64,000 nt of DNA, taken from contig OX031065.1 of NCBI GenBank assembly GCA_943736015.1, positions 23,202,427 to 23,266,426 of the forward strand, in the 5' to 3' direction. Below, one piece after another: positions 1 through 64,000 of the stretch. How positions within the stretch are numbered: position 1 is the stretch's first letter; every line of letters begins with the position of its first letter. Source of the stretch: Tridacna crocea (taxonomy: Eukaryota > Mollusca > Bivalvia > Cardiida > Cardiidae). Both the position numbers and the translations under genes were made by a program. Below the pieces are notes generated by a model that ran no database searches, was not told where the DNA came from, and was given only the letters and a program-made list of their open reading frames with translations.

Positions 1-25
1 GAGAAAGCTTTTGAAAATAATCTGA

Positions 26-66
26 GAAAAGGAGACAATGCAGGTTACCAGCATTTTCTCCTTTTC
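26..66. repeat. 41-bp near-perfect palindrome (cruciform candidate)
   Basis: The arm GAAAAGGAGA at 26-35 pairs with TCTCCTTTTC at 57-66, AATGC (37-41) pairs with GCATT (51-55), and GGT pairs with ACC around the central T at 46. Only two mismatched positions per arm (36/56 and 42/50) break an 18-bp complementary stem. I see it intact in the units I checked, always at unit base 26 to 66. It could extrude as a cruciform or form a hairpin in RNA; no function is shown. Confidence 0.9.
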
Positions 67-171
67 CCACAATGTTTTCTACCCTATCGAAGAAAAAATG
101 GATTATTGCTTATTCTTACGTCTTATTGTATCTTTATGGCCTATTTTCAAATTCTTCAAACTAGAACAAGA

Positions 172-182
172 TTTTTTTTTTT
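172..182. repeat. T-run
   Basis: Eleven T after CAAGA in most units. In units 6, 8, 10, 14 and 20 the preceding A is also T, giving CAAG followed by 12 T, which is a useful subfamily marker. Confidence 0.9.
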
Positions 183-198
183 AACTGGAAAAAGTTTC

Positions 199-329
199 CG
201 CAACAGCAACCCGTTGCTTCTGAATTCTATGTTTTTGCGCAGCAGTTAAACCTAACATTGACTTTTGACTCGCAAGGTCACCAAAATTGACCCTGGTAAG
301 AAAACAGGGAAACATTCGGTTTACCTTTC
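199..329 (+). repeat. Internal subrepeat R1 (degenerate)
   Basis: It aligns with R2 through GCAACAG (200 versus 340), GTTGCTTCTGAA versus GTTGCCTCCGAA, and TTTTGCGCAGCAGTTAAAC versus TTTTATGCGCAGCACGTAAC. It lacks about 16 bp between these anchors. It is the most worn of the six copies and its left limit is approximate. Confidence 0.65.
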
Positions 330-485
330 TTTGATTTGTGCAACAGGTAGCAGTTGCCTCCGAAAGTGTCCGAGTTGATTTTACAATTTTATGCGCAGCA
401 CGTAACCATCACGTATGGGGGACATAGTCATCGTAACCAAATCAATGGCCCTAGTGAGAGAAAACGAAAAAGAAAAATCCCTATG
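330..485 (+). repeat. Internal subrepeat R2
   Basis: It starts TTTGATTTGTGCAACAGG and carries GCGCAGCACGTAACC, then CACGTATGGGGGACATAGTC, matching R5 CACGTATGAAACGGTAGTC. It ends in GAGAGAAAACGAAAAAG. It is 156 bp to the start of the next copy. Confidence 0.75.
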
Positions 486-668
486 ATTGACTTGAATGAC
501 AGACCTGTCGTCTGCTACAAAATGTTCCATAAGTCCATGTTTCATGTTTTCGCGGACGCGTAAATGGAACCTATGAGACGGTAGTCAACGTAAATGGTTT
601 GTTGCCATGGTATAAAGACAACGGAGGGGAAAAAAAAAAAAAAAATGTCGGAAATTTTGTTCCCTACA
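486..668 (+). repeat. Internal subrepeat R3
   Basis: It starts with ATTGACTTGAATGACAG and contains CTGTCGTCTGC, TTTTCGCGGACGCGTAAATGG, CCTATGAGACGGTAGTCAACG and GGTATAAAGACAACGGAGGGG before the long A-run. It is closest to R4, with which it shares TGTCGTCTGC and the TATAAAGA sequence. Confidence 0.8.
630..645. repeat. Variable A-run within R3
   Basis: Sixteen A here; 15 to 20 A in other units, preceded by three, four or five G. In T4 units it is split by a G (7 A, G, 9 A). It accounts for most small differences in unit length. Confidence 0.95.
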
Positions 669-844
669 TTTGACTTAAGAAACATGTGTCGTCTGCCACG
701 AAATGTTCCCTGAGTCGATTTTTCATGTTTTTCGCGGATACGTAAGTGGCACCTATGAGAGACGGTAGTCTACGTAAATGGGTATGTCGTCACGGTATAA
801 AGAGATTGGAGAGAAAAAATATATTAGAAATTTAGTTCTCTTTG
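669..844 (+). repeat. Internal subrepeat R4
   Basis: It starts with TTTGACTTAAGAAAC and continues with TGTCGTCTGCCACGAAATG, TTTTTCGCGGATACGTAAG, GAGAGACGGTAGTCTACG and GGTATAAAGAGATTGG, in the same order as R3. It ends with a short A-run and TTCTCTTTG. Confidence 0.8.
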
Positions 845-1020
845 TTTGACTTATGCAGTTGCTACTGAAAGAGTCTTCAGTCTTTTTTTAGCCACTTGTC
901 ACATTATTTCCTGGTGTTTTCGCATGTGCGTAACTGGCACGTATGAAACGGTAGTCAATGTAACTGGGTTTCCTGTTGCGGTTTGAAGAGATTAGAAGAA
1001 TTACGCTTCAATGCCCTTTG
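845..1020 (+). repeat. Internal subrepeat R5
   Basis: It starts with TTTGACTTATGCAG. It contains CGCATGTGCGTAACTGGCAC, ACGGTAGTCAATGTAACTGG and GGTTTGAAGAGATTAG, aligning with R4 CGCGGATACGTAAGTGGCAC and GGTATAAAGAGATTGG. It lacks 10 bp near its start relative to R6 and R2. Confidence 0.8.
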
Positions 1021-1120
1021 TTTGATTCATGCAATAGGAATCAATTGCTACTGAAAGAGTATTCAGTCTTTTTTTAGCCACTTGTCACATTCATTTCTGG
1101 GTTTTTTGCACTGTACATTG
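1021..1120 (+). repeat. Internal subrepeat R6 (truncated)
   Basis: It starts with TTTGATTCATGCAATAGG. Its bases 1045-1091 match R5 859-905 over 47 bp with one mismatch. Similarity fades after TTTTTTGCACTG, so only the first half of the subrepeat is present. The right limit is approximate. Confidence 0.75.
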
Positions 1121-1329
1121 ATCATTTTGGCTTATTCAATGTGCAGAATTTAATGTGGTCTGAGTCAGAAAATCTAATTAAGGGATAAAGGGGCATCAAG
1201 GGTTTATTTCAAGGGAAGTAACTCTTGCAGGGGAGGCTTGAAAAGACCAAAACAAGGTCTTCTGCCACCCTGTTCTCTTAAATTTTGGCCCTTTTTCAGT
1301 GAAATCTGGCATGTGTGGATGGTGCATGC

Positions 1330-1344
1330 CTGGCAGTTTGCCAA
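1330..1344. promoter_or_regulatory. NFI-type palindrome
   Basis: CTGGCAGTTTGCCAA matches the established nuclear factor I consensus YTGGCA-N3-TGCCAR at every defined base. It appears in every complete unit. Binding is an inference; 15-bp matches can occur by chance. Confidence 0.35.
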
Positions 1345-1426
1345 GGACTGCACAGCAGCCTTCAAAGGAGACTTTAAATCCACTTTTATGCCGTTTTTTG
1401 TTCACTGTTTTCTATTGATATATTAG

Positions 1427-1438
1427 GGCGCCATTTTG
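1427..1438 (-). promoter_or_regulatory. YY1-like site
   Basis: On the minus strand this reads CAAAATGGCGCC, close to the YY1 consensus AANATGGCGGC with one mismatch. It lies about 30 bp from the first CCAAT box, an arrangement seen in TATA-less animal promoters reading leftward. Function is inferred only. Confidence 0.3.
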
Positions 1439-1454
1439 AAGTAATTTTCAAGCT

Positions 1455-1560
1455 CTCTGATTGGCTGATTGGGCCCAGCTTTGAATTTCTCGAAGCCTCT
1501 GATTGGCTGACTGGGCCCAGCTTTGAATTTCTCGAAGCCTCTGATTGGCTGACTGGGCCC
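1455..1560. repeat. 42-bp minisatellite with CCAAT boxes (three-copy form)
   Basis: Two full 42-bp copies starting CTCTGATTGGCTGA at 1455 and 1497, plus a 22-bp partial third at 1539. ATTGG (CCAAT on the minus strand) occurs at 1460, 1468, 1502 and 1544. The context TGATTGGCT fits the NF-Y consensus YSATTGGYY. In every complete unit this block ends 60 bp before the next unit start. Most units have this form. Confidence 0.92.
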
Positions 1561-1619
1561 CATGCTGATTTCCTTATTAACCTTTTACCACACAATGACG
1601 CCTTTTTACACACCCGAAA

Positions 1620-3236
1620 GAGAAAGCTTTTGAAAATAATCTGAGAAAAGGAGACAATGCAGGTTACCAGCATTTTCTCCTTTTCCCACAATGTTTTCTA
1701 CCCTATCGAAGAAAAAATGGATTATTGCTTATTCTTACGTCTTATTGTATCTTTATGGCCTATTTTCAAATTCTTCAAACTAGAACAAGATTTTTTTTTT
1801 TAACTGGAAAAGTTTCCGCAACAGCAACCCGTTGCTTCTGAATTCTATGTTTTTGCGCAGCAGTTAAACCTAACATTGACTTTTGACTCGCAAGGTCACC
1901 AAAATTGACCCTGGTAAGAAAACAGGGAAACATTCGGTTTACCTTTCTTTGATTTGTGCAACAGGTAGCAGTTGCCTCCGAAAGTGTCCGAGTTGATTTT
2001 ACAATTTTATGTGCAGCACGTAACCATCACGTATGGGGGACATAGTCATCGTAACCAAATCAATGGCCCTAGTGAGAGAAAACGAAAAAGAAAAATCCCT
2101 ATGATTGACTTGAATGACAGACCTGTCGTCTGCTACAAAATGTTCCATAAGTCCATGTTTCATGTTTTCGCGGATGCGTAAATGGAACCTATGAGATGGT
2201 AGTCAACGTAAATGGTTTGTTGCCATGGTATAAAGACAACGGAGGGGAAAAAAAAAAAAAAATGTCGGAAATTTTGTTCCCTACATTTGACTTAAGAAAC
2301 ATGTGTCGTCTGCCACGAAATGTTCCCTGAGTCGATTTTTCATGTTTTTCGCGGATACGTAAGTGGCACCTATGAGAGACGGTAGTCTACGTAAATGGGT
2401 ATGTCGTCACGGTATAAAGAGATTGGAGAGAAAAAATATATTAGAAATTTAGTTCTCTTTGTTTGACTTATGCAGTTGCTACTGAAAGAGTCTTCAGTCT
2501 TTTTTTAGCCACTTGTCACATTATTTCCTGGTGTTTTCGCATGTGCGTAACTGGCACGTATGAAACGGTAGTCAATGTAACTGGGTTTCCTGTTGCGGTT
2601 TGAAGAGATTAGAAGAATTACGCTTCAATGCCCTTTGTTTGATTCATGCAATAGGAATCAATTGCTACTGAAAGAGTATTCAGTCTTTTTTTAGCCACTT
2701 GTCACATTCATTTCTGGGTTTTTTGCACTGTACATTGATCATTTTGGCTTATTCAATGTGCAGAATTTAATGTGGTCTGAGTCAGAAAATCTAATTAAGG
2801 GATAAAGGGGCATCAAGGGTTTATTTCAAGGGAAGTAACTCTTGCAGGGGGGGCTTGAAAAGACCAAAACAAGGTCTTCTGCCACCCTGTTCTCTTAAAT
2901 TTTGGCCCTTTTTCAGTGAAATCTGGCATGTGTGGATGGTGCATGCCTGGCAGTTTGCCAAGGACTGCACAGCAGCCTTCAAAGGAGACTTTAAATCCAC
3001 TTTTATGCCGTTTTTTGTTCACTGTTTTCTATTGATATATTAGGGCGCCATTTTGAAGTAATTTTCAAGCTCTCTGATTGGCTGATTGGGCCCAGCTTTG
3101 AATTTCTCGAAGCCTCTGATTGGCTGACTGGGCCCAGCTTTGAATTTCTCGAAGCCTCTGATTAACTGACTGGGCCCCATGCTGATTTCCTTATTAACCT
3201 TTTACCACACAATGACGCCTTTTTACACACCCGAAA
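1620..3236 (+). repeat. Satellite unit 2 (T2)
   Basis: 1617 bp. T2 markers are GGAAAAGTTTCC with one A fewer and GAGATGG (T at 2197). ATGTGCAGC (T at 2012) is shared only with unit 25. Two changes at 3164-3165 turn the last ATTGG of the minisatellite into ATTAA, destroying a CCAAT box seen in the other units. Confidence 0.97.
3072..3177. repeat. 42-bp minisatellite with one CCAAT box destroyed
   Basis: Three-copy form in unit 2, but the last copy reads CTCTGATTAACTGAC, so ATTGG is lost. The change also puts a stop into the minus-strand frame that is open through the minisatellite in most other units. Confidence 0.9.
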
Positions 3237-4853
3237 GAGAAAGCTTTTGAAAATAATCTGAGAAAAGGAGACAATGCAGGTTACCAGCATTTTCTCCTTT
3301 TCCCACAATGTTTTCTACCCTATCGAAGAAAAAATGGATTATTGCTTATTCTTACGTCTTATTGTATCTTTATGGCCTATTTTCAAATTCTTCAAACTAG
3401 AACAAGATTTTTTTTTTTAACTGGAAAAGTTTCCGCAACAGCAACCCGTTGCTTCTGAATTCTATGTTTTTGCGCAGCAGTTAAACCTAACATTGACTTT
3501 TGACTCGCAAGGTCACCAAAATTGACCCTGGTAAGAAAACAGGGAAACATTCGGTTTACCTTTCTTTGATTTGTGCAACAGGTAGCAGTTGCCTCCGAAA
3601 GTGTCCGAGTTGATTTTACAATTTTATGCGCAGCACGTAACCATCACGTATGGGGGACATAGTCATCGTAACCAAATCAATGGCCCTAGTGAGAGAAAAC
3701 GAAAAAGAAAAATCCCTATGATTGACTTGAATGACAGACCTGTCGTCTGCTACAAAATGTTCCATAAGTCCATGTTTCATGTTTTCGCGGATGCGTAAAT
3801 GGAACCTATGAGATGGTAGTCAACGTAAATGGTTTGTTGCCATGGTATAAAGACAACGGAGGGGAAAAAAAAAAAAAAATGTCGGAAATTTTGTTCCCTA
3901 CATTTGACTTAAGAAACATGTGTCGTCTGCCACGAAATGTTCCCTGAGTCGATTTTTCATGTTTTTCGCGGATACGTAAGTGGCACCTATGAGAGACGGT
4001 AGTCTACGTAAATGGGTATGTCGTCACGGTATAAAGAGATTGGAGAGAAAAAATATATTAGAAATTTAGTTCTCTTTGTTTGACTTATGCAGTTGCTACT
4101 GAAAGAGTCTTCAGTCTTTTTTTAGCCACTTGTCACATTATTTCCTGGTGTTTTCGCATGTGCGTAACTGGCACGTATGAAACGGTAGTCAATGTAACTG
4201 GGTTTCCTGTTGCGGTTTGAAGAGATTAGAAGAATTACGCTTCAATGCCCTTTGTTTGATTCATGCAATAGGAATCAATTGCTACTGAAAGAGTATTCAG
4301 TCTTTTTTTAGCCACTTGTCACATTCATTTCTGGGTTTTTTGCACTGTACATTGATCATTTTGGCTTATTCAATGTGCAGAATTTAATGTGGTCTGAGTC
4401 AGAAAATCTAATTAAGGGATAAAGGGGCATCAAGGGTTTATTTCAAGGGAAGTAACTCTTGCAGGGGGGGCTTGAAAAGACCAAAACAAGGTCTTCTGCC
4501 ACCCTGTTCTCTTAAATTTTGGCCCTTTTTCAGTGAAATCTGGCATGTGTGGATGGTGCATGCCTGGCAGTTTGCCAAGGACTGCACAGCAGCCTTCAAA
4601 GGAGACTTTAAATCCACTTTTATGCCGTTTTTTGTTCACTGTTTTCTATTGATATATTAGGGCGCCATTTTGAAGTAATTTTCAAGCTCTCTGATTGGCT
4701 GATTGGGCCCAGCTTTGAATTTCTCGAAGCCTCTGATTGGCTGACTGGGCCCAGCTTTGAATTTCTCGAAGCCTCTGATTGGCTGACTGGGCCCCATGCT
4801 GATTTCCTTATTAACCTTTTACCACACCATGACGCCTTTTTACACACCCGAAA
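3237..4853 (+). repeat. Satellite unit 3 (T2)
   Basis: 1617 bp. It has the short A-run and GAGATGG (T at 3814), as in unit 26. A private A-to-C change at 4828 lies in the tail (ACCACACCATG). Confidence 0.97.
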
Positions 4854-6430
4854 GAGAAAGCTTTTGAAAATAATCTGAGAAAAGGAGACAATGCAGGTTA
4901 CCAGCATTTTCTCCTTTTCCCACAATGTTTTCTACCCTATCGAAGAAAAAATGGATTATTGCTTATTCTTACGTCTTATTGTATCTTTATGGCCTATTTT
5001 CAAATTCTTCAAACTAGAACAAGATTTTTTTTTTTAACTGGAAAAAGTTTCCGCAACAAAACCCGTTGCTTCTGAATTCTATGTTTTTGCGCAGCAGTTA
5101 AACCTAACATTGACTTTTGACTCGCAAGGTCACCAAAATTGACCCTGGTAAGAAAACAGGGAAACATTCGGTTTACCTTTCTTTGATTTGTGCAACAGGT
5201 AGCAGTTGCCTCCGAAAGTGTCCGAGTTGATTTTACAATTTTATGCGCAGCACGTAACCATCACGTATGGGGGACATAGTCATCGTAACCAAATCAATGG
5301 CCCTAGTGAGAGAAAACGAAAAAGAAAAATCCCTATGATTGACTTGAATGACAGACCTGTCGTCTGCTACAAAATGTTCCATAAGTCCATGTTTCATGTT
5401 TTCGCGGATGCGTAAATGGAACCTATGAGACGGTAGTCAACGTAAATGGTTTGTTGCCATGGTATAAAGACAACGGAGGGGGAAAAAAAAAAAAAAAATG
5501 TCGGAAATTTTGTTCCCTACATTTGACTTAAGAAACATGTGTCGTCTGCCACGAAATGTTCCCTGAGTCGATTTTTCATGTTTTTCGCGGATACGTAAGT
5601 GGCACCTATGAGAGACGGTAGTCTACGTAAATGGGTATGTCGTCACGGTATAAAGAGATTGGAGAGAAAAAATATATTAGAAATTTAGTTCTCTTTGTTT
5701 GACTTATGCAGTTGCTACTGAAAGAGTCTTCAGTCTTTTTTTAGCCACTTGTCACATTATTTCCTGGTGTTTTCGCATGTGCGTAACTGGCACGTATGAA
5801 ACGGTAGTCAATGTAACTGGGTTTCCTGTTGCGGTTTGAAGAGATTAGAAGAATTACGCTTCAATGCCCTTTGTTTGATTCATGCAATAGGAATCAATTG
5901 CTACTGAAAGAGTATTCAGTCTTTTTTTAGCCACTTGTCACATTCATTTCTGGGTTTTTTGCACTGTACATTGATCATTTTGGCTTATTCAATGTGCAGA
6001 ATTTAATGTGGTCTGAGTCAGAAAATCTAATTAAGGGATAAAGGGGCATCAAGGGTTTATTTCAAGGGAAGTAACTCTTGCAGGGGGGGCTTGAAAAGAC
6101 CAAAACAAGGTCTTCTGCCACCCTGTTCTCTTAAATTTTGGCCCTTTTTCAGTGAAATCTGGCATGTGTGGATGGTGCATGCCTGGCAGTTTGCCAAGGA
6201 CTGCACAGCAGCCTTCAAAGGAGACTTTAAATCCACTTTTATGCCGTTTTTTGTTCACTGTTTTCTATTGATATATTAGGGCGCCATTTTGAAGTAATTT
6301 TCAAGCTCTCTGATTGGCTGATTGGGCCCAGCTTTGAATTTCTCGAAGCCTCTGATTGGCTGACTGGGCCCCATGCTGATTTCCTTATTAACCTTTTACC
6401 ACACAATGACGCCTTTTTACACACCCGAAA
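4854..6430 (+). repeat. Satellite unit 4 (T3, two-copy minisatellite)
   Basis: 1577 bp because one 42-bp minisatellite copy is missing. It has a five-G run before the A-run and the compressed CGCAACAAAACCCG near 5053, both shared with unit 27. Confidence 0.97.
6308..6371. repeat. 42-bp minisatellite, two-copy form
   Basis: One full and one partial copy. The same short form occurs at 19214-19277, 25641-25704, 27219-27282, 35265-35328, 36843-36906 and 43266-43329, giving 7 short arrays among 39 complete units. These fall in two different subfamilies (T3 and T7), so the loss may have happened more than once. Confidence 0.92.
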
Positions 6431-8048
6431 GAGAAAGCTTTTGAAAATAATCTGAGAAAAGGAGACAATGCAGGTTACCAGCATTTTCTCCTTTTCCCAC
6501 AATGTTTTCTACCCTATCGAAGAAAAAATGGATTATTGCTTATTCTTACGTCTTATTGTATCTTTATGGCCTATTTTCAAATTCTTCAAACTAGAACAAG
6601 ATTTTTTTTTTTAACTGGAAAAAGTTTCCGCAACAGCAACCCGTTGCTTCTGAATTCTATGTTTTTGCGCAGCAGTTAAACCTAACATTGACTTTTGACT
6701 CGCAAGGTCACCAAAATTGACCCTGGTAAGAAAACAGGGAAACATTCGGTTTACCTTTCTTTGATTTGTGCAACAGGTAGCAGTTGCCTCCGAAAGTGTC
6801 CGAGTTGATTTTACAATTTTATGCGCAGCACGTAACCATCACGTATGGGGGACATAGTCATCGTAACCAAATCAATGGCCCTAGTGAGAGAAAACGAAAA
6901 AGAAAAATCCCTATGATTGACTTGAATGACAGACCTGTCGTCTGCTACAAAATGTTCCATAAGTCCATGTTTCATGTTTTCGCGGACGCGTAAATGGAAC
7001 CTATGAGACGGTAGTCAACGTAAATGGTTTGTTGCCATGGTATAAAGACAACGGAGGGGAAAAAAAAAAAAAAATGTCGGAAATTTTGTTCCCTACATTT
7101 GACTTAAGAAACATGTGTCGTCTGCCACGAAATGTTCCCTGAGTCGATTTTTCATGTTTTTCGCGGATACGTAAGTGGCACCTATGAGAGACGGTAGTCT
7201 ACGTAAATGGGTATGTCGTCACGGTATAAAGAGATTGGAGAGAAAAAATATATTAGAAATTTAGTTCTCTTTGTTTGACTTATGCAGTTGCTACTGAAAG
7301 AGTCTTCAGTCTTTTTTTAGCCACTTGTCACATTATTTCCTGGTGTTTTCGCATGTGCGTAACTGGCACGTATGAAACGGTAGTCAATGTAACTGGGTTT
7401 CCTGTTGCGGTTTGAAGAGATTAGAAGAATTACGCTTCAATGCCCTTTGTTTGATTCATGCAATAGGAATCAATTGCTACTGAAAGAGTATTCAGTCTTT
7501 TTTTAGCCACTTGTCACATTCATTTCTGGGTTTTTTGCACTGTACATTGATCATTTTGGCTTATTCAATGTGCAGAATTTAATGTGGTCTGAGTCAGAAA
7601 ATCTAATTAAGGGATAAAGGGGCATCAAGGGTTTATTTCAAGGGAAGTAACTCTTGCAGGGGGGGCTTGAAAAGACCAAAACAAGGTCTTCTGCCACCCT
7701 GTTCTCTTAAATTTTGGCCCTTTTTCAGTGAAATCTGGCATGTGTGGATGGTGCATGCCTGGCAGTTTGCCAAGGACTGCACAGCAGCCTTCAAAGGAGA
7801 CTTTAAATCCACTTTTATGCCGTTTTTTGTTCACTGTTTTCTATTGATATATTAGGGCGCCATTTTGAAGTAATTTTCAAGCTCTCTGATTGGCTGATTG
7901 GGCCCAGCTTTGAATTTCTCGAAGCCTCTGATTGGCTGACTGGGCCCAGCTTTGAATTTCTCGAAGCCTCTGATTGGCTGACTGGGCCCCATGCTGATTT
8001 CCTTATTAACCTTTTACCACACAATGACGCCTTTTTACACACCCGAAA
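6431..8048 (+). repeat. Satellite unit 5 (T1)
   Basis: 1618 bp. It carries GACGCG (C at 6987) and a 15-base A-run, with an uninterrupted seven-G run. Otherwise it is close to the common sequence. Confidence 0.97.
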
Positions 8049-9667
8049 GAGAAAGCTTTTGAAAATAATCTGAGAAAAGGAGACAATGCAGGTTACCAGC
8101 ATTTTCTCCTTTTCCCACAATGTTTTCTACCCTATCGAAGAAAAAATGGATTATTGCTTATTCTTACGTCTTATTGTATCTTTATGGCCTATTTTCAAAT
8201 TCTTCAAACTAGAACAAGTTTTTTTTTTTTAACTGGAAAAAGTTTCCGCAACAGCAACCCGTTGCTTCTGAATTGTATGTTTTTGCGCAGCAGTTAAACC
8301 TAACATTGACCTTTGACTTGCAAGGTCACCAAAATTGACCCTGGTAAGAAAACAGGGAAACATTCGGTTTACCTTTCTTTGATTTGTGCAACAGGTAGCA
8401 GTTGCCTCCGAAAGTGTCCGAGTTGATTTTACAATTTTATGCGCAGCACGTAGCCATCACGTATAGGGGACATAGTCATCGTAACCAAATCAATGGCCCT
8501 AGTGAGAGAAAACGAAAAAGAAAAATCCCTATGATTGACTTGAATGACAGACCTGTCGTCTGCTACAAAATGTTCCATAAGTCCATGTTTCATGTTTTCG
8601 CGGATGCGTAAATGGAACCTATGAGATGGTAGTCAACGTAAATGGTTTGTTGCCATGGTATAAAGACAACGGAGGGGAAAAAAAAAAAAAAAATGTCGGA
8701 AATTTTGTTCCCTACATTTGACTTAAGAAACATGTGTCGTCTGCCACGAAATGTTCCCTGAGTCGATTTTTCATGTTTTTCGCGGATACGTAAGTGGCAC
8801 CTATGAGAGACGGTAGTCTACGTAAATGGGTATGTCGTCACGGTATAAAGAGATTGGAGAGAAAAAATATATTAGAAATTTAGTTCTCTTTGTTTGACTT
8901 ATGCAGTTGCTACTGAAAGAGTCTTCAGTCTTTTTTTAGCCACTTGTCACATTATTTCCTGGTGTTTTCGCATGTGCGTAACTGGCACGTATGAAACGGT
9001 AGTCAATGTAACTGGGTTTCCTGTTGCGGTTTGAAGAGATTAGAAGAATTACGCTTCAATGCCCTTTGTTTGATTCATGCAATAGGAATCAATTGCTACT
9101 GAAAGAGTATTCAGTCTTTTTTTAGCCACTTGTCACATTCATTTCTGGGTTTTTTGCACTGTACATTGATCATTTTGGCTTATTCAATGTGCAGAATTTA
9201 ATGTGGTCTGAGTCAGAAAATCTAATTAAGGGATAAAGGGGCATCAAGGGTTTATTTCAAGGGAAGTAACTCTTGCAGGGGGGGCTTGAAAAGACCAAAA
9301 CAAGGTCTTCTGCCACCCTGTTCTCTTAAATTTTGGCCCTTTTTCAGTGAAATCTGGCATGTGTGGATGGTGCATGCCTGGCAGTTTGCCAAGGACTGCA
9401 CAGCAGCCTTCAAAGGAGACTTTAAATCCACTTTTATGCCGTTTTTTGTTCACTGTTTTCTATTGATATATTAGGGCGCCATTTTGAAGTAATTTTCAAG
9501 CTCTCTGATTGGCTGATTGGGCCCAGCTTTGAATTTCTCAAAGCCTCTGATTGGCTGACTGGGCCCAGCTTTGAATTTCTCGAAGCCTCTGATTGGCTGA
9601 CTGGGCCCCATGCTGATTTCCTTATTAACCTTTTACCACACAATGACGCCTTTTTACACACCCGAAA
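8049..9667 (+). repeat. Satellite unit 6 (most divergent single unit)
   Basis: 1619 bp. Variants are CAAGTTTT with a 12-base T-run, GAATTGTATG (8275), GACCTTTGACTTG (8311, 8319), TAGCCATC (8453), GTATAGGGG (8465), GAGATGG (8627) and CTCAAAGCC (9540). Several of these are seen in no other unit here, which makes it the most private copy. Confidence 0.96.
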
Positions 9668-11286
9668 GAGAAAGCTTTTGAAAATAATCTGAGAAAAGGA
9701 GACAATGCAGGTTACCAGCATTTTCTCCTTTTCCCACAATGTTTTCTACCCTATCGAAGAAAAAATGGATTATTGCTTATTCTTACGTCTTATTGTATCT
9801 TTATGGCCTATTTTCAAATTCTTCAAACTAGAACAAGATTTTTTTTTTTAACTGGAAAAAGTTTCCGCAACAGCAACCCGTTGCTTCTGAATTCTATGTT
9901 TTTGCGCAGCAGTTAAACCTAACATTGACTTTTGACTCGCAAGGTCACCAAAATTGACCCTGGTAAGAAAACAGGGAAACATTCGGTTTACCTTTCTTTG
10001 ATTTGTGCAACAGGTAGCAGTTGCCTCCGAAAGTGTCCGAGTTGATTTTACAATTTTATGCGCAGCACGTAACCATCATGTATGGGGGACATAGTCATCG
10101 TAACCAAATCAATGGCCCTAGTGAGAGAAAACGAAAAAGAAAAATCCCTATGATTGACTTGAATGACAGACCTGTCGTCTGCTACAAAATGTTCCATAAG
10201 TCCATGTTTCATGTTTTCGCGGATGCGTAAATGGAACCTATGAGACGGTAGTCAACGTAAATGGTTTGTTGCCATGGTATAAAGACAACGGAGGGGAAAA
10301 AAAGAAAAAAAAATGTCGGAAATTTTGTTCCCTACATTTGACTTAAGAAACATGTGTCGTCTGCCACGAAATGTTCCCTGAGTCGATTTTTCATGTTTTT
10401 CGTGGATACGTAAGTGGCACCTATGAGAGACGGTAGTCTACGTAAATGGGTATGTCGTCACGGTATAAAGAGATTGGAGAGAAAAAATATATTAGAAATT
10501 TAGTTCTCTTTGTTTGACTTATGCAGTTGCTACTGAAAGAGTCTTCAGTCTTTTTTTAGCCACTTGTCACATTATTTCCTGGTGTTTTCGCATGTGCGTA
10601 ACTGGCACGTATAAAACGGTAGTCAATGTAACTGGGTTTCCTGTTGCGGTTTGAAGAGATTAGAAGAATTACGCTTCAATGCCCTTTGTTTGATTCATGC
10701 AATAGGAATCAATTGCTACTGAAAGAGTATTCAGTCTTTTTTTAGCCACTTGTCACATTCATTTCTGGGTTTTTTGCACTGTACATTGATCATTTTGGCT
10801 TATTCAATGTGCAGAATTTAATGTGGTCTGAGTCAGAAAATCTAATTAAGGGATAAAGGGGCATCAAGGGTTTATTTCAAGGGAAGTAACTCTTGCAGGG
10901 GGGCTTGAAAAGACCAAAACAAGGTCTTCTGCCACCCTGTTCTCTTAAATTTTGGCCCTTTTTCAGTGAAATCTGGCATGTGTGGATGGTGCATGCCTGG
11001 CAGTTTGCCAAGGACTGCACAGCAGCCTTCAAAGGAGACTTTAAATCCACTTTTATGCCGTTTTTTGTTCACTGTTTTCTATTGATATATTAGGGCGCCA
11101 TTTTGAAGTAATTTTCAAGCTCTCTGATTGGCTGATTGGGCCCAGCTTTGAATTTCTCGAAGCCTCTGATTGGCTGACTGGGCCCAGCTTTGAATTTCTC
11201 GAAGCCTCTGATTGGCTGACTGGGCCCCATGCTGATTTCCTTATTAACCTTTTACCACACAATGACGCCTTTTTACACACCCGAAA
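9668..11286 (+). repeat. Satellite unit 7 (T4)
   Basis: 1619 bp. T4 markers are the A-run interrupted by G (10304), CGTGGATACG (10403), ATAAAACGG (10613) and a six-G run. It lacks the extra T4 changes near 14047-14079, so it is the least derived T4 copy. ATCATGTATG (10079) is private. Confidence 0.97.
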
Positions 11287-12909
11287 GAGAAAGCTTTTGA
11301 AAATAATCTGAGAAAAGGAGACAATGCAGGTTACCAGCATTTTCTCCTTTTCCCACAATGTTTTCTACCCTATCTAAGAAAAAATGGATTATTGCTTATT
11401 CTTACGTCTTATTGTATCTTTATGGCCTATTTTCAAATTCTTCAAACTAGAACAAGTTTTTTTTTTTTAACTGGAAAAAGTTTCCGCAACAGCAACCCGT
11501 TGCTTCTGAATTCTATGTTTTTGCGCAGCAGTTAAACCTAACATTGACTTTTGACTCGCAAGGTCACCAAAATTGACCCTGGTAAGAAAACAGGGAAACA
11601 TTCGGTTTACCTTTCTTTGATTTGTGCAACAGGTAGCAGTTGCCTCCGAAAGTGTCCGAGTTGATTTTACAATTTTATGCGCAGCACGTAACCATCACGT
11701 ATGGGGGACATAGTCATCGTAACCAAATCAATGGCCCTAGTGAGAGAAAACGAAAAAGAAAAATCCCTATGATTGACTTGAATGACAGACCTGTCGTCTG
11801 CTACAAAATGTTCCATAAGTCCATGTTTCATGTTTTCGCGGATGCGTAAATGGAACCTATGAGACGGTAGTCAACGTAAATGGTTTGTTGCCATGGTATA
11901 AAGACAACGGAGGGGAAAAAAAAAAAAAAAAAAAATGTCGGAAATTTTGTTCCCTACATTTGACTTAAGAAACATGTGTCGTCTGCCACGAAATGTTCCC
12001 TGAGTCGATTTTTCATGTTTTTCGCGGATACGTAAGTGGCACCTATGAGAGACGGTAGTCTACGTAAATGGGTATGTCGTCACGGTATAAAGAGATTGGA
12101 GAGAAAAAATATATTAGAAATTTAGTTCTCTTTGTTTGACTTATGCAGTTGCTACTGAAAGAGTCTTCAGTCTTTTTTTAGCCACTTGTCACATTATTTC
12201 CTGGTGTTTTCGCATGTGCGTAACTGGCACGTATGAAACGGTAGTCAATGTAACTGGGTTTCCTGTTGCGGTTTGAAGAGATTAGAAGAATTACGCTTCA
12301 ATGCCCTTTGTTTGATTCATGCAATAGGAATCAATTGCTACTGAAAGAGTATTCAGTCTTTTTTTAGCCACTTGTCACATTCATTTCTGGGTTTTTTGCA
12401 CTGTACATTGATCATTTTGGCTTATTCAATGTGCAGAATTTAATGTGGTCTGAGTCAGAAAATCTAATTAAGGGATAAAGGGGCATCAAGGGTTTATTTC
12501 AAGGGAAGTAACTCTTGCAGGGGGGGCTTGAAAAGACCAAAACAAGGTCTTCTGCCACCCTGTTCTCTTAAATTTTGGCCCTTTTTCAGTGAAATCTGGC
12601 ATGTGTGGATGGTGCATGCCTGGCAGTTTGCCAAGGACTGCACAGCAGCCTTCAAAGGAGACTTTAAATCCACTTTTATGCCGTTTTTTGTTCACTGTTT
12701 TCTATTGATATATTAGGGCGCCATTTTGAAGTAATTTTCAAGCTCTCTGATTGGCTGATTGGGCCCAGCTTTGAATTTCTCAAAGCCTCTGATTGGCTGA
12801 CTGGGCCCAGCTTTGAATTTCTCGAAGCCTCTGATTGGCTGACTGGGCCCCATGCTGATTTCCTTATTAACCTTTTACCACAAGATGACGCCTTTTTACA
12901 CACCCGAAA
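11287..12909 (+). repeat. Satellite unit 8 (T5)
   Basis: 1623 bp, the longest unit, because of a 20-base A-run. T5 markers are TATCTAAG (11375) and the 12-base T-run. It shares CTCAAAGCC (12782) with units 6 and 18. The tail reads CACAAGATG (12893-12894), which is private. Confidence 0.97.
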
Positions 12910-14528
12910 GAGAAAGCTTTTGAAAATAATCTGAGAAAAGGAGACAATGCAGGTTACCAGCATTTTCTCCTTTTCCCACAATGTTTTCTACCCTATCGAA
13001 GAAAAAATGGATTATTGCTTATTCTTACGTCTTATTGTATCTTTATGGCCTATTTTCAAATTCTTCAAACTAGAACAAGATTTTTTTTTTTAACTGGAAA
13101 AAGTTTCCGCAACAGCAACCCGTTGCTTCTGAATTCTATGTTTTTGCGCAGCAGTTAAACCTAACATTGACTTTTGACTCGCAAGGTCACCAAAATTGAC
13201 CCTGGTAAGAAAACAGGGAAACATTCGGTTTACCTTTCTTTGATTTGTGCAACAGGTAGCAGTTGCCTCCGAAAGTGTCCGAGTTGATTTTACAATTTTA
13301 TGCGCAGCACGTAACCATCACGTATGGGGGACATAGTCATCGTAACCAAATCAATGGCCCTAGTGAGAGAAAACGAAAAAGAAAAATCCCTATGATTGAC
13401 TTGAATGACAGACCTGTCGTCTGCTACAAAATGTTCCATAAGTCCATGTTTCATGTTTTCGCGGATGCGTAAATGGAACCTATGAGACGGTAGTCAACGT
13501 AAATGGTTTGTTGCCATGGTATAAAGACAACGGAGGGGAAAAAAAGAAAAAAAAATGTCGGAAATTTTGTTCCCTACATTTGACTTAAGAAACATGTGTC
13601 GTCTGCCAGGAAATGTTCCCTGAGTCGATTTTTCATGTTTTTCGTGGATACGTAAGTGGCACCTATGAGAGACGGTAGTCTACGTAAATGGGTATGTCGT
13701 CACGGTATAAAGAGATTGGAGAGAAAAAATATATTAGAAATTTAGTTCTCTTTGTTTGACTTATGCAGTTGCTACTGAAAGAGTCTTCAGTCTTTTTTTA
13801 GCCACTTGTCACATTATTTCCTGGTGTTTTCGCATGTGCGTAACTGGCACGTATAAAACGGTAGTCAATGTAACTGGGTTTCCTGTTGCGGTTTGAAGAG
13901 ATTAGAAGAATTACGCTTCAATGCCCTTTGTTTGATTCATGCAATAGGAATCAATTGCTACTGAAAGAGTATTCAGTCTTTTTTTAGCCACTTGTCACAT
14001 TCATTTCTGGGTTTTTTGCACTGTACATTGATCATTTTGGCTTATTTAATGTGCAGAATTTAAAGTGGTCTGAGTCAGGAAATCTAATTAAGGGATAAAG
14101 GGGCATCAAGGGTTTATTTCAAGGGAAGTAACTCTTGCAGGGGGGCTTGAAAAGACCAAAACAAGGTCTTCTGCCACCCTGTTCTCTTAAATTTTGGCCC
14201 TTTTTCAGTGAAATCTGGCATGTGTGGATGGTGCATGCCTGGCAGTTTGCCAAGGACTGCACAGCAGCCTTCAAAGGAGACTTTAAATCCACTTTTATGC
14301 CGTTTTTTGTTCACTGTTTTCTATTGATATATTAGGGCGCCATTTTGAAGTAATTTTCAAGCTCTCTGATTGGCTGATTGGGCCCAGCTTTGAATTTCTC
14401 GAAGCCTCTGATTGGCTGACTGGGCCCAGCTTTGAATTTCTCGAAGCCTCTGATTGGCTGACTGGGCCCCATGCTGATTTCCTTATTAACCTTTTACCAC
14501 ACAATGACGCCTTTTTACACACCCGAAA
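12910..14528 (+). repeat. Satellite unit 9 (T4)
   Basis: 1619 bp. It has the G-interrupted A-run (13546), CCAGG (13609), CGTGG (13645), ATAAAACG (13855), TTATTTAATG (14047), AAAGTGG (14064), TCAGGAAAT (14079) and six G. I found no difference from unit 13. It opens the first four-unit block. Confidence 0.97.
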
Positions 14529-16148
14529 GAGAAAGCTTTTGAAAATAATCTGAGAAAAGGAGACAATGCAGGTTACCAGCATTTTCTCCTTTTCCCACAA
14601 TGTTTTCTACCCTATCTAAGAAAAAATGGATTATTGCTTATTCTTACGTCTTATTGTATCTTTATGGCCTATTTTCAAATTCTTCAAACTAGAACAAGTT
14701 TTTTTTTTTTAACTGGAAAAAGTTTCCGCAACAGCAACCCGTTGCTTCTGAATTCTATGTTTTTGCGCAGCAGTTAAACCTAACATTGACTTTTGACTCG
14801 CAAGGTCACCAAAATTGACCCTGGTAAGAAAACAGGGAAACATTCGGTTTACCTTTCTTTGATTTGTGCAACAGGTAGCAGTTGCCTCCGAAAGTGTCCG
14901 AGTTGATTTTACAATTTTATGCGCAGCACGTAACCATCACGTATGGGGGACATAGTCATCGTAACCAAATCAATGGCCCTAGTGAGAGAAAACGAAAAAG
15001 AAAAATCCCTATGATTGACTTGAATGACAGACCTGTCGTCTGCTACAAAATGTTCCATAAGTTCATGTTTCATGTTTTCACGGATGCGTAAATGGAACCT
15101 ATGAGACGGTAGTCAACGTAAATGGTTTGTTGCCATGGTATAAAGACAACGGAGGGGAAAAAAAAAAAAAAAAATGTCGGAAATTTTGTTCCCTACATTT
15201 GACTTAAGAAACATGTGTCGTCTGCCACGAAATGTTCCCTGAGTCGATTTTTCATGTTTTTCGCGGATACGTAAGTGGCACCTATGAGAGACGGTAGTCT
15301 ACGTAAATGGGTATGTCGTCACGGTATAAAGAGATTGGAGAGAAAAAATATATTAGAAATTTAGTTCTCTTTGTTTGACTTATGCAGTTGCTACTGAAAG
15401 AGTCTTCAGTCTTTTTTTAGCCACTTGTCACATTATTTCCTGGTGTTTTCGCATGTGCGTAACTGGCACGTATGAAACGGTAGTCAATGTAACTGGGTTT
15501 CCTGTTGCGGTTTGAAGAGATTAGAAGAATTACGCTTCAATGCCCTTTGTTTGATTCATGCAATAGGAATCAATTGCTACTGAAAGAGTATTCAGTCTTT
15601 TTTTAGCCACTTGTCACATTCATTTCTGGGTTTTTTGCACTGTACATTGATCATTTTGGCTTATTCAATGTGCAGAATTTAATGTGGTCTGAGTCAGAAA
15701 ATCTAATTAAGGGATAAAGGGGCATCAAGGGTTTATTTCAAGGGAAGTAACTCTTGCAGGGGGGGCTTGAAAAGACCAAAACAAGGTCTTCTGCCACCCT
15801 GTTCTCTTAAATTTTGGCCCTTTTTCAGTGAAATCTGGCATGTGTGGATGGTGCATGCCTGGCAGTTTGCCAAGGACTGCACAGCAGCCTTCAAAGGAGA
15901 CTTTAAATCCACTTTTATGCCGTTTTTTGTTCACTGTTTTCTATTGATATATTAGGGCGCCATTTTGAAGTAATTTTCAAGCTCTCTGATTGGCTGATTG
16001 GGCCCAGCTTTGAATTTCTCGAAGCCTCTGATTGGCTGACTGGGCCCAGCTTTGAATTTCTCGAAGCCTCTGATTGGCTGACTGGGCCCCATGCTGATTT
16101 CCTTATTAACCTTTTACCATACAATGACGCCTTTTTACACACCCGAAA
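14529..16148 (+). repeat. Satellite unit 10 (T5)
   Basis: 1620 bp. Variants are TATCTAAG (14617), the 12-base T-run, AGTTCATG (15063), TTCACGG (15080), a 17-base A-run and ACCATACAATG (16120). It pairs with units 14 and 20. Confidence 0.97.
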
Positions 16149-17759
16149 GAGAAAGCTTTTGAAAATAATCTGAGAAAAGGAGACAATGCAGGTTACCAGC
16201 ATTTTCTCCTTTTCCCACAATGTTTTCTACCCTATCGAAGAAAAAATGGATTATTGCTTATTCTTACGTCTTATTGTATCTTTATGGCCTATTTTCAAAT
16301 TCTTCAAACTAGAACAAGATTTTTTTTTTTAACTGGAAAAAGTTTCCGCATCAGCAACCCGTTGCTTCTGAATTCTATGTTTTTGCACGGCAGTTAAACC
16401 TAACATTGACTTTTGACTCGCAAGGTCACCAAAATTGACCCTGGTAAGAAAACAGGGAAACATTCGGTTTACCTTTCTTTGATTTGTGCAACAGGTAGCA
16501 GTTGCCTCCGAAAGTGTCCGAGTTGATTTTACAATTTTATGCGCAGCACGTAACCATCACGTATGGGGGACATAGTCATCGTAACCAAATCAATGGCCCT
16601 AGTGAGAGAAAACGAAAAAGAAAAATCCCTATGATTGACTTGAATGATAGACCTGTCGTCTGCTACAAAATGTTCCATAAGTCCATGTTTCAGCGGATGC
16701 GTAAATGGAACCTATGAGACGGTAGTCAACGTAAATGGTTTGTTGCCATGGTATAAAGATAACGGAGGGGAAAAAAAAAAAAAAATGTCGGAAATTTTGT
16801 TCCCTACATTTGACTTAAGAAACATGTGTCGTCTGCCACGAAATGTTCCCTGAGTCGATTTTTCATGTTTTTCGCGGATACGTAAGTGGCACCTATGAGA
16901 GACGGTAGTCTACGTAAATGGGTATGTCGTCACGGTATAAAGAGATTGGAGAGAAAAAATATATTAGAAATTTAGTTCTCTTTGTTTGACTTATGCAGTT
17001 GCTACTGAAAGAGTCTTCAGTCTTTTTTTAGCCACTTGTCACATTATTTCCTGGTGTTTTCGCATGTGCGTAACTGGCACGTATGAAACGGTAGTCAATG
17101 TAACTGGGTTTCCTGTTGCGGTTTGAAGAGATTAGAAGAATTACGCTTCAATGCCCTTTGTTTGATTCATGCAATAGGAATCAATTGCTACTGAAAGAGT
17201 ATTCAGTCTTTTTTTAGCCACTTGTCACATTCATTTCTGGGTTTTTTGCACTGTACATTGATCATTTTGGCTTATTCAATGTGCAGAATTTAATGTGGTC
17301 TGAGTCAGAAAATCTAATTAAGGGATAAAGGGGCATCAAGGGTTTATTTCAAGGGAAGTAACTCTTGCAGGGGGGGCTTGAAAAGACCAAAACAAGGTCT
17401 TCTGCCACCCTGTTCTCTTAAATTTTGGCCCTTTTTCAGTGAAATCTGGCATGTGTGGATGGTGCATGCCTGGCAGTTTGCCAAGGACTGCACAGCAGCC
17501 TTCAAAGGAGACTTTAAATCCACTTTTATGCCGTTTTTTGTTCACTGTTTTCTATTGATATATTAGGGCGCCATTTTGAAGTAATTTTCAAGCTCTCTGA
17601 TTGGCTGATTGGGCCCAGCTTTGAATTTCTCGAAGCCTCTGATTGGCTGAATGGGCCCAGCTTTGAATTTCTCGAAGCCTCTGATTGGCTGACTGGGCCC
17701 CATGCTGATTTCCTTATTAACCTTTTACCACACAATGACGCCTTTTTACACAACCGAAA
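16149..17759 (+). repeat. Satellite unit 11 (T6, 7-bp deletion)
   Basis: 1611 bp. TGTTTTC is lost after 16692, leaving TTTCAGCGG. Other variants are GCATCAGC (16351), GCACGGCAG (16387, 16389), GATAG (16648), AGATAACGG (16760), GCTGAATGGG (17651) and CAACCGAAAG (17753). Confidence 0.97.
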
Positions 17760-19336
17760 GAGAAAGCTTTTGAAAATAATCTGAGAAAAGGAGACAATGC
17801 AGGTTACCAGCATTTTCTCCTTTTCCCACAATGTTTTCTACCCTATCGAAGAAAAAATGGATTATTGCTTATTCTTACGTCTTATTGTATCTTTATGGCC
17901 TATTTTCAAATTCTTCAAACTAGAACAAGATTTTTTTTTTTAACTGGAAAAAGTTTCCGCAACAGCAACCCGTTGCTTCTGAATTCTATGTTTTTGCGCA
18001 GCAGTTAAACCTAACATTGACTTTTGACTCGCAAGGTCACCAAAATTGACCCTGGTAAGAAAACAGGGAAACATTCGGTTTACCTTTCTTTGATTTGTGC
18101 AACAGGTAGCAGTTGCCTCCAAAGTGTCCGAGTTGATTTTACAATTTTATGCGCAGCACGTAACCATCACGTATGGGGGACATAGTCATCGTAACCAAAT
18201 CAATGGCCCTAGTAAGAGAAAACGAAAAAGAAAAATCCCTATGATTGACTTGAATGACAGACCTGTCGTCTGCTACAAAATGTTCCATAAGTTCATGTTT
18301 CATGTTTTCGCGGATGCGTAAATGGAACCTATGAGACGGTAGTCAACGTAAATGGTTTGTTGCCATGGTATAAAGACAACGGAGGGAAAAAAAAAAAAAA
18401 AAAATTTCGGAAATTTTGTTCCCTACATTTGACTTAAGAAACATGTGTCGTCTGCCACGAAATGTTCCCTGAGTCGATTTTTCATGTTTTTCGCGGATAC
18501 GTAAGTGGCACCTATGAGAGACGGTAGTCTACGTAAATGGGTATGTCGTCACGGTATAAAGAGATTGGAGAGAAAAAATATATTAGAAATTTAGTTCTCT
18601 TTGTTTGACTTATGCAGTTGCTACTGAAAGAGTCTTCAGTCTTTTTTTAGCCACTTGTCACATTATTTCCTGGTGTTTTCGCATGTGCGTAACTGGCACG
18701 TATGAAACGGTAGTCAATGTAACTGGGTTTCCTGTTGCGGTTTGAAGAGATTAGAAGAATTACGCTTCAATGCCCTTTGTTTGATTCATGCAATAGGAAT
18801 CAATTGCTACTGAAAGAGTATTCAGTCTTTTTTTAGCCACTTGTCACATTCATTTCTGGGTTTTTTGCACTGTACATTGATCATTTTGGCTTATTCAATG
18901 TGCAGAATTTAATGTGGTCTGAGTCAGAAAATCTAATTAAGGGATAAAGGGGCATCAAGGGTTTATTTCAAGGGAAGTAACTCTTGCAGGGGGGGCTTGA
19001 AAAGACCAAAACAAGGTCTTCTGCCACCCTGTTCTCTTAAATTTTGGCCCTTTTTCTGTGAAATCTGGCATGTGTGGATGGTGCATGCCTGGCAGTTTGC
19101 CAAGGACTGCACAGCAGCCTTCAAAGGAGACTTTAAATCCACTTTTATGCCGTTTTTTGTTCACTGTTTTCTATTGATATATTAGGGCGCCATTTTGAAG
19201 TAATTTTCAAGCTCTCTGATTGGCTGATTGGGCCCAGCTTTGAATTTCTCGAAGCCTCTGATTGGCTGACTGGGCCCCATGCTGATTTCCTTATTAACCT
19301 TTTACCACACAATGACGCCTTTTTACACACCCGAAA
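17760..19336 (+). repeat. Satellite unit 12 (T7, two-copy minisatellite)
   Basis: 1577 bp. It has CCTCCAAAG (one G lost at 18120/18121), AGTAAGAG (18224), GTTCATG (18293), a three-G run then 18 A and TTTCGG, and TTTTTCTGTG (19057). The minisatellite has two copies (19214-19277). Confidence 0.97.
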
Positions 19337-20955
19337 GAGAAAGCTTTTGAAAATAATCTGAGAAAAGGAGACAATGCAGGTTACCAGCATTTTCTCCTTT
19401 TCCCACAATGTTTTCTACCCTATCGAAGAAAAAATGGATTATTGCTTATTCTTACGTCTTATTGTATCTTTATGGCCTATTTTCAAATTCTTCAAACTAG
19501 AACAAGATTTTTTTTTTTAACTGGAAAAAGTTTCCGCAACAGCAACCCGTTGCTTCTGAATTCTATGTTTTTGCGCAGCAGTTAAACCTAACATTGACTT
19601 TTGACTCGCAAGGTCACCAAAATTGACCCTGGTAAGAAAACAGGGAAACATTCGGTTTACCTTTCTTTGATTTGTGCAACAGGTAGCAGTTGCCTCCGAA
19701 AGTGTCCGAGTTGATTTTACAATTTTATGCGCAGCACGTAACCATCACGTATGGGGGACATAGTCATCGTAACCAAATCAATGGCCCTAGTGAGAGAAAA
19801 CGAAAAAGAAAAATCCCTATGATTGACTTGAATGACAGACCTGTCGTCTGCTACAAAATGTTCCATAAGTCCATGTTTCATGTTTTCGCGGATGCGTAAA
19901 TGGAACCTATGAGACGGTAGTCAACGTAAATGGTTTGTTGCCATGGTATAAAGACAACGGAGGGGAAAAAAAGAAAAAAAAATGTCGGAAATTTTGTTCC
20001 CTACATTTGACTTAAGAAACATGTGTCGTCTGCCAGGAAATGTTCCCTGAGTCGATTTTTCATGTTTTTCGTGGATACGTAAGTGGCACCTATGAGAGAC
20101 GGTAGTCTACGTAAATGGGTATGTCGTCACGGTATAAAGAGATTGGAGAGAAAAAATATATTAGAAATTTAGTTCTCTTTGTTTGACTTATGCAGTTGCT
20201 ACTGAAAGAGTCTTCAGTCTTTTTTTAGCCACTTGTCACATTATTTCCTGGTGTTTTCGCATGTGCGTAACTGGCACGTATAAAACGGTAGTCAATGTAA
20301 CTGGGTTTCCTGTTGCGGTTTGAAGAGATTAGAAGAATTACGCTTCAATGCCCTTTGTTTGATTCATGCAATAGGAATCAATTGCTACTGAAAGAGTATT
20401 CAGTCTTTTTTTAGCCACTTGTCACATTCATTTCTGGGTTTTTTGCACTGTACATTGATCATTTTGGCTTATTTAATGTGCAGAATTTAAAGTGGTCTGA
20501 GTCAGGAAATCTAATTAAGGGATAAAGGGGCATCAAGGGTTTATTTCAAGGGAAGTAACTCTTGCAGGGGGGCTTGAAAAGACCAAAACAAGGTCTTCTG
20601 CCACCCTGTTCTCTTAAATTTTGGCCCTTTTTCAGTGAAATCTGGCATGTGTGGATGGTGCATGCCTGGCAGTTTGCCAAGGACTGCACAGCAGCCTTCA
20701 AAGGAGACTTTAAATCCACTTTTATGCCGTTTTTTGTTCACTGTTTTCTATTGATATATTAGGGCGCCATTTTGAAGTAATTTTCAAGCTCTCTGATTGG
20801 CTGATTGGGCCCAGCTTTGAATTTCTCGAAGCCTCTGATTGGCTGACTGGGCCCAGCTTTGAATTTCTCGAAGCCTCTGATTGGCTGACTGGGCCCCATG
20901 CTGATTTCCTTATTAACCTTTTACCACACAATGACGCCTTTTTACACACCCGAAA
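19337..20955 (+). repeat. Satellite unit 13 (T4)
   Basis: 1619 bp. It carries the full T4 set, with G in the A-run at 19973, CCAGG at 20036 and CGTGG at 20072. It appears identical to unit 9, 6427 bp to the left. Confidence 0.97.
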
Positions 20956-22575
20956 GAGAAAGCTTTTGAAAATAATCTGAGAAAAGGAGACAATGCAGGT
21001 TACCAGCATTTTCTCCTTTTCCCACAATGTTTTCTACCCTATCTAAGAAAAAATGGATTATTGCTTATTCTTACGTCTTATTGTATCTTTATGGCCTATT
21101 TTCAAATTCTTCAAACTAGAACAAGTTTTTTTTTTTTAACTGGAAAAAGTTTCCGCAACAGCAACCCGTTGCTTCTGAATTCTATGTTTTTGCGCAGCAG
21201 TTAAACCTAACATTGACTTTTGACTCGCAAGGTCACCAAAATTGACCCTGGTAAGAAAACAGGGAAACATTCGGTTTACCTTTCTTTGATTTGTGCAACA
21301 GGTAGCAGTTGCCTCCGAAAGTGTCCGAGTTGATTTTACAATTTTATGCGCAGCACGTAACCATCACGTATGGGGGACATAGTCATCGTAACCAAATCAA
21401 TGGCCCTAGTGAGAGAAAACGAAAAAGAAAAATCCCTATGATTGACTTGAATGACAGACCTGTCGTCTGCTACAAAATGTTCCATAAGTTCATGTTTCAT
21501 GTTTTCACGGATGCGTAAATGGAACCTATGAGACGGTAGTCAACGTAAATGGTTTGTTGCCATGGTATAAAGACAACGGAGGGGAAAAAAAAAAAAAAAA
21601 ATGTCGGAAATTTTGTTCCCTACATTTGACTTAAGAAACATGTGTCGTCTGCCACGAAATGTTCCCTGAGTCGATTTTTCATGTTTTTCGCGGATACGTA
21701 AGTGGCACCTATGAGAGACGGTAGTCTACGTAAATGGGTATGTCGTCACGGTATAAAGAGATTGGAGAGAAAAAATATATTAGAAATTTAGTTCTCTTTG
21801 TTTGACTTATGCAGTTGCTACTGAAAGAGTCTTCAGTCTTTTTTTAGCCACTTGTCACATTATTTCCTGGTGTTTTCGCATGTGCGTAACTGGCACGTAT
21901 GAAACGGTAGTCAATGTAACTGGGTTTCCTGTTGCGGTTTGAAGAGATTAGAAGAATTACGCTTCAATGCCCTTTGTTTGATTCATGCAATAGGAATCAA
22001 TTGCTACTGAAAGAGTATTCAGTCTTTTTTTAGCCACTTGTCACATTCATTTCTGGGTTTTTTGCACTGTACATTGATCATTTTGGCTTATTCAATGTGC
22101 AGAATTTAATGTGGTCTGAGTCAGAAAATCTAATTAAGGGATAAAGGGGCATCAAGGGTTTATTTCAAGGGAAGTAACTCTTGCAGGGGGGGCTTGAAAA
22201 GACCAAAACAAGGTCTTCTGCCACCCTGTTCTCTTAAATTTTGGCCCTTTTTCAGTGAAATCTGGCATGTGTGGATGGTGCATGCCTGGCAGTTTGCCAA
22301 GGACTGCACAGCAGCCTTCAAAGGAGACTTTAAATCCACTTTTATGCCGTTTTTTGTTCACTGTTTTCTATTGATATATTAGGGCGCCATTTTGAAGTAA
22401 TTTTCAAACTCTCTGATTGGCTGATTGGGCCCAGCTTTGAATTTCTCGAAGCCTCTGATTGGCTGACTGGGCCCAGCTTTGAATTTCTCGAAGCCTCTGA
22501 TTGGCTGACTGGGCCCCATGCTGATTTCCTTATTAACCTTTTACCATACAATGACGCCTTTTTACACACCCGAAA
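20956..22575 (+). repeat. Satellite unit 14 (T5)
   Basis: 1620 bp. It matches unit 10 except for TTCAAACTC (A at 22408), a change I see in no other unit. Confidence 0.97.
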
Positions 22576-24186
22576 GAGAAAGCTTTTGAAAATAATCTGA
22601 GAAAAGGAGACAATGCAGGTTACCAGCATTTTCTCCTTTTCCCACAATGTTTTCTACCCTATCGAAGAAAAAATGGATTATTGCTTATTCTTACGTCTTA
22701 TTGTATCTTTATGGCCTATTTTCAAATTCTTCAAACTAGAACAAGATTTTTTTTTTTAACTGGAAAAAGTTTCCGCATCAGCAACCCGTTGCTTCTGAAT
22801 TCTATGTTTTTGCACGGCAGTTAAACCTAACATTGACTTTTGACTCGCAAGGTCACCAAAATTGACCCTGGTAAGAAAACAGGGAAACATTCGGTTTACC
22901 TTTCTTTGATTTGTGCAACAGGTAGCAGTTGCCTCCGAAAGTGTCCGAGTTGATTTTACAATTTTATGCGCAGCACGTAACCATCACGTATGGGGGACAT
23001 AGTCATCGTAACCAAATCAATGGCCCTAGTGAGAGAAAACGAAAAAGAAAAATCCCTATGATTGACTTGAATGATAGACCTGTCGTCTGCTACAAAATGT
23101 TCCATAAGTCCATGTTTCAGCGGATGCGTAAATGGAACCTATGAGACGGTAGTCAACGTAAATGGTTTGTTGCCATGGTATAAAGATAACGGAGGGGAAA
23201 AAAAAAAAAAAATGTCGGAAATTTTGTTCCCTACATTTGACTTAAGAAACATGTGTCGTCTGCCACGAAATGTTCCCTGAGTCGATTTTTCATGTTTTTC
23301 GCGGATACGTAAGTGGCACCTATGAGAGACGGTAGTCTACGTAAATGGGTATGTCGTCACGGTATAAAGAGATTGGAGAGAAAAAATATATTAGAAATTT
23401 AGTTCTCTTTGTTTGACTTATGCAGTTGCTACTGAAAGAGTCTTCAGTCTTTTTTTAGCCACTTGTCACATTATTTCCTGGTGTTTTCGCATGTGCGTAA
23501 CTGGCACGTATGAAACGGTAGTCAATGTAACTGGGTTTCCTGTTGCGGTTTGAAGAGATTAGAAGAATTACGCTTCAATGCCCTTTGTTTGATTCATGCA
23601 ATAGGAATCAATTGCTACTGAAAGAGTATTCAGTCTTTTTTTAGCCACTTGTCACATTCATTTCTGGGTTTTTTGCACTGTACATTGATCATTTTGGCTT
23701 ATTCAATGTGCAGAATTTAATGTGGTCTGAGTCAGAAAATCTAATTAAGGGATAAAGGGGCATCAAGGGTTTATTTCAAGGGAAGTAACTCTTGCAGGGG
23801 GGGCTTGAAAAGACCAAAACAAGGTCTTCTGCCACCCTGTTCTCTTAAATTTTGGCCCTTTTTCAGTGAAATCTGGCATGTGTGGATGGTGCATGCCTGG
23901 CAGTTTGCCAAGGACTGCACAGCAGCCTTCAAAGGAGACTTTAAATCCACTTTTATGCCGTTTTTTGTTCACTGTTTTCTATTGATATATTAGGGCGCCA
24001 TTTTGAAGTAATTTTCAAGCTCTCTGATTGGCTGATTGGGCCCAGCTTTGAATTTCTCGAAGCCTCTGATTGGCTGAATGGGCCCAGCTTTGAATTTCTC
24101 GAAGCCTCTGATTGGCTGACTGGGCCCCATGCTGATTTCCTTATTAACCTTTTACCACACAATGACGCCTTTTTACACAACCGAAA
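22576..24186 (+). repeat. Satellite unit 15 (T6, 7-bp deletion)
   Basis: 1611 bp. It has every T6 marker of unit 11, including GATAG, GCTGAATGGG and CAACCG. I found no difference between the two. Confidence 0.97.
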
Positions 24187-25763
24187 GAGAAAGCTTTTGA
24201 AAATAATCTGAGAAAAGGAGACAATGCAGGTTACCAGCATTTTCTCCTTTTCCCACAATGTTTTCTACCCTATCGAAGAAAAAATGGATTATTGCTTATT
24301 CTTACGTCTTATTGTATCTTTATGGCCTATTTTCAAATTCTTCAAACTAGAACAAGATTTTTTTTTTTAACTGGAAAAAGTTTCCGCAACAGCAACCCGT
24401 TGCTTCTGAATTCTATGTTTTTGCGCAGCAGTTAAACCTAACATTGACTTTTGACTCGCAAGGTCACCAAAATTGACCCTGGTAAGAAAACAGGGAAACA
24501 TTCGGTTTACCTTTCTTTGATTTGTGCAACAGGTAGCAGTTGCCTCCAAAGTGTCCGAGTTGATTTTACAATTTTATGCGCAGCACGTAACCATCACGTA
24601 TGGGGGACATAGTCATCGTAACCAAATCAATGGCCCTAGTAAGAGAAAACGAAAAAGAAAAATCCCTATGATTGACTTGAATGACAGACCTGTCGTCTGC
24701 TACAAAATGTTCCATAAGTTCATGTTTCATGTTTTCGCGGATGCGTAAATGGAACCTATGAGACGGTAGTCAACGTAAATGGTTTGTTGCCATGGTATAA
24801 AGACAACGGAGGGAAAAAAAAAAAAAAAAAATTTCGGAAATTTTGTTCCCTACATTTGACTTAAGAAACATGTGTCGTCTGCCACGAAATGTTCCCTGAG
24901 TCGATTTTTCATGTTTTTCGCGGATACGTAAGTGGCACCTATGAGAGACGGTAGTCTACGTAAATGGGTATGTCGTCACGGTATAAAGAGATTGGAGAGA
25001 AAAAATATATTAGAAATTTAGTTCTCTTTGTTTGACTTATGCAGTTGCTACTGAAAGAGTCTTCAGTCTTTTTTTAGCCACTTGTCACATTATTTCCTGG
25101 TGTTTTCGCATGTGCGTAACTGGCACGTATGAAACGGTAGTCAATGTAACTGGGTTTCCTGTTGCGGTTTGAAGAGATTAGAAGAATTACGCTTCAATGC
25201 CCTTTGTTTGATTCATGCAATAGGAATCAATTGCTACTGAAAGAGTATTCAGTCTTTTTTTAGCCACTTGTCACATTCATTTCTGGGTTTTTTGCACTGT
25301 ACATTGATCATTTTGGCTTATTCAATGTGCAGAATTTAATGTGGTCTGAGTCAGAAAATCTAATTAAGGGATAAAGGGGCATCAAGGGTTTATTTCAAGG
25401 GAAGTAACTCTTGCAGGGGGGGCTTGAAAAGACCAAAACAAGGTCTTCTGCCACCCTGTTCTCTTAAATTTTGGCCCTTTTTCTGTGAAATCTGGCATGT
25501 GTGGATGGTGCATGCCTGGCAGTTTGCCAAGGACTGCACAGCAGCCTTCAAAGGAGACTTTAAATCCACTTTTATGCCGTTTTTTGTTCACTGTTTTCTA
25601 TTGATATATTAGGGCGCCATTTTGAAGTAATTTTCAAGCTCTCTGATTGGCTGATTGGGCCCAGCTTTGAATTTCTCGAAGCCTCTGATTGGCTGACTGG
25701 GCCCCATGCTGATTTCCTTATTAACCTTTTACCACACAATGACGCCTTTTTACACACCCGAAA
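24187..25763 (+). repeat. Satellite unit 16 (T7, two-copy minisatellite)
   Basis: 1577 bp. It matches unit 12, including the one-base loss in CCTCCAAAG, the 18-base A-run and TTTCGG. Its minisatellite is at 25641-25704. Confidence 0.97.
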
Positions 25764-27341
25764 GAGAAAGCTTTTGAAAATAATCTGAGAAAAGGAGACA
25801 ATGCAGGTTACCAGCATTTTCTCCTTTTCCCACAATGTTTTCTACCCTATCGAAGAAAAAATGGATTATTGCTTATTCTTACGTCTTATTGTATCTTTAT
25901 GGCCTATTTTCAAATTCTTCAAACTAGAACAAGATTTTTTTTTTTAACTGGAAAAAGTTTCCGCAACAGCAACCCGTTGCTTCTGAATTCTATGTTTTTG
26001 CGCAGCAGTTAAACCTAACATTGACTTTTGACTCGCAAGGTCACCAAAATTGACCCTGGTAAGAAAACAGGGAAACATTCGGTTTACCTTTCTTTGATTT
26101 GTGCAACAGGTAGCAGTTGCCTCCGAAAGTGTCCGAGTTGATTTTACAATTTTATGCGCAGCACGTAACCATCACGTATGGGGGACATAGTCATCGTAAC
26201 CAAATCAATGGCCCTAGTGAGAGAAAACGAAAAAGAAAAATCCCTATGATTGACTTGAATGACAGACCTGTCGTCTGCTACAAAATGTTCCATAAGTCCA
26301 TGTTTCATGTTTTCGCGGATGCGTAAATGGAACCTATGAGACGGTAGTCAACGTAAATGGTTTGTTGCCATGGTATAAAGACAACGGAGGGGGAAAAAAA
26401 AAAAAAAAATGTCGGAAATTTTGTTCCCTACATTTGACTTAAGAAACATGTGTCGTCTGCCACGAAATGTTCCCTGAGTCGATTTTTCATGTTTTTCGCG
26501 GATACGTAAGTGGCACCTATGAGAGACGGTAGTCTACGTAAATGGGTATGTCGTCACGGTATAAAGAGATTGGAGAGAAAAAATATATTAGAAATTTAGT
26601 TCTCTTTGTTTGACTTATGCAGTTGCTACTGAAAGAGTCTTCAGTCTTTTTTTAGCCACTTGTCACATTATTTCCTGGTGTTTTCGCATGTGCGTAACTG
26701 GCACGTATGAAACGGTAGTCAATGTAACTGGGTTTCCTGTTGCGGTTTGAAGAGATTAGAAGAATTACGCTTCAATGCCCTTTGTTTGATTCATGCAATA
26801 GGAATCAATTGCTACTGAAAGAGTATTCAGTCTTTTTTTAGCCACTTGTCACATTCATTTCTGGGTTTTTTGCACTGTACATTGATCATTTTGGCTTATT
26901 CAATGTGCAGAATTTAATGTGGTCTGAGTCAGAAAATCTAATTAAGGGATAAAGGGGCATCAAGGGTTTATTTCAAGGGAAGTAACTCTTGCAGGGGGGG
27001 CTTGAAAAGACCAAAACAAGGTCTTCTGCCACCCTGTTCTCTTAAATTTTGGCCCTTTTTCAGTGAAATCTGGCATGTGTGGATGGTGCATGCCTGGCAG
27101 TTTGCCAAGGACTGCACAGCAGCCTTCAAAGGAGACTTTAAATCCACTTTTATGCCGTTTTTTGTTCACTGTTTTCTATTGATATATTAGGGCGCCATTT
27201 TGAAGTAATTTTCAAGCTCTCTGATTGGCTGATTGGGCCCAGCTTTGAATTTCTCGAAGCCTCTGATTGGCTGACTGGGCCCCATGCTGATTTCCTTATT
27301 AACCTTTTACCACACAATGACGCCTTTTTACACAACCGAAA
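25764..27341 (+). repeat. Satellite unit 17 (T3, two-copy minisatellite)
   Basis: 1578 bp. It has a five-G run and a 16-base A-run, with the minisatellite at 27219-27282. Unlike units 4 and 27, the CAACAGCAACC region is the common form. The tail has CAACCG (27335). Confidence 0.97.
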
Positions 27342-28960
27342 GAGAAAGCTTTTGAAAATAATCTGAGAAAAGGAGACAATGCAGGTTACCAGCATTTTCT
27401 CCTTTTCCCACAATGTTTTCTACCCTATCGAAGAAAAAATGGATTATTGCTTATTCTTACGTCTTATTGTATCTTTATGGCCTATTTTCAAATTCTTCAA
27501 ACTAGAACAAGATTTTTTTTTTTAACTGGAAAAAGTTTCCGCAACAGCAACCCGTTGCTTCTGAATTCTATGTTTTTGCGCAGCAGTTAAACCTAACATT
27601 GACTTTTGACTCGCAAGGTCACCAAAATTGACCCTGGTAAGAAAACAGGGAAACATTCGGTTTACCTTTCTTTGATTTGTGCAACAGGTAGCAGTTGCCT
27701 CCGAAAGTGTCCGAGTTGATTTTACAATTTTATGCGCAGCACGTAACCATCACGTATGGGGGACATAGTCATCGTAACCAAATCAATGGCCCTAGTGAGA
27801 GAAAACGAAAAAGAAAAATCCCTATGATTGACTTGAATGACAGACCTGTCGTCTGCTACAAAATGTTCCATAAGTCCATGTTTCATGTTTTCGCGGACGC
27901 GTAAATGGAACCTATGAGACGGTAGTCAACGTAAATGGTTTGTTGCCATGGTATAAAGACAACGGAGGGGAAAAAAAAAAAAAAAATGTCGGAAATTTTG
28001 TTCCCTACATTTGACTTAAGAAACATGTGTCGTCTGCCACGAAATGTTCCCTGAGTCGATTTTTCATGTTTTTCGCGGATACGTAAGTGGCACCTATGAG
28101 AGACGGTAGTCTACGTAAATGGGTATGTCGTCACGGTATAAAGAGATTGGAGAGAAAAAATATATTAGAAATTTAGTTCTCTTTGTTTGACTTATGCAGT
28201 TGCTACTGAAAGAGTCTTCAGTCTTTTTTTAGCCACTTGTCACATTATTTCCTGGTGTTTTCGCATGTGCGTAACTGGCACGTATGAAACGGTAGTCAAT
28301 GTAACTGGGTTTCCTGTTGCGGTTTGAAGAGATTAGAAGAATTACGCTTCAATGCCCTTTGTTTGATTCATGCAATAGGAATCAATTGCTACTGAAAGAG
28401 TATTCAGTCTTTTTTTAGCCACTTGTCACATTCATTTCTGGGTTTTTTGCACTGTACATTGATCATTTTGGCTTATTCAATGTGCAGAATTTAATGTGGT
28501 CTGAGTCAGAAAATCTAATTAAGGGATAAAGGGGCATCAAGGGTTTATTTCAAGGGAAGTAACTCTTGCAGGGGGGGCTTGAAAAGACCAAAACAAGGTC
28601 TTCTGCCACCCTGTTCTCTTAAATTTTGGCCCTTTTTCAGTGAAATCTGGCATGTGTGGATGGTGCATGCCTGGCAGTTTGCCAAGGACTGCACAGCAGC
28701 CTTCAAAGGAGACTTTAAATCCACTTTTATGCCGTTTTTTGTTCACTGTTTTCTATTGATATATTAGGGCGCCATTTTGAAGTAATTTTCAAGCTCTCTG
28801 ATTGGCTGATTGGGCCCAGCTTTGAATTTCTCAAAGCCTCTGATTGGCTGACTGGGCCCAGCTTTGAATTTCTCGAAGCCTCTGATTGGCTGACTGGGCC
28901 CCATGCTGATTTCCTTATTAACCTTTTACCACACAATGACGCCTTTTTACACACCCGAAA
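27342..28960 (+). repeat. Satellite unit 18 (T1)
   Basis: 1619 bp. It has GACGCG (27898), a 16-base A-run and CTCAAAGCC (28833). Like units 6 and 8, it lies directly before a T4 unit. Confidence 0.97.
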
Positions 28961-30579
28961 GAGAAAGCTTTTGAAAATAATCTGAGAAAAGGAGACAATG
29001 CAGGTTACCAGCATTTTCTCCTTTTCCCACAATGTTTTCTACCCTATCGAAGAAAAAATGGATTATTGCTTATTCTTACGTCTTATTGTATCTTTATGGC
29101 CTATTTTCAAATTCTTCAAACTAGAACAAGATTTTTTTTTTTAACTGGAAAAAGTTTCCGCAACAGCAACCCGTTGCTTCTGAATTCTATGTTTTTGCGC
29201 AGCAGTTAAACCTAACATTGACTTTTGACTCGCAAGGTCACCAAAATTGACCCTGGTAAGAAAACAGGGAAACATTCGGTTTACCTTTCTTTGATTTGTG
29301 CAACAGGTAGCAGTTGCCTCCGAAAGTGTCCGAGTTGATTTTACAATTTTATGCGCAGCACGTAACCATCACGTATGGGGGACATAGTCATCGTAACCAA
29401 ATCAATGGCCCTAGTGAGAGAAAACGAAAAAGAAAAATCCCTATGATTGACTTGAATGACAGACCTGTCGTCTGCTACAAAATGTTCCATAAGTCCATGT
29501 TTCATGTTTTCGCGGATGCGTAAATGGAACCTATGAGACGGTAGTCAACGTAAATGGTTTGTTGCCATGGTATAAAGACAACGGAGGGGAAAAAAAGAAA
29601 AAAAAATGTCGGAAATTTTGTTCCCTACATTTGACTTAAGAAACATGTGTCGTCTGCCACGAAATGTTCCCTGAGTCGATTTTTCATGTTTTTCGTGGAT
29701 ACGTAAGTGGCACCTATGAGAGACGGTAGTCTACGTAAATGGGTATGTCGTCACGGTATAAAGAGATTGGAGAGAAAAAATATATTAGAAATTTAGTTCT
29801 CTTTGTTTGACTTATGCAGTTGCTACTGAAAGAGTCTTCAGTCTTTTTTTAGCCACTTGTCACATTATTTCCTGGTGTTTTCGCATGTGCGTAACTGGCA
29901 CGTATAAAACGGTAGTCAATGTAACTGGGTTTCCTGTTGCGGTTTGAAGAGATTAGAAGAATTACGCTTCAATGCCCTTTGTTTGATTCATGCAATAGGA
30001 ATCAATTGCTACTGAAAGAGTATTCAGTCTTTTTTTAGCCACTTGTCACATTCATTTCTGGGTTTTTTGCACTGTACATTGATCATTTTGGCTTATTTAA
30101 TGTGCAGAATTTAAAGTGGTCTGAGTCAGGAAATCTAATTAAGGGATAAAGGGGCATCAAGGGTTTATTTCAAGGGAAGTAACTCTTGCAGGGGGGCTTG
30201 AAAAGACCAAAACAAGGTCTTCTGCCACCCTGTTCTCTTAAATTTTGGCCCTTTTTCAGTGAAATCTGGCATGTGTGGATGGTGCATGCCTGGCAGTTTG
30301 CCAAGGACTGCACAGCAGCCTTCAAAGGAGACTTTAAATCCACTTTTATGCCGTTTTTTGTTCACTGTTTTCTATTGATATATTAGGGCGCCATTTTGAA
30401 GTAATTTTCAAGCTCTCTGATTGGCTGATTGGGCCCAGCTTTGAATTTCTCGAAGCCTCTGATTGGCTGACTGGGCCCAGCTTTGAATTTCTCGAAGCCT
30501 CTGATTGGCTGACTGGGCCCCATGCTGATTTCCTTATTAACCTTTTACCACACAATGACGCCTTTTTACACACCCGAAA
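28961..30579 (+). repeat. Satellite unit 19 (T4)
   Basis: 1619 bp. It has the T4 set (G at 29597, CGTGG at 29696, ATAAAACGG, TTATTTAATG, AAAGTGG, six G), but the common CCACG where units 9 and 13 have CCAGG. Confidence 0.97.
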
Positions 30580-32199
30580 GAGAAAGCTTTTGAAAATAAT
30601 CTGAGAAAAGGAGACAATGCAGGTTACCAGCATTTTCTCCTTTTCCCACAATGTTTTCTACCCTATCTAAGAAAAAATGGATTATTGCTTATTCTTACGT
30701 CTTATTGTATCTTTATGGCCTATTTTCAAATTCTTCAAACTAGAACAAGTTTTTTTTTTTTAACTGGAAAAAGTTTCCGCAACAGCAACCCGTTGCTTCT
30801 GAATTCTATGTTTTTGCGCAGCAGTTAAACCTAACATTGACCTTTGACTCGCAAGGTCACCAAAATTGACCCTGGTAAGAAAACAGGGAAACATTCGGTT
30901 TACCTTTCTTTGATTTGTGCAACAGGTAGCAGTTGCCTCCGAAAGTGTCCGAGTTGATTTTACAATTTTATGCGCAGCACGTAACCATCACGTATGGGGG
31001 ACATAGTCATCGTAACCAAATCAATGGCCCTAGTGAGAGAAAACGAAAAAGAAAAATCCCTATGATTGACTTGAATGACAGACCTGTCGTCTGCTACAAA
31101 ATGTTCCATAAGTTCATGTTTCATGTTTTCACGGATGCGTAAATGGAACCTATGAGACGGTAGTCAACGTAAATGGTTTGTTGCCATGGTATAAAGACAA
31201 CGGAGGGGAAAAAAAAAAAAAAAAATGTCGGAAATTTTGTTCCCTACATTTGACTTAAGAAACATGTGTCGTCTGCCACGAAATGTTCCCTGAGTCGATT
31301 TTTCATGTTTTTCGCGGATACGTAAGTGGCACCTATGAGAGACGGTAGTCTACGTAAATGGGTATGTCGTCACGGTATAAAGAGATTGGAGAGAAAAAAT
31401 ATATTAGAAATTTAGTTCTCTTTGTTTGACTTATGCAGTTGCTACTGAAAGAGTCTTCAGTCTTTTTTTAGCCACTTGTCACATTATTTCCTGGTGTTTT
31501 CGCATGTGCGTAACTGGCACGTATGAAACGGTAGTCAATGTAACTGGGTTTCCTGTTGCGGTTTGAAGAGATTAGAAGAATTACGCTTCAATGCCCTTTG
31601 TTTGATTCATGCAATAGGAATCAATTGCTACTGAAAGAGTATTCAGTCTTTTTTTAGCCACTTGTCACATTCATTTCTGGGTTTTTTGCACTGTACATTG
31701 ATCATTTTGGCTTATTCAATGTGCAGAATTTAATGTGGTCTGAGTCAGAAAATCTAATTAAGGGATAAAGGGGCATCAAGGGTTTATTTCAAGGGAAGTA
31801 ACTCTTGCAGGGGGGGCTTGAAAAGACCAAAACAAGGTCTTCTGCCACCCTGTTCTCTTAAATTTTGGCCCTTTTTCAGTGAAATCTGGCATGTGTGGAT
31901 GGTGCATGCCTGGCAGTTTGCCAAGGACTGCACAGCAGCCTTCAAAGGAGACTTTAAATCCACTTTTATGCCGTTTTTTGTTCACTGTTTTCTATTGATA
32001 TATTAGGGCGCCATTTTGAAGTAATTTTCAAGCTCTCTGATTGGCTGATTGGGCCCAGCTTTGAATTTCTCGAAGCCTCTGATTGGCTGACTGGGCCCAG
32101 CTTTGAATTTCTCGAAGCCTCTGATTGGCTGACTGGGCCCCATGCTGATTTCCTTATTAACCTTTTACCATACAATGACGCCTTTTTACACACCCGAAA
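30580..32199 (+). repeat. Satellite unit 20 (T5)
   Basis: 1620 bp. It has TATCTAAG, the 12-base T-run, GTTCATG, TTCACGG, a 17-base A-run and ACCATACAATG (32171). GACCTTTGAC (C at 30842) is also found in unit 6 but in no other T5 unit. Confidence 0.97.
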
Positions 32200-33810
32200 G
32201 AGAAAGCTTTTGAAAATAATCTGAGAAAAGGAGACAATGCAGGTTACCAGCATTTTCTCCTTTTCCCACAATGTTTTCTACCCTATCGAAGAAAAAATGG
32301 ATTATTGCTTATTCTTACGTCTTATTGTATCTTTATGGCCTATTTTCAAATTCTTCAAACTAGAACAAGATTTTTTTTTTTAACTGGAAAAAGTTTCCGC
32401 ATCAGCAACCCGTTGCTTCTGAATTCTATGTTTTTGCACGGCAGTTAAACCTAACATTGACTTTTGACTCGCAAGGTCACCAAAATTGACCCTGGTAAGA
32501 AAACAGGGAAACATTCGGTTTACCTTTCTTTGATTTGTGCAACAGGTAGCAGTTGCCTCCGAAAGTGTCCGAGTTGATTTTACAATTTTATGCGCAGCAC
32601 GTAACCATCACGTATGGGGGACATAGTCATCGTAACCAAATCAATGGCCCTAGTGAGAGAAAACGAAAAAGAAAAATCCCTATGATTGACTTGAATGACA
32701 GACCTGTCGTCTGCTACAAAATGTTCCATAAGTCCATGTTTCAGCGGATGCGTAAATGGAACCTATGAGACGGTAGTCAACGTAAATGGTTTGTTGCCAT
32801 GGTATAAAGATAACGGAGGGGAAAAAAAAAAAAAAATGTCGGAAATTTTGTTCCCTACATTTGACTTAAGAAACATGTGTCGTCTGCCACGAAATGTTCC
32901 CTGAGTCGATTTTTCATGTTTTTCGCGGATACGTAAGTGGCACCTATGAGAGACGGTAGTCTACGTAAATGGGTATGTTGTCACGGTATAAAGAGATTGG
33001 AGAGAAAAAATATATTAGAAATTTAGTTCTCTTTGTTTGACTTATGCAGTTGCTACTGAAAGAGTCTTCAGTCTTTTTTTAGCCACTTGTCACATTATTT
33101 CCTGGTGTTTTCGCATGTGCGTAACTGGCACGTATGAAACGGTAGTCAATGTAACTGGGTTTCCTGTTGCGGTTTGAAGAGATTAGAAGAATTACGCTTC
33201 AATGCCCTTTGTTTGATTCATGCAATAGGAATCAATTGCTACTGAAAGAGTATTCAGTCTTTTTTTAGCCACTTGTCACATTCATTTCTGGGTTTTTTGC
33301 ACTGTACATTGATCATTTTGGCTTATTCAATGTGCAGAATTTAATGTGGTCTGAGTCAGAAAATCTAATTAAGGGATAAAGGGGCATCAAGGGTTTATTT
33401 CAAGGGAAGTAACTCTTGCAGGGGGGGCTTGAAAAGACCAAAACAAGGTCTTCTGCCACCCTGTTCTCTTAAATTTTGGCCCTTTTTCAGTGAAATCTGG
33501 CATGTGTGGATGGTGCATGCCTGGCAGTTTGCCAAGGACTGCACAGCAGCCTTCAAAGGAGACTTTAAATCCACTTTTATGCCGTTTTTTGTTCACTGTT
33601 TTCTATTGATATATTAGGGCGCCATTTTGAAGTAATTTTCAAGCTCTCTGATTGGCTGATTGGGCCCAGCTTTGAATTTCTCGAAGCCTCTGATTGGCTG
33701 ACTGGGCCCAGCTTTGAATTTCTCGAAGCCTCTGATTGGCTGACTGGGCCCCATGCTGATTTCCTTATTAACCTTTTACCACACAATGACGCCTTTTTAC
33801 ACAACCGAAA
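32200..33810 (+). repeat. Satellite unit 21 (T6, 7-bp deletion)
   Basis: 1611 bp. It has the 7-bp deletion, GCATCAGC (32402), GCACGGCAG, AGATAACGG and CAACCG (33804). It differs from units 11 and 15 by GACAG instead of GATAG, GCTGACTGGG instead of GCTGAATGGG, and GTATGTTGTC (32979). Confidence 0.97.
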
Positions 33811-35387
33811 GAGAAAGCTTTTGAAAATAATCTGAGAAAAGGAGACAATGCAGGTTACCAGCATTTTCTCCTTTTCCCACAATGTTTTCTACCCTATCGA
33901 AGAAAAAATGGATTATTGCTTATTCTTACGTCTTATTGTATCTTTATGGCCTATTTTCAAATTCTTCAAACTAGAACAAGATTTTTTTTTTTAACTGGAA
34001 AAAGTTTCCGCAACAGCAACCCGTTGCTTCTGAATTCTATGTTTTTGCGCAGCAGTTAAACCTAACATTGACTTTTGACTCGCAAGGTCACCAAAATTGA
34101 CCCTGGTAAGAAAACAGGGAAACATTCGGTTTACCTTTCTTTGATTTGTGCAACAGGTAGCAGTTGCCTCCAAAGTGTCCGAGTTGATTTTACAATTTTA
34201 TGCGCAGCACGTAACCATCACGTATGGGGGACATAGTCATCGTAACCAAATCAATGGCCCTAGTAAGAGAAAACGAAAAAGAAAAATCCCTATGATTGAC
34301 TTGAATGACAGACCTGTCGTCTGCTACAAAATGTTCCATAAGTTCATGTTTCATGTTTTCGCGGATGCGTAAATGGAACCTATGAGACGGTAGTCAACGT
34401 AAATGGTTTGTTGCCATGGTATAAAGACAACGGAGGGAAAAAAAAAAAAAAAAAATTTCGGAAATTTTGTTCCCTACATTTGACTTAAGAAACATGTGTC
34501 GTCTGCCACGAAATGTTCCCTGAGTCGATTTTTCATGTTTTTCGCGGATACGTAAGTGGCACCTATGAGAGACGGTAGTCTACGTAAATGGGTATGTCGT
34601 CACGGTATAAAGAGATTGGAGAGAAAAAATATATTAGAAATTTAGTTCTCTTTGTTTGACTTATGCAGTTGCTACTGAAAGAGTCTTCAGTCTTTTTTTA
34701 GCCACTTGTCACATTATTTCCTGGTGTTTTCGCATGTGCGTAACTGGCACGTATGAAACGGTAGTCAATGTAACTGGGTTTCCTGTTGCGGTTTGAAGAG
34801 ATTAGAAGAATTACGCTTCAATGCCCTTTGTTTGATTCATGCAATAGGAATCAATTGCTACTGAAAGAGTATTCAGTCTTTTTTTAGCCACTTGTCACAT
34901 TCATTTCTGGGTTTTTTGCACTGTACATTGATCATTTTGGCTTATTCAATGTGCAGAATTTAATGTGGTCTGAGTCAGAAAATCTAATTAAGGGATAAAG
35001 GGGCATCAAGGGTTTATTTCAAGGGAAGTAACTCTTGCAGGGGGGGCTTGAAAAGACCAAAACAAGGTCTTCTGCCACCCTGTTCTCTTAAATTTTGGCC
35101 CTTTTTCTGTGAAATCTGGCATGTGTGGATGGTGCATGCCTGGCAGTTTGCCAAGGACTGCACAGCAGCCTTCAAAGGAGACTTTAAATCCACTTTTATG
35201 CCGTTTTTTGTTAACTGTTTTCTATTGATATATTAGGGCGCCATTTTGAAGTAATTTTCAAGCTCTCTGATTGGCTGATTGGGCCCAGCTTTGAATTTCT
35301 CGAAGCCTCTGATTGGCTGACTGGGCCCCATGCTGATTTCCTTATTAACCTTTTACCACACAATGACGCCTTTTTACACAACCGAAA
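33811..35387 (+). repeat. Satellite unit 22 (T7, two-copy minisatellite)
   Basis: 1577 bp. It has the T7 set of units 12 and 16, plus TTAACTG (35213) and CAACCG (35381). Its minisatellite is at 35265-35328. Confidence 0.97.
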
Positions 35388-36965
35388 GAGAAAGCTTTTG
35401 AAAATAATCTGAGAAAAGGAGACAATGCAGGTTACCAGCATTTTCTCCTTTTCCCACAATGTTTTCTACCCTATCGAAGAAAAAATGGATTATTGCTTAT
35501 TCTTACGTCTTTTTGTATCTTTATGGCCTATTTTCAAATTCTTCAAACTAGAACAAGATTTTTTTTTTTAACTGGAAAAAGTTTCCGCAACAGCAACCCG
35601 TTGCTTCTGAATTCTATGTTTTTGCGCAGCAGTTAAACCTAACATTGACTTTTGACTCGCAAGGTCACCAAAATTGACCCTGGTAAGAAAACAGGGAAAC
35701 ATTCGGTTTACCTTTCTTTGATTTGTGCAACAGGTAGCAGTTGCCTCCGAAAGTGTCCGAGTTGATTTTACAATTTTATGCGCAGCACGTAACCATCACG
35801 TATGGGGGACATAGTCATCGTAACCAAATCAATGGCCCTAGTGAGAGAAAACGAAAAAGAAAAATCCCTATGATTGACTTGAATGACAGACCTGTCGTCT
35901 GCTACAAAATGTTCCATAAGTCCATGTTTCATGTTTTCGCGGATGCGTAAATGGAACCTATGAGACGGTAGTCAACGTAAATGGTTTGTTGCCATGGTAT
36001 AAAGACAACGGAGGGGGAAAAAAAAAAAAAAAATGTCGGAAATTTTGTTCCCTACATTTGACTTAAGAAACATGTGTCGTCTGCCACGAAATGTTCCCTG
36101 AGTCGATTTTTCATGTTTTTCGCGGATACGTAAGTGGCACCTATGAGAGACGGTAGTCTACGTAAATGGGTATGTCGTCACGGTATAAAGAGATTGGAGA
36201 GAAAAAATATATTAGAAATTTAGTTCTCTTTGTTTGACTTATGCAGTTGCTACTGAAAGAGTCTTCAGTCTTTTTTTAGCCACTTGTCACATTATTTCCT
36301 GGTGTTTTCGCATGTGCGTAACTGGCACGTATGAAACGGTAGTCAATGTAACTGGGTTTCCTGTTGCGGTTTGAAGAGATTAGAAGAATTACGCTTCAAT
36401 GCCCTTTGTTTGATTCATGCAATAGGAATCAATTGCTACTGAAAGAGTATTCAGTCTTTTTTTAGCCACTTGTCACATTCATTTCTGGGTTTTTTGCACT
36501 GTACATTGATCATTTTGGCTTATTCAATGTGCAGAATTTAATGTGGTCTGAGTCAGAAAATCTAATTAAGGGATAAAGGGGCATCAAGGGTTTATTTCAA
36601 GGGAAGTAACTCTTGCAGGGGGGGCTTGAAAACACCAAAACAAGGTCTTCTGCCACCCTGTTCTCTTAAATTTTGGCCCTTTTTCAGTGAAATCTGGCAT
36701 GTGTGGATGGTGCATGCCTGGCAGTTTGCCAAGGACTGCACAGCAGCCTTCAAAGGAGACTTTAAATCCACTTTTATGCCGTTTTTTGTTCACTGTTTTC
36801 TATTGATATATTAGGGCGCCATTTTGAAGTAATTTTCAAGCTCTCTGATTGGCTGATTGGGCCCAGCTTTGAATTTCTCGAAGCCTCTGATTGGCTGACT
36901 GGGCCCCATGCTGATTTCCTTATTAACCTTTTACCACACAATGACGCCTTTTTACACACCCGAAA
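35388..36965 (+). repeat. Satellite unit 23 (T3, two-copy minisatellite)
   Basis: 1578 bp. It has a five-G run and a 16-base A-run, with the minisatellite at 36843-36906. Private changes are TCTTTTTGTATC (35512) and AAAACACC (36633). Confidence 0.97.
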
Positions 36966-38584
36966 GAGAAAGCTTTTGAAAATAATCTGAGAAAAGGAGA
37001 CAATGCAGGTTACCAGCATTTTCTCCTTTTCCCACAATGTTTTCTACCCTATCGAAGAAAAAATGGATTATTGCTTATTCTTACGTCTTATTGTATCTTT
37101 ATGGCCTATTTTCAAATTCTTCAAACTAGAACAAGATTTTTTTTTTTAACTGGAAAAAGTTTCCGCAACAGCAACCCGTTGCTTCTGAATTCTATGTTTT
37201 TGCGCAGCAGTTAAACCTAACATTGACTTTTGACTCGCAAGGTCACCAAAATTGACCCTGGTAAGAAAACAGGGAAACATTCGGTTTACCTTTCTTTGAT
37301 TTGTGCAACAGGTAGCAGTTGCCTCCGAAAGTGTCCGAGTTGATTTTACAATTTTATGCGCAGCACGTAACCATCACGTATGGGGGACATAGTCATCGTA
37401 ACCAAATCAATGGCCCTAGTGAGAGAAAACGAAAAAGAAAAATCCCTATGATTGACTTGAATGACAGACCTGTCGTCTGCTACAAAATGTTCCATAAGTC
37501 CATGTTTCATGTTTTCGCGGACGCGTAAATGGAACCTATGAGACGGTAGTCAACGTAAATGGTTTGTTGCCATGGTATAAAGACAACGGAGGGGAAAAAA
37601 AAAAAAAAAATGTCGGAAATTTTGTTCCCTACATTTGACTTAAGAAACATGTGTCGTCTGCCACGAAATGTTCCCTGAGTCGATTTTTCATGTTTTTCGC
37701 GGATACGTAAGTGGCACCTATGAGAGACGGTAGTCTACGTAAATGGGTATGTCGTCACGGTATAAAGAGATTGGAGAGAAAAAATATATTAGAAATTTAG
37801 TTCTCTTTGTTTGACTTATGCAGTTGCTACTGAAAGAGTCTTCAGTCTTTTTTTAGCCACTTGTCACATTATTTCCTGGTGTTTTCGCATGTGCGTAACT
37901 GGCACGTATGAAACGGTAGTCAATGTAACTGGGTTTCCTGTTGCGGTTTGAAGAGATTAGAAGAATTACGCTTCAATGCCCTTTGTTTGATTCATGCAAT
38001 AGGAATCAATTGCTACTGAAAGAGTATTCAGTCTTTTTTTAGCCACTTGTCACATTCATTTCTGGGTTTTTTGCACTGTACATTGATCATTTTGGCTTAT
38101 TCAATGTGCAGAATTTAATGTGGTCTGAGTCAGAAAATCTAATTAAGGGATAAAGGGGCATCAAGGGTTTATTTCAAGGGAAGTAACTCTTGCAGGGGAG
38201 GCTTGAAAAGACCAAAACAAGGTCTTCTGCCACCCTGTTCTCTTAAATTTTGGCCCTTTTTCAGTGAAATCTGGCATGTGTGGATGGTGCATGCCTGGCA
38301 GTTTGCCAAGGACTGCACAGCAGCCTTCAAAGGAGACTTTAAATCCACTTTTATGCCGTTTTTTGTTCACTGTTTTCTATTGATATATTAGGGCGCCATT
38401 TTGAAGTAATTTTCAAGCTCTCTGATTGGCTGATTGGGCCCAGCTTTGAATTTCTCGAAGCCTCTGATTGGCTGACTGGGCCCAGCTTTGAATTTCTCGA
38501 AGCCTCTGATTGGCTGACTGGGCCCCATGCTGATTTCCTTATTAACCTTTTACCACACAATGACGCCTTTTTACACACCCGAAA
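36966..38584 (+). repeat. Satellite unit 24 (T1, likely chimeric)
   Basis: 1619 bp. The left part fits unit 18 (GACGCG at 37522, 16 A). The right part has GGGGAGG (38199) and normal CTCGAAG, as in unit 1. The switch falls between those sites, suggesting a recombination boundary. Confidence 0.96.
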
Positions 38585-40193
38585 GAGAAAGCTTTTGAAA
38601 ATAATCTGAGAAAAGGAGACAATGCAGGTTACCAGCATTTTCTCCTTTTCCCACAATGTTTTCTACCCTATCGAAGAAAAAATGGATTATTGCTTATTCT
38701 TACGTCTTATTGTATCTTTATGGCCTATTTTCAAATTCTTCAAACTAGAACAAGATTTTTTTTTTTAACTGGAAAAGTTTCCGCAACAGCAACCCGTTGC
38801 TTCTGAATTCTATGTTTTTGCGCAGCAGTTAAACCTAACATTGACTTTTGACTCGCAAGGTCACCAAAATTGACCCTGGTAAGAAAACAGGGAAACATTC
38901 GGTTTACCTTTCTTTGATTTGTGCAACAGGTAGCAGTTGCCTCCGAAAGTGTCCGAGTTGATTTTACAATTTTATGTGCAGCACGTAACCATCACGTATG
39001 GGGGACATAGTCATCGTAACCAAATCAATGGCCCTAGTGAGAGAAAACGAAAAAGAAAAATCCCTATGATTGACTTGAATGACAGACCTGTCGTCTGCTA
39101 CAAAATGTTCCATAAGTCCATGTTTCATGTTTTCGCGGATGCGTAAATGGAACCTATGAGATGGTAGTCAACGTAAATGGTTTGTTGCCATGGTATAAAG
39201 ACAACGGAGGGGAAAAAAAAAAAAAAATGTCGGAAATTTTGTTCCCTACATTTGACTTAAGAAACATGTGTCGTCTGCCACGAAATGTTCCCTGAGTCGA
39301 TTTTTCATGTTTTTCGCGGATACGTAAGTGGCACCTATGAGAGACGGTAGTCTACGTAAATGGGTATGTCGTCACGGTATAAAGAGATTGGAGAGAAAAA
39401 ATATATTAGAAATTTAGTTCTCTTTGTTTGACTTATGCAGTTGCTACTGAAAGAGTCTTCAGTCTTTTTTTAGCCACTTGTCACATTATTTCCTGGTGTT
39501 TTCGCATGTGCGTAACTGGCACGTATGAAACGGTAGTCAATGTAACTGGGTTTCCTGTTGCGGTTTGAAGAGATTAGAAGAATTACGCTTCAATGCCCTT
39601 TGTTTGATTCATGCAATAGGAATCAATTGCTACTGAAAGAGTATTCAGTCTTTTTTTAGCCACTTGTCACATTCATTTCTGGGTTTTTTGCACTGTACAT
39701 TGATCATTTTGGCTTATTCAATGTGCAGAATTTAATGTGGTCTGAGTCAGAAAATCTAATTAAGGGATAAAGGGGCATCAAGGGTTTATTTCAAGGGAAG
39801 TAACTCTTGCAGGGGGGGCTTGAAAAGACCAAAACAAGGTCTTCTGCCACCCTGTTCTCTTAAATTTTGGCCCTTTTTCAGTGAAATCTGGCATGTGTGG
39901 ATGGTGCATGCCTGGCAGTTTGCCAAGGACTGCACAGCAGCCTTCAAAGGAGACTTTAAATCCACTTTTATGCCGTTTTTTGTTCACTGTTTTCTATTGA
40001 TATATTAGGGCGCCATTTTGAAGTAATTTTCAAGCTCTCTGATTGGGCCCAGCTTTGAATTTCTCGAAGCCTCTGATTGGCTGACTGGGCCCAGCTTTGA
40101 ATTTCTCGAAGCCTCTGATTGGCTGACTGGGCCCCATGCTGATTTCCTTATTAACCTTTTACCACACAATGACGCCTTTTTACACACCCGAAA
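38585..40193 (+). repeat. Satellite unit 25 (T2, 8-bp deletion)
   Basis: 1609 bp. It shares the short A-run, ATGTGCAGC (38977) and GAGATGG (39162) with unit 2. One of two tandem CTGATTGG octamers at the start of the minisatellite is lost. Confidence 0.97.
40037..40134. repeat. 42-bp minisatellite with 8-bp slippage deletion
   Basis: Unit 25 has one CTGATTGG where the other units have two in tandem at the start of the block. The loss equals one octamer exactly and removes one CCAAT box. Confidence 0.92.
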
Positions 40194-41811
40194 GAGAAAG
40201 CTTTTGAAAATAATCTGAGAAAAGGAGACAATGCAGGTTACCAGCATTTTCTCCTTTTCCCACAATGTTTTCTACCCTATCGAAGAAAAAATGGATTATT
40301 GCTTATTCTTACGTCTTATTGTATCTTTATGGCCTATTTTCAAATTCTTCAAACTAGAACAAGATTTTTTTTTTTAACTGGAAAAGTTTCCGCAACAGCA
40401 ACCCGTTGCTTCTGAATTCTATGTTTTTGCGCAGCAGTTAAACCTAACATTGACTTTTGACTCGCAAGGTCACCAAAATTGACCCTGGTAAGAAAACAGG
40501 GAAACATTCGGTTTACCTTTCTTTGATTTGTGCAACAGGTAGCAGTTGCCTCCGAAAGTGTCCGAGTTGATTTTACAATTTTATGCGCAGCACGTAACCA
40601 TCACGTATGGGGGACATAGTCATCGTAACCAAATCAATGGCCCTAGTGAGAGAAAACGAAAAAGAAAAATCCCTATGATTGACTTGAATGACAGACCTGT
40701 CGTCTGCTACAAAATGTTCCATAAGTCCATGTTTCATGTTTTCGCGGATGCGTAAATGGAACCTATGAGATGGTAGTCAACGTAAATGGTTTGTTGCCAT
40801 GGTATAAAGACAACGGAGGGGAAAAAAAAAAAAAAAATGTCGGAAATTTTGTTCCCTACATTTGACTTAAGAAACATGTGTCGTCTGCCACGAAATGTTC
40901 CCTGAGTCGATTTTTCATGTTTTTCGCGGATACGTAAGTGGCACCTATGAGAGACGGTAGTCTACGTAAATGGGTATGTCGTCACGGTATAAAGAGATTG
41001 GAGAGAAAAAATATATTAGAAATTTAGTTCTCTTTGTTTGACTTATGCAGTTGCTACTGAAAGAGTCTTCAGTCTTTTTTTAGCCACTTGTCACATTATT
41101 TCCTGGTGTTTTCGCATGTGCGTAACTGGCACGTATGAAACGGTAGTCAATGTAACTGGGTTTCCTGTTGCGGTTTGAAGAGATTAGAAGAATTACGCTT
41201 CAATGCCCTTTGTTTGATTCATGCAATAGGAATCAATTGCTACTGAAAGAGTATTCAGTCTTTTTTTAGCCACTTGTCACATTCATTTCTGGGTTTTTTG
41301 CACTGTACATTGATCATTTTGGCTTATTCAATGTGCAGAATTTAATGTGGTCTGAGTCAGAAAATCTAATTAAGGGATAAAGGGGCATCAAGGGTTTATT
41401 TCAAGGGAAGTAACTCTTGCAGGGGGGGCTTGAAAAGACCAAAACAAGGTCTTCTGCCACCCTGTTCTCTTAAATTTTGGCCCTTTTTCAGTGAAATCTG
41501 GCATGTGTGGATGGTGCATGCCTGGCAGTTTGCCAAGGACTGCACAGCAGCCTTCAAAGGAGACTTTAAATCCACTTTTATGCCGTTTTTTGTTCACTGT
41601 TTTCTATTGATATATTAGGGCGCCATTTTGAAGTAATTTTCAAGCTCTCTGATTGGCTGATTGGGCCCAGCTTTGAATTTCTCGAAGCCTCTGATTGGCT
41701 GACTGGGCCCAGCTTTGAATTTCTCGAAGCCTCTGATTGGCTGACTGGGCCCCATGCTGATTTCCTTATTAACCTTTTACCACACAATGACGCCTTTTTA
41801 CACACCCGAAA
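40194..41811 (+). repeat. Satellite unit 26 (T2)
   Basis: 1618 bp. It has the short A-run and GAGATGG (40771), like unit 3 but with one A more in the long A-run and without the CACCATG change. Confidence 0.97.
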
Positions 41812-43388
41812 GAGAAAGCTTTTGAAAATAATCTGAGAAAAGGAGACAATGCAGGTTACCAGCATTTTCTCCTTTTCCCACAATGTTTTCTACCCTATCG
41901 AAGAAAAAATGGATTATTGCTTATTCTTACGTCTTATTGTATCTTTATGGCCTATTTTCAAATTCTTCAAACTAGAACAAGATTTTTTTTTTTAACTGGA
42001 AAAAGTTTCCGCAACAAAACCCGTTGCTTCTGAATTCTATGTTTTTGCGCAGCAGTTAAACCTAACATTGACTTTTGACTCGCAAGGTCACCAAAATTGA
42101 CCCTGGTAAGAAAACAGGGAAACATTCGGTTTACCTTTCTTTGATTTGTGCAACAGGTAGCAGTTGCCTCCGAAAGTGTCCGAGTTGATTTTACAATTTT
42201 ATGCGCAGCACGTAACCATCACGTATGGGGGACATAGTCATCGTAACCAAATCAATGGCCCTAGTGAGAGAAAACGAAAAAGAAAAATCCCTATGATTGA
42301 CTTGAATGACAGACCTGTCGTCTGCTACAAAATGTTCCATAAGTCCATGTTTCATGTTTTCGCGGATGCGTAAATGGAACCTATGAGACGGTAGTCAACG
42401 TAAATGGTTTGTTGCCATGGTATAAAGACAACGGAGGGGGAAAAAAAAAAAAAAAATGTCGGAAATTTTGTTCCCTACATTTGACTTAAGAAACATGTGT
42501 CGTCTGCCACGAAATGTTCCCTGAGTCGATTTTTCATGTTTTTCGCGGATACGTAAGTGGCACCTATGAGAGACGGTAGTCTACGTAAATGGGTATGTCG
42601 TCACGGTATAAAGAGATTGGAGAGAAAAAATATATTAGAAATTTAGTTCTCTTTGTTTGACTTATGCAGTTGCTACTGAAAGAGTCTTCAGTCTTTTTTT
42701 AGCCACTTGTCACATTATTTCCTGGTGTTTTCGCATGTGCGTAACTGGCACGTATGAAACGGTAGTCAATGTAACTGGGTTTCCTGTTGTGGTTTGAAGA
42801 GATTAGAAGAATTACGCTTCAATGCCCTTTGTTTGATTCATGCAATAGGAATCAATTGCTACTGAAAGAGTATTCAGTCTTTTTTTAGCCACTTGTCACA
42901 TTCATTTCTGGGTTTTTTGCACTGTACATTGATCATTTTGGCTTATTCAATGTGCAGAATTTAATGTGGTCTGAGTCAGAAAATCTAATTAAGGGATAAA
43001 GGGGCATCAAGGGTTTATTTCAAGGGAAGTAACTCTTGCAGGGGGGGCTTGAAAAGACCAAAACAAGGTCTTCTGCCACCCTGTTCTCTTAAATTTTGGC
43101 CCTTTTTCAGTGAAATCTGGCATGTGTGGATGGTGCATGCCTGGCAGTTTGCCAAGGACTGCACAGCAGCCTTCAAAGGAGACTTTAAATCCACTTTTAT
43201 GCCGTTTTTTGTTCACTGTTTTCTATTGATATATTAGGGCGCCATTTTGAAGTAATTTTCAAGCTCTCTGATTGGCTGATTGGGCCCAGCTTTGAATTTC
43301 TCGAAGCCTCTGATTGGCTGACTGGGCCCCATGCTGATTTCCTTATTAACCTTTTACCACACAATGACGCCTTTTTACACACCCGAAA
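41812..43388 (+). repeat. Satellite unit 27 (T3, two-copy minisatellite)
   Basis: 1577 bp. It has CGCAACAAAACCCG and five G, as in unit 4. TTGTGGTTTG (42790) is shared only with unit 28. Its minisatellite is at 43266-43329. Confidence 0.97.
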
Positions 43389-45007
43389 GAGAAAGCTTTT
43401 GAAAATAATCTGAGAAAAGGAGACAATGCAGGTTACCAGCATTTTCTCCTTTTCCCACAATGTTTTCTACCCTATCGAAGAAAAAATGGATTATTGCTTA
43501 TTCTTACGTCTTATTGTATCTTTATGGCCTATTTTCAAATTCTTCAAACTAGAACAAGATTTTTTTTTTTAACTGGAAAAAGTTTCCGCAACAGCAACCC
43601 GTTGCTTCTGAATTCTATGTTTTTGCGCAGCAGTTAAACCTAACATTGACTTTTGACTCGCAAGGTCACCAAAATTGACCCTGGTAAGAAAACAGGGAAA
43701 CATTCGGTTTACCTTTCTTTGATTTGTGCAACAGGTAGCAGTTGCCTCCGAAAGTGTCCGAGTTGATTTTACAATTTTATGCGCAGCACGTAACCATCAC
43801 GTATGGGGGACATAGTCATCGTAACCAAATCAATGGCCCTAGTGAGAGAAAACGAAAAAGAAAAATCCCTATGATTGACTTGAATGACAGACCTGTCGTC
43901 TGCTACAAAATGTTCCATAAGTCCATGTTTCATGTTTTCGCGGATGCGTAAATGGAACCTATGAGACGGTAGTCAACGTAAATGGTTTGTTGCCATGGTA
44001 TAAAGACAACGGAGGGGAAAAAAAAAAAAAAAATGTCGGAAATTTTGTTCCCTACATTTGACTTAAGAAACATGTGTCGTCTGCCACGAAATGTTCCCTG
44101 AGTCGATTTTTCATGTTTTTCGCGGATACGTAAGTGGCACCTATGAGAGACGGTAGTCTACGTAAATGGGTATGTCGTCACGGTATAAAGAGATTGGAGA
44201 GAAAAAATATATTAGAAATTTAGTTCTCTTTGTTTGACTTATGCAGTTGCTACTGAAAGAGTCTTCAGTCTTTTTTTAGCCACTTGTCACATTATTTCCT
44301 GGTGTTTTCGCATGTGCGTAACTGGCACGTATGAAACGGTAGTCAATGTAACTGGGTTTCCTGTTGTGGTTTGAAGAGATTAGAAGAATTACGCTTCAAT
44401 GCCCTTTGTTTGATTCATGCAATAGGAATCAATTGCTACTGAAAGAGTATTCAGTCTTTTTTTAGCCACTTGTCACATTCATTTCTGGGTTTTTTGCACT
44501 GTACATTGATCATTTTGGCTTATTCAATGTGCAGAATTTAATGTGGTCTGAGTCAGAAAATCTAATTAAGGGATAAAGGGGCATCAAGGGTTTATTTCAA
44601 GGGAAGTAACTCTTGCAGGGGAGGCTTGAAAAGACCAAAACAAGGTCTTCTGCCACCCTGTTCTCTTAAATTTTGGCCCTTTTTCAGTGAAATCTGGCAT
44701 GTGTGGATGGTGCATGCCTGGCAGTTTGCCAAGGACTGCACAGCAGCCTTCAAAGGAGACTTTAAATCCACTTTTATGCCGTTTTTTGTTCACTGTTTTC
44801 TATTGATATATTAGGGCGCCATTTTGAAGTAATTTTCAAGCTCTCTGATTGGCTGATTGGGCCCAGCTTTGAATTTCTCGAAGCCTCTGATTGGCTGACT
44901 GGGCCCAGCTTTGAATTTCTCGAAGCCTCTGATTGGCTGACTGGGCCCCATGCTGATTTCCTTATTAACCTTTTACCACACAATGACGCCTTTTTACACA
45001 CCCGAAA
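43389..45007 (+). repeat. Satellite unit 28 (T0)
   Basis: 1619 bp. It has TTGTGGTTTG (44367), shared with its left neighbour, and GGGGAGG (44622), which in units 1, 24 and 31 also comes directly before a T2 unit. Confidence 0.97.
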
Positions 45008-46624
45008 GAGAAAGCTTTTGAAAATAATCTGAGAAAAGGAGACAATGCAGGTTACCAGCATTTTCTCCTTTTCCCACAATGTTTTCTACCCTATCGAAGA
45101 AAAAATGGATTATTGCTTATTCTTACGTCTTATTGTATCTTTATGGCCTATTTTCAAATTCTTCAAACTAGAACAAGATTTTTTTTTTTAACTGGAAAAG
45201 TTTCCGCAACAGCAACCCGTTGCTTCTGAATTCTATGTTTTTGCGCAGCAGTTAAACCTAACATTGACTTTTGACTCGCAAGGTCACCAAAATTGACCCT
45301 GGTAAGAAAACAGGGAAACATTCGGTTTACCTTTCTTTGATTTGTGCAACAGGTAGCAGTTGCCTCCGAAAGTGTCCGAGTTGATTTTACAATTTTATGC
45401 GCAGCACGTAACCATCACGTATGGGGGACATAGTCATCGTAACCAAATCAATGGCCCTAGTGAGAGAAAACGAAAAAGAAAAATCCCTATGATTGACTTG
45501 AATGACAGACCTGTCGTCTGCTACAAAATGTTCCATAAGTCCATGTTTCATGTTTTCGCGGATGCGTAAATGGAACCTATGAGATGGTAGTCAACGTAAA
45601 TGGTTTGTTGCCATGGTATAAAGACAACGGAGGGGAAAAAAAAAAAAAAATGTCGGAAATTTTGTTCCCTACATTTGACTTAAGAAACATGTGTCGTCTG
45701 CCACGAAATGTTCCCTGAGTCGATTTTTCATGTTTTTCGCGGATACGTAAGTGGCACCTATGAGAGACGGTAGTCTACGTAAATGGGTATGTCGTCACGG
45801 TATAAAGAGATTGGAGAGAAAAAATATATTACAAATTTAGTTCTCTTTGTTTGACTTATGCAGTTGCTACTGAAAGAGTCTTCAGTCTTTTTTTAGCCAC
45901 TTGTCACATTATTTCCTGGTGTTTTCGCATGTGCGTAACTGGCACGTATGAAACGGTAGTCAATGTAACTGGGTTTCCTGTTGCGGTTTGAAGAGATTAG
46001 AAGAATTACGCTTCAATGCCCTTTGTTTGATTCATGCAATAGGAATCAATTGCTACTGAAAGAGTATTCAGTCTTTTTTTAGCCACTTGTCACATTCATT
46101 TCTGGGTTTTTTGCACTGTACATTGATCATTTTGGCTTATTCAATGTGCAGAATTTAATGTGGTCTGAGTCAGAAAATCTAATTAAGGGATAAAGGGGCA
46201 TCAAGGGTTTATTTCAAGGGAAGTAACTCTTGCAGGGGGGGCTTGAAAAGACCAAAACAAGGTCTTCTGCCACCCTGTTCTCTTAAATTTTGGCCCTTTT
46301 TCAGTGAAATCTGGCATGTGTGGATGGTGCATGCCTGGCAGTTTGCCAAGGACTGCACAGCAGCCTTCAAAGGAGACTTTAAATCCACTTTTATGCCGTT
46401 TTTTGTTCACTGTTTTCTATTGATATATTAGGGCGCCATTTTGAAGTAATTTTCAAGCTCTCTGATTGGCTGATTGGGCCCAGCTTTGAATTTCTCGAAG
46501 CCTCTGATTGGCTGACTGGGCCCAGCTTTGAATTTCTCGAAGCCTCTGATTGGCTGACTGGGCCCCATGCTGATTTCCTTATTAACCTTTTACCACACAA
46601 TGACGCCTTTTTACACACCCGAAA
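45008..46624 (+). repeat. Satellite unit 29 (T2)
   Basis: 1617 bp. It has the short A-run and GAGATGG (45585). TATTACAAATTT (C at 45832) is private. Confidence 0.97.
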
Positions 46625-48243
46625 GAGAAAGCTTTTGAAAATAATCTGAGAAAAGGAGACAATGCAGGTTACCAGCATTTTCTCCTTTTCCCACAATGTT
46701 TTCTACCCTATCGAAGAAAAAATGGATTATTGCTTATTCTTACGTCTTATTGTATCTTTATGGCCTATTTTCAAATTCTTCAAACTAGAACAAGATTTTT
46801 TTTTTTAACTGGAAAAAGTTTCCGCAACAGCAACCCGTTGCTTCTGAATTCTATGTTTTTGCGCAGCAGTTAAACCTAACATTGACTTTTGACTCGCAAG
46901 GTCACCAAAATTGACCCTGGTAAGAAAACAGGGAAACATTCGGTTTACCTTTCTTTGATTTGTGCAACAGGTAGCAGTTGCCTCCGAAAGTGTCCGAGTT
47001 GATTTTACAATTTTATGCGCAGCACGTAACCATCACGTATGGGGGACATAGTCATCGTAACCAAATCAATGGCCCTAGTGAGAGAAAACGAAAAAGAAAA
47101 ATCCCTATGATTGACTTGAATGACAGACCTGTCGTCTGCTACAAAATGTTCCATAAGTCCATGTTTCATGTTTTCGCGGACGCGTAAATGGAACCTATGA
47201 GACGGTAGTCAACGTAAATGGTTTGTTGCCATGGTATAAAGACAACGGAGGGGAAAAAAAAAAAAAAAATGTCGGAAATTTTGTTCCCTACATTTGACTT
47301 AAGAAACATGTGTCGTCTGCCACGAAATGTTCCCTGAGTCGATTTTTCATGTTTTTCGCGGATACGTAAGTGGCACCTATGAGAGACGGTAGTCTACGTA
47401 AATGGGTATGTCGTCACGGTATAAAGAGATTGGAGAGAAAAAATATATTAGAAATTTAGTTCTCTTTGTTTGACTTATGCAGTTGCTACTGAAAGAGTCT
47501 TCAGTCTTTTTTTAGCCACTTGTCACATTATTTCCTGGTGTTTTCGCATGTGCGTAACTGGCACGTATGAAACGGTAGTCAATGTAACTGGGTTTCCTGT
47601 TGCGGTTTGAAGAGATTAGAAGAATTACGCTTCAATGCCCTTTGTTTGATTCATGCAATAGGAATCAATTGCTACTGAAAGAGTATTCAGTCTTTTTTTA
47701 GCCACTTGTCACATTCATTTCTGGGTTTTTTGCACTGTACATTGATCATTTTGGCTTATTCAATGTGCAGAATTTAATGTGGTCTGAGTCAGAAAATCTA
47801 ATTAAGGGATAAAGGGGCATCAAGGGTTTATTTCAAGGGAAGTAACTCTTGCAGGGGGGGCTTGAAAAGACCAAAACAAGGTCTTCTGCCACCCTGTTCT
47901 CTTAAATTTTGGCCCTTTTTCAGTGAAATCTGGCATGTGTGGATGGTGCATGCCTGGCAGTTTGCCAAGGACTGCACAGCAGCCTTCAAAGGAGACTTTA
48001 AATCCACTTTTATGCCGTTTTTTGTTCACTGTTTTCTATTGATATATTAGGGCGCCATTTTGAAGTAATTTTCAAGCTCTCTGATTGGCTGATTGGGCCC
48101 AGTTTTGAATTTCTCGAAGCCTCTGATTGGCTGACTGGGCCCAGCTTTGAATTTCTCGAAGCCTCTGATTGGCTGACTGGGCCCCATGCTGATTTCCTTA
48201 TTAACCTTTTACCACACAATGACGCCTTTTTACACACCCGAAA
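46625..48243 (+). repeat. Satellite unit 30 (T1)
   Basis: 1619 bp. It has GACGCG (47181) and CCCAGTTTTG (48103), the latter seen again only in unit 35. Confidence 0.97.
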
Positions 48244-49862
48244 GAGAAAGCTTTTGAAAATAATCTGAGAAAAGGAGACAATGCAGGTTACCAGCATTTT
48301 CTCCTTTTCCCACAATGTTTTCTACCCTATCGAAGAAAAAATGGATTATTGCTTATTCTTACGTCTTATTGTATCTTTATGGCCTATTTTCAAATTCTTC
48401 AAACTAGAACAAGATTTTTTTTTTTAACTGGAAAAAGTTTCCGCAACAGCAACCCGTTGCTTCTGACTTCTATGTTTTTGCGCAGCAGTTAAACCTAACA
48501 TTGACTTTTGACTCGCAAGGTCACCAAAATTGACCCTGGTAAGAAAACAGGGAAACATTCGGTTTACCTTTCTTTGATTTGTGCAACAGGTAGCAGTTGC
48601 CTCCGAAAGTGTCCGAGTTGATTTTACAATTTTATGCGCAGCACGTAACCATCACGTATGGGGGACATAGTCATCGTAACCAAATCAATGGCCCTAGTGA
48701 GAGAAAACGAAAAAGAAAAATCCCTATGATTGACTTGAATGACAGACCTGTCGTCTGCTACAAAATGTTCCATAAGTCCATGTTTCATGTTTTCGCGGAC
48801 GCGTAAATGGAACCTATGAGACGGTAGTCAACGTAAATGGTTTGTTGCCATGGTATAAAGACAACGGAGGGGAAAAAAAAAAAAAAAATGTCGGAAATTT
48901 TGTTCCCTACATTTGACTTAAGAAACATGTGTCGTCTGCCACGAAATGTTCCCTGAGTCGATTTTTCATGTTTTTCGCGGATACGTAAGTGGCACCTATG
49001 AGAGACGGTAGTCTACGTAAATGGGTATGTCGTCACGGTATAAAGAGATTGGAGAGAAAATATATATTAGAAATTTAGTTCTCTTTGTTTGACTTATGCA
49101 GTTGCTACTGAAAGAGTCTTCAGTCTTTTTTTAGCCACTTGTCACATTATTTCCTGGTGTTTTCGCATGTGCGTAACTGGCACGTATGAAACGGTAGTCA
49201 ATGTAACTGGGTTTCCTGTTGCGGTTTGAAGAGATTAGAAGAATTACGCTTCAATGCCCTTTGTTTGATTCATGCAATAGGAATCAATTGCTACTGAAAG
49301 AGTATTCAGTCTTTTTTTAGCCACTTGTCACATTCATTTCTGGGTTTTTTGCACTGTACATTGATCATTTTGGCTTATTCAATGTGCAGAATTTAATGTG
49401 GTCTGAGTCAGAAAATCTAATTAAGGGATAAAGGGGCATCAAGGGTTTATTTCAAGGGAAGTAACTCTTGCAGGGGAGGCTTGAAAAGACCAAAACAAGG
49501 TCTTCTGCCACCCTGTTCTCTTAAATTTTGGCCCTTTTTCAGTGAAATCTGGCATGTGTGGATGGTGCATGCCTGGCAGTTTGCCAAGGACTGCACAGCA
49601 GCCTTCAAAGGAGACTTTAAATCCACTTTTATGCCGTTTTTTGTTCACTGTTTTCTATTGATATATTAGGGCGCCATTTTGAAGTAATTTTCAAGCTCTC
49701 TGATTGGCTGATTGGGCCCAGCTTTGAATTTCTCGAAGCCTCTGATTGGCTGACTGGGCCCAGCTTTGAATTTCTCGAAGCCTCTGATTGGCTGACTGGG
49801 CCCCATGCTGATTTCCTTATTAACCTTTTACCACACAATGACGCCTTTTTACACACCCGAAA
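48244..49862 (+). repeat. Satellite unit 31 (T1)
   Basis: 1619 bp. It has GACGCG (48800) and GGGGAGG (49477). Private changes are CTGACTTC (48467) and AAAATATATATT (49061). Confidence 0.97.
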
Positions 49863-51479
49863 GAGAAAGCTTTTGAAAATAATCTGAGAAAAGGAGACAA
49901 TGCAGGTTACCAGCATTTTCTCCTTTTCCCACAATGTTTTCTACCCTATCGAAGAAAAAATGGATTATTGCTTATTCTTACGTCTTATTGTATCTTTATG
50001 GCCTATTTTCAAATTCTTCAAACTAGAACAAGATTTTTTTTTTTAACTGGAAAAGTTTCCGCAACAGCAACCCGTTGCTTCTGAATTCTATGTTTTTGCG
50101 CAGCAGTTAAACCTAACATTGACTTTTGACTCGCAAGGTCACCAAAATTGACCCTGGTAAGAAAACAGGGAAACATTCGGTTTACCTTTCTTTGATTTGT
50201 GCAACAGGTAGCAGTTGCCTCCGAAAGTGTCCGAGTTGATTTTACAATTTTATGCGCAGCACGTAACCATCACGTATGGGGGACATAGTCATCGTAACCA
50301 AATCAATGGCCCTAGTGAGAGAAAACGAAAAAGAAAAATCCCTATGATTGACTTGAATGACAGACCTGTCGTCTGCTACAAAATGTTCCATAAGTCCATG
50401 TTTCATGTTTTCGCGGATGCGTAAATGGAACCTATGAGATGGTAGTCAACGTAAATAGTTTGTTGCCATGGTATAAAGACAACGGAGGGGAAAAAAAAAA
50501 AAAAATGTCGGAAATTTTGTTCCCTACATTTGACTTAAGAAACATGTGTCGTCTGCCACGAAATGTTCCCTGAGTCGATTTTTCATGTTTTTCGCGGATA
50601 CGTAAGTGGCACCTATGAGAGACGGTAGTCTACGTAAATGGGTATGTCGTCACGGTATAAAGAGATTGGAGAGAAAAAATATATTAGAAATTTAGTTCTC
50701 TTTGTTTGACTTATGCAGTTGCTACTGAAAGAGTCTTCAGTCTTTTTTTAGCCACTTGTCACATTATTTCCTGGTGTTTTCGCATGTGCGTAACTGGCAC
50801 GTATGAAACGGTAGTCAATGTAACTGGGTTTCCTGTTGCGGTTTGAAGAGATTAGAAGAATTACGCTTCAATGCCCTTTGTTTGATTCATGCAATAGGAA
50901 TCAATTGCTACTGAAAGAGTATTCAGTCTTTTTTTAGCCACTTGTCACATTCATTTCTGGGTTTTTTGCACTGTACATTGATCATTTTGGCTTATTCAAT
51001 GTGCAGAATTTAATGTGGTCTGAGTCAGAAAATCTAATTAAGGGATAAAGGGGCATCAAGGGTTTATTTCAAGGGAAGTAACTCTTGCAGGGGGGGCTTG
51101 AAAAGACCAAAACAAGGTCTTCTGCCACCCTGTTCTCTTAAATTTTGGCCCTTTTTCAGTGAAATCTGGCATGTGTGGATGGTGCATGCCTGGCAGTTTG
51201 CCAAGGACTGCACAGCAGCCTTCAAAGGAGACTTTAAATCCACTTTTATGCCGTTTTTTGTTCACTGTTTTCTATTGATATATTAGGGCGCCATTTTGAA
51301 GTAATTTTCAAGCTCTCTGATTGGCTGATTGGGCCCAGCTTTGAATTTCTCGAAGCCTCTGATTGGCTGACTGGGCCCAGCTTTGAATTTCTCGAAGCCT
51401 CTGATTGGCTGACTGGGCCCCATGCTGATTTCCTTATTAACCTTTTACCACACAATGACGCCTTTTTACACACCCGAAA
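49863..51479 (+). repeat. Satellite unit 32 (T2)
   Basis: 1617 bp. It has the short A-run and GAGATGG (50440). GTAAATAGTTTG (50457) is private. It is the last T2 unit in the window. Confidence 0.97.
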
Positions 51480-53098
51480 GAGAAAGCTTTTGAAAATAAT
51501 CTGAGAAAAGGAGACAATGCAGGTTACCAGCATTTTCTCCTTTTCCCACAATGTTTTCTACCCTATCGAAGAAAAAATGGATTATTGCTTATTCTTACGT
51601 CTTATTGTATCTTTATGGCCTATTTTCAAATTCTTCAAACTAGAACAAGATTTTTTTTTTTAACTGGAAAAAGTTTCCGCAACAGCAACCCGTTGCTTCT
51701 GAATTCTATGTTTTTGCGCAGCAGTTAAACCTAACATTGACTTTTGACTCGCAAGGTCACCAAAATTGACCCTGGTAAGAAAACAGGGAAACATTCGGTT
51801 TACCTTTCTTTGATTTGTGCAACAGGTAGCAGTTGCCTCCGAAAGTGTCCGAGTTGATTTTACAATTTTATGCGCAGCACGTAACCATCACGTATGGGGG
51901 ACATAGTCATCGTAACCAAATCAATGGCCCTAGTGAGAGAAAACGAAAAAGAAAAATCCCTATGATTGACTTGAATGACAGACCTGTCGTCTGCTACAAA
52001 ATGTTCCATAAGTCCATGTTTCATGTTTTCGCGGATGCGTAAATGGAACCTATGAGACGGTAGTCAACGTAAATGGTTTGTTGCCATGGTATAAAGACAA
52101 CGGAGGGAAAAAAAAAAAAAAAAATGTCGGAAATTTTGTTCCCTACATTTGACTTAAGAAACATGTGTCGTCTGCCACGAAATGTTCCCTGAGTCGATTT
52201 TTCATGTTTTTCGCGGATACGTAAGTGGCACCTATGAGAGACGGTAGTCTACGTAAATGGGTATGTCGTCACGGTATAAAGAGATTGGAGAGAAAAAATA
52301 TATTAGAAATTTAGTTCTCTTTGTTTGACTTATGCAGTTGCTACTGAAAGAGTCTTCAGTCTTTTTTTAGCCACTTGTCACATTATTTCCTGGTGTTTTC
52401 GCATGTGCGTAACTGGCACGTATGAAACGGTAGTCAATGTAACTGGGTTTCCTGTTGCGGTTTGAAGAGATTAGAAGAATTACGCTTCAATGCCCTTTGT
52501 TTGATTCATGCAATAGGAATCAATTGCTACTGAAAGAGTATTCAGTCTTTTTTTAGCCACTTGTCACATTCATTTCTGGGTTTTTTGCACTGTACATTGA
52601 TCATTTTGGCTTATTCAATGTGCAGAATTTAATGTGGTCTGAGTCAGAAAATCTAATTAAGGGATAAAGGGGCATCAAGGGTTTATTTCAAGGGAAGTAA
52701 CTCTTGCAGGGGGGGCTTGAAAAGACCAAAACAAGGTCTTCTGCCACCCTGTTCTCTTAAATTTTGGCCCTTTTTCAGTGAAATCTGGCATGTGTGGATG
52801 GTGCATGCCTGGCAGTTTGCCAAGGACTGCACAGCAGCCTTCAAAGGAGACTTTAAATCCACTTTTATGCCGTTTTTTGTTCACTGTTTTCTATTGATAT
52901 ATTAGGGCGCCATTTTGAAGTAATTTTCAAGCTCTCTGATTGGCTGATTGGGCCCAGCTTTGAATTTCTCGAAGCCTCTGATTGGCTGACTGGGCCCAGC
53001 TTTGAATTTCTCGAAGCCTCTGATTGGCTGACTGGGCCCCATGCTGATTTCCTTATTAACCTTTTACCACACAATGACGCCTTTTTACACACCCGAAA
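51480..53098 (+). repeat. Satellite unit 33 (T0)
   Basis: 1619 bp. It has a three-G run followed by 17 A; it is otherwise the common sequence. Confidence 0.97.
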
Positions 53099-54718
53099 GA
53101 GAAAGCTTTTGAAAATAATCTGAGAAAAGGAGACAATGCAGGTTACCAGCATTTTCTCCTTTTCCCACAATGTTTTCTACCCTATCGAAGAAAAAATGGA
53201 TTATTGCTTATTCTTACGTCTTATTGTATCTTTATGGCCTATTTTCAAATTCTTCAAACTAGAACAAGATTTTTTTTTTTAACTGGAAAAAGTTTCCGCA
53301 ACAGCAACCCGTTGCTTCTAAATTCTATGTTTTTGCGCAGCAGTTAAACCTAACATTGACTTTTGACTCGCAAGGTCACCAAAATTGACCCTGGTAAGAA
53401 AACAGGGAAACATTCGGTTTACCTTTCTTTGATTTGTGCAACAGGTAGCAGTTGCCTCCGAAAGTGTCCGAGTTGATTTTACAATTTTATGCGCAGCACG
53501 TAACCATCACGTATGGGGGACATAGTCATCGTAACCAAATCAATGGCCCTAGTGAGAGAAAACGAAAAAGAAAAATCCCTATGATTGACTTGAATGACAG
53601 ACCTGTCGTCTGCTACAAAATGTTCCATAAGTCCATGTTTCATGTTTTCGCGGATGCGTAAATGGAACCTATGAGACGGTAGTCAACGTAAATGGTTTGT
53701 TGCCATGGTATAAAGACAACGGAGGGGGAAAAAAAAAAAAAAAATGTCGGAAATTTTGTTCCCTACATTTGACTTAAGAAACATGTGTCGTCTGCCACGA
53801 AATGTTCCCTGAGTCGATTTTTCATGTTTTTCGCGGATACGTAAGTGGCACCTATGAGAGACGGTAGTCTACGTAAATGGGTATGTCGTCACGGTATAAA
53901 GAGATTGGAGAGAAAAAATATATTAGAAATTTAGTTCTCTTTGTTTGACTTATGCAGTTGCTACTGAAAGAGTCTTCAGTCTTTTTTTAGCCACTTGTCA
54001 CATTATTTCCTGGTGTTTTCGCATGTGCGTAACTGGCACGTATGAAACGGTAGTCAATGTAACTGGGTTTCCTGTTGCGGTTTGAAGAGATTAGAAGAAT
54101 TACGCTTCAATGCCCTTTGTTTGATTCATGCAATAGGAATCAATTGCTACTGAAAGAGTATTCAGTCTTTTTTTAGCCACTTGTCACATTCATTTCTGGG
54201 TTTTTTGCACTGTACATTGATCATTTTGGCTTATTCAATGTGCAGAATTTAATGTGGTCTGAGTCAGAAAATCTAATTAAGGGATAAAGGGGCATCAAGG
54301 GTTTATTTCAAGGGAAGTAACTCTTGCAGGGGGGGCTTGAAAAGACCAAAACAAGGTCTTCTGCCACCCTGTTCTCTTAAATTTTGGCCCTTTTTCAGTG
54401 AAATCTGGCATGTGTGGATGGTGCATGCCTGGCAGTTTGCCAAGGACTGCACAGCAGCCTTCAAAGGAGACTTTAAATCCACTTTTATGCCGTTTTTTGT
54501 TCACTGTTTTCTATTGATATATTAGGGCGCCATTTTGAAGTAATTTTCAAGCTCTCTGATTGGCTGATTGGGCCCAGCTTTGAATTTCTCGAAGCCTCTG
54601 ATTGGCTGACTGGGCCCAGCTTTGAATTTCTCGAAGCCTCTGATTGGCTGACTGGGCCCCATGCTGATTTCCTTATTAACCTTTTACCACACAATGACGC
54701 CTTTTTACACACCCGAAA
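53099..54718 (+). repeat. Satellite unit 34 (T0)
   Basis: 1620 bp. It has GCTTCTAAATTC (53320) and a five-G run with 16 A. It is the first of six units of exactly 1620 bp. Confidence 0.97.
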
Positions 54719-56338
54719 GAGAAAGCTTTTGAAAATAATCTGAGAAAAGGAGACAATGCAGGTTACCAGCATTTTCTCCTTTTCCCACAATGTTTTCTAC
54801 CCTATCGAAGAAAAAATGGATTATTGCTTATTCTTACGTCTTATTGTATCTTTATGGCCTATTTTCAAATTCTTCAAACTAGAACAAGATTTTTTTTTTT
54901 AACTGGAAAAAGTTTCCGCAACAGCAACCCGTTGCTTCTGAATTCTATGTTTTTGCGCAGCAGTTAAACCTAACATTGACTTTTGACTCGCAAGGTCACC
55001 AAAATTGACCCTGGTAAGAAAACAGGGAAACATTCGGTTTACCTTTCTTTGATTTGTGCAACAGGTAGCAGTTGCCTCCGAAAGTGTCCGAGTTGATTTT
55101 ACAATTTTATGCACAGCACGTAACCATCACGTATGGGGGACATAGTCATCGTAACCAAATCAATGGCCCTAGTGAGAGAAAACGAAAAAGAAAAATCCCT
55201 ATGATTGACTTGAATGACAGACCTGTCGTCTGCTACAAAATGTTCCATAAGTCCATGTTTCATGTTTTCGCGGATGCGTAAATGGAACCTATGAGACGGT
55301 AGTCAACGTAAATGGTTTGTTGCCATGGTATAAAGACAACGGAGGGGAAAAAAAAAAAAAAAAATGTCGGAAATTTTGTTCCCTACATTTGACTTAAGAA
55401 ACATGTGTCGTCTGCCACGAAATGTTCCCTGAGTCGATTTTTCATGTTTTTCGCGGATACGTAAGTGGCACCTATGAGAGACGGTAGTCTACGTAAATGG
55501 GTATGTCGTCACGGTATAAAGAGATTGGAGAGAAAAAATATATTAGAAATTTAGTTCTCTTTGTTTGACTTATGCAGTTGCTACTGAAAGAGTCTTCAGT
55601 CTTTTTTTAGCCACTTGTCACATTATTTCCTGGTGTTTTCGCATGTGCGTAACTGGCACGTATGAAACGGTAGTCAATGTAACTGGGTTTCCTGTTGCGG
55701 TTTGAAGAGATTAGAAGAATTATGCTTCAATGCCCTTTGTTTGATTCATGCAATAGGAATCAATTGCTACTGAAAGAGTATTCAGTCTTTTTTTAGCCAC
55801 TTGTCACATTCATTTCTGGGTTTTTTGCACTGTACATTGATCATTTTGGCTTATTCAATGTGCAGAATTTAATGTGGTCTGAGTCAGAAAATCTAATTAA
55901 GGGATAAAGGGGCATCAAGGGTTTATTTCAAGGGAAGTAACTCTTGCAGGGGGGGCTTGAAAAGACCAAAACAAGGTCTTCTGCCACCCTGTTCTCTTAA
56001 ATTTTGGCCCTTTTTCAGTGAAATCTGGCATGTGTGGATGGTGCATGCCTGGCAGTTTGCCAAGGACTGCACAGCAGCCTTCAAAGGAGACTTTAAATCC
56101 ACTTTTATGCCGTTTTTTGTTCACTGTTTTCTATTGATATATTAGGGCGCCATTTTGAAGTAATTTTCAAGCTCTCTGATTGGCTGATTGGGCCCAGTTT
56201 TGAATTTCTCGAAGCCTCTGATTGGCTGACTGGGCCCAGCTTTGAATTTCTCGAAGCCTCTGATTGGCTGACTGGGCCCCATGCTGATTTCCTTATTAAC
56301 CTTTTACCACACAATGACGCCTTTTTACACACCCGAAA
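54719..56338 (+). repeat. Satellite unit 35 (T0)
   Basis: 1620 bp. Changes are ATGCACAGC (55113), ATTATGCTTC (55722) and CCCAGTTTTG (56198). Confidence 0.97.
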
Positions 56339-57958
56339 GAGAAAGCTTTTGAAAATAATCTGAGAAAAGGAGACAATGCAGGTTACCAGCATTTTCTCCT
56401 TTTCCCACAATGTTTTCTACCCTATCGAAGAAAAAATGGATTATTGCTTATTCTTACGTCTTATTGTATCTTTATGGCCTATTTTCAAATTCTTCAAACT
56501 AGAACAAGATTTTTTTTTTTAACTGGAAAAAGTTTCCGCAACAGCAACCCGTTGCTTCTGAATTCTATGTTTTTGCGCAGCAGTTAAACCTAACATTGAC
56601 TTTTGACTCGCAAGGTCACCAAAATTGACCCTGGTAAGAAAACAGGGAAACATTCGGTTTACCTTTCTTTGATTTGTGCAACAGGTAGCAGTTGCCTCCG
56701 AAAGTGTCCGAGTTGATTTTACAATTTTATGCGCAGCACGTAACCATCACGTATGGGGGACATAGTCATCGTAACCAAATCAATGGCCCTAGTGAGAGAA
56801 AACGAAAAAGAAAAATCCCTATGATTGACTTGAATGACAGACCTGTCGTCTGCTACAAAATGTTCCATAAGTCCATGTTTCATGTTTTCGCGGATGCGTA
56901 AATGGAACCTATGAGACGGTAGTCAACGTAAATGGTTTGTTGCCATGGTATAAAGACAACGGAGGGGAAAAAAAAAAAAAAAAATGTCGGAAATTTTGTT
57001 CCCTACATTTGACTTAAGAAACATGTGTCGTCTGCCACGAAATGTTCCCCGAGTCGATTTTTCATGTTTTTCGCGGATACATAAGTGGCACCTATGAGAG
57101 ACGGTAGTCTACGTAAATGGGTATGTCGTCACGGTATAAAGAGATTGGAGAGAAAAAATATATTAGAAATTTAGTTCTCTTTGTTTGACTTATGCAGTTG
57201 CTACTGAAAGAGTCTTCAGTCTTTTTTTAGCCACTTGTCACATTATTTCCTGGTGTTTTCGCATGTGCGTAACTGGCACGTATGAAACGGTAGTCAATGT
57301 AACTGGGTTTCCTGTTGCGGTTTGAAGAGATTAGAAGAATTACGCTTCAATGCCCTTTGTTTGATTCATGCAATAGGAATCAATTGCTACTGAAAGAGTA
57401 TTCAGTCTTTTTTTAGCCACTTGTCACATTCATTTCTGGGTTTTTTGCACTGTACATTGATCATTTTGGCTTATTCAATGTGCAGAATTTAATGTGGTCT
57501 GAGTCAGAAAATCTAATTAAGGGATAAAGGGGCATCAAGGGTTTATTTCAAGGGAAGTAACTCTTGCAGGGGGGGCTTGAAAAGACCAAAACAAGGTCTT
57601 CTGCCACCCTGTTCTCTTAAATTTTGGCCCTTTTTCAGTGAAATCTGGCATGTGTGGATGGTGCATGCCTGGCAGTTTGCCAAGGACTGCACAGCAGCCT
57701 TCAAAGGAGACTTTAAATCCACTTTTATGCCGTTTTTTGTTCACTGTTTTCTATTGATATATTAGGGCGCCATTTTGAAGTAATTTTCAAGCTCTCTGAT
57801 TGGCTGATTGGGCCCAGCTTTGAATTTCTCGAAGCCTCTGATTGGCTGACTGGGCCCAGCTTTGAATTTCTCGAAGCCTCTGATTGGCTGACTGGGCCCC
57901 ATGCTGATTTCCTTATTAACCTTTTACCACACAATGACGCCTTTTTACACACCCGAAA
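56339..57958 (+). repeat. Satellite unit 36 (T0)
   Basis: 1620 bp. TTCCCCGAG (57050) is shared with units 38 and 40. GATACATAAG (57081) is private. Confidence 0.97.
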
Positions 57959-59578
57959 GAGAAAGCTTTTGAAAATAATCTGAGAAAAGGAGACAATGCA
58001 GGTTACCAGCATTTTCTCCTTTTCCCACAATGTTTTCTACCCTATCGAAGAAAAAATGGATTATTGCTTATTCTTACGTCTTATTGTATCTTTATGGCCT
58101 ATTTTCAAATTCTTCAAACTAGAACAAGATTTTTTTTTTTAACTGGAAAAAGTTTCCGCAACAGCAACCCGTTGCTTCTGAATTCTATGTTTTTGCGCAG
58201 CAGTTAAACCTAACATTGACTTTTGACTCGCAAGGTCACCAAAATTGACCCTGGTAAGAAAACAGGGAAACATTCGGTTTACCTTTCTTTGATTTGTGCA
58301 ACAGGTAGCAGTTGCCTCCGAAAGTGTCCGAGTTGATTTTACAATTTTATGCGCAGCACGTAACCATCACGTATGGGGGACATAGTCATCGTAACCAAAT
58401 CAATGGCCCTAGTGAGAGAAAATGAAAAAGAAAAATCCCTATGATTGACTTGAATGACAGACCTGTCGTCTGCTACAAAATGTTCCATAAGTCCATGTTT
58501 CATGTTTTCGCGGATGCGTAAATGGAACCTATGAGACGGTAGTCAACGTAAATGGTTTGTTGCCATGGTATAAAGACAACGGAGGGGAAAAAAAAAAAAA
58601 AAATGTCGGAAATTTTGTTCCCTACATTTGACTTAAGAAACATGTGTCGTCTGCCACGAAATGTTCCCTGAGTCGATTTTTCATGTTTTTCGCGGATACG
58701 TAAGTGGCACCTATGAGAGACGGTAGTCTACGTAAATGGGTATGTCGTCACGGTATAAAGAGATTGGAGAGAAAAAATATATTAGAAATTTAGTTCTCTT
58801 TGTTTGACTTATGCAGTTGCTACTGAAAGAGTCTTCAGTCTTTTTTTAGCCACTTGTCACATTATTTCCTGGTGTTTTCGCATGTGCGTAACTGGCACGT
58901 ATGAAACGGTAGTCAATGTAACTGGGTTTCCTGTTGCGGTTTGAAGAGATTAGAAGAATTACGCTTCAATGCCCTTTGTTTGATTCATGCAATAGGAATC
59001 AATTGCTACTGAAAGAGTATTCAGTCTTTTTTTAGCCACTTGTCACATTCATTTCTGGGTTTTTTGCACTGTACATTGATCATTTTGGCTTATTCAATGT
59101 GCAGAATTTAATGTGGTCTGAGTCAGAAAATCTAATTAAGGGATAAAGGGGCATCAAGGGTTTATTTCAAGGGAAGTAACTCTTGCAGGGGGGGGCTTGA
59201 AAAGACCAAAACAAGGTCTTCTGCCACCCTGTTCTCTTAAATTTTGGCCCTTTTTCAGTGAAATCTGGCATGTGTGGATGGTGCATGCCTGGCAGTTTGC
59301 CAAGGACTGCACAGCAGCCTTCAAAGGAGACTTTAAATCCACTTTTATGCCGTTTTTTGTTCACTGTTTTCTATTGATATATTAGGGCGCCATTTTGAAG
59401 TAATTTTCAAGCTCTCTGATTGGCTGATTGGGCCCAGCTTTGAATTTCTCGAAGCCTCTGATTGGCTGACTGGGCCCAGCTTTGAATTTCTCGAAGCCTC
59501 TGATTGGCTGACTGGGCCCCATGCTGATTTCCTTATTAACCTTTTACCACACAATGACGCCTTTTTACACACCCGAAA
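57959..59578 (+). repeat. Satellite unit 37 (T0)
   Basis: 1620 bp. It has AAAATGAAAAAG (58423). An eight-G run, where seven is usual, balances an A-run one base shorter than its neighbours. Confidence 0.97.
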
Positions 59579-61198
59579 GAGAAAGCTTTTGAAAATAATC
59601 TGAGAAAAGGAGACAATGCAGGTTACCAGCATTTTCTCCTTTTCCCACAATGTTTTCTACCCTATCGAAGAAAAAATGGATTATTGCTTATTCTTACGTC
59701 TTATTGTATCTTTATGGCCTATTTTCAAATTCTTCAAACTAGAACAAGATTTTTTTTTTTAACTGGAAAAAGTTTCCGCAACAGCAACCCGTTGCTTCTG
59801 AATTCTATGTTTTTGCGCAGCAGTTAAACCTAACATTGACTTTTGACTCGCAAGGTCACCAAAATTGACCCTGGTAAGAAAACAGGGAAACATTCGGTTT
59901 ACCTTTCTTTGATTTGTGCAACAGGTAGCAGTTGCCTCCGAAAGTGTCCGAGTTGATTTTACAATTTTATGCGCAGCACGTAACCATCACGTATGGGGGA
60001 CATAGTCATCGTAACCAAATCAATGGCCCTAGTGAGAGAAAACGAAAAAGAAAAATCCCTATGATTGACTTGAATGACAGACCTGTCGTCTGCTACAAAA
60101 TGTTCCATAAGTCCATGTTTCATGTTTTCGCGGATGCGTAAATGGAACCTATGAGACGGTAGTCAACGTAAATGGTTTGTTGCCATGGTATAAAGACAAC
60201 GGAGGGGAAAAAAAAAAAAAAAAATGTCGGAAATTTTGTTCCCTACATTTGACTTAAGAAACATGTGTCGTCTGCCACGAAATGTTCCCCGAGTCGATTT
60301 TTCATGTTTTTCGCGGATACGTAAGTGGCACCTATGAGAGACGGTAGTCTACGTAAATGGGTATGTCGTCACGGTATAAAGAGATTGGAGAGAAAAAATA
60401 TATTAGAAATTTAGTTCTCTTTGTTTGACTTATGCAGTTGCTACTGAAAGAGTCTTCAGTCTTTTTTTAGCCACTTGTCACATTATTTCCTGGTGTTTTC
60501 GCATGTGCGTAACTGGCACGTATGAAACGGTAGTCAATGTAACTGGGTTTCCTGTTGCGGTTTGAAGAGATTAGAAGAATTACGCTTCAATGCCCTTTGT
60601 TTGATTCATGCAATAGGAATCAATTGCTACTGAAAGAGTATTCAGTCTTTTTTTAGCCACTTGTCACATTCATTTCTGGGTTTTTTGCACTGTACATTGA
60701 TCATTTTGGCTTATTCAATGTGCAGAATTTAATGTGGTCTGAGTCAGAAAATCTAATTAAGGGATAAAGGGGCATCAAGGGTTTATTTCAAGGGAAGTAA
60801 ATCTTGCAGGGGGGGCTTGAAAAGACCAAAACAAGGTCTTCTGCCACCCTGTTCTCTTAAATTTTGGCCCTTTTTCAGTGAAATCTGGCATGTGTGGATG
60901 GTGCATGCCTGGCAGTTTGCCAAGGACTGCACAGCAGCCTTCAAAGGAGACTTTAAATCCACTTTTATGCCGTTTTTTGTTCACTGTTTTCTATTGATAT
61001 ATTAGGGCGCCATTTTGAAGTAATTTTCAAGCTCTCTGATTGGCTGATTGGGCCCAGCTTTGAATTTCTCGAAGCCTCTGATTGGCTGACTGGGCCCAGC
61101 TTTGAATTTCTCGAAGCCTCTGATTGGCTGACTGGGCCCCATGCTGATTTCCTTATTAACCTTTTACCACACAATGACGCCTTTTTACACACCCGAAA
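59579..61198 (+). repeat. Satellite unit 38 (T0)
   Basis: 1620 bp. It has TTCCCCGAG (60290) and GTAAATCTTGC (60801, private). Confidence 0.97.
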
Positions 61199-62818
61199 GA
61201 GAAAGCTTTTGAAAATAATCTGAGAAAAGGAGACAATGCAGGTTACCAGCATTTTCTCCTTTTCCCACAATGTTTTCTACCCTATCGAAGAAAAAATGGA
61301 TTATTGCTTATTCTTACGTCTTATTGTATCTTTATGGCCTATTTTCAAATTCTTCAAACTAGAACAAGATTTTTTTTTTTAACTGGAAAAAGTTTCCGCA
61401 ACAGCAACCCGTTGCTTCTGAATTCTATGTTTTTGCGCAGCAGTTAAACCTAACATTGACTTTTGACTCGCAAGGTCACCAAAATTGACCCTGGTAAGAA
61501 AACAGGGAAACATTCGGTTTACCTTTCTTTGATTTGTGCAACAGGTAGCAGTTGCCTCCGAAAGTGTCCGAGTTGATTTTACAATTTTATGCGCAGCACG
61601 TAACCATCACGTATGGGGGACATAGTCATCGTAACCAAATCAATGGCCCTAGTGAGAGAAAACGAAAAAGAAAAATCCCTATGATTGACTTGAATGACAG
61701 ACCTGTCGTCTGCTACAAAATGTTCCATAAGTCCATGTTTCATGTTTTCGCGGATGCGTAAATGGAACCTATGAGACGGTAGTCAACGTAAATGGTTTGT
61801 TGCCATGGTATAAAGACAACGGAGGGGAAAAAAAAAAAAAAAAATGTCGGAAATTTTGTTCCCTACATTTGACTTAAGAAACATGTGTCGTCTGCCACGA
61901 AATGTTCCCTGAGTCGATTTTTCATGTTTTTCGCGGATACGTAAGTGGCACCTATGAGAGACGGTAGTCTACGTAAATGGGTATGTCGTCACGGTATAAA
62001 GAGATTGGAGAGAAAAAATATATTAGAAATTTAGTTCTCTTTGTTTGACTTATGCAGTTGCTACTGAAAGAGTCTTCAGTCTTTTTTTAGCCACTTGTCA
62101 CATTATTTCCTGGTGTTTTCGCATGTGCGTAACTGGCACGTATGAAACGGTAGTCAATGTAACTGGGTTTCCTGTTGCGGTTTGAAGAGATTAGAAGAAT
62201 TACGCTTCAATGCCCTTTGTTTGATTCATGCAATAGGAATCAATTGCTACTGAAAGAGTATTCAGTCTTTTTTTAGCCACTTGTCACATTCATTTCTGGG
62301 TTTTTTGCACTGTACATTGATCATTTTGGCTTATTCAATGTGCAGAATTTAATGTGGTCTGAGTCAGAAAATCTAATTAAGGGATAAAGGGGCATCAAGG
62401 GTTTATTTCAAGGGAAGTAACTCTTGCAGGGGGGGCTTGAAAAGACCAAAACAAGGTCTTCTGCCACCCTGTTCTCTTAAATTTTGGCCCTTTTTCAGTG
62501 AAATCTGGCATGTGTGGATGGTGCATGCCTGGCAGTTTGCCAAGGACTGCACAGCAGCCTTCAAAGGAGACTTTAAATCCACTTTTATGCCGTTTTTTGT
62601 TCACTGTTTTCTATTGATATATTAGGGCGCCATTTTGAAGTAATTTTCAAGCTCTCTGATTGGCTGATTGGGCCCAGCTTTGAATTTCTCGAAGCCTCTG
62701 ATTGGCTGACTGGGCCCAGCTTTGAATTTCTCGAAGCCTCTGATTGGCTGACTGGGCCCCATGCTGATTTCCTTATTAACCTTTTACCACACAATGACGC
62801 CTTTTTACACACCCGAAA
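61199..62818 (+). repeat. Satellite unit 39 (T0, closest to common sequence)
   Basis: 1620 bp with a 17-base A-run. I found no private substitution, so it is a good stand-in for the consensus of the right-hand part. Confidence 0.97.
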
Positions 62819-64000
62819 GAGAAAGCTTTTGAAAATAATCTGAGAAAAGGAGACAATGCAGGTTACCAGCATTTTCTCCTTTTCCCACAATGTTTTCTAC
62901 CCTATCGAAGAAAAAATGGATTATTGCTTATTCTTACGTCTTATTGTATCTTTATGGCCTATTTTCAAATTCTTCAAACTAGAACAAGATTTTTTTTTTT
63001 AACTGGAAAAAGTTTCCGCAACAGCAACCCGTTGCTTCTGAATTCTATGTATTTGCGCAGCAGTTAAACCTAACATTGACTTTTGACTCGCAAGGTCACC
63101 AAAATTGACCCTGGTAAGAAAACAGGGAAACATTCGGTTTACCTTTCTTTGATTTGTGCAACAGGTAGCAGTTGCCTCCGAAAGTGTCCGAGTTGATTTT
63201 ACAATTTTATGCGCAGCACGTAACCATCACGTATGGGGGACATAGTCATCGTAACCAAATCAATGGCCCTAGTGAGAGAAAACGAAAAAGAAAAATCCCT
63301 ATGATTGACTTGAATGACAGACCTGTCGTCTGCTACAAAATGTTCCATAAGTCCATGTTTCATGTTTTCGCGGATGCGTAAATGGAACCTATGAGACGGT
63401 AGTCAACGTAAATGGTTTGTTGCCATGGTATAAAGACAACGGAGGGGAAAAAAAAAAAAAAAAATGTCGGAAATTTTGTTCCCTACATTTGACTTAAGAA
63501 ACATGTGTCATCTGCCACGAAATGTTCCCCGAGTCGATTTTTCATGTTTTTCGCGGATACGTAAGTGGCACCTATGAGAGACGGTAGTCTACGTAAATGG
63601 GTATGTCGTCACGGTATAAAGAGATTGGAGAGAAAAAATATATTAGAAATTTAGTTCTCTTTGTTTGACTTATGCAGTTGCTACTGAAAGAGTCTTCAGT
63701 CTTTTTTTAGCCACTTGTCACATTATTTCCTGGTGTTTTCGCATGTGCGTAACTGGCACGTATGAAACGGTAGTCAATGTAACTGGGTTTCCTGTTGCGG
63801 TTTGAAGAGATTAGAAGAATTACGCTTCAATGCCCTTTGTTTGATTCATGCAATAGGAATCAATTGCTACTGAAAGAGTATTCAGTCTTTTTTTAGCCAC
63901 TTGTCACATTCATTTCTGGGTTTTTTGCACTGTACATTGATCATTTTGGCTTATTCAATGTGCAGAATTTAATGTGGTCTGAGTCAGAAAATCTAATTAA
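62819..64000 (+). repeat. Satellite unit 40 (partial, cut by window edge)
   Basis: The first 1182 bp of a unit. It stops shortly before the mollusc-like motif and lacks the minisatellite. Changes are TGTATTTGCG (63051), TGTCATCTG (63510) and TTCCCCGAG (63530). The array continues beyond the window. Confidence 0.97.

What the first reader, a model, noticed from the sequence alone, without database searches (positions are those of the whole stretch)
1..64000. A 64-kb stretch made only of a 1.62-kb satellite unit
Forty same-direction copies fill the window with no unique DNA, gene or intact transposon. A unit this long, kept at about 99% identity by my reading, is much longer than the typical 150-350 bp satellite. 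It is a candidate for a major centromeric or heterochromatic satellite that may not be described.
Basis: partly seen in the sequence, partly recalled or inferred. Interest (0 to 1): 0.7.

Follow-up and report, generated by a model that had tools for sequence, protein, structure and literature searches.

The report
Long satellite repeat with transposon-derived end
This stretch is part of a roughly half-megabase block of one 1.6-kb DNA sequence repeated head to tail, a local version of a large satellite family in this invertebrate genome that contains a fragment of an old jumping gene; the kind is well known, though this family may not have been described.

Summary
The window is 39 full copies and one 1182-bp part copy of a ~1.62-kb unit, all on one strand, with no other DNA. 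Full copies average 99.6% identity.
It lies inside a ~0.55-0.60 Mb block on chromosome-size contig C10 of a 1.05-Gb genome. A junction typical of this block occurs 328 times, all on one strand; the 100 places listed are all on C10.
Units sampled at ten other loci are 81-92% identical. Arrays are seen on C1, C2, C6 and C9, shorter runs on C8. A 39-base core occurs 5034 times exactly, 13846 times with up to 2 mismatches, about 2% of the genome by my estimate.
Each unit carries about 150 bp of a dispersed TTAA-flanked, probably piggyBac-like miniature transposon, ~184-bp internal repeats, a better-conserved ~90-bp block and 42-bp repeats.
Best reading: a chromosome-specific subfamily of a satellite, homogenised locally. 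Centromere function is possible, unproven. Long units are not exceptional in bivalves (28-8637 bp in one oyster). Ordinary in kind; novelty of the family could not be tested.

The parts
1..64000 (+). Part of the C10 satellite array: 39 full units and one partial unit, all head to tail
   Evidence: genome place G000:C10:23202427-23266426
61199..62818 (+). Reference unit, 1620 bp (coordinates 'unit 1-1620' in this report)
62776..62958 (+). Left part of a dispersed TTAA-flanked miniature transposon: TTAA plus terminal repeat at 62776 (unit 1578), then an imperfect palindrome (unit 13-79, window 62831-62897); spans the join of two units. The 3' limit is approximate
   Evidence: alignment with 54 dispersed matches in five 10-kb probes and 6 full-length copies; palindrome 80.6% over 67 bp
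61676..62306 (+). Internal imperfect repeats of ~184 bp, about 3.4 copies
   Evidence: unit 478-921 versus 662-1108, 69.7% identity, E 1.6e-49; copies aligned
62506..62595 (+). Better-conserved block, unit 1308-1397, containing the 39-mer counted genome-wide (unit 1309-1347)
   Evidence: windows of 30 bp: 95.7, 96.7 and 93.3% mean identity among 11 units; biased upward by how 9 of the 10 comparison units were chosen
62642..62759 (+). 42-bp repeats, 2.8 copies, with GATTGG (CCAAT-type) motifs; copy number varies between units
   Evidence: TRF; motif positions; length variants
62775..62776 (+). Junction typical of the C10 subfamily: ~80 bp present here in units of other arrays are missing
   Evidence: junction sequences compared; 328 exact matches, all forward, none on C1-C9; 100 places listed, all C10
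12910..25763 (+). Recent tandem duplication of a four-unit block: units 9-12 (12910-19336) and 13-16 (19337-25763)
   Evidence: units 9=13, 11=15 and 12=16 identical, unit 10 versus 14 99.94%

Best explanation
The window is the inside of a ~0.55-0.60 Mb array of a chromosome-specific subfamily of an abundant satellite family in an invertebrate genome. Shown: head-to-tail order, near-identity within the array, a junction so far seen only on C10, related but divergent units in arrays on other chromosomes, more divergent units at the array's left edge, a recent four-unit duplication, and a transposon-derived piece in each unit. Inferred: the ancestral unit arose when a piggyBac-like miniature element lay beside (or inserted next to) older short tandem repeats and the composite was then amplified. 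Each array is kept uniform by unequal crossing over or conversion within the locus, while new arrays are seeded elsewhere by rearrangement or excised circles. Its most likely role is as passive heterochromatin; some arrays may serve as centromere or pericentromere DNA. It encodes no detectable protein or known RNA.
For: Complete tiling by same-strand units. Mean pairwise identity 99.57% and an identical or near-identical four-unit block duplication. The C10 junction 35-mer has 328 forward and 0 reverse matches; the 100 listed, in contig order, all lie on C10 from 23,062,095. At the left edge units fall to 86-98% and the outermost keep a longer junction (L062), as expected if homogenisation is strongest inside. 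Other arrays have other spacings: ~1643 bp on C2:8.15 Mb, a mix of ~1847, 2222 and 2448 on C6:52.18, ~1687 on C2:55.1, ~1640 on C9:4.9, ~1666 on C1:24.9, ~1833 on C9:8.8. Ten sampled units from other loci are 81.5-92.1% identical to the C10 unit. Core counts 5034 exact and 13846 at <=2 mismatches, control 0. Transposon piece; its first bases TTAACCC[A/T]TT recur as paired ends around an uninterrupted piggyBac-transposase frame at two loci, L058 and L061.
Against: Chromosome mapping is partial, because each pattern search lists only about the first 100 places; 228 of the 328 junction places were not listed, and C11-C18 were hardly seen. The arrays at C8 and C9:8.8 Mb were not sampled for identity. 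The right terminal repeat of the miniature element was not found in the unit (up to 4 substitutions), so founder or insertion is unresolved. Four of six piggyBac loci scanned showed no such paired ends. No chromatin, read-depth or cytological data.
Confidence: 0.85

Rival explanations
1. The arrays are the functional centromeres: each chromosome carries its own subfamily, and CENP-A sits on the large one.
For: Large, internally uniform array at about 40% of C10, with a junction so far seen only there; the C1 array at 24.84 to at least 25.02 Mb of 77.2 Mb is also large.
Against: C2 has arrays at 8.15-8.32 Mb and at 55.07 to about 55.49 Mb; C9 at 4.86-5.20 (reverse), 5.39 (forward) and 8.77-8.94 Mb. 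Exact 39-mer hits on C3, C4 and C5 are only 2, 1 and 1, but this is weak: C1 has none and still holds a large array of a variant, and the C3 copy at 25.40 Mb sits in a tandem run that leaves the fetched 5 kb at both ends (L026). No 17-bp CENP-B box, or its core, in the unit, also weak because many species lack it.
Confidence: 0.25
2. The unit is a complete non-autonomous DNA transposon, mobilised as a 1.6-kb element and only secondarily tandem.
For: One end is a TTAA-flanked terminal repeat shared with dispersed miniature elements; a two-unit run on C5 (L028) and a partial copy on C4 (L027) lie outside long arrays.
Against: No right terminal repeat found in the unit; the partial copy on C4 starts and stops inside the unit without TTAA ends; most of the places listed lie in arrays.
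Confidence: 0.08
3. A ribosomal or small-RNA gene spacer array.
For: Long unit with internal subrepeats resembles spacer anatomy (recalled, no call).
Against: No Rfam match at gathering score in 64 kb; in a 3.5-kb piece only two matches to one unrelated family, 18.8 bits against a 44-bit cut-off; no tRNA.
Confidence: 0.02

Closest known systems
Transposon-related satellite DNAs of oysters (Crassostrea, Ostrea satellitomes; PMC11136912, passages)
   Same: Abundant satellites with transposon-derived sequence; wide range of unit lengths (28-8637 bp in C. angulata); FISH patterns interspersed or pericentromeric
   Different: The passages seen stress Helitron central repeats; here it is the end of a TTAA-flanked element. 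No sequence comparison was possible
CedS4 of the cockle Cerastoderma edule, named there as the major heterochromatic satellite (PMC11126487, passages)
   Same: Major satellite of bivalve heterochromatin
   Different: No sequence or unit length seen; relationship untested, and host relatedness is only guessed
piggyBac-type miniature elements (MITEs)
   Same: TTAA at both ends in 5 of 6 full-length dispersed copies (the copies were picked with a motif that includes TTAA); ends begin TTAACCC[A/T]TT like piggyBac-transposase elements L058 and L061
   Different: The satellite unit keeps only the left part and does not look mobile. Kolobok elements also use TTAA (recalled), so the superfamily is not certain
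Chromosome-specific subfamilies of alphoid-like satellites (recalled)
   Same: Local homogenisation, chromosome-specific variants, divergent edge
   Different: Unit about 10 times longer than a ~171-bp monomer; no regular higher-order period found, only a local four-unit duplication

Membership tests
Satellite DNA | Long head-to-tail arrays of a non-coding unit | tested here: met
Satellite DNA | High copy number and concerted evolution (within-array identity above between-array identity) | tested here: met
   13846 core matches at <=2 mismatches; 99.6% within the window against 81-92% to units of ten other loci
Satellite DNA | Heterochromatic location | not testable with these tools
   no chromatin or cytology
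Centromeric satellite | Bound by CENP-A | not testable with these tools
   no ChIP data
Centromeric satellite | One main block on every chromosome | tested here: inconclusive
   several blocks on C2 and C9; other chromosomes only partly seen, since listings are cut at about 100 places
piggyBac-like MITE (dispersed relative) | TTAA target duplication and terminal inverted repeats | tested here: met
   5 of 6 full-length copies have TTAA at both ends; copies were found with a motif containing TTAA, up to 4 substitutions
piggyBac-like MITE (the 1.62-kb unit itself) | Both terminal repeats present | tested here: not met
   left end only; no right end found at up to 4 substitutions
rDNA or small-RNA gene spacer | RNA gene in or beside the unit | tested here: not met
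BIV160 and Helitron-related bivalve satellites | Sequence similarity to the named family | not tested
   no repeat library or family sequence available; the name BIV160 is recalled

The most novel reading that the evidence does not exclude
An undescribed satellite superfamily, built on the end of a piggyBac-like miniature transposon, supplies chromosome-specific centromere DNA in this genome, and the ~90-bp conserved block (unit 1308-1397) is kept by selection as a protein-binding site.
Probability: 0.12. Interest if true: 0.55.

Novelty: new member of a known kind. Interest (0 to 1): 0.3.

Why it matters
It gives a mapped, sequence-resolved satellite family with locus-specific subfamilies, long units and a visible transposon contribution. 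That is useful for placing centromeres and heterochromatin in an unnamed, apparently molluscan, genome and for studying how transposon pieces enter satellites. It does not by itself change what is known about satellites.

Tried and rejected
rDNA/small-RNA spacer: rejected. Coding unit: the seven distinct frames of at least 70 aa hit no Pfam model. Complete transposon: disfavoured for lack of a right end. CENP-B box: none found with up to 4 substitutions, nor its core. A regular higher-order period: identity between units at distances 1-16 is flat, 0.9951-0.9964, so only a local four-unit duplication was found.

Sampling the family by a rare substitution in the core gave only 10 places, on C6, C9, C10, C12, C13 and C16; it shows family members on C12, C13 and C16 but not whether they form arrays.

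The core's apparent conservation is partly ascertainment: 9 of the 10 comparison units were found through matches inside it. C22, met by chance, gives 100, 96.7 and 96.7% to the C10 unit in the three block windows, but the first counts only 19 shared positions because C22 lacks 11 bases there, and three other windows (unit 18, 48 and 1068) also reach 96.7-100%.

Species naming failed. Two paper searches on assembly size and mitochondrial length found no paper. Listings on bivalve genome notes (40 of 806), giant-clam genomes (15 of 21) and 18-chromosome bivalves (12 of 270) settled nothing. The numbers here (18 large contigs, 1.049 Gb, 29,009-bp mitochondrial contig) resemble giant clams (T. 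derasa 1,060.2 Mb, 18 pseudomolecules, 24.95 kb; abstract in listing) without equalling them.

Literature: searches of open PMC papers on bivalve or clam satellites listed 20 of 173, 20 of 34, 12 of 87 and 12 of 87 papers; no title or abstract start in those listings names a ~1.6-kb satellite of this build. This is not a claim that it is unpublished.

Full report
Observation. BLAST of the unit 61199-62818 against the window tiles it end to end with 39 full copies and a last copy of 1182 bp, all plus strand. Tandem Repeats Finder, with its 500-bp limit on period, reports only the 42-bp repeats nested in the unit (33 rows, two of them for one unit). Aligned to each other, the 39 full units average 99.57% identity with gaps excluded (99.05-100%). 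Seven are 1577-1578 bp long because they lack one 42-bp repeat. There is no Rfam match at gathering score, no tRNA and no Pfam match at E<=0.1 in the seven distinct reading frames of at least 70 aa.

Place and extent. The window is G000:C10:23202427-23266426 in a 1,048,827,098-base, 31-contig assembly. Contigs C1-C18 are 40-77 Mb; the 8 smaller nuclear contigs checked are 14-57 kb; C31 is a 29,009-bp mitochondrial contig. Its COX1 reads open under the mitochondrial codes 4, 5 and 9. I favour code 5, the invertebrate one, because it gives the expected conserved residues, and the protein looks bivalve; both are recall. Ten-kb probes are fully satellite at C10 23.10, 23.15, 23.19, 23.27, 23.31, 23.36 and 23.46 Mb, and hold only short miniature-element matches at 22.20, 22.70, 23.00, 23.76 and 24.26 Mb. 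The left edge is near 23,055,716, where units drop to 86-98% identity (L062). The array is present at 23.600-23.603 Mb and gone at 23.660 Mb (L066, L063). If unbroken between probes it is about 0.55-0.60 Mb, some 340-370 units. The script extrapolates 373 units and an end at 23.665 Mb, slightly beyond the empty probe.

Family. An exact 39-mer from the unit occurs 2467 times forward and 2567 times reverse, control 0; with up to 2 mismatches, 7034 + 6812 = 13846. If each belongs to a ~1.65-kb unit this is about 23 Mb or 2.2% of the assembly (arithmetic). Fragments would lower this figure; copies with indels in the 39-mer, such as that on C22, would raise it. A junction typical of the window's units occurs 328 times, all forward; the 100 places listed, in contig order, are all on C10, so none lies on C1-C9. 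The other 228 were not listed, but the array's length and the density of the listed places predict roughly that number on C10 alone.

Other arrays. C1 24.84 to at least 25.02 Mb. C2 8.15-8.32 and 55.07-55.23, with samples at 55.30 (L065) and 55.49 also satellite. C6 from 52.18. C9 4.86-5.05 reverse and 5.39 forward, with a sample at 5.20 Mb reverse (L064), so the strand flips between 5.20 and 5.39 Mb; and C9 8.77-8.94 reverse. C8 has runs of 8 core matches at 22.17 and 4 at 15.30. Pieces at C2 67.74 and C3 25.40 are tandem and run off both ends of the 5 kb fetched (L025, L026). Unplaced contig C22 begins in the same family. Ten units from other loci are 81.5-92.1% identical to the C10 unit; the C1 sample comes from the edge of its array. 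Each pattern search lists only about its first 100 places, so C11-C18 remain nearly unseen; single core variants were met on C12, C13 and C16.

Anatomy. From its TTAA (unit 1578) the unit starts with about the left 150 bp of a dispersed miniature element. The five 10-kb probes outside the array hold 54 matches to that end region, most recognisable as copies of the element, a few of them overlapping pieces of one copy. Six full-length copies were compared; 5 of 6 have TTAA at both ends, though the motif used to pick them contains TTAA. Of six piggyBac-transposase loci scanned, two (L058, L061) have paired ends TTAACCCATTTATGCC and TTAACCCTTTATATAC around the transposase frame, sharing TTAACCC[A/T]TT with the miniature element; the other four do not show paired ends, and no locus carries the full miniature terminal repeat around its transposase. 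L061 also holds a nearby miniature element. piggyBac is thus the best superfamily guess; Kolobok also uses TTAA (recalled). The unit then has ~3.4 copies of a ~184-bp repeat (unit 478-1108), a block at unit 1308-1397 with 93-97% mean identity among 11 units, and GATTGG-bearing 42-bp repeats. The other-array units whose junctions were read, on C2 (two loci) and C6, have ~80 extra bases before the TTAA.

Conservation caveat. Nine of the ten comparison units were found through matches inside the conserved block, so its conservation is biased upward. C22 was met by chance and gives 100, 96.7 and 96.7% there, but over only 19 shared positions in the first window, since 11 bases are missing. Of the 54 windows three others also reach 96.7-100%, two of them in the miniature-element palindrome. 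This is a lead, not a result.

Mechanism. Shown: near-identity inside, divergence at the left edge, a recent four-unit duplication (units 9-12 and 13-16), and array-specific variants. These fit unequal crossing over within each array, an established satellite process. Inferred: founding by a composite of a transposon end and short repeats, and spread to other chromosomes. Not shown: any function.

Centromere question. For: one large uniform array at about 40% of C10, and a large one on C1. Against: several blocks on C2 and C9 and a strand flip on C9. Few exact core hits on C3 (2), C4 (1) and C5 (1) count for little, because C1 has none and still holds a large array. I put centromere function at about 0.25.

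Comparison with print. Satellite units of Crassostrea angulata span 28-8637 bp, and 51 of its satellites resemble Repbase repeats (PMC11136912, passages). A T. crocea survey found satellites the commonest annotated repeat class (PMC9140397, passages). A cockle has CedS4 as its major heterochromatic satellite (PMC11126487, passages). No sequence of these could be compared. The finding is a new member of a known kind, of modest interest.

Noticed in passing
C10 around 22.2-24.3 Mb, loci L007, L009-L012, L063: Dense dispersed TTAA-flanked miniature elements of ~228 bp with a palindromic centre, from 2 (L011) to 20 (L007) matches per 10 kb in the five probes
   Followed up: partly
G000:C9 4.86-5.41 Mb (L052, L064, L053): The satellite changes strand between 5.20 and 5.39 Mb, while one unit from each side is 98.9% identical, suggesting an inverted arrangement
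   Followed up: partly
G000:C6 52.18-52.21 Mb (L029): Spacings of about 1847, 2222 and 2448 bp occur in mixed order in this array, a possible higher-order pattern
   Followed up: no
G000:C31 (L022-L024): 29,009-bp mitochondrial contig, large for an animal
   Followed up: no
G000, piggyBac transposase PF13843 (118 matches, 116 of 196 candidates scored): 26 near-full-length matches without internal stops, several with equal scores on different contigs, suggesting recent piggyBac activity
   Followed up: partly
First 60 bases of C1, C7-C9, C11-C18 (L031-L042): The 12 chromosome-size contigs checked at base 1 all begin with N, so their ends could not be checked for telomere repeats
   Followed up: no
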